Assembly (NCBI RefSeq): GCF_030253575.1
Contig: NC_080560.1
Span: 13,740,001-13,804,000, forward strand
Origin: Rhododendron vialii
Taxonomy: Eukaryota > Streptophyta > Magnoliopsida > Ericales > Ericaceae
Direction: 5' to 3'
Length of the DNA stretch: 64,000 bases
Below, piece by piece: positions 1 to 64,000 of this stretch. The notes under the pieces were generated by a model that saw only the letters and a program-made list of their open reading frames with translations, did no database searches and was not told where the DNA came from. Numbering within the stretch: the stretch's first letter is position 1; each line of letters begins with the position of its first letter. Both the position numbers and the translations under genes were made by a program.

Positions 1-2513
1 GAGCATCATCACTGGTCTGCTCCTGGAAGGCGTAAAGAATTCCATCAATCAGCAGCTCCTCCAATCGAGCATCAGTGTCAGATGCTCCCAAATTAGCAAC
101 CACTTTTTCAATTGTTTCCATAACCATTCACCGGTACGGTTCACTCTCATCTTTAAGGTCCTCAACTATTCTTCCAACAATGTCAGCAACACCAACCTTG
201 TTAGCTATCCGACAGTGGTTTTGACAATCTGTCGATAGTTTCTGCAATCCAAAGCCATCCTTCTGACCCAAAAGTTTTTGAAAAATTGGGAAGGATGTCA
301 CTTCGGATGTAATCAGCCTCTACACCTTCGGTACTCACACATTCCTTCACCACTTTCAGCACGATTTTCTTCATCTCTTCATCGGGCGATTGAAACTCAC
401 GGATTAAAATGAACATCACTCCATTTGTAAAGAAGCTGGCATGTTTTGCATCCATCAGAGGAATGATGAAACCAGTTGCGTTAAGGAAGGCAGCCAAGAC
501 TTTCCCTCGGTGAGATCTAGTAGCCTTCCACAAAGGCTCCAGAACCGAGTCAAAGCTTTCAATACCATAGAGAGCAGCAGCCTCTGCAAGAGCAGCCAAT
601 GACAGAGCTGTAATAGTTCTGACCTTCTGATTTTCATCATTGAGACCATGTTCAATGCTTTCCACAAGAGACGTCAAGTGCGGAAGAAGGGCACAGCCTA
701 TCAAAATAGCAATCTGCTGAACAATCTTGATTCCAGTGTGACGAGCTTGCCAAGATTTCTTACTCCGACACACAGCTTTCAAGAATGGCAACAGCGCAGG
801 AATGCCCAGTGCAGAAGCGACGACACTGAAGGCTCTGGCAGTGGTGTTCCTCACGTACTCATCTATGTTATCAATGTCCGGACGCATTGCTGCAATCATG
901 GTTGCAAGGCCAGCTGCCTTGCTGAGATTGGAAATGATCTCCCTGCCCTCTACACGGGCATAATAATCTTCATCAATCAACAGGGGCTCAATCACCACCA
1001 GAATTTTGTGCACGAATGGACGGACCAACTCGTCCAACTTATACAGCACCCTATCAATAACCTTAACCAAAAGATGTCTCTCCTGATCTTCCAACGTGGG
1101 TTGCATGAGCAAAGGCAAAATTCGATTAAACAGTGGCCCCGCACCCAATTCTTGAGCCTTGTCCGTGAGCTGTCTCAAAGCAGTTTTCCTCTGCGGAGGA
1201 GTCCCATTCTTGACCTTGAACAGAAGTTTCATAATTTTCCATTCTTTCTGTTCGGCTGAACTCCTCCTCCTCTTCTTCATTCAATAATGCCCCAAAGTAC
1301 TGATAGTCCTCTGGCTTCATGAACGGCAACCCACCCGGCAATTCCTTTGAAACATCAAACTGTTGACCCCTGTTTTCCTCAGGAATCGAATAAAGAGGAG
1401 TCCCTAGCGGAGACGGCGTAGCAAGGAGCTTCCTAGCAGGTGTTCTAATGGGCACATACGAAGGAAGGGGTTCAATAATCTTATACCCCACCATTGGAAA
1501 CATTGCATTGAGCTCTTCATCTGTCAACGGGCAATTCCTCTCCTCAATATCTTTCTCCCACCTCAACAAATTATACTGCTCGGGGGTTATGGCCCCACGC
1601 AAATTAATAGCTCTGGGAGTAGGCGTAGCAAGTTCAATCCCACCAAGAGGAGTCACACCAGGGGTATATGCAGCAGCAGGAGTAGCACCGGCCATAGGCG
1701 TGGCACTTCCAATTGTTGCAGGAGTCTCATCCCGCCTCGACCTCTGCCGTTTAGGAGTGTGAGTAGCAAGCCCAGCTAGCTTAGGGGTAGCATCCCAAGT
1801 CATCCCAGCAGGGGTAACCCCACCAGCAGACGGGGTTGCTTCAGAATCAGCCAAACGACCGGGTGTGGGAGTCTCATCCCACCTGTTCCTCCTCGAAAGG
1901 GAAGGAGTCGCGTCGCCAATAACCCTACCGGGGTTGGGGTCACATCCCACCTCCCAATCCCGGGAGTTGAATTCGGTAAATCCCAATCAGACTTGGCTTT
2001 CTTCGCAGCGTTATCCTCCTGCGACTGACCCCACCTGTTCCTCCTCATCTGGCTAGGCTGCCCAGCAGCAGCACTACTCTCCTTCTTCCCTCCCGCCGCC
2101 TTCCTCTCCTCTTCCTCCTCCTCCTCCTTCGCAATCGCCCTCAATGTCTCATCCCTCTCCCTCTCCAACTTCTTTTCTTGCATCACAACCTGATAAGTCC
2201 TCGCAGACGCATCAGGGGTCTTATCCCCGGCAGCAAAAGCATCGTGCCTATCCGGAGAAATCACCCCATTCAATATCTTCCTCTTGTACTCATCCTTCCT
2301 ATAAATAATGCTCCGAGGCCTCTTAAGCCCCGCCTCGTCTAAATCCTCCCCCGTCCCTCTCGGCATATCCTTCAGTATCGACTTGGGGGCCGTGTACGAA
2401 GCCAGTTTCCTCGCCACCTCCGAATCCATCGCGCCCAAATTCTCCTCCTTGTCGTTCACTGGTATCGATTGCTCGTAATCCTCGAACCGGCTACCGGACG
2501 GTTGATCCGAGCT
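1..2513 (-). pseudogene. SF3B1: SF3B1-like splicing factor pseudogene (5' part, runs off window)
   Basis: Resembles splicing factor 3B subunit 1 of the U2 snRNP, which binds the branch-site region. Seen in order on the minus strand: the motif SEVARKLASYTAPKSILK, an E/K-rich stretch, many RWDETP/ATPxP repeats, the ITPEQYNLLRWEKDIEERN and TPARKLLATP motifs, then the start of the HEAT-repeat domain ([20 protein letters not shown] onward). The frame is broken at least four times (near 1933, 1262, 277 and 210) and has an in-frame TGA at 128-130 where the family has Arg. The first ~35 family residues are missing and homology begins inside the terminal repeat of the MITE at 2492-2729. No introns are seen in this part, but plant SF3B1 genes may be intronless, so a retrocopy is not proven. 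The 3' half lies outside the window. Identity is near certain and loss of function very likely. Confidence 0.9.
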
Positions 2514-2729
2514 GTTCAAAAATTCTAAAAAAAAAACTTAGTGGGCTCAAATAAGAATCAACGGCATCCGATGTGTTTAGGTGCTCCGATCCAAACATCC
2601 CTATATAACGAAAAAATGGGGTGTTTGGATCGGAGCATCTAAACATATCAAATGCCGTTGATTCGTGCGCGTAGGCCTACTCGGCTTTTTTTATAGAATT
2701 TTTGAACGGCTCGGATCAACCGTCCGGTA
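2492..2729. repeat. Foldback MITE, 238 bp
   Basis: The two ends are a 21-bp perfect inverted repeat (2492-2512 and 2709-2729; core CCGGACGGTTGATCCGAGC). The complementarity continues inward (TGTTTGGATCGGAGCA against its complement near 2569-2595), so most of the element can fold into one hairpin around 2600-2615. No clear target duplication was found. It sits exactly where SF3B1 homology ends. Confidence 0.8.
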
Positions 2730-3960
2730 ATCGAAGTGAGCCCCGCGCGGCCGTCTGTGGCTCCGGTTGGTGCACCTCGTCAATTTCCTTAGCATTAGCA
2801 TTTTCAAAAATATTTGGGTAAAAGTCGTGCTAATTTTTTACTTTTAGTTTGGCACAAAACTAACAAACGTGATTTTTTTTAATCTTTTTGGGTTTTATTT
2901 TAGATATTTTAAAAAAATATGTGGATAAAAGTTATATGTAAGTTTTTACTTTTAGTTAGTACAACACTAATAAATGCGAAAAAAATTTGAATAATGATAA
3001 AACTCGAAAAGCTCCCGAAAAAGCTAGACAGATTCTTAAAATCAATAGATTTTGAAAAGCTAAAAAAGGAATGAAATGCTAAAATTCCCAAAGTTGGGGT
3101 AGCTTGTGGTGCTTTCGGATAAGATTTTTAGATATTATCTTCTATATAAAATTTGATTTTTCATCTTTTTATCGAAGCAATACCAACTTCAACTGTTACT
3201 TAATCATAAGTCTTCTACTAAAATTTAAAATCTAGGAATTTGCAGAATCTAAAGATATAATCTAAAATTTGTACATTTATGGTTATTGCCAACACGCCAA
3301 ACATCTAAAAGCTAACTACTCTTGACCAAGAATCTAAATAGAAAAAGAAAAAAAAAAATATTTAGATTCTATTGTACTCCAATTCTAGTAACAATACTAT
3401 CATTTTCGCCAAAAGAATTCATTGTTTAGAAAATTGAGGCACCCAACTTACCTTATTTTCCTGTCAAAAAAACTTACCTTATTCGTGTTGCCTTCCAACA
3501 TTAAATACATTTCTTTTTGCATGAAATTGGTTATTTCAAAACTATCCCATGTCCAAATGAGCCCTCTCCTCCCTATCATCATACTCCATTACTCCTATTA
3601 TCCTTTTTTAGGTCATATGTTGGGTATATTTTTTATCGGGGAACTAAAAAATAGTTCTATTTTTTTTTATTCTTAATTCATCTCTTACCTCATATATGGG
3701 TATGGCCATTAATTAGCTCCTCAAACTTGGAAGCAGAATCTACTGCCAGATTGGCCACCTCGTAGAAGACATTACACATTTCATCAAGGCGATATCAGGC
3801 GCAGGTACGATAGTAACGATACCCAATGGTTACGTCTTGGCTATGATGCCTCCCTAATTGGGAAGAAAGAGCCTTTGTTGTGCGGCCAATATTATCAGGC
3901 GCTTGATAAGGTATATGCTATGGAGGATTTTAAGGGCTTTTTTGATAGTATCTAGATGGT
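2730..3960. other. AT-rich spacer, no gene recognised
   Basis: No coding similarity on either strand. An imperfect direct repeat of about 66 bp is visible (2807-2872 and 2912-2978, sharing TTTTTACTTTTAGTT). The last 250 bp hold short frames that I could not assign. Confidence 0.5.
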
Positions 3961-7080
<3,120 letters not shown>

Positions 7081-7082
7081 CA

Positions 7083-7259
7083 TCAGTCGAATAGTTTCTG
7101 GTAAGTATTCACATACAAGTGTTTATTAAGTGACGAAAACCAAGTAATTAAAATCCTAACCTCCGTGGATACCTCTTTCGTAGGGGCCATCTCGTTCCAG
7201 AGAAACTCTAAAGTACCTTTAGGGACTAGTTTTATTGTCTCCAATACTGGGAATGCATC
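7083..7259 (-). pseudogene. Probable last LRR-gene exon fragment
   Basis: Begins after a good acceptor (TTGTTGCAG, complement of 7260-7262 and beyond) with the reading DAFPVLETIKLV, followed by GTLEFLWNEMAP, typical of C-terminal LRR-exon pieces in this NB-LRR subfamily. A possible donor (GAG|GTATCC) lies at 7171-7173, which would make the exon 7173-7259; otherwise the frame runs to a stop at 7083. Same strand and order as the LRR exons upstream. The link to the 27-kb gene is inferred from strand and family only. Confidence 0.45.
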
Positions 7260-8075
7260 CTGCAACAAAATTGATGTCATCGTATTGTTAGTAACTATAG
7301 AAGTGAATAAGTTAGGCTAATTGGAATTAACGTTTCCGAAGATTATTGAGGCATGTTCATCTAATAGGAGGAGCAAGCTAAGGATCCACTTTATCATCCG
7401 TCAACAGATTACGAGATATAATGGATATATTGTTGCACGATAAAGCCATATGCTATATTACATGGTCGTGGACAAATACAAAACCTGTAGGATAAAACGT
7501 AAGGTCATGAGTAATTGACTAATTGTCGGACCGTTTTTCTACTATCAGTACTCCTAAAACCAATTTGTTTTAGGGAGGGTTTCAATTAAATCTTTTACGA
7601 GTATTGGACATCTTACTACATGCATGTTTTTAAAGCGGTCGCAGGGAATGATGTTAGGAATCGAACTCCACGTACAATGCACAACGCCCCCTGTGGATCT
7701 TAAAAACTATCGATCATAGAAATCACATGGCAAACAAAAATAGTGCGTATGAAACAGAAACACAAAACCACGGAAGCCACAACAGTCCACTGTAATCGAA
7801 AAAATAATAGAGTACAAGTCTAGATCTTCTCTCTTTTTTGCCGAAAAAAAGAGTCTTCTAATTTCTTCTCTTTGAGAATAGTTTTCTTTAGCCTCTTTGT
7901 TGTTGTTTTTTTTTTCTTCCTTCTGATGAAAATCGAATTAACCCTAATCTCAATTGCGGATCAACTACTCTTTCTCTAATTGCAATGAAACTACAGGATC
8001 ATACATGTGTGCCCACTATGTTATGTGCTTTCCATGACCATGACTAAGTAAAAAGGGTAAAGACCTTAATTTTAC
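7260..8075 (-). other. Probable intron of the NB-LRR gene
   Basis: No coding similarity. AT-rich with pyrimidine tracts at 7810-7925. 7985-8065 is recognisably similar to 13244-13325, the sequence next to the paralogous LRR exon. Confidence 0.4.
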
Positions 8076-8450
8076 CTTGTTGGAGAAGAAGAGTTGCGTT
8101 TCAGTACATAAACTTTTGAGATTAGGCAACTCATTAAGTTTCACGGTCTTTAACTGAGGGAACAAAATGGTATCATTGATGGTGGCTTCTTTCTCCTTCG
8201 GGTTCTTTGAGATTATCACCTCCATCTTCGTACATCCGCATATAGTGAGTTCTTGCAGATTCTTTAACTGAGGAAGCATATAGAAGGGCAATATATACTC
8301 CAAGTGCACACAACACAGAACATAAATGTCCATAAGTTGGTAGAAGGATTTAGCTTCTTTTTCTAGTTCTGAGAGTGGTTGGTTGTCCCAAATTCTTGTT
8401 ATCTTATCTAAATTCTCAAAAGACAAACTTTTCAAGACAGGAAAAGCAAC
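8076..8450 (-). pseudogene. LRR exon of NB-LRR gene (125 codons)
   Basis: Bounded by acceptor TTTGCAG|GTTGC at 8450/8451 and donor AACAAG|GTAAAA at 8076/8075; 375 bp, whole codons, open throughout. Encodes FPVLKSLSFENLDKITRIW, then LKNLQELTICGCTKMEVII and FPQLKTVKLNELPNLKSL, the long irregular LRRs of At4g27190-like CC-NB-LRR proteins. These LRRs face the pathogen-sensing side of the receptor. It pairs with the exon at 13330-13698 (same boundaries and motifs), so one is a duplicate of the other. It is called pseudogene because the upstream first exon carries a stop. Confidence 0.75.
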
Positions 8451-8498
8451 CTGCAAAGTTTACAAAACATTCGTTAGTAATTGAATAGTTATGAGGTC

Positions 8499-8520
8499 CA
8501 CACACACACACACACACACA
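8499..8520. repeat. (CA)11 microsatellite
   Basis: Eleven uninterrupted CA units directly before the 136-bp tandem repeat. Confidence 0.95.
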
Positions 8521-8522
8521 TA

Positions 8523-8795
8523 TCTATAATATATTTCACGATGGTGTGGGGACTACATATCTCTACATGATAAACCGTTGGATTTATACACATTTTTCTA
8601 CATAAATGTTGACCCTTTATTCAACCCTTGACATTTTGATAAATACTTTGTGTTTTCTTCTATAATATATTTCACGATGGTGTGGGGACTACATATCTCT
8701 ACATGATAAACCGTTGGATTTATACACATTTTTCTACATAAATGTTGACCCTTTATTCAACCCTTGACATTTTGATAAATACTTTGCGTTTTCTG
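8523..8795. repeat. 136-bp tandem duplication
   Basis: The block starting TCTATAATATATTTCACG at 8523 is repeated almost exactly from 8659, with one visible difference (ACTTTGTG against ACTTTGCG). Located in an intron of the NB-LRR gene. Confidence 0.93.
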
Positions 8796-8955
8796 GAATA
8801 AAACAGAGCAATAAATGGAAAGTTTATATAAAATCTAATCAGCATCTAATATGGCTGGGATTGAATTTCTAATTTGACCCTACGGCTAATAAATTAACAG
8901 AAAATTAACATATGGGGAAAGTTTTCTAATTTGAACTACAATAAGTCTAGGTACA

Positions 8956-9214
8956 TCACATCAAATCACTACACCATCCACTATATTTTTGGGGGTCCAC
9001 TCCGGATCCCATAAAAATACAGAAAAAAACTGCACAGTTTTGTCCTTACGAATCTAGAAATAATACTTACCAATATTCGTTGGAGCTAATTTTTTATAGA
9101 ACCCCATAAAACATCATTTTAAAATTTATGGATATTTTTTTTGTATTTTTGTGGGACCCAGAGCGGGCTCAAAAAAAATGAAACGAATGGTATAGTGGTT
9201 TGATGTAGTGTATG
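8956..9214. repeat. Foldback MITE, about 260 bp
   Basis: The left end (ACATCAAATCACTACACC) and the complement of the right end (ACATCAAACCACTATACC) match over more than 60 bp with scattered differences, also sharing TCCCATAAAAATACA/TCCCACAAAAATACA. No coding content. Target duplication not resolved. Confidence 0.75.
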
Positions 9215-10029
9215 AAGCATCCCTCTTTGAACTAATCAACAAAAATTTTTCTTAGACTAGTAAACATGGAGTAACATATGGGGATGACATACCAGCCTGA
9301 AAATGGCGTTCTTCAACATTGATGATGTTGCTAGGAGCATTAGGGGAGGATGGACTGTCAAGTATAGTAAATAGTAATAGTTGATTTGGGCGACCGAAGA
9401 CTCTGATTGGCATAGTAGCTCCAAATTTTGGGGTAGGTGGAGTACTATATTAGAGGTGGTGGTTTGTAATGGAGGTTGCTAGAGTTTTAAGCTGTTTCTT
9501 GTTTGTGAGTTCGTGAGTGTGAGAGAGGAGGGAGTAGATTTTCAAAACAAATGAAATATCAATCCACAAATCAATACATGATTGTTTTTTTCCCCAGACA
9601 AGAGGATATTAGAGCATCTTGAATAGGATAGCAAAAAGCGGATGGCTAAATGCACTTTCCTTTTTAGTATTTCAGTAATGGTACTATTATAAATGAGATG
9701 TAAACCTTAGGATAGGGTTGAGTTTTGCTGATATATGAAATTATAAAAAGTATTTTCTTTTATGCCAACTTTTGGGTATTCTATGTAAATCAATTATTTG
9801 TTGTTTGCCTTTATTCTTGGATATTCTCAGACTAAATAGGTTTGAAGGAAGATTTGTCATAATCTTGTCGCCTGATCTTCTTTTATTACACGCTTAATTC
9901 GCTGCATCACACACAAACTCTCCCTCCGAGTAAATGGCCAAACCTAGTGAGTGAGATATTGATCAACAAAGTTATCAACTTATTTAGCTAATTCATTAGA
10001 GCAGATTTTTTGCACATCCACTAGTTAAT
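9215..10029. other. Intronic spacer, possible left end of a nested MITE
   Basis: No coding similarity. TTAGAGCATCTT at 9609 and the inverted GATGCTCTTA at 10760-10769 are the usual ends of a common plant MITE type. If they belong together, the SINE and the Harbinger-like element between them were inserted into it. Confidence 0.35.
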
Positions 10030-10042
10030 AATTAGCCACCCA

Positions 10043-10251
10043 AAATTTTTTTTTTTGTCACTAGATAGATGTCTAGCCTACTCCGAAGGGGATATGAAAG
10101 TGCTACCTTTAAGCAGCATACACGTGGAGCAAGCCCAAAGGGCATCAACCATCACACAAAGCACTCACACTCATGGTGGGAATCGAACCATCACCTTCCA
10201 TTTGGAAGAGGTGACAAAACGATATTGGACTACAAGCCCGTTGATGTTGGC
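10043..10251 (-). mobile_element. tRNA-derived SINE with 13-bp target duplication
   Basis: Flanked by an exact direct repeat AATTAGCCACCCA (10030-10042 and 10252-10264). On the minus strand it starts with a tRNA-like head having a clear Pol III B box (GGTTCGATTCC, complement of 10179-10189) and a degenerate A box about 40 nt upstream, then a short body and an A/T-rich tail at 10043-10056. This structure and size (209 bp) are those of a SINE moved by LINE machinery. Non-coding; the family was not identified. Confidence 0.85.
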
Positions 10252-10276
10252 AATTAGCCACCCACCTTAATACTAA

Positions 10277-10734
10277 GGGCTCGTGTGGATGGGGTATTGA
10301 GAAGGGGTATTAGTTTTTCCCCCTCCTAAGACCACGGGCCTAGGTTTATCACTTGGTTTGGCAACCCAAAGCGCAAGGATATTTGGTTTCCCCCCTCTTC
10401 TCTTGTACTGGCTAATACCCCCTGCGGGGGGATTATTTATGAGTGGGTTTTGGGGTGTTATTAGTTAATACCCCCGGATAAGGCCGAAACAATACCCTCT
10501 CCTCCTCCATTTCAACTACAAAATAATTATATCCCCTCATTTTATCTCTCATCCAAATCAAGTACTATTTTATCCCCCATTTTTAGTACATCATCCAAAC
10601 CAACTACTATTTAAACCTTTTTTCATAAACTTCACATCAATGTGGGCCATCACTTATTAACCAATATCCTCTACTATTTTATCACTACTTCATAAATAAT
10701 ATCCTCAATTCTTATCCCGCATCCAAACGAGCCC
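10277..10734. mobile_element. Harbinger/Tourist-like MITE, 458 bp
   Basis: Terminal inverted repeats GGGCTCGTGTGGATG and (complement of the right end) GGGCTCGTTTGGATG, flanked by 3-bp duplications TAA (10274-10276 and 10735-10737), the target size of PIF/Harbinger elements. No transposase frame, so non-autonomous. Its left end lies 12 bp from the SINE's target duplication. Confidence 0.85.
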
Positions 10735-10867
10735 TAAGTGACTTATTGAGTCTAATGGAGATGCTCTTAGCTATTAGTATAAGTTAGATTATTGCAAGGG
10801 CCAACATTCTATCCATAGGTATCAAATCCTAGACCTAATGCTACACAACCATTGGGTCAAATCGAAC

Positions 10868-11092
10868 CTAGGGACCCTGTTGCCTCTTAGGGACAACATG
10901 GATGTTGTTCCCTCCAGGCCATCCAATTACAGCAATTAATGGACGACTTTCATCTCGACAATGGACAGATGGCAAACTGAAATCTGTTCAGCTGAGATGA
11001 AATCTAAGTGTCCATTGCCGATATAGACGGCCCGGGTGGGGACAACATCCATGTTGTCTCCTAAGGGACAAAAGGGTCCTCGAGTTTGGTCA
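10868..11092. repeat. Foldback MITE, about 225 bp
   Basis: The left arm (CTTAGGGACAACATGGATG) pairs with the right arm (complement CTTAGGAGACAACATGGATG); the arms are about 45 bp around a ~130-bp centre. Non-coding. Confidence 0.75.
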
Positions 11093-11297
11093 AACCCCAA
11101 GTTAAGACGTGACTATTAAAAAGTTGATATGTTTCCACTAAGCCTTCTTAAAAGATAATTACTTATTTGTAATTTTTAAGCTTAAAAATAATAGATTTAT
11201 TGAAATATTTTTTTGTGCAATATGAATCTTGTATGATAGATCTCGATGAGATTTTTTGAATAGCGCAAAACAAATTGAAAAATTATGTTCGTAAATA

Positions 11298-11542
11298 TAC
11301 TACCCACTATGTCCCAAATTGCTTGTCCATTTCACTATTTGGGACCTCTCAAAAAATTATCTATATCTTTTAATTTGTAGTACTTTTTATATTTGATATG
11401 AATTTTGTTTAATAAATCTCAATTAGTTCTATAATATGATATTTTTGAAATTATATAAAATATCATAGATTGTGAGATATAGACGATTTTTTGAGTGACG
11501 CGATTGTCCAAAAGGGACCAACAATTTGAGACGGTGGAAGTA
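11298..11542. repeat. Stowaway-like (Mariner) MITE, 245 bp
   Basis: Ends resemble the CTCCCTCCGTCCCAAAT family: TACTACCCACTATGTCCC at left and, complemented, ATACTTCCACCGTCTCAAA at right, starting at TA dinucleotides. AT-rich, non-coding. Confidence 0.7.
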
Positions 11543-11767
11543 TTTTTAAGTTTGAAAGTTACAAATAAGTATTCTATAGGAGAAAGTAAGTAAGTTCATA
11601 TATTTAATACATCAATCAATCGATTAATTAATCAATACTATGTACAAATGTGTTAGAGCCTCAAAAGCCTCTAATTTCCCAAGCCTAAATTCTTAAGAGT
11701 TTTACTTTTTAATTTGTTAAAAAAGAGGAAGATTTTTTGTGGGAGGGAAACGTGCATGGGTGGATTG

Positions 11768-11771
<4 letters not shown>

Positions 11772-11816
<45 letters not shown>
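11772..11816. repeat. (GA)n microsatellite, about 22 units
   Basis: Uninterrupted GA run. The Arg-Glu frames read through it are not genes. Confidence 0.97.
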
Positions 11817-11817
<1 letters not shown>

Positions 11818-12299
11818 ATGGCAGTTGGCTAAGGGAGGGGAAGACAAATGTGACACGGGGAGGGTTGGATTTTGGGTATCGCAGTTTTTACTGTTCTTGT
11901 TTGTTAATTTATGCTCTACGGCATTTTCTTCTTATTTTCTTTTTTAATTGGTAATGATTTTTTTAATTTATACCTGCACATATGTAATAATTACTTTAAT
12001 AACGAGCGTTGTGTCCCCTTCAATGCAGAAAGCAACAAATAAATTTTATATTTCAATGTTTTTTGGCTATACCGTGCATAGAATGAAATACAACACTAGT
12101 ATTCTCTAAGAGAAAGTAAGTAGGTGCGTATCTTTTTCCTCCTGTAGAGGATAAAGCATTCCTTCAAAATATAGACGTCATTGTAATTAACCCTTGTAAA
12201 CATAGAATGGAGTATCATATAGCAAAGTACGTCACGGGAACCCGCGCTGGGTTCAAAATGTGTACCAAAAAACCAATATTGGGAGGGACTTTAGTTTGG

Positions 12300-12470
12300 T
12301 GGATTCGTAGACACCTCTCTCTCTCTCTCTCTCTCTCTCGCTCTCTTATTTGGGGAGGAACTTTCAAATGCAATGAACCACGTTGCCTCACGGACTCACC
12401 CCAATCGAATCACCGATTTGCCAAAATCCTATGTTAGGAGGGATATACCAGCACTAACACAATTAAGGCC
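12300..12470. repeat. Intronic repeat with (CT)n, paralogous to 19655-19795
   Basis: After a (CT)n run at about 12315-12346, the sequence ATTTGGGGAGGAACTTTC, then CACGTTGCCTCAC..GACTCACCCCAATC and GATTTGCCAAAAT, recurs at 19655-19795 without the long CT run. A duplicated piece of the locus, non-coding. Confidence 0.75.
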
Positions 12471-12953
12471 AGGTTTGACTTAGTAAGCCAGTTACCTTTT
12501 CTTAATTTTTTCTTTATTAATTTTTTTTTGTATTTATTAGTTTTGTGTCAATTTTTTTTTTGTGAATTATGATTTAAACTCAAAAAATTTTCTTACCAAA
12601 AAAAAAATTCTTACCCAAAAAAACTCAAAAAAAAATTTCTTGAAAAAAGACAAAAGTAAACCCAAAATATTGTCATTCGAAGATCTTGACTAATAGTATT
12701 TAGATCGTAAAGTTAACAATTGAATTAATTTATAATCACTAGAGACCCTAATTTTTTTTAGTAGTGATGAAAATTCTTGACCTATTAAACAATCGTTACT
12801 CGACTAGACTCACTTGTTTTTTACTGTAAGCCACCGTCCAATATGAATGAGTGGGCCATTTTAGCACGTAAACACCTAGAGCTAGCCCATAACCGAAAAT
12901 GCTCTTCACTACATCTGAAAACCTATCCACTACCAGTTTGGTCTCCTTCGTCA

Positions 12954-12958
<5 letters not shown>

Positions 12959-12993
<35 letters not shown>
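12959..12993. repeat. (CT)n microsatellite, about 17 units
   Basis: Uninterrupted CT run inside an intron of the NB-LRR gene. Confidence 0.97.
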
Positions 12994-12996
<3 letters not shown>

Positions 12997-13329
12997 GTCA
13001 CAATCAACCTGTCATCACCACCTCTCTGCAGCACCTCCTCTCTGGCCTCTGGGCTTACTCTCTTCTTATATTTCCCCTCTATATCTCTTAGACCCAAATC
13101 CCTAACTAAACCTCGCCTTCGAACTACCGTTGTGTCTCACATTGGGTTGGTCGAATTAACGAGGTTGTGTGGCTCCATTATGTTGGGTACACGCTACAGG
13201 TAGTGTGGCTCTCAGTTACAGATCAAGTCTTTATCCAATTTCAATCAAACTACAAGATTATAGATTTGTGCCCGCTATTATGTACTTTTCATGGCCATGA
13301 TCAAGTAAAAAGGATAAGGACCTTTGTAC

Positions 13330-13698
13330 CTTGTCGGAGAAGAGGCCTTGCGTTTCGGTATAGAAACTTTTGAGCTTAGGCAAATACCGAAGTGTCACAG
13401 ACTTTAACTGAGGGAACACAATGATGTCATGGTTGATCGCTTCTTTCTCCTTCAGTTCCTTTGAGACTATGACCTCCAACACGTCACAATTTTCTATCTC
13501 GAGTTCTTGCAGATTCTGAGGAAGCATATTGGAGGGAAATACATACAACAATTGGTTACAGCCCCCAATCATAATGCACTCCAGTTTGCTCAAGGATTCA
13601 ACTTCTATTCTAGGTTGTGGGAGTGGTTGCTTATCCTGAACCTCTGTTAGCTTTGGCGCCCCAACCATCTCTAAATGTTCCAGGGCAGGGGAAGCAAC
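13330..13698 (-). pseudogene. LRR exon of NB-LRR gene (123 codons)
   Basis: Acceptor TTTGCAG|GTTGC at 13698/13699 and donor GACAAG|GTACAA at 13330/13329 give 369 bp, a whole number of codons, open throughout. Encodes SPALEHLEMVGAPKLTEV, then LQELEIENCDVLEVIVSK and VFPQLKSVTLRYLPKLKS, matching the pattern of the exon at 8076-8450 including the KEKEA..D..FPQLK block. Because it is a multiple of three and starts and ends at codon edges, it can be gained or lost without a frame change. It is part of the LRR receptor domain; its gene is probably broken by the stop at 25663. Confidence 0.75.
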
Positions 13699-13888
13699 CT
13701 GCAAAGTTGTTTACAACACATTCATTTAGTGATTGAATAACAATGAGGTCCAAATCAAGCTCTAAAACAATCAAAATGAGTATTCATTCTAGAATATTAT
13801 AAATGTTTCTTAGAGCAACTAACTCCAACCTTGCTCAATATCTTCAACTTAGATTGGATAACAATGAGGTCCAATGAAGCTCTCAAAT

Positions 13889-14373
13889 TAGTGCTCGTAA
13901 CTCGGGTGGGATTGCTGGGGTATTATTCGAAGGGATAAAGGTGATTGGGTTCAAGGTTTCCATCGGAAGGTTGGCTGTAACTCAGTGTTGGGGGCCGAAC
14001 TTTGGGTTCTTAGAGATGGTTTGAAGCTGGTTCTTGAGCTAAACTTATTCGGTATTGAAGTGGAAATGGATGCTATGCAGGCCATCTCACTGTTGCTTAA
14101 TCATCAAATTGGTCACCATTCTCTCAGCTCTGTTATTTGCGATTGCAGGCACCTTATGGAGATGTGTCTTGTCTGTGAGATCCGTCATGTTAGGTGGGAA
14201 GCAAACCAATGCGCAGATGGGCTTGCCAAGAAATCTTTTGATTTATGTAATCATGTTTTTTTTTTTTTCCGTTGAACCTCCTATGTTTCTGTAGCAACCA
14301 TTAGTTGATGACTCTGTAGGGGTTATGTTTGAGTTCTGGTTTTATCGTCTATTTCACCAAAAAATAAAATAAA
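13889..14373 (+). mobile_element. 5'-truncated LINE (RNase H end) with 16-bp target duplication
   Basis: Flanked by exact direct repeats AATGAAGCTCTCAAAT (13873-13888 and 14374-14389). The + strand reads LGAELWVLRDGLKLVLEL, then EVEMDAMQAISLL and VRWEANQCADGLAKKS, the RNase H-like domain at the C-terminus of plant L1-type LINEs, with a frame change near 13985. A 3' UTR and an A-rich tail (AAAAAATAAAATAAAA) follow. This is an aborted reverse-transcription product inserted in an NB-LRR intron; not functional. Confidence 0.92.
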
Positions 14374-14389
14374 AATGAAGCTCTCAAAT

Positions 14390-15197
14390 CCATCTCTCCT
14401 TATAGGCACAAGATTCGAGTCTCAAAATATGGAGAGCTATAGAAGACATATTGATAAATTTGATCACCTTTCATTCTTCCAAATTCCAGTTTTTGTGCAC
14501 ATCAAGAAATATTTAAATTGAATAATCAAACACATCATATTTGATGGGATTTCCAATTTTCCATTTTATTTGATAAATTACTAGTACTCAGAACCCTATC
14601 AGTACCACCAATATATTGAGCTGGCGTAGAGGCTTGAAGACTAATCCTTAAATTGTTGATTATTAGTATAATTAGTTGCAACTCACTAATCTTTCTTTTC
14701 ATCATTAACCGTAGTCCCTTATTTCCCTCAAGTTTCATTTGAAAAATATTTTCATTCAAATATGTGCCTGAAGTTGTGAACTATGATTAAAATAATTCGA
14801 ATGGAAAGGATATTTTAAGTTCTCCTTTTTCGATAAAATATAAAAAATAAATCACGATTTCAGCAAACACAACTTTTCTAGTTACTCGAAATCCTTAACT
14901 AATATTTATCCAAAGTCAAATAAGATTTTTAAAACCAAAAAAGGTTTTAACCACTTTGCAACGAACCGTCAACATTTGAATATGACGAGTGCAGCATTGG
15001 ATTGTATGAGACTTGGACATAGTTGGAGAAAACGAACCACTTGATAATACAAGTAATATCAAAGCCCATTTGATCGACGAGACCAAGGACTGGCTCATGC
15101 TATTGATTGGCTCATTCAACCTATGATCGTGACCCCTGCTACATCAAGAACAGACTCCTCCTGCTTATAGCTATGGTAGCAAATATATATGCATAGA
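14390..15197. other. Intronic spacer, nothing recognised
   Basis: AT-rich, stop-rich in all frames; no repeat structure noticed. Confidence 0.4.
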
Positions 15198-15564
15198 CAC
15201 AAAACTTCAAGTAAGGGCGTCCTTATTGTATTAAGGACGTTCCTTTTCCGACCAATTTGCGATGATCCGAGCCGGTCAATATGTTCAGAATGTGATTTTA
15301 AGGGTACTTGCGAGAAATCAGCAAAAAAAAAAAGACCGGAAAAGGGCTTGATTCGAGCAATTTTTGTTTGTATTTTATCGAACAGTTCAAATAAAAACTA
15401 CTCAAATCAAGCCTTTTCTGGTCATTTTTTTTTTGTTGATTTCTTACAAGTACCCTTAAAATCATGTTATGAACATATTGAGCGGCTCGGATCATCGCAA
15501 ATTGGTTGGGAAAGGGACGTCCTTAACTTAATACGGTAAGGGCGCCCTTACTTGAAGTTTTGTG
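15198..15564. repeat. Long foldback MITE, 367 bp
   Basis: Ends CACAAAACTTCAAGTAAGGG at left and its exact complement at right. The two halves remain complementary nearly to the centre (about 15375), including GGACG..CTT, TTTGCGATGATCCGA and TAAGGGTACTTG..AGAAATC. A transcript would form an almost continuous hairpin of ~170 bp arms. No coding content; target duplication not resolved. Confidence 0.85.
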
Positions 15565-16063
15565 ATTATATGAATTGAATCATAGCATCATATAATTTTT
15601 CAATATTCATATTTTTTTTTTTTTTTGGGGTATGTTATCCAACAAATTAGGTAGGCAATGACTAACGATCAACTAGATATTTTCATGCATACTCGGACAA
15701 GAAACAATAAGACATGAACAACATACTATCTAGTCCTCCGTGGACTACTGAAGAGAAATTCCTAATAGCAAGAAAAAAACAAGGACTTGAAAGACGTCAT
15801 TCCCCTAGAAAAGGAGGAAAATGATGGCAGAATGAGCTCGGATAACGTTAGAGAGTAAGGGTACTAAAAGAAGAAGAACAAAGAATACTGGGTCATAAAA
15901 AAAGTACCATCCATTATATTTATCTGGTGTGCGGAAAAGTGTATGAGAGAGAGAGTGAGAGAGAGAGTGATAATGTCACCGTAATCACATGTAAAGCATG
16001 GTATAAGAATCGACAGAAAAAGATTCAAAATAAGGTAGAAGGATAATGATAAAGCAAATGTAC
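15565..16063. other. Intronic spacer
   Basis: No coding similarity. From about 15980 it is similar to 23297-23369 and to 20455-20520, i.e. the sequence downstream of the paralogous LRR exons. Confidence 0.5.
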
Positions 16064-16438
16064 CGTTTCATTAAAAAGCGGTTGTGCTTGGATAGTAGCA
16101 ATATCATAGATTCAAAAGACTTTTAACAATATCAAAGTTCTCAATTTGCTGAAACATACCTCATTTCTAAGTCCATCTTCTTCTATTTCTCTCTCAAATT
16201 CAGTTATTCCCTTCATGGTTCCATAGTTGCGTAGTACTAACTCTTTTAGATTCTTTAACAGTGGATGCATATTAGACGACAACACATGCATCAGTTTATT
16301 GCAACTTTCGACATGCACGTCTGTCAATTGGCAGAAAGACCCTCGTTCCTCCACGACAGCAATTGATTGATTGTCCCAAATCTTTATTATGTTATCCAAC
16401 ATACGAATGAACAATCTCTCCAAGACAGGAAAAATAGC
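16064..16438 (-). pseudogene. Decayed LRR exon of NB-LRR gene
   Basis: Acceptor TTTGTAG|GCTATTTT at 16438/16439 and donor GAAACG|GTACAT at 16064/16063, 375 bp. Encodes DNIIKIWDNQSIAVVEERG, then SCNKLMHVLSSNMHPLLKN and EEDGLRNEVCFSKLRTL, clearly paralogous to the exon at 23370-23789. The frame then hits a stop at 16112-16114 where the paralogue has PNLVSFCTES, so a deletion or mutation removed the end of this LRR block. Confidence 0.75.
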
Positions 16439-17295
16439 CTACAAAGTAGTTTAATAGACAAATCATTTGGGACTTCTCCATGTAAAGGTTGCTCGCAAAG
16501 CATTATCAAACAACTGCTACACAAGGAATAAGCCAGCTAGTTGTTTGAGATCAAAACCATAACTTACACTGTCCTCCAAATAAGAACCTTTCATTTTTAG
16601 GAAAAACTAAGGTACCCCACGTTATGGGTGTGCCCAAATTAAAAATGTTATCTTTTTTCCTCGTGAATGGTGTACCATTTGTTGTGAATGTTATGACGGG
16701 GACAACATAAAATGTGTTATTTTAAGAATGCTATGCCATTTTGAAAAATATTATGCATTTGCTGAAATGACACGCATTCTTTTGAATGTGCTTATTGTTA
16801 CATCATTTCTTGTTTTGTTGCTACACCCTCATATGGTTAACTTTATGTATTCGTACGGTGAAAGACAAAGGGGATAATAAACCCCATACAAAGTGGCGCC
16901 GGATCCCCTGTCCGACCCCCACTCGGACTGGGGTCTGTCCGACTCTCTCTCAGTCGTTGATTTTGCAAATAAACGGCCAAGATGAGCCGAACACTTTTCA
17001 CAATCTAATAAAACTCATTGCAATCTATTCATTTGTGGAAAAATATTAATTTTTTAAACGAAACAAATGTATCTTTCTAAAGGTTTAGGTTTACGTGCCG
17101 AATACTTATTTAGAGACGGAGGGAGTAACATATTTATTAAGAAAGTAACTTACATTAAAAAAATATGAATTGCTTGAATTGTCTTAATGGGTCAAGTCTA
17201 AGAACAATTCACTACACAATATTACAAATCTTGCTCCCACTGCTAATAACTGTTAAAAGTATAAAATGTGTAGCCCTTGGTTAATTTAGGCACTT
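16439..17295. other. Intron paralogous to 23790-24440
   Basis: No coding sequence. Long stretches match the intron next to exon 23370-23789: AAT(A)AGCCAGCTAGTTGTTTGA, TTTCATTTTT, GGTGTGCCCAAAT, TACCATTTGTT, ATAAAATG.GTTATTTT and GTTACACCCTC..TGGTT. 17095-17130 has a GACGGAGGGAGTA string typical of Stowaway ends. Confidence 0.7.
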
Positions 17296-17370
17296 TTCGT
17301 AACCAAATATACTTACTTAGCCACGATTAATTTCGTCGCCATGCCACCGAATATAGTTTTTCTTGTAGTG
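17296..17370. mobile_element. Truncated CACTA element, right end only
   Basis: Ends in TTTTTCTTGTAGTG (17357-17370), the complement of the CACTACAAGAAAAA terminus. The preceding 60 bp (CCAAATATACTTACTTAGCC, TTTCGTCGCC) match the right end of the complete copy next to it. No left end. Confidence 0.75.
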
Positions 17371-17476
17371 ACAGAATTATTCAAATTTTGAAAACAATGA
17401 GTTAGTTTAATTTGGGTGAATATTACCTTCTTTGTAATTGATGAAAATTGTGTAAGGTCCACGGAATCAAAATACT

Positions 17477-18510
17477 CACTACAAGAAAAATTGCATTGGG
17501 TGACGAATGAAAATCGTCGCAAATTGTATGTTTTTCGTCACAAATAATATAGGTGACGAAAAAAAATTTGTCGACTAAAGGTTGTCGAGGATTCCTACCT
17601 CGTGACGAAATCTATTTTTCGTCACCTATAGTGCCTTTTGGTGACGAAAAATTTCGTCACGGAAAAATGACTTGGTGACGAAATTTTCTTCGTCACCTAT
17701 TGTGCTTTTTTGATGACAAAAAATTTCGTTACAAATTATTCCCTTTGGTTCGTCAAAGGTGACCCTTCGATGACGAAATTTTTCGTCACGAAAAACATTC
17801 TTATATATGAAAATAATCTCACTTTCTTGCTCCTGCGGGGTTTCGAACCCGTGTCTCCCAAGTTTTGCACGCAAGCTTTAACCAACTACACCATATAAAC
17901 TTTTTAGCATATGTTTGAAATATCTAATATATAACACATACATTGAACATTAAAATATATTTTGAACGGCATTTTGAACTATTAAACATTAAAATTAGCA
18001 ATTTTAATAAACACGAAAGTCGTAGCTCTTTATGTTATTGTTGAAACCCAATTTAAATTATCTCAATCGGAGTTCTGAGCAAAGAGTTATGCCCGAAATA
18101 TATTTGGTGACAAAGCGTAATTCATAAATTTCGTCACCAAAGGATAAAATTTTCGTCACTGAAAACGTAAAAAGAAGACGAAAATATTTTTCGTCGCCAA
18201 ATTGGTTCATTTGGCGACAAAATATTTTTTCCGTCACCGAATAGTTATCTTTGGCGACAAAAAATAATTTCGTCTCCTTTTTTACTCTTTTGGCGACGAA
18301 AATTTTATTTCGTCACTAAATAGGAGCCTTTAGTGACAAAAATATCTTTTTCGTCGCTAAATAGTTATAATTGGTGACAAAATAATTTCGTCAAGGAAGT
18401 TATCAAAACAGTGACGAATTTATTTTTTTGTCGCCAAATATACTCATTTAGCGACGAAATTAAATTTTATCGCCACTTTTTCGTCACTAAACATACTTTT
18501 TCTTGTAGTG
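17477..18510. mobile_element. Non-autonomous CACTA (En/Spm) element, 1034 bp
   Basis: Perfect 14-bp terminal repeats CACTACAAGAAAAA and complement, flanked by the 3-bp duplication ACT (17474-17476 and 18511-18513), the hallmark of CACTA elements. Both subterminal zones carry many copies of GTGACGAAA/TTTCGTCAC, in direct and inverted orientation, as expected for transposase-binding repeats. There is no transposase frame. The middle holds a tRNA-like segment (17826-17894). It lies in the largest NB-LRR intron. Confidence 0.93.
17826..17894 (-). ncRNA. tRNA-like segment with Pol III A and B boxes
   Basis: On the minus strand: an A-box-like TGTAGTTGGTTAAAGC (17890-17875) and, about 25 nt further, a B box GGGTTCGAAACCC (17850-17838). 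The spacing fits a tRNA or a tRNA-derived SINE head. The acceptor stem and anticodon arm are not convincing, so I do not call a tRNA gene. It is embedded in the CACTA element. Confidence 0.55.
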
Positions 18511-18513
18511 ACT

Positions 18514-20727
18514 TTTAGATAATAATGAATTAGTTTGTGGTGGGAGCCACACAATTTCTACCAATATTCACGAAGAGGATAATGTCTACCCTCTTTGAAG
18601 TGAACAAAATTATTCTCAAAGTGGAGGGACGAAATGAAATGATAAAGACCGAACCCTACAACTGGACATATGTATATATAAGGGGATAATTTTGTAATTA
18701 TACTATTTCGGTTCGGTTTGGTTGTGGATCAATTCGGGTATCAGCTGAACCACAACCGAACCGAACCCATTTGGTTATCTCACATCCTCCACCACATCCA
18801 CACCTGTGGGGAAAATTTCGATTATGCTTCAGGGAAAAAAAGCGGTTATGGTTCGGCTACTCATCAGTTCAATCGAGATTGTCATCCCTAATATGGTTAG
18901 TAGGATTAGCAAAATCATGGAATAGTCCTTGAAAAATAAGAATTTTGCTAGTTTTTTACCTATTCGAACGGCCACGTGGCAACCATCAAGGGACTTCGGT
19001 TTGCAATCAACGTCTACAACCATTTTGAGCCCCTATGAATAAAAGGAAGTGAGTTTGCAAACATGGGACACATGTCGTGTCTTCAGGGCCCATCTTCGCA
19101 TCTTCCACTTTATTGACGGTAATACAAGTGGTTTAGTTGTTTCTTGTTTCATTATTGTTATTCACTAAATTATCAAGTCCTTCACAAGCAAGGCATCTTC
19201 GAACCAACTTTCACGACTTTTCTCAAAGGGTTGTGACACATTCATCTCAACAGAAGTCAAATCAGGGTACTACGAGATTCTCTGCCTGTTTAAACCACGT
19301 CATGGTCTTAGCACGCCTGCAACATGCTCACTCATCAACATTCTTTGACCGTAAACTCATCAATGTTCCTTGACCGTAGGGTACGTTAAGCGCTTTTTGG
19401 AGGAAACAGAAATCACCAGGAATTGTGAAAAATTTATAGACTTCCAACCAACAAATCCATCGAAAGTGGCTTCAATTTATTGGGGTAAAACAAGTGGCTT
19501 ATAATGACAAGAAGAAGAAGAAAAACCCCATGCCACGTCATTTTGGTGGAGTATGATTTGTAAAATAAAACTTAAATTAGCGATTTTCTCTCTTAAAAAT
19601 CCTATGGCTTAAATTTTCTTCAATTCACAATAGCCTTCACATGCACCTTTTGGATCGTGAATTCGTAGACATATCTCTCTGTCATATTTGGGGAAGAACT
19701 TTCAAATGCCCATGAAGCACGTTGCCTCACCGACTCACCCCAATCACCAATTTGCCAAAATTCTATGATGAGAGGGAAATACTAGCACTGAAGTGATGGG
19801 CCCACTTTTAAACCTACAGAGAAATCACAAAGGACGAACAAAACAAAACAAGACTCAAACCCGAGCCCCAAAATAAAACCCGTTTCATTGCTCCACCGTG
19901 TCAAGAACCTGACCACCCTTGCATCCTTATGAACCATCTGAAACTCACGTGAAACCTTCTACCTACATTTTCCCCCCTCTCACTTTGGCTGCAACCACCA
20001 GTCTCCAATTCCACCTATCTCCACCTTGCTGAAAATTCCATAGGAACCATTGCACTCCATCCAGTGTTGTAAAACCATTGGTCTTCGCAATTGAATCACT
20101 AGCTACTAAAATTGAATCCAAATCAACAACAGGAGGAGGGTGTGGGTTCGTGCGTGGTGGCAGTCCTAAAGAGAGTGACTTCCTGGTGGATCTCAGGGTG
20201 GTGTCTCTGAGGGTGTGTTGGGGGGCAAAAAAGTTATTTGACAACTTTTTAATTACATCATCCACTCATTTTTATCTCCCCTCATCCATTGGACGCGTAT
20301 AGATTTTTCATGCATCACACACATGAATCTCTATTAACGATATATATAATTATCAATTCTAAATTAATTCCAACATTACATCTGTCTTGTGCGTAGGGGT
20401 GTGTGCGGATGAGAGAGAAAGAGGGAGGGAAGGGCATAACTACCAGTCATAATGTTACCCTATTAATATGTACAGCATAGTTTAAGAACCAGTAGAAAAA
20501 GATTCAAACGAAATATTGCTAGCAGAGACAGACTAATTTTAAACGAATCTCAAGTAGTTTGGAGTCGGACAGTCAACAAAATATTGGGTATAGAATCTAT
20601 AGATTATGATGGTGAAGAGGAAGAAGTCGTTAGCAAGATAGCCTTAACAGAGGCTCGGGATGAGGAGAGAGGGCTGTAATTCAAGTCTAATTATGCATTC
20701 ACAACATCTATTTATTCTACTCTTTCT
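18514..20727. other. Intronic spacer with a paralogous piece
   Basis: No confident gene. 19655-19795 duplicates 12300-12470. A 100-codon minus-strand frame at 19963-20265 (Pro-rich start, then DLDSILVASDSIAKTNG) was not recognised. 20455-20520 copies the sequence that flanks the LRR exons at 16064 and 23370 but no exon follows it. 18700-18780 repeats CGGTTCGGTT/CCGAACCGAAC. Confidence 0.45.
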
Positions 20728-20947
20728 GCTCCTTTTTAAATATCCACTACGGTTTTGCGTGTCATTTTTAATTGTCTATATCTCTCAATGTATATTGCTA
20801 AAAATATGCAATATGAATATTGTTTTTATATATCTCGATTATTTCTATAAGACAATGATTTTAAAAATATAAAACATAATATACATCGATAGATATAAGA
20901 CATTAAAAATGACACGAAGAATCATAATGGACACTTAAAAATGACAA
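20728..20947. repeat. Foldback MITE, about 220 bp
   Basis: The left arm (TTTTTAAATATCCACTACGG, then GTGTCATTTTTAATTGTCT) pairs with the right arm (complement TTTTTAAGTGTCCATTATG, then GTGTCATTTTTAATGTCT). AT-rich centre, no coding content. Confidence 0.75.
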
Positions 20948-22259
20948 AGGTAGCTCCTTTTTGTGAGGACTCTCCCTTGAGGCTGGCTCACACTTATATT
21001 TCCAAAACTACCCAATAAAATAGGTAGTTTCTACGACTTGCATCGCTTCTATTCTCCAATAAATGTAAGGCTAAATAAGACATTTCCCGACCATTTTTCC
21101 CGTTTGTCGGAAAAGATGACAGTGATAAATCGAGATTGGTTTGACGATGACCCTTCTGAAAGAGCAAATATGCTTGCATAATTTATCTGCGAATGGAGTG
21201 AGTGCAAGGAAATGGGTCATGCACCCATGTCATACAAGTGAGTCCCATTATTTTTTCTTAATGATTTTGCTTTCCTGTGTATAGTAGTAATAGAAGTAGA
21301 GTTTAATCAGTTTTTTAATTATTATTTTTAATGATTTTGCTAATCTCGGATTTGGGTCTCGGATGGACACATGATTGTTCTTAGCTTAGCATAGAATATG
21401 ATGTCATCATTTCCTTATCCTTTTAATCTTTGTAACAACCTCGAAGATTAATAAATAAAAATTTCCTTTCAAAAATTTTAAAAAAATTAGAGTTTAATCA
21501 GTTTATTGACCCATAAGTAGAACAAAATTGACTTCAGTTTTAATTTTTTTGAGAGAAAAACCCAGCAGCAAGACGGGTGGAAGGAAAGAGAAATATATTT
21601 CCCTTATTTTGCTTGATCCTTTTCAAAATTTTCCAGGGATAAGGATATATTTTGCTTCGCATTAGTAGGAGGTTATGCATTGAAAATGGAACCATGAGAC
21701 ACACAAAAAAATGTTATACTTTGTTTGCCTTTTATGTACAAGTGAGTTTTAGGAGTAACTTTTTAGCCTTCCTCCTTTTGGACGTGGTAGAACACGTTGA
21801 TTGTTATTTTTTTATACAGATTTTATTGTTGAAATTCTTATTGATATTTTACTTTATCTTTTGGCTGCAAACTCATTCGAATAATTAATAGTAAATGTTT
21901 TTATTTATCATTTAGAAAATGCGTGTGAGAGCAAATCAATTTTGGGATCAATTCCGCCGTACAATATCATAAGTCAATAACCTCTAAGGCCAATAAATAA
22001 AGAGAAGCTATTTGGGAACTAGCAATTCCAAAATTCTTGCCTTTAATTGGCAGAATATAGCTTAAGAATTTTTATAATAATTTTTAGAGATTGGTAGTTG
22101 TATCGAGTGGTTTCGAACTTGATGATGTATCTAAATTATAGCTGACTGGAGGTCGGAACACATATGATGTATTTGCAAGTCAAATTTTGCTTGTTTTGTC
22201 AAAATTAGATTCAACAAACAATAACCAGGGAGAGATCGTGCATATTTTGTCAAATTCGA
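20948..22259. other. Intronic spacer, nothing recognised
   Basis: AT-rich, no coding similarity or clear repeat borders seen on either strand. Confidence 0.4.
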
Positions 22260-23290
22260 TTTGCACACGCATTATGTATGCCCGATCACTAGTACAGGTG
22301 TTGTCCTTGGATGGGGTGAGTTTACTTTGCGAGTCTTGGAACTAATGGTTCTCTTTTGGGTTGCTTTGGGAAGTGTTTGGGGTTATGTAATTTTTCTTAG
22401 TAGTTTGTGGGCTTGTTTGGGTGCGGGGTGTTTGTTTTTCAGAGGTTGCCGTTCTCTTTGGGGTTTTGGGGTGCCTTTATTTTTTTCCGGTTATGTTTGT
22501 TGATCTCTTGTAGCCTTTTGGGGCGCCCGCCGCTTGCCCCCCTCACTTCTCCTCTGTCTTCTTCCTATTTCTCAAAATGATTGGCATGATAATGAGCCGA
22601 CCGGAGGCGGTGACTTGGAGGACAATGCAAGCGTCTATGGATCTCAGCTTTTTTGTCTCTTCCTGGTTGTTTATGGGGGCCGAAGTGATGGTTCCTTGAC
22701 AATCGTTGATGGGGTCATGGATGGTTTGACAAGGTCGGCATTTTCTGGTATGGTTCTCATGGTTCCTGTCTTCTCCCTCACCCCTTTGTTTTTTCCGACC
22801 GCATGCCCTGGTCTGTTGGTTATTTCTCCCACGGCATCTCTCCCCATCTTCGCCCCCTTTCACAGCCATATTCTCCGTTTCAATCTCCAGTCGGTCTTCA
22901 CATGGATGTTCCAATTTTGGGCTAATGGCAAGAAGATCGGGTGGTTTGGGCTCTTGGTTGGCGTGCCTTCCGCCAAGGTCACTGTTGGGTGCCTCAGTCC
23001 TCGTCCAATGGTGGGGTTGAGCTTTCGCGGCAGTTGGCTTGTGGTGTGGTTGTGGTTTTTGGGCGACTATGACTGAAGATTTTCAATAGATTAGGGTTTT
23101 GTTTTGGATTTTCTTGGGCTAGCCTAGCCAACTTTTGTGGGTAAAATTTGGGTGTTTAAAGCCCACAGGTGTTTAATTGGACTTTGACCCTTTAGGTGTG
23201 TTTGGGTTTTATCTTAATGGCTGTATTTTCTAACCTTGGTTGGAATTTTAAACCCCTTCTCCTATTAATAAAATGCTATTTTGTTGATAA
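22260..23290 (+). other. GC-richer insert, possible 3' end of a LINE
   Basis: Clearly richer in G and C than its surroundings, with a long but unassigned frame (22534-23076) and a 3' end TTAATAAAATGCTATTTTGTTGATAAAAAA that looks like a retroposon tail. No domain was recognised and no flanking duplication found, so the LINE call is a suggestion from composition and tail. Confidence 0.35.
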
Positions 23291-23369
23291 AAAACATAGT
23301 CTAATTATTTAAGAACCAGAAGGAAAATATTCAAAATAAGATAGACTGATATTGATAAAGCAAATGTAC

Positions 23370-23789
23370 CTTTTCATTGAAAATGGATTGTCCATGGATA
23401 GTAGCGTCGTCGTTGGTTGTGCCCGGTACCGTCCCTGATTCAGTACAGAAGCTTACAAGATTTGGAAGATTTGACAAGCTCAAATTAGTCAATTTGTGGA
23501 AACATATCGGATCATTTCTGAGTCCATCTTCACCTAGTTGTCCTTCAAATCTAACCACTCCCTTCATGATTCCACAATCATCTACATTTAGCTTTTCTAG
23601 ATTCTTTAACAATGGATGCATATTAGACGGATACACATGCATCAGTTTATCGCATTCATCGACATTCATTTCCATCAGTTTGCAGAAGGACCCTTGTTCT
23701 TGCCAGACTGCAATTGAGTGGTTGTCCAAAATCTCTATTATGTTACCCACCCCACAAATGGTCAATATCTCCAAGACGGGGAAAACAAC
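23370..23789 (-). pseudogene. LRR exon of NB-LRR gene (140 codons)
   Basis: Acceptor CTTGTAG|GTTGTTTT at 23789/23790 and donor GAAAAG|GTACATT at 23370/23369; 420 bp, whole codons, open. Encodes LEILTICGVGNIIEILDNHS, then ECDKLMHVYPSNMHPLLKN, LEKLNVDDCGIMKGVVRF and LTNLSLSNLPNLVSFCTES, typical LRR units, ending with SIFNEK as the first exon ends with PLFNEK. It should follow the first exon (24637-27447) in the mRNA. Open in itself, but its gene has a stop upstream. Confidence 0.8.
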
Positions 23790-24636
23790 CTACAAGGTAG
23801 TTTAAGATGCGCATCATTAGGGACTCCCACCAAGCTTTACAAAACAAAGGCTACAAAAGGAATAAATCAGCTAGTTGTTTGAAAAAACAGCAACATGCAC
23901 TATCCTTCCAAATACGATACCTTTCATTTTTGGGAAATACTATGGTACCCAAACCTTATGGTGTGCCCAAATCATAAAATGCTTTGCTTTTACATGGTGA
24001 ATGTTATACCATTTGTTTTTGTTGGGAGTGCCCCCATAAATTTGATTACACAATGTCACTCCATGTGACCGTTCTAAAAATAGACTTGCGGGGTGGAATG
24101 TCAAATGTCATAAAAGACTTAATAGAAACCCTTCCTACCACCAATTGATTTTAGGAGAGATGATGGAAAAGCGGTCCAACAGTTGTAAATGTTATTACAG
24201 GGAGAACATAAAATGAGTTATTTTGCAAATGCAATGCCATTCGGGAAAATGTTATGCATCATTTGGTGAAAATGGTATGCCTTCTTTTGAAAAAAATGCA
24301 CCATTTTATGGTATTAATCTTGTTACAACATCTGTGCTTATGGTTAGCCAACTTTTTTGTTACACCCTCTCGTGGTTGAATTCATACATTCGTAACGTGA
24401 AAGTCAACAGGCCATGGGATACTGTATCCTCAGACAAAGTTGGGAATACTTTAGCATTTCCCTTTTTTTTTTTTTTTCCTTTTTTAAAATTAGAAAGACA
24501 AAACTTCTAAACTAGTCTTTGAGGGATTGGCTTACCGTCAATGTGGCACTAAAGCCAAATGTTCAACTAATTCCTCAATTTAAATACCCAAGTAAATTAC
24601 TAAAATACTCCGTAAAAGGTTAACGATAAAGCTTAC
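23790..24636 (-). other. Intron 1 of the NB-LRR gene
   Basis: Lies between donor 24637/24636 and acceptor 23790. Paralogous to 16439-17040 except for about 165 extra bp at roughly 24018-24183 (starting GTTGGGAGTGCC, ending GGTCCAACAGTTG) that the paralogue lacks, which looks like an insertion. Confidence 0.65.
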
Positions 24637-27447
24637 CTTTTCATTGAAGAGAGGTTGGGCATGGGCAGAAGAACTTCCCATGGTTGTTCGTGTCTTTTCC
24701 TTTTTCGCGTAGAAGCTTATGAGATTTGGTAGATCCGTCAATTGCAATTGACTCAGTTTACTGAAGTTCACCGCACTTGTGAGTTTATCTTCATCATTTT
24801 GTCCTTCAAATCCAACTATTTCCTCCATGATTTCACAGGATTTTACTTTTAACTTTTTTAGGTGGACAAGTCCTCTTGTGGAGAATGGGGAGAAGAGATA
24901 CTTTAACTCACATCTTTCAACAATTACCTCAATTAAATTATTGAACGACTTTGAGGGATATAGTAGCCCATGACTTTGGTCAAATGATTTTGGCTCACCA
25001 ATAAGATATTCCAAGTAATCATCACATGACCTAACTTCGAGGTATTTCAAGTCAAGAAATCTATTATTACCAACTCCTCTGTCTTGAAGCAACTTCTTCA
25101 AACCCTCGATGTCCTTGAGATATAGCGATTCAGCTTTGTCCACCAATGGGATGAACTCATTTGGCAAAGAAGACCGTTCACATTTAAATACCCTTGTCCC
25201 TGGTAAATTTGTATACGGCGTGTATCTTTGAGAAGAAATATTCGCAGAGTAAGAATACAGTCCCACTGAGATCCAAAATATCTTCAAATTCTCAAAGTTT
25301 AGGCCCTCCTTGGGCAATAGCATGACATCCGGTACATTCATCTGTAAAGTGGTTAGTTGGCCAGTACTCAATGACCACCTTAGCTCCTCGAGGGTCACAT
25401 TTCTTATGCTTTTGTCCTGCCTCTTGTGATCTGTGGCCTCCCATTGGTCAAAAGTATCTGGTAAGTATAATTCTTCCAGGCTAGTCAAATTGGATATGAC
25501 ACCTCGTGGGATAAACTCCAGCTGTCCACAATCTCTGAGATCTAACAAAAGAAGATTGGTCAACTTTTCCATCTCTTGTGGCAATGCCTCGATAGTAGAA
25601 CCCCGAAGGCTAAGCACTTCAAGGCTAGTCTTTAGATCCCCGAGTATAGCTATGTCCTCCAACTAGCAATGTTCCAGACATAACATTCCAAGGCTTGATA
25701 ATTTTGCGAGCGATGATGGTAGTTTCTGCAAACTCATTCGACATAAAATTAACACTGTAAGTTGCTTCATCCCACTAAAAAAATTGTCTGGAACTTTAAG
25801 ATATGAAAATTTGCTATTGACGAACATCAAGGTGTGGAGTTGCGGACATGTCAACTCATTCGGAAGCCCTTTAATTTTTTCAGCTCTTAATGAGATTGCT
25901 GAGTACCGAGGCCCATTAATAGGATTACGAGGCCATCGAACAGCACCATGATCGATAAGAAATGCTTCTTCCTTGCGTGCGATTGAGATGCCAACATCTC
26001 TTATGACATCATGTATCCTTACAACATTTTCATCATTGTCATTTAACAGCAGAGAAGCAGATTTGAGGGAACCAACCAGGGTACGTACAGCATCTCTTGC
26101 TTCCTCTAGCGTACGCGGGTTTTGAGAGAGCAAACACCTCGTTAAGCAATGTCTCGCCAAGTCATCGATTGAAGTCTCAACATCTTTAGGATACAAACAA
26201 CATAGCAAGAAACAAGATTTTGCATCCGAGGACCACAACATATCGTAGCTCAACTTTAAAGAAGCCAAAACACTTGGGTTAATGCCCTCAATGTTCGTGA
26301 TCATGTGCCTCTCAAGGTTATCCAGTGCATTTTTCCATGCATGATCTGGCTTACCTTTTAACGCTGCTCCAAGTGCATTTATGGCAACTGGCAAACCTTT
26401 ACATTTTTTGCACACTTCACACGCTAGATAATATATTTCTGGCCGAGACTCATCAATAGAATTTCCCGTTAGTTTCTTGAATAGGGTCCATGCTTCTGGC
26501 ATCGGTAGTTCTGCAATTGGGAAACTTCTATCGACTTTCATTCTAGTTAACAAATTTTCATTTCGAGATGTTAGCAAAACTTTGCAGCCTGTCGTCGACC
26601 CATTTACGAGAGGAATACCAATAGCTTTAATGTCCACCTCTTCCCAAATATCGTCCAATATGACGAGATATTTCTCCCCGTTGATGAATTTATTCCACAA
26701 CTTAGTTGCTCTTCCTTTTTCAGCACTTGTGGCATCCAATTCAATATCCAATCTGTCAGCTAATTTTGATTGTATTTCCTTCACATTGAGATCCTTAGAG
26801 ACAACTGCTAGTGGGACTTGCTTAAAAGTTCCATCGTGTCGCATTTTCTTGCCCACCTCCTCAACTAACGTGGTCTTACCGACGCCTCCTAACCCGTGTA
26901 CACCAATAACATTAACACTGGGATCTTTTAATGCATCCACGATATCCTTGAAGACCGGTGCTCTAGAGTCCAAGTTAATGTAATTCTTGTTGGATGGGAA
27001 CTCAAGTTCTGAAGGAGACGGCCTAGCGTGTGAAATTTCATCAAAATGGCTATCTTGAGTGAGTTTTTGGACACCCGCTATCTTCTCTTCGGCTTGTTTG
27101 CTCAGTCTGTAACGCCGCTTGATGTTAGGACATGAGCACGCAAGGCAACTCATGTTTCCCGTACCACTGCTCTGCCCCACAAGTTCCTGAACATCACGTG
27201 TCATCCTGTTCACCTCCGTGCGCCAATGCAAAACAGCATTATAAACCTCTTCACCGCGTTGATTGGCCACACAAACGTTTTCTTCAATTATTTCGCTACG
27301 ATCTTTAAGACTTCCCATTTCAGCTTGCAGATTTTCGAGGTTTGTCTTGTAGTGAATAACATATTTCCCTGCCTTGATTGCTGCTTTGACCGCTTCATCA
27401 AAGGCCAGACATCCCAACTTCTCAATTATGCCTTGAGGAGTACACAT
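24637..27447 (-). pseudogene. CC-NB-ARC-LRR resistance gene, first exon, with one stop (copy D1)
   Basis: Intracellular immune receptor of the At4g27190/RPS2-like CC-NB-LRR class. From the ATG at 27445-27447 (MCTPQGIIEKLG): coiled-coil region to about residue 100; P-loop GLGGVGKTT about 185-193; kinase-2 YLVILDDIW about 260-268; RNBS-B GCKVLLTSRN about 297; GLPL motif CKGLPVAI about 349; RNBS-D CFLLCCLYPKD about 412-422; MHD-type RIHD about 477-480; then LRRs (LEVLSLRGSTIEALP, LTNLLLLDLRDC). An upstream TTG would lengthen the frame by 21 codons, but the ATG is the likely start. The exon is 2811 bp (937 codons) with donor GAAAAG|GTAAG at 24637/24636. A single TAG at 25663-25665 (CAG in the other copies) ends the protein at 594 residues, before the LRRs. 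Apart from this the frame is open, so the loss is recent. Read-through or truncation products are possible. Confidence 0.9.
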
Positions 27448-27849
27448 TTTCAGTTCAGTCTTTTTTCCCTCCTCTGTGGAATTGTTTTCTGTGATGAAAT
27501 TCTTCGACAAGAGAAATCTCTATGTAGTCTGTTTCTGCAGGAGAGACGGAGATGAAAAGGAAGGTAAGAGCAATGCACCACACTGTATTAGCCAAAAGGA
27601 AGTATAATCGCCTTATGACTTTTTTGAAATCATATATGCCCTACATATTCCCTATAAGCAACACTGCACCTATTATTGCTAAATTTGTCCGATCGGTTCA
27701 ATAAAATCTTCAGTTTTTTCATTTATGACTAATCTTTCTAGTACGTAATGGAATCATATTATCAATTTTTTTTCTTCGTCTTCTTTCTTTGAAAATTTTT
27801 GAATTTAGCTTTTTGCAATTGGAGCTGCTTTTGTACTTTCATTGTATAC
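27448..27849 (-). promoter_or_regulatory. Upstream region of the NB-LRR gene
   Basis: No coding sequence. On the minus strand an acceptor-like TCTCTCCTGCAG lies about 80 bp before the ATG, so an untranslated first exon is possible. No convincing TATA box. Repeated at 35435-35836, 43422-43823 and 51409-51810, so all four copies kept the same upstream DNA up to the copia junction. Confidence 0.4.
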
Positions 27850-28159
27850 CCTTTATAAAGTAATGATATCTGCAATTTGGTCCCTAGAAGAGATGAAGCG
27901 CACGTGAAAATCTTTGAGAGCAACCTTGTCACGGACAAAATGAAAATCGATCTCCACATGCTTGGAGCGAGCATGGAAAACCGGGTTGGCAGTAAGATAG
28001 ATGGCTCCGATATTGTCGCACCAAAGAGACGGGGCAGTTGGAAGCGAAATGCCGAGCTCAAACAATTAAGACTGTAGCCATGACAACTCGGCAGCCGCAT
28101 CGGCTAGAGCTTTGTACTCAGACTCAGTGGATGAACGAGCCACAATGCGTTGTTTACGG
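27850..28159 (-). pseudogene. Copia polyprotein C-terminal fragment (RNase H), D1
   Basis: Minus strand reads [19 protein letters not shown] and, after a stop (TTA to TAA at 28066-28068), [34 protein letters not shown] and [10 protein letters not shown], the RNase H end of Ty1/copia polyproteins. Cut at 28159 by the hAT element. The uncut version is at 51811-52455. Confidence 0.92.
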
Positions 28160-28964
28160 CATAGTTTTAAATATCGGCCGATACGGTACGTATCGGCCGA
28201 TTCATACCGGAATTTTCGACTCCCGATTCGGATATAGGCCGATATATCGGTGAGATTGAAATTCACAGGCGTATCGGCCGGTTCCCGATACGTATCGGTC
28301 TGTAACCGATATTTGGACCGGTACGGCCGATACGGCCGATACGTATCGGTTCTGAAAAAAAAAAAAAAAAACAGAAAAACCAAAAAACAGAGCTCCTTCC
28401 ACACACAAAGCATCAAACCATCAATTCCTTCCACTTTTCACAGCTTTTTTCCTAAAATTTTGGATCTTGTCTTGGAAAATAAGTAAATAACACAACAATC
28501 TGATCATTACCTGCCGTTGGCTTTCTTATCTTCTCTTCTATCTTCATTCTTTCACAAATTTCTTTCTTCAACAAGTCACTCTTCAACATATTTCAAGAAA
28601 GGAAAAAAATTCCAAAAAAATAGTTTAAGATTCTTGAGAAATGGATGATATTGATTGCTGATGCAGAGCATTTGGAGCTGAACTGCTGATTTGGTGAAGT
28701 AAACGGAAAGAGGAGAAGAAAGGAATGGTTGTAGATTGAACTTTGAAGGTATTTGTTTCCCCTGATGCTTTGATTTGGGGTTTTTTTTTTGTTTGGGGGG
28801 GTGGCGAGAGGAGTTCTCTTTGAAAGGGAAAGAATATTTATACATTGGCAATTTTTTGTTTTCTTCTCATTATTAAGATTTTGTTAGTTTTATATTTTTT
28901 TTGGTAATTACTAATTAATGATTTTTGACATTACTTGTTTTTCATAGGTTAATCATCAAATTAA

Positions 28965-31900
28965 ATGTCGCGTGGACGTGGTGCAGGTAGTAGTGGTACT
29001 GGGTTTGATCCAAATACTCCTAGTGATGATATTGGGTGGAAGTTTGGAAAAATGGTTGAAAACAACAGAAGTAGATCACAATGCATTTTCTGTGGGAAAA
29101 TTGTGAGTGGTGGTATAACTAGGTTGAAAGAACATTTAGCACACAAAAAAGGAAAAGTGTCCTCATGTCCTAGTGTTAGTGGTGAAGTTCGGGAGTTAAT
29201 GATGAAACATTTGAAAGACAATAACAAAAAACAAGAAGATAAAAGAAAAAGACATGAGGAATTGAAGGAACAAATAAGAGCTACTCAATGTGACGAGGAA
29301 TTTGAGTATCCGGCATTTAACAATGATAGTGATGACTCAGATCCAGAAATGACCATAGCACGACAAGAAAGCGTAAGAATGCAATATGAACACGAGGAGA
29401 GACAAAGATTTCAAAACAGAACAGGGCGTAGATATCATGTAGGAGGAAGTAGTGGGGCTGGACGTAGCGGCAATCATGATATTGGGCCTCCTCCTGGTTT
29501 TTCTAAACGATGTTCTAGTGTTCACGAGACTAACACAAAAAAGCAATGGTCCAGTTTAACAACACCAGAAGCACGATTGGCAGAAATAGAGGTTGATCTT
29601 CATCGGAGTAAAGGGAAGAAACAATCGAAATTGTCTAGTCGATTCATGAAGGCAGCAAAGCAAAAATTGGGAAGGGCAGTTAGCCAATTTGTGCTATATA
29701 CATGGTTGCCATCAAACATGGTAAATTCTCCATGGCTTGAACCAATGCTTGATGTTGCTAGAGAGGTTGGGAAAGGAACAAAACTTCCAAGTTCATACGA
29801 GGTGAGTCTCACAGTTAAAGCTTACAAACATTTCTTCTAGTGTTTATGCTATTGCTATTTGGAAAATAACATTAAGCATGCATTACATTCTGTTTTATAT
29901 TTTGCTTTATTTTTGGTTATTAATTGTAGGTGGCTGAAGTTTATTTGCCTAAAGAATACGAGGCCATACAAAAATGGATAGGATCTTTGAAGACTACTTG
30001 GGAGGAGAGAGGTGTTAGCATTATGTGTGATGGATGGTCAGGACCTAGAAGGAGGCATCTCGTTAATTTTCTTGTGTATAGCAATCGTGGAACAGTTTTT
30101 CACAAGTCTATTGATGCAACAGATGTACTTAGCAGAACAGCGGATTACTACTTCGGCCTCATGGATAAGGTAGTGGAAGAAATTGGGGAGCAATATATTG
30201 TCCAAATTATAACGGACAACGAAGCTGCTATGAAGGCGGCTGGTAAGAAACTTATGGAAAAGAGGCCCCATTTGTATTGGACCGCATGCACCGCTCATTG
30301 CATTGATTTAATTTTGGAGGACATTGGTGAGAAAAAGAATGTGAAAGCGGTGTTGGAAAAGGCAAAGAAAGTCACGCGTTTTATTTATAATTATGATTGG
30401 GTCGTTAATTACATGAAAAATTACACCGATGGAAGAGATTTGTTACGGCCTGTCATCACACGCTTTGCCACCAATTTTATTACTTTGGAGAGTTTGGTTA
30501 GATACAAGATTGGTTTGAAAGATATGTTCAATTCTACTGAATGGAAAGCTACTAGATATGCTAGAATGCAAGGGGCGAAAGAAGTTAAAGATATCCTTGA
30601 ATCTAAGGATTTTTGGGCAAAAGCTGCAGATATACTAAAAATACAAGAACCGCTGGTAAAGGTACTTAGGCTTGTGGACGGGGATCGAAAACCCACGATG
30701 GGGTTTATATACGAAGCCATGGACAGGGCTAAGATGGCAATACAAAATAATTGTCGTTATTATACCGAGTATTGGAGAATTATCGACCGTCGATGGGCTA
30801 TTCAGTTACATACGGATTTGCATGCAGCAGGTAAATATTTTACATTTTTATGATGAATTAAAATATTAGTATTTAGTCCTAGTTCTTTTGAGAAAAATCT
30901 GAGCAACAAGTGATTTGGCTCCGTTCCGAAAAAAAAAATAAATATTTATTTTTTAAGAAAGTATTCTAAAACAAGGCGTAACAAGTGATATGTTATGTCA
31001 CCATCAATTTTTAGAACTTGTACTGTGTTTTCTCCGAGCAACAAGTGCCCAGGCGACTCCGAATTCATATTTAGTGGGGTCAACCGGTCAACTGAACACA
31101 GTGAACAAACTGTTGAACCCGTACATGCACATACCAATTGTGTCTTGCACGTGAAAATCCCCAGGTAAAGGTACAAGTAGCCTTTTAGGCTATAAAGCTA
31201 TGAAAACCTATTTGACTTTCTTAATACTTTATAGTACTATTTTATTATTTATTTTTATTCACTAGGAGACAGTACCAAATATGGTAGGATGTTTACCCCT
31301 TTTTCCGTGCTCAAAGTTTTACCAATTTGACTTCACCAAATAAAAAAGAGAGGAAAATAGGGAGGCTCAGTGATGAAGCGGTGCCCACTGCCCAGTGATG
31401 CCGTTCGGATTTCTAGAATGGCATTGGCGGGCAATTCAATTTGATTTTACCAAATATCATTGCATTTTATGTTCTCCTAGTCTCCTAATGATATTGCCAT
31501 AAATTGGCGGGCAATTCAATTTTGTATTTGGAGCAAAACCACTCCATTGTTAAAGGGATGCACTGCTTGAGGTGCCAAAATTGCCGACTCCAATTTTATA
31601 ATTTGTCTTTTCAACTCACTAATGATTTTTCAGTCATGGACTTTTTTAGTTGTTGCTAAATTGACAATTGCAATGTAAAAGGACATATTTGAAAATTTAT
31701 TTCATTGTTTAACTTTCTTATGGGCTCAATAAATAAATGCAGGTTATTTTCTAAATCCAATATATCAATACGGTGGCAACTTGTCTAATCATAGGGAGGT
31801 CATGGATGGAGTTAGAAAAGTAATTATGAGATTACTGCCAGATCTAAATGAGCAAGTGGAAGCCATCAACCAAGTAAGTTGTTGATTTACAGTTCTTACT

Positions 31901-33193
31901 TCTTATGCCAATATATTGCTCATTAATTTAGATTTGTGATAAAAATATATTATGATGTGCAGATTTCGGTATTTCGAAATAAAGAAGATTCTTTTGGAAC
32001 AACAGTGGCCCAAGTAGCAGTTCAAGCAACTAATCCTGGTAATTATTTAAGTGACACACTTTTTTAATTTACCATCTTCTTTTATATTATAGTCCAATAA
32101 AATACATCATCGTGAGTCTAGTATTTCTAATTTTTTTGTTATGTAGCTGAATGGTGTCCATTATGGCGTATCTGTCCCCCAACTTCAAAAAGTTGCTGTG
32201 AAAGTATTGAGTCAAACCACTTCTTCAAATTGTGAGCGAAACTGGAGTACCTTTAGCCTTATACACACAAAGACAAGGAATCGATTAAAATATCAAAAAT
32301 TAAACAAGATTGTCTATGTGTACTACAATATGAGGCTAAAGATTAGGCATGCGACTAGAAGAAGTGATGAGGAGAGAGATGATCATTTTAATCCCATTAA
32401 TCTTGATTACATCTTTGACGAGGATGATCCATTAGCTGAATGGTTGCAAGAGGAAGAGCACGCAATATTGGATGATGTAGACAATTCAGAATGGTTGGAT
32501 ACAGGTGATACGCAGAATCCCCAAAATGTAGACCTATCTGAAAACAGTTCAAGTGGAGGTCGTGGTTTGAGTCCGTCTGGTAGTGGCAGTGGGGATGATG
32601 ATGGTCCTAATGGTTGGGAAACACAAGATAATATAGTGAATCGCACTACTTATCATGAGGAGGATGGTGGAATTAGGGATTCTACACAACAACGACGACA
32701 CTCTGTATCATCTGATGATGGGGGATTGAATAGGATTAGATGTTCACGTCCTATTAGTGACATTTATACTAATCCTAATCTCAGAGACCAATTTGGACAG
32801 CTTGAAGTTGGGCAAGATCATGGGAGAGCACATCATTGGCAGCAAAGACCCATATATCCATATTATCCCCCTCAAGAACAACAATCTTATTTTAATCAAC
32901 CAGAACCACCATTTATGGGGATAGGATATCCACATCGATCTCACCAGCATTCATACAGTGGGAGCTCTTCATATGGTAGTAATCCTACGGTCAGAGAACC
33001 ATCAACACATGGGTATTCACAACAACAATCCGATAGTAGCGGCACCACCAATAATTTTGAGCACTGTAATTTCACCAACAACTTCTACGGATACGTATTT
33101 GGAGCTGCTGGGCAAAATAGTCATGGTGATGATCAATTTAATGAGGAATATGTAGATCCTGCAGTACCTCCACGTCATTCATTCTGGCATTGA
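28965..33193 (+). pseudogene. hAT transposase with frameshift, copy 1
   Basis: Inferred exons: 28965-29801, 29930-30830, 31743-31873, 31963-32038, 32147-33193, all with GT..AG introns and compatible phase up to exon 4. Features in order: BED zinc finger (C40, C43, H57, C68), DUF659/RNase H-like core with Asp in CDGWSG (~313) and in IITDNEAAM (~375), the CxxH motif WTACTAHCIDLIL (C399/H402), GYFLNPIYQYGGN in exon 3, and the hAT dimerisation block LSQTTSSNCERNWSTFS with LIHTKTRNRL in exon 5, then a Ser/Gly/Gln/His-rich tail. At the start of exon 5 the usual AEWW..YG motif is broken: AEW is in one frame and YGVSVPQLQ in another, explained by two lost bases near 32156-32164. This makes a truncated transposase unless corrected. 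The exon model is mine and not supported by transcripts. Confidence 0.82.
30831..31742 (+). other. Large intron 2 of the hAT transposase (912 bp)
   Basis: Much longer than the other introns (128, 89 and 108 bp), suggesting an insertion. It has two copies of TTGGCGGGCAATTCAATTT about 80 bp apart (31424 and 31504) and two of GAGCAACAAGTG (30901 and 31036). No coding similarity. Identical in all three hAT copies. Confidence 0.55.
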
Positions 33194-33637
33194 AGTTGTA
33201 TTAGCAAAATTATGTATGACTTAAAAGCTATGAGCTTGAAACTAGTTGTGGCTAGCGCTTATGTAATGTAAAACCTCTATGGTGTGTTTATTTTAATGTT
33301 TTCATCTTATTTTTGCTATTTATGTCAATTATATCGAAACTTATAATGTTGCATTTTTCTCATATTTGTAAAATCTTATTGACTTGCGAGTTTTGATAAA
33401 TTATCGGATATTTCACATGAAGAGAATGGGCTATTACATGTCTTAAATTAATTAAAATGTGATAATTTAAGCCAATGTTTGGGGTAAAAGTATATTTTTC
33501 AAGTTTTATACATGTTGCTGATGATTTTTAAAAATTCACGACCGCGACACCCGATTCCAGCGACGTATCACCGATATGTCCCGATACCGATATACCGCGA
33601 CCGATACCGCGACGGCGACCGATACCGCGATTTAAAA

Positions 33638-35434
33638 CTATGCCTCCAACTGGCAATGTTCCAGACATAACATTCCAAGGCTTGATAATTTTGCGAGCGA
33701 TGATGGTAGTTTCTGCAAACTCATTCGACATAAAATTAACACTGTAAGTTGCTTCATCCCACTAAAAAAATTGTCTGGAACTTTAAGATATGAAAATTTG
33801 CTATTGATGAACATCAAGGTGTGGAGTTGCGGACATGTCAACTCATTCGGAAGCCCTTTAATTTTTTCAGCTCTTAACGAGATTGCTGAGTACCGAGGCC
33901 CATTAATAGGATTACGAGGCCATCGAACAGCACCATGATCGATAAGAAATGCTTCTTCCTTGCGTGCGATTGAGATGCCAACATCTCTTATGACATCATG
34001 TATCCTTACAACATTTTCATCATTGTCATTTAACAGCAGAGAAGCAGATTTGAGGGAACCAACCAGGGTACGTACAGCATCTCTTGCTTCTTCTAGCGTA
34101 CGCGGGTTTTGAGAGAGCAAACACCTCGTTAAGCAATGTCTCGCCAAGTCATCGATTGAAGTCTCAACATCTTTAGGATACAAACAACATAGCAAGAAAC
34201 AAGATTTTGCATCCGAGGACCACAACATATCGTAGCTCAACTTTAAAGAAGCCAAAACACTTGGGTTAATGCCCTCAATGTTCGTGATCATGTGCCTCTC
34301 AAGGTTATCCAGTGCATTTTTCCATGCATGATCTGGCTTACCTTTTAACGCTGCTCCAAGTGCATTTATGGCAACTGGCAAACCTTTACATTTTTTGCAC
34401 ACTTCACACGCTAGATAATATATTTCTGGCCGAGACTCATCAATAGAATTTCCCGTTAGTTTCTTGAATAGGGTCCATGCTTCTGGCATCGGTAGTTCTG
34501 CAATTGGGAAACTTCTATCGACTTTCATTCTAGTTAACAAATTTTCATTTCGAGATGTTAGCAAAACTTTGCAGCCTGTCGTCGACCCATTTACGAGAGG
34601 AATACCAATAGCTTTAATGTCCACCTCTTCCCAAATATCGTCCAATATGACGAGATATTTCTCCCCGTTGATGAATTTATTCCACAACTTAGTTGCTCTT
34701 CCTTTTTCAGCACTTGTGGCATCCAATTCAATATCCAATCTGTCAGCTAATTTTGATTGTATTTCCTTCACATTGAGATCCTTAGAGACAACTGCTAGTG
34801 GGACTTGCTTAAAAGTTCCATCGTGTCGCATTTTCTTGCCCACCTCCTCAACTAACGTGGTCTTACCGACGCCTCCTAACCCGTGTACACCAATAACATT
34901 AACACTGGGATCTTTTAATGCATCCACGATATCCTTGAAGACCGGTGCTCTAGAGTCCAAGTTAATGTAATTCTTGTTGGATGGGAACTCAAGTTCTGAA
35001 GGAGACGGCCTAGCGTGTGAAATTTCATCAAAATGGCTATCTTGAGTGAGTTTTTGGACACCCGCTATCTTCTCTTCGGCTTGTTTGCTCAGTCTGTAAC
35101 GCCGCTTGATGTTAGGACATGAGCACGCAAGGCAACTCATGTTTCCCGTACCACTGCTCTGCCCCACAAGTTCCTGAACATCACGTGTCATCCTGTTCAC
35201 CTCCGTGCGCCAATGCAAAACAGCATTATAAACCTCTTCACCGCGTTGATTGGCCACACAAACGTTTTCTTCAATTATTTCGCTACGATCTTTAAGACTT
35301 CCCATTTCAGCTTGCAGATTTTCGAGGTTTGTCTTGTAGTGAATAACATATTTCCCTGCCTTGATTGCTGCTTTGACCGCTTCATCAAAGGCCAGACATC
35401 CCAACTTCTCAATTATGCCTTGAGGAGTACACAT
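33638..35434 (-). CDS. Truncated CC-NB-ARC protein, 598 aa, copy D2
   Basis: Same start and motifs as the D1 copy: P-loop GLGGVGKTT, kinase-2 YLVILDDIW, GCKVLLTSRN, CKGLPVAI, CFLLCCLYPKD and RIHD, all intact, with no stop. The LRR region is absent: after EHCQLE the frame enters the terminus of hAT copy 1 and stops at once, the TAG (33638-33640) being part of the CATAG end. So this locus encodes a complete CC-NB-ARC without LRRs, the CN type of receptor fragment. Such proteins can act as signalling partners or be inert. There is no native 3' UTR; polyadenylation would have to occur in antisense hAT sequence. Whether it is expressed is unknown. Confidence 0.8.
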   Translation of the reverse strand: MCTPQGIIEKLGCLAFDEAVKAAIKAGKYVIHYKTNLENLQAEMGSLKDRSEIIEENVCVANQRGEEVYNAVLHWRTEVNRMTRDVQELVGQSSGTGNMSCLACSCPNIKRRYRLSKQAEEKIAGVQKLTQDSHFDEISHARPSPSELEFPSNKNYINLDSRAPVFKDIVDALKDPSVNVIGVHGLGGVGKTTLVEEVGKKMRHDGTFKQVPLAVVSKDLNVKEIQSKLADRLDIELDATSAEKGRATKLWNKFINGEKYLVILDDIWEEVDIKAIGIPLVNGSTTGCKVLLTSRNENLLTRMKVDRSFPIAELPMPEAWTLFKKLTGNSIDESRPEIYYLACEVCKKCKGLPVAINALGAALKGKPDHAWKNALDNLERHMITNIEGINPSVLASLKLSYDMLWSSDAKSCFLLCCLYPKDVETSIDDLARHCLTRCLLSQNPRTLEEARDAVRTLVGSLKSASLLLNDNDENVVRIHDVIRDVGISIARKEEAFLIDHGAVRWPRNPINGPRYSAISLRAEKIKGLPNELTCPQLHTLMFINSKFSYLKVPDNFFSGMKQLTVLILCRMSLQKLPSSLAKLSSLGMLCLEHCQLEA

Positions 35435-36146
35435 TTTCAGTTCAGTCTTTTTTCCCTCCTCTGTGGAATTGTTTTCTGTGATGAAATTCTTCGACAAGAG
35501 AAATCTCTATGTAGTCTGTTTCTGCAGGAGAGACGGAGATGAAAAGGAAGGTAAGAGCAATGCACCACACTGTATTAGCCAAAAGGAAGTATAATCGCCT
35601 TATGACTTTTTTGAAATCATATATGCCCTACATATTCCCTATAAGCAACACTGCACCTATTATTGCTAAATTTGTCCGATCGGTTCAATAAAATCTTCAG
35701 TTTTTTCATTTATGACTAATCTTTCTAGTACGTAATGGAATCATATTATCAATTTTTTTTCTTCGTCTTCTTTCTTTGAAAATTTTTGAATTTAGCTTTT
35801 TGCAATTGGAGCTGCTTTTGTACTTTCATTGTATACCCTTTATAAAGTAATGATATCTGCAATTTGGTCCCTAGAAGAGATGAAGCGCACGTGAAAATCT
35901 TTGAGAGCAACCTTGTCACGGACAAAATGAAAATCGATCTCCACATGCTTGGAGCGAGCATGGAAAACCGGGTTGGCAGTAAGATAGATGGCTCCGATAT
36001 TGTCGCACCAAAGAGACGGGGCAGTTGGAAGCGAAATGCCGAGCTCAAACAATTAAGACTGTAGCCATGACAACTCGGCAGCCGCATCGGCTAGAGCTTT
36101 GTACTCAGACTCAGTGGATGAACGAGCCACAATGCGTTGTTTACGG
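33643..36146. repeat. Direct-repeat segment D2 (2504 bp)
   Basis: Second copy of the NB-LRR/copia segment, exactly 7987 bp from D1 and without indels. It has the D4-type bases at 33652, 33808 and 33878 and the D1-type bases from 34210 onward, so it is a mosaic. Private SNP near 34092 (CTTCTTCT for CTTCCTCT). Confidence 0.95.
35837..36146 (-). pseudogene. Copia RNase H fragment, D2
   Basis: Same reading and same internal stop as the fragment at 27850-28159; cut at 36146 by hAT copy 2. Confidence 0.92.
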
Positions 36147-39100
36147 CATAGTTTTAAATATCGGCCGATACGGTACGTATCGGCCGATTCATACCGGAAT
36201 TTTCGACTCCCGATTCGGATATAGGCCGATATATCGGTGAGATTGAAATTCACAGGCGTATCGGCCGGTTCCCGATACGTATCGGTCTGTAACCGATATT
36301 TGGACCGGTACGGCCGATACGGCCGATACGTATCGGTTCTGAAAAAAAAAAAAAAAAACAGAAAAACCAAAAAACAGAGCTCCTTCCACACACAAAGCAT
36401 CAAACCATCAATTCCTTCCACTTTTCACAGCTTTTTTCCTAAAATTTTGGATCTTGTCTTGGAAAATAAGTAAATAACACAACAATCTGATCATTACCTG
36501 CCGTTGGCTTTCTTATCTTCTCTTCTATCTTCATTCTTTCACAAATTTCTTTCTTCAACAAGTCACTCTTCAACATATTTCAAGAAAGGAAAAAAATTCC
36601 AAAAAAATAGTTTAAGATTCTTGAGAAATGGATGATATTGATTGCTGATGCAGAGCATTTGGAGCTGAACTGCTGATTTGGTGAAGTAAACGGAAAGAGG
36701 AGAAGAAAGGAATGGTTGTAGATTGAACTTTGAAGGTATTTGTTTCCCCTGATGCTTTGATTTGGGGTTTTTTTTTTGTTTGGGGGGGTGGCGAGAGGAG
36801 TTCTCTTTGAAAGGGAAAGAATATTTATACATTGGCAATTTTTTGTTTTCTTCTCATTATTAAGATTTTGTTAGTTTTATATTTTTTTTGGTAATTACTA
36901 ATTAATGATTTTTGACATTACTTGTTTTTCATAGGTTAATCATCAAATTAAATGTCGCGTGGACGTGGTGCAGGTAGTAGTGGTACTGGGTTTGATCCAA
37001 ATACTCCTAGTGATGATATTGGGTGGAAGTTTGGAAAAATGGTTGAAAACAACAGAAGTAGATCACAATGCATTTTCTGTGGGAAAATTGTGAGTGGTGG
37101 TATAACTAGGTTGAAAGAACATTTAGCACACAAAAAAGGAAAAGTGTCCTCATGTCCTAGTGTTAGTGGTGAAGTTCGGGAGTTAATGATGAAACATTTG
37201 AAAGACAATAACAAAAAACAAGAAGATAAAAGAAAAAGACATGAGGAATTGAAGGAACAAATAAGAGCTACTCAATGTGACGAGGAATTTGAGTATCCGG
37301 CATTTAACAATGATAGTGATGACTCAGATCCAGAAATGACCATAGCACGACAAGAAAGCGTAAGAATGCAATATGAACACGAGGAGAGACAAAGATTTCA
37401 AAACAGAACAGGGCGTAGATATCATGTAGGAGGAAGTAGTGGGGCTGGACGTAGCGGCAATCATGATATTGGGCCTCCTCCTGGTTTTTCTAAACGATGT
37501 TCTAGTGTTCACGAGACTAACACAAAAAAGCAATGGTCCAGTTTAACAACACCAGAAGCACGATTGGCAGAAATAGAGGTTGATCTTCATCGGAGTAAAG
37601 GGAAGAAACAATCGAAATTGTCTAGTCGATTCATGAAGGCAGCAAAGCAAAAATTGGGAAGGGCAGTTAGCCAATTTGTGCTATATACATGGTTGCCATC
37701 AAACATGGTAAATTCTCCATGGCTTGAACCAATGCTTGATGTTGCTAGAGAGGTTGGGAAAGGAACAAAACTTCCAAGTTCATACGAGGTGAGTCTCACA
37801 GTTAAAGCTTACAAACATTTCTTCTAGTGTTTATGCTATTGCTATTTGGAAAATAACATTAAGCATGCATTACATTCTGTTTTATATTTTGCTTTATTTT
37901 TGGTTATTAATTGTAGGTGGCTGAAGTTTATTTGCCTAAAGAATACGAGGCCATACAAAAATGGATAGGATCTTTGAAGACTACTTGGGAGGAGAGAGGT
38001 GTTAGCATTATGTGTGATGGATGGTCAGGACCTAGAAGGAGGCATCTCGTTAATTTTCTTGTGTATAGCAATCGTGGAACAGTTTTTCACAAGTCTATTG
38101 ATGCAACAGATGTACTTAGCAGAACAGCGGATTACTACTTCGGCCTCATGGATAAGGTAGTGGAAGAAATTGGGGAGCAATATATTGTCCAAATTATAAC
38201 GGACAACGAAGCTGCTATGAAGGCGGCTGGTAAGAAACTTATGGAAAAGAGGCCCCATTTGTATTGGACCGCATGCACCGCTCATTGCATTGATTTAATT
38301 TTGGAGGACATTGGTGAGAAAAAGAATGTGAAAGCGGTGTTGGAAAAGGCAAAGAAAGTCACGCGTTTTATTTATAATTATGATTGGGTCGTTAATTACA
38401 TGAAAAATTACACCGATGGAAGAGATTTGTTACGGCCTGTCATCACACGCTTTGCCACCAATTTTATTACTTTGGAGAGTTTGGTTAGATACAAGATTGG
38501 TTTGAAAGATATGTTCAATTCTACTGAATGGAAAGCTACTAGATATGCTAGAATGCAAGGGGCGAAAGAAGTTAAAGATATCCTTGAATCTAAGGATTTT
38601 TGGGCAAAAGCTGCAGATATACTAAAAATACAAGAACCGCTGGTAAAGGTACTTAGGCTTGTGGACGGGGATCGAAAACCCACGATGGGGTTTATATACG
38701 AAGCCATGGACAGGGCTAAGATGGCAATACAAAATAATTGTCGTTATTATACCGAGTATTGGAGAATTATCGACCGTCGATGGGCTATTCAGTTACATAC
38801 GGATTTGCATGCAGCAGGTAAATATTTTACATTTTTATGATGAATTAAAATATTAGTATTTAGTCCTAGTTCTTTTGAGAAAAATCTGAGCAACAAGTGA
38901 TTTGGCTCCGTTCCGAAAAAAAAAATAAATATTTATTTTTTAAGAAAGTATTCTAAAACAAGGCGTAACAAGTGATATGTTATGTCACCATCAATTTTTA
39001 GAACTTGTACTGTGTTTTCTCCGAGCAACAAGTGCCCAGGCGACTCCGAATTCATATTTAGTGGGGTCAACCGGTCAACTGAACACAGTGAACAAACTGT

Positions 39101-41629
39101 TGAACCCGTACATGCACATACCAATTGTGTCTTGCACGTGAAAATCCCCAGGTAAAGGTACAAGTAGCCTTTTAGGCTATAAAGCTATGAAAACCTATTT
39201 GACTTTCTTAATACTTTATAGTACTATTTTATTATTTATTTTTATTCACTAGGAGACAGTACCAAATATGGTAGGATGTTTACCCCTTTTTCCGTGCTCA
39301 AAGTTTTACCAATTTGACTTCACCAAATAAAAAAGAGAGGAAAATAGGGAGGCTCAGTGATGAAGCGGTGCCCACTGCCCAGTGATGCCGTTCGGATTTC
39401 TAGAATGGCATTGGCGGGCAATTCAATTTGATTTTACCAAATATCATTGCATTTTATGTTCTCCTAGTCTCCTAATGATATTGCCATAAATTGGCGGGCA
39501 ATTCAATTTTGTATTTGGAGCAAAACCACTCCATTGTTAAAGGGATGCACTGCTTGAGGTGCCAAAATTGCCGACTCCAATTTTATAATTTGTCTTTTCA
39601 ACTCACTAATGATTTTTCAGTCATGGACTTTTTTAGTTGTTGCTAAATTGACAATTGCAATGTAAAAGGACATATTTGAAAATTTATTTCATTGTTTAAC
39701 TTTCTTATGGGCTCAATAAATAAATGCAGGTTATTTTCTAAATCCAATATATCAATACGGTGGCAACTTGTCTAATCATAGGGAGGTCATGGATGGAGTT
39801 AGAAAAGTAATTATGAGATTACTGCCAGATCTAAATGAGCAAGTGGAAGCCATCAACCAAGTAAGTTGTTGATTTACAGTTCTTACTTCTTATGCCAATA
39901 TATTGCTCATTAATTTAGATTTGTGATAAAAATATATTATGATGTGCAGATTTCGGTATTTCGAAATAAAGAAGATTCTTTTGGAACAACAGTGGCCCAA
40001 GTAGCAGTTCAAGCAACTAATCCTGGTAATTATTTAAGTGACACACTTTTTTAATTTACCATCTTCTTTTATATTATAGTCCAATAAAATACATCATCGT
40101 GAGTCTAGTATTTCTAATTTTTTTGTTATGTAGCTGAATGGTGTCCATTATGGCGTATCTGTCCCCCAACTTCAAAAAGTTGCTGTGAAAGTATTGAGTC
40201 AAACCACTTCTTCAAATTGTGAGCGAAACTGGAGTACCTTTAGCCTTATACACACAAAGACAAGGAATCGATTAAAATATCAAAAATTAAACAAGATTGT
40301 CTATGTGTACTACAATATGAGGCTAAAGATTAGGCATGCGACTAGAAGAAGTGATGAGGAGAGAGATGATCATTTTAATCCCATTAATCTTGATTACATC
40401 TTTGACGAGGATGATCCATTAGCTGAATGGTTGCAAGAGGAAGAGCACGCAATATTGGATGATGTAGACAATTCAGAATGGTTGGATACAGGTGATACGC
40501 AGAATCCCCAAAATGTAGACCTATCTGAAAACAGTTCAAGTGGAGGTCGTGGTTTGAGTCCGTCTGGTAGTGGCAGTGGGGATGATGATGGTCCTAATGG
40601 TTGGGAAACACAAGATAATATAGTGAATCGCACTACTTATCATGAGGAGGATGGTGGAATTAGGGATTCTACACAACAACGACGACACTCTGTATCATCT
40701 GATGATGGGGGATTGAATAGGATTAGATGTTCACGTCCTATTAGTGACATTTATACTAATCCTAATCTCAGAGACCAATTTGGACAGCTTGAAGTTGGGC
40801 AAGATCATGGGAGAGCACATCATTGGCAGCAAAGACCCATATATCCATATTATCCCCCTCAAGAACAGCAATCTTATTTTAATCAACCAGAACCACCATT
40901 TATGGGGATAGGATATCCACATCGATCTCACCAGCATTCATACAGTGGGAGCTCTTCATATGGTAGTAATCCTACGGTCAGAGAACCATCAACACATGGG
41001 TATTCACAACAACAATCCGATAGTAGCGGCACCACCAATAATTTTGAGCACTGTAATTTCACCAACAACTTCTACGGATACGTATTTGGAGCTGCTGGGC
41101 AAAATAGTCATGGTGATGATCAATTTAATGAGGAATATGTAGATCCTGCAGTACCTCCACGTCATTCATTCTGGCATTGAAGTTGTATTAGCAAAATTAT
41201 GTATGACTTAAAAGCTATGAGCTTGAAACTAGTTGTGGCTAGCGCTTATGTAATGTAAAACCTCTATGGTGTGTTTATTTTAATGTTTTCATCTTATTTT
41301 TGCTATTTATGTCAATTATATCGAAACTTATAATGTTGCATTTTTCTCATATTTGTAAAATCTTATTGACTTGCGAGTTTTGATAAATTATCGGATATTT
41401 CACATGAAGAGAATGGGCTATTACATGTCTTAAATTAATTAAAATGTGATAATTTAAGCCAATGTTTGGGGTAAAAGTATATTTTTCAAGTTTTATACAT
41501 GTTGCTGATGATTTTTAAAAATTCACGACCGCGACACCCGATTCCAGCGACGTATCACCGATATGTCCCGATACCGATATACCGCGACCGATACCGCGAC
41601 GGCGACCGATACCGCGATTTAAAACTATG
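36147..41629 (+). mobile_element. hAT transposon copy 2, 5483 bp
   Basis: Same ends, subterminal repeats, flanks and length as copy 1. I saw one difference from copy 1 (CAAGAACAGC for CAAGAACAAC near 40868) and none unique to this copy. Confidence 0.93.
36952..41180 (+). pseudogene. hAT transposase with frameshift, copy 2
   Basis: Exons by offset: 36952-37788, 37917-38817, 39730-39860, 39950-40025, 40134-41180. Same domains and the same broken AEW/YG junction at the start of exon 5 as copy 1, so the defect predates the amplification. Confidence 0.82.
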
Positions 41630-43421
41630 CCTCCAACTGGCAATGTTCCAGACATAACATTCCAAGGCTTGATAATTTTGCGAGCGATGATGGTAGTTTC
41701 TGCAAACTCATTCGACATAAAATTAACACTGTAAGTTGCTTCATCCCACTAAAAAAATTGTCTGGAACTTTAAGATATGAAAATTTGCTATTGATGAACA
41801 TCAAGGTGTGGAGTTGCGGACATGTCAACTCATTCGGAAGCCCTTTAATTTTTTCAGCTCTTAACGAGATTGCTGAGTACCGAGGCCCATTAATAGGATT
41901 ACGAGGCCATCGAACAGCACCATGATCGATAAGAAATGCTTCTTCCTTGCGTGCGATTGAGATGCCAACATCTCTTATGACATCATGTATCCTTACAACA
42001 TTTTCATCATTGTCATTTAACAGCAGAGAAGCAGATTTGAGGGAACCAACCAGGGTACGTACAGCATCTCTTGCTTCCTCTAGCGTACGCGGGTTTTGAG
42101 AGAGCAAACACCTCGTTAAGCAATGTCTCGCCAAGTCATCGATTGAAGTCTCAACATCTTTAGGATACAAACAACATAGCAAGAAACAAGATTTTGCATC
42201 CGAGGACCACAACATATCGTAGCTCAACTTTAAAGAAGCCAAAACACTTGGGTTAATGCCCTCAATGTTCGTGATCATGTGCCTCTCAAGGTTATCCAGT
42301 GCATTTTTCCATGCATGATCTGGCTTACCTTTTAACGCTGCTCCAAGTGCATTTATGGCAACTGGCAAACCTTTACATTTTTTGCACACTTCACACGCTA
42401 GATAATATATTTCTGGCCGAGACTCATCAATAGAATTTCCCGTTAGTTTCTTGAATAGGGTCCATGCTTCTGGCATCGGTAGTTCTGCAATTGGGAAACT
42501 TCTATCGACTTTCATTCTAGTTAACAAATTTTCATTTCGAGATGTTAGCAAAACTTTGCAGCCTGTCGTCGACCCATTTACGAGAGGAATACCAATAGCT
42601 TTAATGTCCACCTCTTCCCAAATATCGTCCAATATGACGAGATATTTCTCCCCGTTGATGAATTTATTCCACAACTTAGTTGCTCTTCCTTTTTCAGCAC
42701 TTGTGGCATCCAATTCAATATCCAATCTGTCAGCTAATTTTGATTGTATTTCCTTCACATTGAGATCCTTAGAGACAACTGCTAGTGGGACTTGCTTAAA
42801 AGTTCCATCGTGTCGCATTTTCTTGCCCACCTCCTCAACTAACGTGGTCTTACCGACGCCTCCTAACCCGTGTACACCAATAACATTAACACTGGGATCT
42901 TTTAATGCATCCACGATATCCTTGAAGACCGGTGCTCTAGAGTCCAAGTTAATGTAATTCTTGTTGGATGGGAACTCAAGTTCTGAAGGAGACGGCCTAG
43001 CGTGTGAAATTTCATCAAAATGGCTATCTTGAGTGAGTTTTTGGACACCCGCTATCTTCTCTTCGGCTTGTTTGCTCAGTCTGTAACGCCGCTTGATGTT
43101 AGGACATGAGCACGCAAGGCAACTCATGTTTCCCGTACCACTGCTCTGCCCCACAAGTTCCTGAACATCACGTGTCATCCTGTTCACCTCCGTGCGCCAA
43201 TGCAAAACAGCATTATAAACCTCTTCACCGCGTTGATTGGCCACACAAACGTTTTCTTCAATTATTTCGCTACGATCTTTAAGACTTCCCATTTCAGCTT
43301 GCAGATTTTCGAGGTTTGTCTTGTAGTGAATAACATATTTCCCTGCCTTGATTGCTGCTTTGACCGCTTCATCAAAGGCCAGACATCCCAACTTCTCAAT
43401 TATGCCTTGAGGAGTACACAT
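41625..43421 (-). CDS. Truncated CC-NB-ARC protein, 598 aa, copy D3
   Basis: Protein identical to the D2 copy as far as I can read: open from MCTPQG to EHCQLEA, all NB-ARC motifs intact, no LRRs, stop supplied by the end of hAT copy 2 (41625-41627). The upstream region is the same as in D1, so promoter activity, if any, should be shared. Its transcription runs head-on towards the hAT transposase gene on the other strand. Confidence 0.8.
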   Translation of the reverse strand: MCTPQGIIEKLGCLAFDEAVKAAIKAGKYVIHYKTNLENLQAEMGSLKDRSEIIEENVCVANQRGEEVYNAVLHWRTEVNRMTRDVQELVGQSSGTGNMSCLACSCPNIKRRYRLSKQAEEKIAGVQKLTQDSHFDEISHARPSPSELEFPSNKNYINLDSRAPVFKDIVDALKDPSVNVIGVHGLGGVGKTTLVEEVGKKMRHDGTFKQVPLAVVSKDLNVKEIQSKLADRLDIELDATSAEKGRATKLWNKFINGEKYLVILDDIWEEVDIKAIGIPLVNGSTTGCKVLLTSRNENLLTRMKVDRSFPIAELPMPEAWTLFKKLTGNSIDESRPEIYYLACEVCKKCKGLPVAINALGAALKGKPDHAWKNALDNLERHMITNIEGINPSVLASLKLSYDMLWSSDAKSCFLLCCLYPKDVETSIDDLARHCLTRCLLSQNPRTLEEARDAVRTLVGSLKSASLLLNDNDENVVRIHDVIRDVGISIARKEEAFLIDHGAVRWPRNPINGPRYSAISLRAEKIKGLPNELTCPQLHTLMFINSKFSYLKVPDNFFSGMKQLTVLILCRMSLQKLPSSLAKLSSLGMLCLEHCQLEA

Positions 43422-44133
43422 TTTCAGTTCAGTCTTTTTTCCCTCCTCTGTGGAATTGTTTTCTGTGATGAAATTCTTCGACAAGAGAAATCTCTATGTA
43501 GTCTGTTTCTGCAGGAGAGACGGAGATGAAAAGGAAGGTAAGAGCAATGCACCACACTGTATTAGCCAAAAGGAAGTATAATCGCCTTATGACTTTTTTG
43601 AAATCATATATGCCCTACATATTCCCTATAAGCAACACTGCACCTATTATTGCTAAATTTGTCCGATCGGTTCAATAAAATCTTCAGTTTTTTCATTTAT
43701 GACTAATCTTTCTAGTACGTAATGGAATCATATTATCAATTTTTTTTCTTCGTCTTCTTTCTTTGAAAATTTTTGAATTTAGCTTTTTGCAATTGGAGCT
43801 GCTTTTGTACTTTCATTGTATACCCTTTATAAAGTAATGATATCTGCAATTTGGTCCCTAGAAGAGATGAAGCGCACGTGAAAATCTTTGAGAGCAACCT
43901 TGTCACGGACAAAATGAAAATCGATCTCCACATGCTTGGAGCGAGCATGGAAAACCGGGTTGGCAGTAAGATAGATGGCTCCGATATTGTCGCACCAAAG
44001 AGACGGGGCAGTTGGAAGCGAAATGCCGAGCTCAAACAATTAAGACTGTAGCCATGACAACTCGGCAGCCGCATCGGCTAGAGCTTTGTACTCAGACTCA
44101 GTGGATGAACGAGCCACAATGCGTTGTTTACGG
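41630..44133. repeat. Direct-repeat segment D3 (2504 bp)
   Basis: Third copy, same length. Same mosaic SNP pattern as D2 (D4-like at the three left sites, D1-like to the right), without D2's private SNP. Confidence 0.95.
43824..44133 (-). pseudogene. Copia RNase H fragment, D3
   Basis: Same as 27850-28159; cut at 44133 by hAT copy 3. Confidence 0.92.
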
Positions 44134-47100
44134 CATAGTTTTAAATATCGGCCGATACGGTACGTATCGGCCGATTCATACCGGAATTTTCGACTCCCGA
44201 TTCGGATATAGGCCGATATATCGGTGAGATTGAAATTCACAGGCGTATCGGCCGGTTCCCGATACGTATCGGTCTGTAACCGATATTTGGACCGGTACGG
44301 CCGATACGGCCGATACGTATCGGTTCTGAAAAAAAAAAAAAAAAACAGAAAAACCAAAAAACAGAGCTCCTTCCACACACAAAGCATCAAACCATCAATT
44401 CCTTCCACTTTTCACAGCTTTTTTCCTAAAATTTTGGATCTTGTCTTGGAAAATAAGTAAATAACACAACAATCTGATCATTACCTGCCGTTGGCTTTCT
44501 TATCTTCTCTTCTATCTTCATTCTTTCACAAATTTCTTTCTTCAACAAGTCACTCTTCAACATATTTCAAGAAAGGAAAAAAATTCCAAAAAAATAGTTT
44601 AAGATTCTTGAGAAATGGATGATATTGATTGCTGATGCAGAGCATTTGGAGCTGAACTGCTGATTTGGTGAAGTAAACGGAAAGAGGAGAAGAAAGGAAT
44701 GGTTGTAGATTGAACTTTGAAGGTATTTGTTTCCCCTGATGCTTTGATTTGGGGTTTTTTTTTTGTTTGGGGGGGTGGCGAGAGGAGTTCTCTTTGAAAG
44801 GGAAAGAATATTTATACATTGGCAATTTTTTGTTTTCTTCTCATTATTAAGATTTTGTTAGTTTTATATTTTTTTTGGTAATTACTAATTAATGATTTTT
44901 GACATTACTTGTTTTTCATAGGTTAATCATCAAATTAAATGTCGCGTGGACGTGGTGCAGGTAGTAGTGGTACTGGGTTTGATCCAAATACTCCTAGTGA
45001 TGATATTGGGTGGAAGTTTGGAAAAATGGTTGAAAACAACAGAAGTAGATCACAATGCATTTTCTGTGGGAAAATTGTGAGTGGTGGTATAACTAGGTTG
45101 AAAGAACATTTAGCACACAAAAAAGGAAAAGTGTCCTCATGTCCTAGTGTTAGTGGTGAAGTTCGGGAGTTAATGATGAAACATTTGAAAGACAATAACA
45201 AAAAACAAGAAGATAAAAGAAAAAGACATGAGGAATTGAAGGAACAAATAAGAGCTACTCAATGTGACGAGGAATTTGAGTATCCGGCATTTAACAATGA
45301 TAGTGATGACTCAGATCCAGAAATGACCATAGCACGACAAGAAAGCGTAAGAATGCAATATGAACACGAGGAGAGACAAAGATTTCAAAACAGAACAGGG
45401 CGTAGATATCATGTAGGAGGAAGTAGTGGGGCTGGACGTAGCGGCAATCATGATATTGGGCCTCCTCCTGGTTTTTCTAAACGATGTTCTAGTGTTCACG
45501 AGACTAACACAAAAAAGCAATGGTCCAGTTTAACAACACCAGAAGCACGATTGGCAGAAATAGAGGTTGATCTTCATCGGAGTAAAGGGAAGAAACAATC
45601 GAAATTGTCTAGTCGATTCATGAAGGCAGCAAAGCAAAAATTGGGAAGGGCAGTTAGCCAATTTGTGCTATATACATGGTTGCCATCAAACATGGTAAAT
45701 TCTCCATGGCTTGAACCAATGCTTGATGTTGCTAGAGAGGTTGGGAAAGGAACAAAACTTCCAAGTTCATACGAGGTGAGTCTCACAGTTAAAGCTTACA
45801 AACATTTCTTCTAGTGTTTATGCTATTGCTATTTGGAAAATAACATTAAGCATGCATTACATTCTGTTTTATATTTTGCTTTATTTTTGGTTATTAATTG
45901 TAGGTGGCTGAAGTTTATTTGCCTAAAGAATACGAGGCCATACAAAAATGGATAGGATCTTTGAAGACTACTTGGGAGGAGAGAGGTGTTAGCATTATGT
46001 GTGATGGATGGTCAGGACCTAGAAGGAGGCATCTCGTTAATTTTCTTGTGTATAGCAATCGTGGAACAGTTTTTCACAAGTCTATTGATGCAACAGATGT
46101 ACTTAGCAGAACAGCGGATTACTACTTCGGCCTCATGGATAAGGTAGTGGAAGAAATTGGGGAGCAATATATTGTCCAAATTATAACGGACAACGAAGCT
46201 GCTATGAAGGCGGCTGGTAAGAAACTTATGGAAAAAAGGCCCCATTTGTATTGGACCGCATGCACCGCTCATTGCATTGATTTAATTTTGGAGGACATTG
46301 GTGAGAAAAAGAATGTGAAAGCGGTGTTGGAAAAGGCAAAGAAAGTCACGCGTTTTATTTATAATTATGATTGGGTCGTTAATTACATGAAAAATTACAC
46401 CGATGGAAGAGATTTGTTACGGCCTGTCATCACACGCTTTGCCACCAATTTTATTACTTTGGAGAGTTTGGTTAGATACAAGATTGGTTTGAAAGATATG
46501 TTCAATTCTACTGAATGGAAAGCTACTAGATATGCTAGAATGCAAGGGGCGAAAGAAGTTAAAGATATCCTTGAATCTAAGGATTTTTGGGCAAAAGCTG
46601 CAGATATACTAAAAATACAAGAACCGCTGGTAAAGGTACTTAGGCTTGTGGACGGGGATCGAAAACCCACGATGGGGTTTATATACGAAGCCATGGACAG
46701 GGCTAAGATGGCAATACAAAATAATTGTCGTTATTATACCGAGTATTGGAGAATTATCGACCGTCGATGGGCTATTCAGTTACATACGGATTTGCATGCA
46801 GCAGGTAAATATTTTACATTTTTATGATGAATTAAAATATTAGTATTTAGTCCTAGTTCTTTTGAGAAAAATCTGAGCAACAAGTGATTTGGCTCCGTTC
46901 CGAAAAAAAAAATAAATATTTATTTTTTAAGAAAGTATTCTAAAACAAGGCGTAACAAGTGATATGTTATGTCACCATCAATTTTTAGAACTTGTACTGT
47001 GTTTTCTCCGAGCAACAAGTGCCCAGGCGACTCCGAATTCATATTTAGTGGGGTCAACCGGTCAACTGAACACAGTGAACAAACTGTTGAACCCGTACAT

Positions 47101-49616
47101 GCACATACCAATTGTGTCTTGCACGTGAAAATCCCCAGGTAAAGGTACAAGTAGCCTTTTAGGCTATAAAGCTATGAAAACCTATTTGACTTTCTTAATA
47201 CTTTATAGTACTATTTTATTATTTATTTTTATTCACTAGGAGACAGTACCAAATATGGTAGGATGTTTACCCCTTTTTCCGTGCTCAAAGTTTTACCAAT
47301 TTGACTTCACCAAATAAAAAAGAGAGGAAAATAGGGAGGCTCAGTGATGAAGCGGTGCCCACTGCCCAGTGATGCCGTTCGGATTTCTAGAATGGCATTG
47401 GCGGGCAATTCAATTTGATTTTACCAAATATCATTGCATTTTATGTTCTCCTAGTCTCCTAATGATATTGCCATAAATTGGCGGGCAATTCAATTTTGTA
47501 TTTGGAGCAAAACCACTCCATTGTTAAAGGGATGCACTGCTTGAGGTGCCAAAATTGCCGACTCCAATTTTATAATTTGTCTTTTCAACTCACTAATGAT
47601 TTTTCAGTCATGGACTTTTTTAGTTGTTGCTAAATTGACAATTGCAATGTAAAAGGACATATTTGAAAATTTATTTCATTGTTTAACTTTCTTATGGGCT
47701 CAATAAATAAATGCAGGTTATTTTCTAAATCCAATATATCAATACGGTGGCAACTTGTCTAATCATAGGGAGGTCATGGATGGAGTTAGAAAAGTAATTA
47801 TGAGATTACTGCCAGATCTAAATGAGCAAGTGGAAGCCATCAACCAAGTAAGTTGTTGATATACAGTTCTTACTTCTTATGCCAATATATTGCTCATTAA
47901 TTTAGATTTGTGATAAAAATATATTATGATGTGCAGATTTCGGTATTTCGAAATAAAGAAGATTCTTTTGGAACAACAGTGGCCCAAGTAGCAGTTCAAG
48001 CAACTAATCCTGGTAATTATTTAAGTGACACACTTTTTTAATTTACCATCTTCTTTTATATTATAGTCCAATAAAATACATCATCGTGAGTCTAGTATTT
48101 CTAATTTTTTTGTTATGTAGCTGAATGGTGTCCATTATGGCGTATCTGTCCCCCAACTTCAAAAAGTTGCTGTGAAAGTATTGAGTCAAACCACTTCTTC
48201 AAATTGTGAGCGAAACTGGAGTACCTTTAGCCTTATACACACAAAGACAAGGAATCGATTAAAATATCAAAAATTAAACAAGATTGTCTATGTGTACTAC
48301 AATATGAGGCTAAAGATTAGGCATGCGACTAGAAGAAGTGATGAGGAGAGAGATGATCATTTTAATCCCATTAATCTTGATTACATCTTTGACGAGGATG
48401 ATCCATTAGCTGAATGGTTGCAAGAGGAAGAGCACGCAATATTGGATGATGTAGACAATTCAGAATGGTTGGATACAGGTGATACGCAGAATCCCCAAAA
48501 TGTAGACCTATCTGAAAACAGTTCAAGTGGAGGTCGTGGTTTGAGTCCGTCTGGTAGTGGCAGTGGGGATGATGATGGTCCTAATGGTTGGGAAACACAA
48601 GATAATATAGTGAATCGCACTACTTATCATGAGGAGGATGGTGGAATTAGGGATTCTACACAACAACGACGACACTCTGTATCATCTGATGATGGGGGAT
48701 TGAATAGGATTAGATGTTCACGTCCTATTAGTGACATTTATACTAATCCTAATCTCAGAGACCAATTTGGACAGCTTGAAGTTGGGCAAGATCATGGGAG
48801 AGCACATCATTGGCAGCAAAGACCCATATATCCATATTATCCCCCTCAAGAACAGCAATCTTATTTTAATCAACCAGAACCACCATTTATGGGGATAGGA
48901 TATCCACATCGATCTCACCAGCATTCATACAGTGGGAGCTCTTCATATGGTAGTAATCCTACGGTCAGAGAACCATCAACACATGGGTATTCACAACAAC
49001 AATCCGATAGTAGCGGCACCACCAATAATTTTGAGCACTGTAATTTCACCAACAACTTCTACGGATACGTATTTGGAGCTGCTGGGCAAAATAGTCATGG
49101 TGATGATCAATTTAATGAGGAATATGTAGATCCTGCAGTACCTCCACGTCATTCATTCTGGCATTGAAGTTGTATTAGCAAAATTATGTATGACTTAAAA
49201 GCTATGAGCTTGAAACTAGTTGTGGCTAGCGCTTATGTAATGTAAAACCTCTATGGTGTGTTTATTTTAATGTTTTCATCTTATTTTTGCTATTTATGTC
49301 AATTATATCGAAACTTATAATGTTGCATTTTTCTCATATTTGTAAAATCTTATTGACTTGCGAGTTTTGATAAATTATCGGATATTTCACATGAAGAGAA
49401 TGGGCTATTACATGTCTTAAATTAATTAAAATGTGATAATTTAAGCCAATGTTTGGGGTAAAAGTATATTTTTCAAGTTTTATACATGTTGCTGATGATT
49501 TTTAAAAATTCACGACCGCGACACCCGATTCCAGCGACGTATCACCGATATGTCCCGATACCGATATACCGCGACCGATACCGCGACGGCGACCGATACC
49601 GCGATTTAAAACTATG
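44134..49616 (+). mobile_element. hAT transposon copy 3, 5483 bp
   Basis: Same ends, flanks and length as copies 1 and 2. Private differences seen: GGAAAAAAGGCCCC near 46234 (AAAAGAGG in the others; synonymous for the transposase) and GATATACAG near 47860 (GATTTACAG in the others). Confidence 0.93.
44939..49167 (+). pseudogene. hAT transposase with frameshift, copy 3
   Basis: Exons by offset: 44939-45775, 45904-46804, 47717-47847, 47937-48012, 48121-49167. Same domains and same frameshift as copies 1 and 2. Confidence 0.82.
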
Positions 49617-51408
49617 CCTCCAACTGGCAATGTTCCAGACATAACATTCCAAGGCTTGATAATTTTGCGAGCGATGATGGTAGTTTCTGCAAACTCATTC
49701 GACATAAAATTAACACTGTAAGTTGCTTCATCCCACTAAAAAAATTGTCTGGAACTTTAAGATATGAAAATTTGCTATTGATGAACATCAAGGTGTGGAG
49801 TTGCGGACATGTCAACTCATTCGGAAGCCCTTTAATTTTTTCAGCTCTTAACGAGATTGCTGAGTACCGAGGCCCATTAATAGGATTACGAGGCCATCGA
49901 ACAGCACCATGATCGATAAGAAATGCTTCTTCCTTGCGTGCGATTGAGATGCCAACATCTCTTATGACATCATGTATCCTTACAACATTTTCATCATTGT
50001 CATTTAACAGCAGAGAAGCAGATTTGAGGGAACCAACCAGGGTACGTACAGCATCTCTTGCTTCCTCTAGCGTACGCGGGTTTTGAGAGAGCAAACACCT
50101 CGTTAAGCAATGTCTCGCCAAGTCATCGATTGAAGTCTCAACATCTTTAGGATACAAACAACATAGCAAGAAACAAGATTTTGAATCCGAGGACCACAAC
50201 ATATCGTAGCTCACCTTTAAAGAAGCCCAAACACTTGGGTTAATGCCCTCAATGTTCGTGATCATGTGCCTCTCAAGGTTATCCAGTGCATTTTTCCATG
50301 CATGATCTGGCTTACCTTTTAACGCTGCTCCAAGTGCATTTATGGCAACTGGCAAACCTTTACATTTTTTGCACACTTCGCACGCTAGATAATATATTTC
50401 TAGCTGAGACTCATCAATAGAATTTCCCGTTAGTTTCTTGAATAGGGTCCATGCTTCTGGCATCGGTAGTTCTGCAATTGGGAAACTTCTATCGACTTTC
50501 ATTCTAGTCAACAAATTTTCATTTCGAGATGTTAGCAAAACTTTGCAGCCTGTCGTCGACCCATTTATGAGAGGAATACCAATAGCTTTAATGTCCACCT
50601 CTTCCCAAATATCGTCCAATATGACGAGATATTTCTCCCCGTTGATGAATTTATTCCACAACTTAGTTGCTCTTCCTTTTTCATCACTTGTGGCCTCCAA
50701 TTCAATATCCAATCTATCAGCTAATTTTGATTGTATTTCCTTCACATTGAGATCCTTAGAGACAACTGCTAGTGGGACTTGCTTAAAAGTTCCATCGTGT
50801 CGCATTTTCTTGCCCACCTCCTCAACTAACGTGGTCTTACCGACGCCTCCTAACCCGTGTACTCCAATAACATTAACACTGGGATCTTTTAATGCATCCA
50901 CGATATCCTTGAAGACCGGTGCTCTAGAGTCCAAGTTAATGTAATTCTTGTTGGATGGGAACTCAAGTTCTGAAGGAGACGGCCTAGCGTGTGAAATTTC
51001 ATCAAAATGGCTATCTTGAGTGAGTTTTTGGACACCCGCTATCTTCTCTTCGGCTTGTTTGCTCAGTCTGTAACGCCGCTTGATGTTAGGACATGAGCAC
51101 GCAAGGCAACTCATGTTTCCCGTACCACTGCTCTACCCCACAAGTTCCTGAACATCACGTGTCATCCTGTTCGCCTCCGTGCGCCAATGCAAAACAGCAT
51201 TATAAACCTCTTCACCGCGTTGATTGGCCACACAAACGTTTTCTTCAATTATTTCGCTACGATCTTTAAGACTTCCCATTTCAGCTTCCAGATTTTCGAG
51301 GTTTGTCTTGTAGTGAATAACATATTTCCCTGCTTTGATTGCTGCTTTGACCGCTTCATCGAAGGCCAGACATCCCAACTTCTCAATTATGCCTTCAGGA
51401 GTACACAT
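49612..51408 (-). pseudogene. CC-NB-ARC pseudogene, copy D4
   Basis: Same structure as D2/D3 but with a TAG (51133-51135) at codon 92, where the other copies have CAG, between the coiled coil and the NB-ARC. It has further amino-acid changes (e.g. ELEATSDEKG for ELDATSAEKG, SVWASLKVSYD for SVLASLKLSYD). The NB-ARC frame downstream is open from MSCLACSC (51114) to the hAT-supplied stop. No LRRs. This is the most diverged copy and probably represents the other parental haplotype. Confidence 0.88.
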
Positions 51409-52120
51409 TTTCAGTTCAGTCTTTTTTCCCTCCTCTGTGGAATTGTTTTCTGTGATGAAATTCTTCGACAAGAGAAATCTCTAGGTAGTCTGTTTCTGCA
51501 GGAGAGACGGAGATGAAAAGGAAGGTAAGAGCAATGCACCACACTGTATTAGCCAAAACGAAGTATAATCGCCTTATGACTTTTTTGAAATCATATATGC
51601 CCTACATATTCCCTATAAGCAACACTGCACCTATTATTGCTAAATTTGTCCGATCGGTTCAATAAAATCTTCAGTTTTTTCATTTATGACTAATCTTTCT
51701 AGTACGTAATGGAATCATATTATCAATTTTTTTTCTTGGTCTTCTTTCTTTGAAAATTTTTAAATTTAGCTTTTTGCAATTGGAGCTGCTTTTGTACTTT
51801 CATTGTATACCCTTTATAAAGTAATGATATCTGCAATTTGGTCCCTAGAAGAGATGAAGCGCACGTGAAAATCTTTGAGAGCAACCTTGTCACGGACAAA
51901 ATGAAAATCGATCTCCACATGCTTGGAGCGAGCATGGAAAACCGGGTTGGCAGTAAGATAGATGGCTCCGATATTGTCGCACCAAAGAGACGAGGCAGTT
52001 GGAAGCGAAATGCCGAGCTCAAACAATTAAGACTGTAGCCATGACAACTCGGCAGCCGCATCGGCTAGAGCTTTGTACTCAGACTCAGTGGATGAACGAG
52101 CCACAATGCGTTGTTTACGG
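49617..52120. repeat. Direct-repeat segment D4 (2504 bp)
   Basis: Last copy. Identical to D2/D3 at the left diagnostic sites but differing from D1-D3 at 20 or more positions from 50184 rightward. At 52120 the copia sequence continues uninterrupted (ACGG|GCCGACC), i.e. this is an empty hAT site. Confidence 0.95.
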
Positions 52121-53815
52121 GCCGACCACGAGATTAGATTATGCCCAAGGAAAATTGCTAACCCACCAGTAGACTGACGATAAAAAATGCAACCCACCCA
52201 ATCGGCATCTGAAAAAGCTTGGAGGCTCATATGAGAATTTCGAGAAATTTCAAGACCGTTGTGAATAGTGTGCTTCAAGTAGCGTAATATGCGCTTCACG
52301 GCGCTCCAATGATCTTTAGAGGGAGCATGCATAAATTGACATGCCTTATTGACTGCGAAAGCGATATCTGGACGTGTGAGCGTTAAGTATTGAAGGGCAC
52401 CCACCACTTGACGATAATGAGTGGGATTAGCTAGGGCTTGGGCCACCATGCTTTGTGTCATGGGGCTGAATTTCGCCTACAGATTCTGCCCGTGATGGCA
52501 CCAAGTTTCCAGCAAGACTTAGTCTCAGCCAACAAAGTAAAACACACACACGAGTTTGAATGAAGTCTAGCACGCACACAGTTTACAGGAACCCGTCCCA
52601 ACCTTTTATTGCACTGACAATCCAAGGAAAACACTTAGAGTACTAAACAGAACATCCCTTTGCCTTAGACTCGAAAATGCAGTGCCATTTTATCAGGCTA
52701 CAATCAATAAAACGTGGCCACTAAGTAAATGAGATCATGGGATGGCCCCACACCCCCAACTGCCCTAGGGTTGTGCTGGCACAGCCACAAGCTGCCAGCA
52801 CATAGGAAAATAAAACTGCCTAGAAATAACTGCTAATAACTGCCTGATTCTGCTGGGGACACCTGTCCCTACCTGCCAGCAACATGTGCAGAATGCAGTA
52901 ACCATCAATAACCGTTTTGCCTGATCCCAATCAAGGCTGCCTGGCCAATTTCGTGATCCTACCCAGCTCCAAATACTTAGCCGTTTTCTGATTGCATTGT
53001 CCCACAAGCTAGCTTCCCGTTTAGCATCCATGCCCCAATAATCATTGGACTTTCACGTGCATCCCAGCTGCCACTTGCCTAATGGACCAGTGCCGACACC
53101 AACCGAAACCATCGGGTCACCTTGAAAAGACATGTCGGCCTCATGCCTTAGTTTCCACCGGTTGGCTAGGGTGCAAAGTGCCACCGCTAGCCAAGCTTAG
53201 CAAGCCTTGGAAATCAAGGTGCTAACACTTTGCGAGCTTGGTGGTGACAGAAAAAGGAGTAAGAGCTGGCTTAGAATTGGCCATACCCGACTTCTGAAGA
53301 ATATCAGTAATGTACCATCACTGCGAGAGATGTAGACCAGTTTAGGTGAAGGAAGCCTCAATGCCGAGAAAGTAGTGAAGTGCCCCAAGGTCTTTAAGTG
53401 CAAATTCAGAACTCAATTGAGAAATTAGAGAAGAGATGCACTTTAAAAAATTGCTGGTGATCAATATATCATCCGCATAAACCAATATATAGATAAATCC
53501 GAATACCGTCACGACAATAAATAAACAATGACGCATCAGATTTTGAAGTGTGAAACCCAAGTTGTAGTAGAAAGGTAGAGAGACTAGTGAACCAAGCCCG
53601 GGGTGCTTGTTTGAAATGGAGCCAAATTAGAAGAGTGGGTTATCAGAAGATAAGGTTGAAATATTTGGTGATAAAGGTTGAAGGGGATGTGAAGTAGAGT
53701 TTGGTGGGCCAGAAGGCTTATCATTTACATGTGTGAATGGAGGACTAGGATGGAAGGATGACTCGGTGGAAGTGGGTGTACGAGTCACAGGAGATTGTGG
53801 TGCACCTAAAAGAAG
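51811..53815 (-). pseudogene. Decayed Ty1/copia element 1 (RT C-part and RNase H)
   Basis: On the minus strand from right to left: a Ser/Pro-rich linker (SPVTRTPTSTESS), a jump straight to the RT motif KQAPRAWF (most of RT deleted), YILVYADDILITSNF with the YADD active-site motif, DLGALHYFLGIEASF, then a 772-bp solo LTR insert, then [29 protein letters not shown] and [17 protein letters not shown] (RNase H). Several stops, including TAA at 52027-52029. Non-functional. This is the source of the copia pieces in D1-D3. Confidence 0.9.
52456..53227. mobile_element. Solo LTR, 772 bp, with 5-bp target duplication
   Basis: Starts TGTCATGGGG and ends GGTGCTAACA (TG..CA on both strands), flanked by CTTTG at 52451-52455 and 53228-53232. 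It splits the copia polyprotein between the codons for a TKLAK-like stretch and the [10 protein letters not shown] motif. No internal retroelement sequence is present, so it is what LTR-LTR recombination leaves. Family and orientation not determined. Confidence 0.88.
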
Positions 53816-53989
53816 ACGATGTATTCTTTGTATTTTTGGCTTAACCCAATAATAAGGATTAGCCGTGTATTATAGATCAACGTTGACAAGGCAAAATAAG
53901 GAAAGAACAGAAATTATAGCCAAAACAGATGGCCTAAAATAACGTAATGAGATACCATAAGATACGCTAAATAATTCCTAATTCCAACA
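53815..53989 (-). mobile_element. LTR remnant of copia element 2
   Basis: Starts on the minus strand with TGTTGGAATTAGG directly after a purine tract (GAGGGGGAG, complement of 53990-53998), as a 3' LTR should. It ends against copia element 1 near 53815. It does not clearly match the putative 5' LTR at 58576-58722. Confidence 0.5.
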
Positions 53990-56900
53990 CTCCCCCTCAA
54001 GCTGGTGCGAAGATATCAACCAAACCCAGCTTGATAATTGAGGACTGCAACAATGTTGGGCCCACGGACTTAGTGAAGATGTCTGCAGTCTGTTCAGATG
54101 AAGGGACAAATGAGGGAGTCATAACACCAGACCGAACTTTCTCACGAAGAAAATGAATGTCTACCTCAATATGCTTGGATAGTTCATGAAGAACTGAATC
54201 GGAAGCAAGCATAATAGCTGACTTATTGTCACAAAATAAATGAGATGCTTCATGCGCCACAAAGCCCAACTCTGCCAAAATAGATCAGAGCCAAAGTATT
54301 TCACACGTGCCTTGAGCCATAGCTCGATATTCAGCTTCAGCTAAAGATCTTGAAACTACAGCCTGCTTCTTACTTTTCCATGATATAAGATGATTACCAT
54401 AGAAAGTACAAAATTCAGAGGTAGAGCGTCTATCAGTTATAGATCCTGCATAATCAGCATCAGTAAAGCACGAGAGACCAGACTGAATACCAGAAGAGAA
54501 AAATAAACCGAGACCAGGGCAAGTCTTGAGATATCTCAAGATATGAAATACAGCATCCAAATGAGCCATGCGCGGAGCATGCATAAACTGGCTAACAACA
54601 CTTACTGCAAATGTTAGATCAGGTCTAGTATTGGTTAAGTAAATTAGGCGACCAACCAGACGTTGGTACATAGACGGGTTTGTAAGTACCTCTCCGGATT
54701 CAATAGAGAGTTTCAAGTTTGGATCCATAGGAGTAGAGGTTGGTTTACATCCCAACATCCCGGTGTCTTGAAGAAGATCCAATACGTACTTCCTTTGAGA
54801 AAGAGATATCTCATAGCGAGAACGAGCAACCTTAATACCTAGAAAATACTTAAGTGCACCCAAATCTTTAATGTCAAATGTTCGGCCAAGATCCTCTTTA
54901 ACCTGAGCTATGCCAAATGCATCATCTCTAGTAAGAATGATGTCATCAACATATAGCAACAAGATAATACAAGAGCCATCAGAACGACGACGAATAAAGC
55001 AAGTGTGATCAGAGTGACATTGAATAAAGTTCATGGATAAGATAACAGCACTGAAACGGCTAAACCACGCCCTAGGCGACTGTTTCAACCCATAGAGAGA
55101 CTTACGAAGACGACATACCTTTTTAGCATACTCCCCCTCAACCCGAAAACCTAGAGGGGTGTCCATGTAGATAGTTTCATCCAAGTTCCTGTGAAGAAAA
55201 GCATTTTTTACATCTAGCTGATGAAGTGGCCAAGAATGAGAGGCAGGCAATGAAACAAGGAGGCGAACGGTGGTCAACTTAGCAACAGGGGCAAAGGTAG
55301 CCCCAAAGTCTTTACCAGGAACTTGGGTAAAGCCTTTGGCCACAAGGCGCGCTTTATATCGATCAACCGACCCATCAGCCAAGTATTTCACATTAAAACC
55401 CACTTACACCCCACAGTTTTCTCACCAGAGGGTAACGGTACAAGCTCCCAAGTCTGATTATGTTCCAAGGCTTCCATTTCGGTTTGCATAGCGGCGACCC
55501 ACTTGGGATTCTGAAGAGCCTCAGTCACAGACCGGGGAATAGGGATAGAAGCAATTTTGCCAAGAAAAGCACGATATGTATCTGAAAGACCATCATAAAA
55601 GACATACTTGGAGATAGAATGATTAGTACAACTAAGCCAACCATAACGAGAAGGAGGGTGACGATCACGAGACAGATAACGACGAGGAATATCGGACGGA
55701 CCTAGAGAGGATGAGGAAGTACCTGAACCCATATCCAAAGAGGACTCTGGCAAAGGGGGCGGAGCGTGAGGGCAACGAAAGTATGTCTGCATAGGAGGAC
55801 CTGCAGAAGAAGGAGAGGCGGAAGGAGACACCACCGAGTCAAAAATGGGAATTGGTCGAGCACTCGGTGATGACTCCACCGCAGAGGAAGACATAAAGGT
55901 GTCCTGCAAGACAGAATTAGAACTGTAGAAGGGAATATCCTCAGAAAAAGTGACATCAAGAGAATGGTAGAGGTGGCGAGAGATAGGATCATAACATCTA
56001 TACCCTTTGGACATAGCAGAGTAACCCAAAAAGATACACCGAACAGATTTATTATCTAGTTTAGTCCCAAGTGGGACTGTGATTTTGAACAAAGTAAGTG
56101 CAACCAAAAACCCTAGGCAACAAGGGAAACAACATGCTATCAGGCTTAAGTACTTGAAGTAGTGCCAAGCCTTGCAAAATTTGACTCGGGGTGCGACTAA
56201 TCAGGTACACCGCAGACCGGAATCATTCTCCCCTCCAAGCAGAATTTTCTTGGTGACCTGATCTTTGATAAGAAAATGTGAGGGATAAAACTCGAAAAAG
56301 ACACCATTGTCTTTACTAAATTGATAAACATAAAGTAATGACTTAGTAATGGAAGGGACGTGCAAGACATTGAATAATTTAAAAGAAGAGGAAGGAAAGT
56401 CTGAAGAGTGGTAGAACCAATGTGAAAGATTGGTAAACCATTACCATTGCCCACACGAAGAAGATCATTGCCATGGTAACCATCGTGTGTAGATAGATTG
56501 GCCAAATCTGGAGGGACATGATGAGTAGCACTAGTATCGGGGAACCAATCAGAAGCTTGTGAGCCGCCATTGTAAGATGTAATGTGAGCCAAAGGAGCAG
56601 CGGCAAAATGTGCTGAAGGAGGGGCAGTGTGATTATACCGCTGATTACAAGTGGTAGCAGTATGATTCATCCCATCACAAATTTGACAGCGAATCCTTGA
56701 AATAGAGAAGTTGTAATCACCTAAGTACTGACCACCAGAATAGTGACTACGGTTGTCAAAAGAATCCGAATTACGATACCCATTGTACCGACCGCGGCCA
56801 CGACCCCGGCCATGATTGGAGGGACCACGTTGGACAACATTTTGCTTGAGGTGTGAGGTCAAAAGATGTAGAGATAATAACAGAAGAGAATTGGAATGCA

Positions 56901-57413
56901 TAAATTCATGTCTAAGCAAGAGACTGTGAAGTTTGGGGAAGGAAATTTGGTTCAATTGGGCGGCAAGGTGGGTCACAAGATCACTGAAATCAGATTTTAG
57001 CCCCTTAAACACATAGAGGTTGAAATCTTGGAGAGAGACAGGACGGCCCGCAGCCGCGAGTTCATCATATAATTCCTTGGCCTTGTGCAAAGAATTGGGT
57101 AACCGGCATGCATGTCACCTTGTTTGATGTTCTGAAGGTGCATGTGAAGCTATTAAATTCTGGAATTTGAAGCTGATGCAAGAGAAGCTTTAAGAGTGGT
57201 CCGAATTAGGGGAAAGAGCTGTTCGTTTAACGAGGTAATCAAAATGCTAATTATGTACCGGTCTTGATTTTTCCATGTCACGAATACGGGATTGTCGATC
57301 TTGACTTCACCTTTGACGATGGTGGCTGGTGGGGCATGCTTGGAACCATTAAGAAATTCCATAAAGCCTTGGCTGTAGGGAAATGGGGACATTTGGGTTT
57401 TCCAATAAAGATA
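53990..57413 (-). pseudogene. Decayed Ty1/copia element 2, integrase core deleted
   Basis: Read on the minus strand: gag (MEFLNGSKHAPPATI, then LYDELAAAGRPVSLQDFNL), CCHC zinc knuckle CQICDGMNHTATTC (~56653-56694), protease-like WFPDTSATHH (~56520-56550), GAG-pre-integrase end (LEGRMIPVCGV), then directly the integrase C-part (SVRCIFLGYSAMSKGYRCYD): the catalytic integrase core is missing at about 56200. RT follows (KNAFLHRNLDETIYM, SLYGLKQSPRAWF, LLYVDDIIL at ~54945), then RNase H (SRSLAEAEYRAMAQ, CDNKSAIMLASDS, SSEQTADIFTK). Frame breaks near 55395 and 54280. Dead element; the gag is further split by the element at 57414-58464. Confidence 0.92.
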
Positions 57414-57587
57414 AGGGTAAATTACTGTTTACCCCCTCTAACTATGGGTTGGAAACACTTTACCCCCTTTAACTATTTTTTTTAGCACTTAACCCCCTCT
57501 AAGTAATGAAAACCCTTATCCGTCCGACTTCTATAATGGAGAGGCATAAAGTTACAAATTTGCCCTTCGCAAAAACACAAATCTGCA

Positions 57588-57887
57588 ATGGCCAAAAAGC
57601 CCTTTCTTTCTCTAACCCTAAAACTCAATTTGGCTTTGTTGTTAACAGCAGCGTCAGGAACACAACAGCAACCCGAGTACACAACCAATAAAAGCAGCTC
57701 CTCTTTCAACAATTCCAACAACAGCAAGCAACAACACCAATCGGCCATCTCTCGTTTCCCTTCCAACATTGACGCCCACCTCAGGCCTCCCGGCCTTCCG
57801 CACCCTCCCTCAACCCCCAACATCATCATCAACAAACCCCTAATCTTAACCCTAATCCTATTCAGCAAAATCAAAACCCTAACTTGA
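57588..57887 (+). pseudogene. Gln/Asn-rich gene-like frame inside the TIR element
   Basis: 99 codons starting MAKKPFLSLTLKLN, with TQQQPEYTTNKSSSS, NNSNNSKQQHQ and then AISRFPSNIDAHLRPPG. The last block reads like a conserved stretch of a plant Gln-rich nuclear protein (perhaps a GLTSCR-domain chromatin protein; from memory and unverified). A neighbouring frame continues with a PNLNPNPIQQNQNPNLK-type Gln/Asn/Pro run to 57912. Composition is much richer in C and A than the element's ends. Most likely a captured host exon piece; it could also be chance low-complexity coding. Confidence 0.4.
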
Positions 57888-58084
57888 AACCACAACAGCA
57901 GCAATCGCAATAGCTATTAGCTAGGGAAGGAAATTCAACCCCAGCGCATGTCTAATTAGCTTTTGCATCTCAGAAATCTTCGTTTCTTGAATTTTTGTTT
58001 GTTTCTTCATCTTCGTGGAATCGCTTGAAGTTGGAATCTCTTCATCTCAGAAATCAAAACCCAAATTGCTTGAAGCGTCCATTG

Positions 58085-58089
<5 letters not shown>

Positions 58090-58134
<45 letters not shown>
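58090..58134. repeat. (GA)n microsatellite, about 22 units
   Basis: Uninterrupted run inside the TIR element. Confidence 0.97.
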
Positions 58135-58137
<3 letters not shown>

Positions 58138-58575
58138 CTGAAGTGGTGGGGAAACTTTGGTAGGAGAGGAGATGGAAGCTTTGGTAGGAGCAGATCAAGG
58201 AAAAGAAAGCTCTAGGAAAAAAAGCTCTGGTAGGGAAAAGAGACTGCAGGCGTGTGTAACTATGTATATAAGGCGTGTGTATGTATATAGATTTGAAAGA
58301 GAAGAAGGGTAATAATGTCTATAATTGGGACATGTGACTTACATATGCCACTTACCACGAAAACAGTTTGCATTAGTTAGAGAGGGTTAAGTGCAAAAAA
58401 AATAATTAGATGGGGTAAAGTGTGCCCGACCCATAGTTAGAGGGGGTAAACAGTAATTTACCCTAAAAGATAATTGGTGGATTTGAGTTCAATGCAGAGA
58501 AAGAGATGAGGACTCTTCGGGGGAAAGGAAGTGTTACTTGAAGAAGCAATTTTTGTTTTTGGAGGCTTTGATACC

Positions 58576-58722
58576 TATATAAACGAATAATATTGGCATG
58601 TAATCTCTCACACTTAAGTCTATGAGAGAGCACTTGTATATATACTTTTAAGGGTACAAGATTGGATATGCATAACCACAAGCGTGGTATATCAATATAA
58701 CAAACAGATTATTATACCAACA
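58576..58722 (-). mobile_element. Putative 5' LTR remnant of copia element 2
   Basis: On the minus strand starts TGTTGGTATAATAATC and is followed at about 58563-58575 by GGTATCAAAGCC, close to the initiator-Met tRNA primer site of copia elements (TGGTATCAGAGC). The gag start lies just beyond. Short for an LTR and not matching the right-hand LTR, so tentative. Confidence 0.45.
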
Positions 58723-58800
58723 GATTATCATTATCTAATAAATTAAAATTTTAATTTTAATTCAGTTCATTTTCTTAAACTTAACTTAATTCTCATCCTT
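58723..58800. other. AT-rich spacer
   Basis: TAATTTTAAT-rich, nothing recognised. Confidence 0.4.
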
Positions 58801-59600
58801 CCCAATCAAGCCTCAAGGTATATGTGAAATGTTCACAATACCCTTTGTTTAGAAACCCTATAGACTCACTCATTTTACATACTAGCTAGAAGAAGAACGG
58901 CCAAGACCTTATCTCATCCCAAGGGATGACGCTGTGAATCCCAAGGGATAGCCATAAAAGGTCCATGCACGAAGGGGACTCCTAAACTTGATAAGCAACC
59001 GCAGAGTCCCAAGGCGGGGAGGACACTCCAACACCTATCTATTCCCGTCATGAGTGGATGAGACCCAAGGGATTCCTCCCAAGATGCCTATAAAGATACG
59101 AAGGGGACTCCTAAACTTGATAAGCAACCGCAGAGTCCCAAGGTGAGGAGGACACTCCAACACCTATCTATTCCCGTCATGAGAGCGGATGAGACCCAAG
59201 GGATTCCTCCCAAGATGCCTATATAAAGATCAAACCTTCATAACTCAAAGGTATGAAAAATAATACATAATCAATTCCATTCTTTCCACATCTCGACTGA
59301 CTTTTGCATCAGAGGGGCATTAGCGACAACCACGTCGGTGCCATAGTTTGCCGTTTTTTTTTTTTTTTTTTGCAGGTCGTTGATCGAGCACGCCGGAAGA
59401 CCGCTTCATCAGCTTGGAGACTAGAGGTGAGGCATCAGAGGACCTCATTTCCGGAGGTACCCAAAACAACTTCATCAGGGACTTATCGAAAGATTATTGA
59501 GGTTGGGCCATGGCACATTGCAGGGAGACTTCTTCAACAGCGGAAGCCTCAGATGAAGCTAGAGAAAGAACAACTGAGTAGGATTCCTATTTGGGTATAA
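58801..59600 (+). mobile_element. LTR-like sequence (solo LTR or LTR fragment)
   Basis: Contains a U3-like tandem repeat (58969-59226), TATA-type strings (CCTATAAAGAT and CCTATATAAAGATC) and the downstream stretch CTGACTTTTGCATCAGAGGG, which resembles the R/U5 block common in plant gypsy-type and TRIM LTRs, then GCAGGTCGTTGATCGAGC. Exact borders and target duplication not found. No internal coding region. Confidence 0.55.
58969..59226. repeat. 129-bp tandem duplication in the LTR-like sequence
   Basis: The block starting ACGAAGGGGACTCC at 58969 recurs at 59098 with few differences (GGCGGGGAGG/GGTGAGGAGG, an extra GC in GAGAGCGGATG). Confidence 0.92.
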
Positions 59601-61097
59601 TTTTCAAGTGTTCACTTGGAATTTTTGTGGTAGTGGTGGAGTTGTAATGGTAGTGTCGATGGCGGTAGGAGTAATGGTGGTGGTGGTGGTTATAGTGTTG
59701 GTAGTTGCGAAGTGGTGGTGGTGGTATCTATAGTAGTAGTGGTGGCCGGTAGCGGCGGTCAGAGTGGTGGTGGTAGAGTGGTGGAGATGGCGGTGGTGAT
59801 GACAACAATGATAGTGTGCGGCAGTGTAGAGGGTAGTGGTGGAGGAGGAAGGGATTGTAAGCAAAAAGTCATGAATTCAATCAGAATTTTATCCTCCGTT
59901 GAGTGGACAGAGGATAGCAAAACTTTTTTTTTTTTTTGCCATAATTAATTGTAGGAGATTTCATTCATACGAAAATGGAAAACGCATACAACCAAGGACT
60001 ATCTCAAATAGACACAGTGACAGAAAGTCTAGATTACAAACGTATAACTCCAGAACCTTACAACAACAACCACCTCCTAGACGAAAACAATTAAGGTTGA
60101 CCAAAATCTTACAACAGCAACCTTCCTAGACAAAAACAATTCTCAGGTTGACCAACCATTTTTCTTTTTCTTTTTCGTGTTGCTCTTATTTTCGTTTGTT
60201 GTAGTTAAAGAATTTATAGGCATCCCGATTCTGAACACGATCATCCGCATCCTTCGTACGGACAAAATAAGGCCAAAGTACTTTATTTGTTGTCCATAAT
60301 CATATCGATACAACAAGCCAACTTTCTTTTCATGAACAACATCAAAAAAGTCGTTAATAAAATTATCCTCTATTTTGGGTTGTGTTTGGCCACCAAAATG
60401 CATTTGAGGACTGAGCGAGCATGTCAGGACTTGTCGCGTCCAACGTGAAGGACTGGATGTCCTTTTCTAACTTCGTAACCGTGAGCGAGAGTGCTGCGAC
60501 CCTAAGGGCTGAGTCATAGTAATGGTTCGTGGTTTTGTCACAACGAGTGTGGACTTAATAATTTTTTAACCACGTAGGAAAAGAAGTAACAACGTAAAAA
60601 TAACTTCATTAACCGTGTAATAAAGTCAAGGTACAAGGAAAGGTAAAAACCTGAATTACTTGATGAAGTAATTGAGTTGAATGCAATAAAAAATAAGGAT
60701 AGTTTGCTTCGCTGAGAAGGCTTTAGCTGTAAGCGCTGGGCTTGATTGGTATTGAAATCCCTTCTAAATCTTGAGTTCTTCTATTTATAAGCCAAGAAGC
60801 TTCAGGGTTTTGCATGAGATGGATTTTTCCGCCTTGCTCCTTGTGGTGCCACGTGTCCTTGAAACTTCCCCCTCGCTTGAATTGGCGGTTATGGTAATTG
60901 CCCATGTGTTATTTTCTAATCATAGGTGGCGGAAATCGGTTTGATCAAAACCAAGTTTTGAACACAAAAACTGATTCTCCTCTTGAAGACGATTCGAGCT
61001 CAAACGAAAGTCTCAAGCACCGCTTGAGTTATTTGTACGTCCGAGTTGGTCCGACCAAATTTTCTGACGCTGCACACGGAAAGAAGCATCCACGCAG
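59601..61097. other. Low-complexity and unassigned spacer
   Basis: 59620-59860 is a degenerate GGT/GTA triplet-rich tract. 60130-60420 and 60700-61090 hold short unassigned frames; none matches a family I know. Confidence 0.45.
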
Positions 61098-61436
61098 AAG
61101 CATTAAGAAGAAATTAAATAGCCATCCTGTTTGGGTAACTTATTTATGTCACCATCCTAACAGGTTTGAATCATTAAGTTAACATCCTCAAATTCAAATA
61201 AATCCCAAATTACCCTTTCTTTATCCTTATTTTCTAAATATTTTCTAATTTATCTCAATTTTAAAGTCTATTAATCCCCTTGAAACTCTCCTCCCTGTAC
61301 GCACAATCCCCCCACCCTCAAATATCCTCCCGATCTCACATATCCTCTCATAAGATCTCACATATCCTCTCTCAAATTCCTTTCTCGATCAAAACCAATA
61401 ACTTTTGGCTTCCTCCTCTCCACCATTAATCCACCC

Positions 61437-61652
61437 AATCTCAAACCTCAAATCACCGCGGCCGCTTCCATCGCCACCCCAGCCGTCCGCACTTTCTTCT
61501 CCAACATCACCGACACAGTCCGCCACGGCTTCTCCTAGCACTGCCCCTGGTCCGAACTTGTTGACCGCTTCGCCTTCTCCATGCCCGATCCGCTCTCCGA
61601 CGCCACCCACTGCATCCGCAAGAACTACTACTACTTTCGCATCAACTACCTC
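61437..61652 (+). pseudogene. PRA1-family (prenylated Rab acceptor) fragment captured by the Pack-MULE
   Basis: Frame reading TPAVRTFFSNITDTVRHGFS, a TAG (61536-61538) where the family has Gln, then PWSELVDRFAFSMPDPL, SDATHCIRKNYYYFRINYL. This is the N-terminal cytosolic part of plant PRA1 proteins, which act in vesicle traffic at the endomembranes. The transmembrane part is absent; after FRINYL the sequence changes to an unrelated reading (DKSEGALAVRFLSFLSDPAS), perhaps a second captured piece. GC content is far above the element's ends. Non-functional as a PRA1. Confidence 0.82.
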
Positions 61653-62285
61653 GACAAGTCGGAAGGTGCCCTTGCTGTCAGGTTCCTCTCCTTCCTCTCC
61701 GATCCCGCCTCGAACGATTCCGCAGTCGCCACGTCTGACGAGCAGGGTGGTTTGGGTAAATTTGTTGTCGTGTTCAATTTGTATTGTGACCAAACCATTG
61801 AATGAGATTCTCAACAAGGGAGTGTAATATATGTGTTATTTGTGTGATTTTTCAAGAAAGTTGTGCTTTTTCTCAGTTCTATGTAGATCGTTTTGACCTG
61901 ATTTTGGTTTTTAGTTTGGCGATATCCATTTAAATTCGTGCATCTATTCCATCCAAACATGATTAAATGGTAATTTGCAAAAACTTGTCATGATTTTCAT
62001 GATATTTGATGTATTATGTATGGTTGATTTCATGATGGTTTTGCAGAAATATGTCATAATTTCCATGATGTATATGTTGAATATATTTCTGTCATGATTT
62101 TTCGTCATCCATTGTTGTTACCGAGTTTCGTCCAAACTTGATTAAATGATAATTTGCATAAGTATGTCTTGATTTTCATTATTTTTTTTCATAATGTGTG
62201 TGGCTGAAATTAATACCTAAGTATATCAATTTTAGGTATTATGTTTTTCAATTTTTGTCATGTTTGTGAATTGATGATGTTTTGT

Positions 62286-62480
62286 TCATCTACCTCGATT
62301 GAAACCTACACTTCTCAAAACTTGTCATGTTTTTTGATTTTTGTCATGTTTTTGATTTGATCATGTTTTGTCATCTATCTCGATCGAAACCTACACTTCT
62401 CAAAACTTGCTATGTTTTCCGATTTTGTCATGTTTTTTAATTGATCTGGTTTTGTTCATCTACCTCGATCAGGTTTTATC
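62286..62480. repeat. 85-bp imperfect tandem repeat in the Pack-MULE
   Basis: TCATCTACCTCGATTGAAACC at 62286, TCATCTATCTCGATCGAAACC at 62371 and TCATCTACCTCGATCAGG at 62456; the TGTCATGTTTTT motif recurs between them. Confidence 0.8.
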
Positions 62481-62972
62481 ATGTTTTGTGAATTAATCAC
62501 GTTTTCCGGCTTACATATTTGTTTTTGTAAGAGCCGTATTTTCTTGTTAGATTTTAGGGGAATGAAGAAAATTCAAAAGATTAGGTAAGAGAAATGTTTG
62601 AAAGAGGAGAGACAATTGAGATAATTAGAAAAGATAAAAAAAAAAGAAGAGAGAAAGATTTGAAAATTTGGGAGAAAGAAAGGGTAGTTTAGGATTTAAT
62701 TGAATTTGAGGATGAAAAGATAAGTATTTAAACACATTAGGATGAACACTTAAATAAGTATGGTAAAAAGGATGGCTAATTAAGTTCCCCAAGCATTAAA
62801 GTGTTTGGTCAAAGTGAGGTTTAATTGCAGTCCACCTCTTGCAGTTACAAGTTATCCAATCAAAGCCCAGAGGTTTTCAAAGGTCTTACTTTGAACACCA
62901 ACAGACGAGATATTGACGAGACAAGCATTGCCGCAAGCAATTTAGACGGTGTACTTTACGGTTCAAGCTCAA

Positions 62973-63390
62973 ATGGCTAAAGAAACCAATTTCTTTACGC
63001 TACCACGTTTGGAAAATGAGAAATATGAGAATTGGAGTATCCAGATGCGAGTGCTCTTGGAATCCCAAAAGCCATGGGATTCGGTAGACATGGGATATGT
63101 GGAGTATTCCAGGGAGGAAGAAGCGGAGCTTAAAGATGCACAAAAAGTAACGCTTCGTGAAGCACGAAAGAAGGATAGACAGGTGCTGTTGTTAATCTAC
63201 TAAGGGGTAGAAGATGAGAATTTTGAAAAAATCTCTACTGCCACCACTGCCAAAGAAGCATGGGATATCCTTTGAAATACCAATTGAGGGATCAAGAGGA
63301 CGATTCGAGTGCGGCTTCAACTATTGCGAGGAGAGTTTGAAGCATTGCAAATGGAGGATGATGAGACCATATCATCATGAAATTCCTTTT
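62973..63390 (+). pseudogene. Decayed copia gag fragment
   Basis: From ATG 62973: LPRLENEKYENWSIQMRVLL, a TAA at 63201-63203, then FEKISTATTAKEAWDIL, more stops, and RGEFEALQMEDDETIS. These are hallmark blocks of Ty1/copia gag (UBN2/DUF4219 type). At least three stops; the sequence then departs from gag near 63390. No pol follows in the window. Confidence 0.88.
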
Positions 63391-64000
63391 TCGCTATCAA
63401 ATACTCCAAAGCAACGTAATAAAGGAACGAAAAGCAATAATAAGTGAACACAAGAATATACGTGGAAAACCCCTTAAAAAGGGTAAAAACCACGGGAGGA
63501 AATCGAACCACTAAAAGTAATCATTGTGCAGTTACAAACGATCTTAATTAAACAATCATGAATCCTCGCCGACTGACCAAAGATCGATTTGTCAAATCCA
63601 CGTACACCGCACCAAGTGGTTGACTGCCGCACGCCTTGAATCCACAAGTCCTCCGATATACTTCCAGAATCCACTGGAAGAAGGTTTCAAGTGGTTGGAA
63701 CAATGGTTGAAACGAACACTTGAAGTTTATGTAGAAACGTTCATGATCACCGAATCATGTGTAACTCTAAGAGGTAAGAACCAGTCACCATTAGACATTA
63801 CTCAGTATTGGAGACAAAGGTAAACAGCTCTGATATCTTCGGTCACTTAAAAAGCCAGCAGAAATAAATATAAATAGGTTGCTGAAGAAAAAACGGAAGG
63901 TTGCTCGAGCACTGGAAAAACTGTCTTTGAGTTGCTCAAGCACTGAGACTAGGAAACCCTTCCATAGAATCACCAACGTGATTTCTTCTTTCCTGTACAA
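63391..64000. other. Unassigned, probably retroelement-derived
   Basis: 63450-63510 (ACGTGGAAAACCCC..GGGTAAAAACCACGGG) is a string often found in plant LTR-type repeats. No frame of recognisable family to the end of the window. Confidence 0.4.

Follow-up and report, generated by a model that had tools for sequence, protein, structure and literature searches.

The best available explanation, and a likely one, for an array of four tandem copies of a 2,504-bp segment in Rhododendron vialii, joined by three copies of a hAT transposon and bare of that transposon at both outer borders, is that hAT insertions at offset sites on two chromosomes underwent an unequal exchange in trans, and that later unequal crossovers enlarged the product. 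The origins of gene arrays are often unreadable by the time of sequencing; here, within 27 kb, one can still read the two empty sites, the transposon that bridges the copies and a SNP trace of the later enlargement, and a stepwise model consisting of offset insertions, trans exchange and unequal crossover inside the unit thus becomes testable in one heterozygous plant. The array can be considered an unusually complete example of an already known kind of arrangement.

The array lies in a window of 64,000 nucleotides (C4:13740001-13804000, R. vialii haplotype A), the whole stretch of DNA that was analysed and to which all positions refer. The repeated segment, A, starts at 25656, 33643, 41630 and 49617, and its copies A0 (25656..28159), A1 (33643..36146), A2 (41630..44133) and A3 (49617..52120) are separated, between every successive pair, by the hAT copies H0 (28160..33642), H1 (36147..41629) and H2 (44134..49616), each 5,483 bp long and on the plus strand. 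The minus strand of A carries the first half of an NB-LRR gene together with its upstream stretch, as well as the end of a copia element that bears RNase H, a name given on visual inspection of the frame. Each of the three hATs has GTTTACGG at the left (28152..28159, plus strand, for H0) and CCTCCAAC at the right (33643..33650, plus strand, for H0), the former being the flank of site Y, the right array border (52120..52121), and the latter that of site X, the left array border (25655..25656); counted by hand, the two octamers match at 1 of 8 positions. While a hAT is found at every seam, it is absent from both outer borders: A0 is uninterrupted at X, and to the right of the array the copia carries on, its RNase H frame unbroken over Y. 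The first-pass annotation had given the period as exactly 7,987 bp, the flanks as identical in all three copies and non-matching, and the NB-LRR and copia frames as continuous over 25655/25656 and 52120/52121, respectively, all of which was borne out; A0 has, in addition, a TAG at 25663-25665. Its statement that the segment was amplified four times is correct for A; the hATs number three.

The LRR half of the NB-LRR gene (24580..25662, minus strand, with LRR_RPS2 and LRR_8) occurs once, to the left of the array, and shares its reading frame with the NB half in A0 (25663..27510, minus strand). The NB-ARC domain in segment A is recognised by profile match with an E-value of 6.4e-44, and in A0 its frame ends at the TAG at 25663-25665, which is CAG in the other three copies. 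The NB halves in A1 (33638..35497, minus strand) and A2 (41625..43484, minus strand) are cut at X; NB-ARC stays open in both, and the frame, which is the same in the two copies, runs to a stop just inside the hAT end, where it finishes with ...QLEA. In A3 (49612..51114, minus strand) the frame is shorter, the codon that includes A position 1519 (window 51133-51135) being an in-frame TAG. Numbering codons from the TTG of the listed frame, the stops fall at codon 616 in A0 and codon 113 in A3. The sole copy joined to the LRR half, A0, bears a stop codon, and a complete NB-LRR open frame is found in none of the four A copies. Judged by these frames, whatever function there may be would belong to truncated receptors, and the first-pass description of a resistance-gene array is in this respect overstated. 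Among named matches, the NB protein scores best with R. griersonianum P0002 (90% over 84%) and R. simsii P0003 (66%).

The hAT ends in perfect 13-bp terminal inverted repeats, CATAGTTTTAAAT and ATTTAAAACTATG, at the same ends as in its relatives, and its transposase coding blocks extend over 28965..33193 on the plus strand of H0, comprising BED (28965-29840), DUF659 (29930-30853) and a dimerisation region (32198-33193). The BED and DUF659 blocks score above the Pfam cut-off, and the Dimer_Tnp_hAT match reaches 20.0 bits against a cut-off of 21.4; a R. molle homologue, P0121, for which DUF659 and a dimerisation domain are both listed, can be aligned to the element in three blocks. Relatives were collected from the same genome in two batches. 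The first comprised 40 stretches, three places being represented by two extracts of unequal extent, and both ends could be read in 29; the second added 14 more elements, all distinct, that likewise show both ends. The resulting 43 exclude the copies in the array, any stretch showing one end or none, duplicate records of a locus and a spurious pairing of two elements in L084; since relatives are recognised by their ends, decayed elements are under-represented among them. A perfect 8-bp target duplication flanks 41 of the 43 and a 7/8 match the other two, in agreement with the 8-bp duplications that hAT elements are known to make, and no relative (0/43) has flanks drawn from two loci. The 43 share one set of ends, which rules out alternative ends for the array copies. 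The sole other full-length copy among the matches listed in haplotype A, L029 (C8, 5,462 bp), is 98.2% identical to the array hAT from position 32 on and has a perfect duplication, ATACCAGC. Because the relatives fix the element ends, 41 of 43 have perfect duplications and L029 has one as well, the absent target duplication is a property of the array locus, and not of the hAT family or of misplaced ends. The first-pass annotation had named a matching duplication at the true ends as a finding that would count against it; with the ends fixed by the relatives the mismatch remains. A second tandem case, formed on C4 near 40.25 Mb by a pair of family members separated by 3.3 kb, was set aside, the repeat between them being the element itself and no shared flanks being reported.

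The two outer borders were compared with relatives of the interrupted sequences. None of the 8 fetched NB-LRR paralogues aligned across the left border has a gap at X, and R. griersonianum P0002 is unbroken across the site, reading HCKLEDIAIL where the array reads HC*LEDIAIL; at Y, no gap was found in any of the 6 copia relatives spanning the right border (7 fetched). Nor was an excision footprint seen at X or Y with the same 8 paralogues and 6 copia relatives. In a study of maize Ac and dhAT duplications, the authors reason, in the text available, that an absent footprint argues against loss of an element (PMC3744419), and the same argument applies to the array borders, where element loss is thus disfavoured. 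On the evidence of these alignments both outer sites are clean empty sites, as the first-pass annotation had claimed. The paralogue L057 has a gap about 40 bases away from X, and 3 of the 6 spanning copia relatives are gapped elsewhere than at Y.

In the origin we favour, two conspecific chromosomes would each have carried one hAT copy, in the same orientation and at sites 2.5 kb apart, the first with the element at Y in the copia and the second with it at X in the NB-LRR gene. Pairing and crossing over of the two hATs would have produced L-A(a)-hAT-A(b)-R, with an empty X inherited from the left of the first chromosome, an empty Y from the right of the second and one hAT joining Y to X. The hAT would have served as a homology patch, and its transposase need not have acted in the rearrangement. 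Such a trans exchange, followed by a second unequal exchange, fits the bare outer borders, the clean empty sites, the unmatched flanks, the haplotype-level divergence and the mosaic middle copies described below; the unequal recombination of two homologous insertions put forward in the first-pass annotation is by the same observations supported, although not proven. A close likeness is found in Drosophila Bar (B1), a tandem duplication with roo at its seam that is ascribed to an unequal crossover of two roo elements lying at offset positions on different chromatids, and which likewise has a single element between copies, bare outer borders and two copies differing substantially in sequence (PMC13322080, in its available part). 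The two cases differ in that Bar involves the retrotransposon roo, a 203.5-kb unit and two copies (PMC13322080), while the rhododendron array has a hAT, a 2.5-kb unit, four copies and a later exchange that can be read from SNPs.

The bare borders also bear on other routes to tandem copies. Homologous recombination in cis, between two flanking elements on one chromosome, leaves an element at both outer borders, and was rejected with neither border having one. This distinguishes the array from the Kochia EPSPS array, a plant gene array with an FHY3/FAR1-bearing mobile element between its repeats for which unequal crossing over is proposed, but in which the element is, in the account available, also found at both outer borders, so that the array is flanked (PMC6808082); in the rhododendron array it is at neither. 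The Ac/Ds-like alternative transposition offered as a second option in the first-pass annotation is similarly disfavoured. Reversed-ends duplications by maize Ac and dhAT do resemble the array in the hAT superfamily involved, in the direct tandem copies and in a seam element with unmatched flanks, but there an element initiates each repeat and the copies number exactly two, as opposed to bare borders and four copies here (PMC3744419). The reversed-ends form predicts an outer-border element with a target duplication, and in the maize genome the outer element keeps its 8-bp duplication in 2 of the 3 cases found (PMC3744419, available text); the array has an element at neither outer border, nor a footprint at X or Y, and this route was rejected.

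A duplication made by transposase in another fashion, with the ends of one hAT (on sister chromatids, or of one excised element) joined to Y and X on different chromatids, would yield L-A-hAT-A-R in one aberrant transposition. It also gives an unmatched target duplication and a hAT at the seam alone, and tandem duplications with a single unmatched end are on record for elements of the hAT type, as described in the accessible text of PMC3744419. We nevertheless hold it to be very unlikely: a route starting from X or Y should leave a footprint at one border, where none was seen, and A0 and A3 would have been identical at birth, such that their present divergence of 1.04% would need a long-lived two-copy array. 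For an origin between sister chromatids, too, the two-copy array must wait long before expanding.

The trans exchange can be followed further in the differences among the A copies, which comprise 27 variable sites. A0 alone differs at A positions 10, 166 and 236, A3 alone at 23 sites from 568 to 2377, and A1 alone at 449, this last being the one base by which A1 and A2 differ; A0 and A3 thus differ at 26 of 2,504 positions (1.04%). The three A0-private sites all lie to the left of the 23 A3-private sites, an order with a chance of 1/C(26,3) = 1/2600 = 3.8e-4 in a test that is post hoc, having been picked after the pattern was seen. On account of this order, and denoting the alleles as a for A0 and b for A3, A1 and A2 are mosaics that change once from b-type at the left to a-type at the right, the switch falling between A positions 236 and 568 (between 33878 and 34210 in A1, and between 41865 and 42197 in A2), A3 being b-type throughout. 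The difference between a and b is similar on either side of the switch (3 in 236 and 23 in 1,937), and the intervening 331 bp contain zero differences, which has a chance of 0.03 at the mean rate. An unequal crossover within L-A(a)-hAT-A(b)-R predicts this direction, left b and right a, for a middle copy. We therefore envisage a second, ordinary unequal crossover, in which a breakpoint between A positions 236 and 568 would have joined A(b) of one strand to A(a) of the other, giving a third unit whose A is left-b/right-a, and one more unequal exchange that would have copied this unit. The pattern itself is observed and the events are inferred from it; the mosaic middle copies support the earlier proposal that a second exchange enlarged the array.

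The reported k-mer heterozygosity of R. vialii is 0.89%, and 3,152,185 SNPs between haplotypes over about 458 Mb of syntenic sequence, both figures from the available text of PMC10338486, correspond to a divergence that we computed as 0.69%. The 1.04% between the outer copies is near this haplotype level, and is compatible with other origins too. Outside the array, the scoring of 40 out of 54 candidates in the haploid genome yielded no long match to A that exceeded 78%, which argues against a second locus as the source of b; the same scoring returned three short pieces of 48-81 bp at 83-85%. Leaving aside the A1-only site, the coding a/b sites comprise 7 silent and 14 replacement differences, including two stops, a split that we tried as a discriminator and that did not separate allelic from post-duplication divergence. 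The b allele agrees with P0002 at A positions 612 and 1068, and a agrees with it at 166, 568, 786 and 1519, and both thus hold states that look derived by this comparison.

Between them the three hAT copies differ pairwise by only 1 to 3 of 5,483 bases, which makes the amplification recent. As these differences and the single base between A1 and A2 are far below the a/b difference, the array was enlarged recently by comparison with the divergence of a from b. Under a trans exchange of haplotypes, a young enlargement and an older a/b split require nothing extra. An attempt to order the three hATs with L029 as outgroup failed, all three differences (one private to H0, two to H2) being singletons.

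The mosaic pattern has two further readings. In one, tandem copies came first, and A0 then had its left end, and A3 its right end, replaced through ordinary exchanges with a single-copy homologue, in which case the mosaic is not a growth record. This concerns the mosaic alone and is compatible with the first step of the trans exchange; the SNP states of the A copies permit it, and ordinary crossovers are expected to be commoner than unequal ones. It would, however, require that two breakpoints arose independently within one and the same inter-SNP interval (simulated chance 0.068), and it leaves the unmatched hAT flanks unexplained, and we consider it unlikely. In the other, a chromosome with one hAT at X and another at Y released A together with one hAT as a circle, and the circle, or a multimer of it, recombined by homology into an intact A on another chromosome, giving an array without border elements in one step. 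The same structure and the same SNP mosaic would result, with A0 resident at the left and circle-derived at the right, A1 and A2 circle-derived, A3 circle-derived at the left and resident at the right, and one shared breakpoint. That the SNP pattern alone is equally matched by such a circle recombined into the resident allele counts against the trans exchange, but the circle requires a double-insertion chromosome, its excision as a circle, probably multimerisation, and re-entry, and is in our view distinctly unlikely.

An assembly artefact, in which two haplotypes with the hAT at X in one and at Y in the other were merged into one path, was also considered. HiFi reads averaging about 18 kb in the published assembly (PMC10338486, available text) are shorter than the 26.5-kb array, and an average single read cannot span the copy number. 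One seam with both neighbouring A copies, on the other hand, amounts to 10.5 kb, within HiFi read length, and the contig that bears the array corresponds to a gap-free contig of that assembly (PMC10338486). The units moreover bear private differences (A1 at 449, one in H0 and two in H2), and a walk through merged haplotypes would produce two A segments and one hAT, not four and three. It is extremely unlikely that the array arose in this way.

Bacterial arrays amplified around insertion sequences without border copies, from the study of which the term 'unflanked' is taken, share with the present one a locus-joining element between copies and its absence from the array borders; for them, successive replicative transposition is proposed (PMC13423834, as far as its text is available). 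One could speculate that the hAT array is their eukaryotic counterpart, a hAT having itself made the duplication in one event across chromatids and seeded a truncated immune-receptor array, an idea that we find very doubtful. hAT elements move by cut and paste, unlike the replicative route of insertion sequences. A hAT-bridged unflanked NLR array was not found in the literature searched by titles and abstract openings, which is weak evidence of absence, and the available text of PMC4270019 and PMC3014980 holds no closer case.

Several further points weigh against the trans exchange. Neither single-insertion parental haplotype is seen in haplotype A, which alone was examined. That two full-length, near-identical elements should have inserted in one orientation within 2.5 kb of each other is a demanding coincidence, and there is only one other full-length copy among the matches listed in haplotype A. 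The a/b divergence could also postdate an older duplication. Other haplotypes alone can separate the trans exchange from circle re-entry and from two separate crossovers with a homologue, and a second R. vialii haplotype (B) has already been assembled (PMC10338486, available text).

The target sites weigh both for and against it. The motif derived from 28 perfect duplications is roughly GTnnnnAC, and when the 8-mers of the window are scored on it, the octamer at X, CCTCCAAC, is in the top 0.23%, and that at Y, GTTTACGG, in the top 17%, with a score of 3.47 on the other strand as compared with 0.09. These ranks speak for the trans exchange. Scored in this way, however, the octamer at Y would not stand out as a target on its own and is a mediocre site, which counts against it, lower scores being found for 4 of the 28 real duplications.

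The hAT copies of the array and the other full-length copy differ in the state of their transposase genes. In the array, the BED and DUF659 blocks are open (28965-30853 and its copies), whereas each of the two blocks carries one frame break in L029 (998-6459), a genomic stretch on another contig which, among the matches listed, holds the only other full-length copy of the array hAT in haplotype A. Two full-length transposase genes were found in this haplotype, and it may be the better one that the array has brought to three copies.

The same hAT family has at least two short size classes in the R. vialii genome, one of 491-493 bp and one of mostly 737-950 bp with a single member of 1,380 bp, found among the genomic stretches L009-L023, L035-L048 and L072-L089. 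Perfect 8-bp duplications are seen in nearly all of these short members. One of them, a 746-bp element at G000:C4:8341535 (L078/L085), is flanked by the perfect duplication GGAAGGAG; some 0.4 kb away on C4 is a sequence that matches the NB-LRR of the array at 67%.

At the left array border (25645-25660), the CTATGT immediately to its left is similar to the CTATG at the hAT's right end, and this likeness, which is probably due to chance, makes the BLAST repeat extend six bases beyond the border, with one gap.

The window also contains a tandem repeat of two 136-bp copies matching at 99% (8523-8794), and some 370 bp of self-complementary sequence (15198-15564, 84%) with the look of a fold-back element. 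Beyond the array, a second copia-type element (54285-57090) includes a reverse transcriptase domain, and its RNase H, compared by eye, is unlike that at the right array border (52120/52121). A further tandem repeat, with 2.7 copies of an 85-bp unit, occupies 62241-62470.
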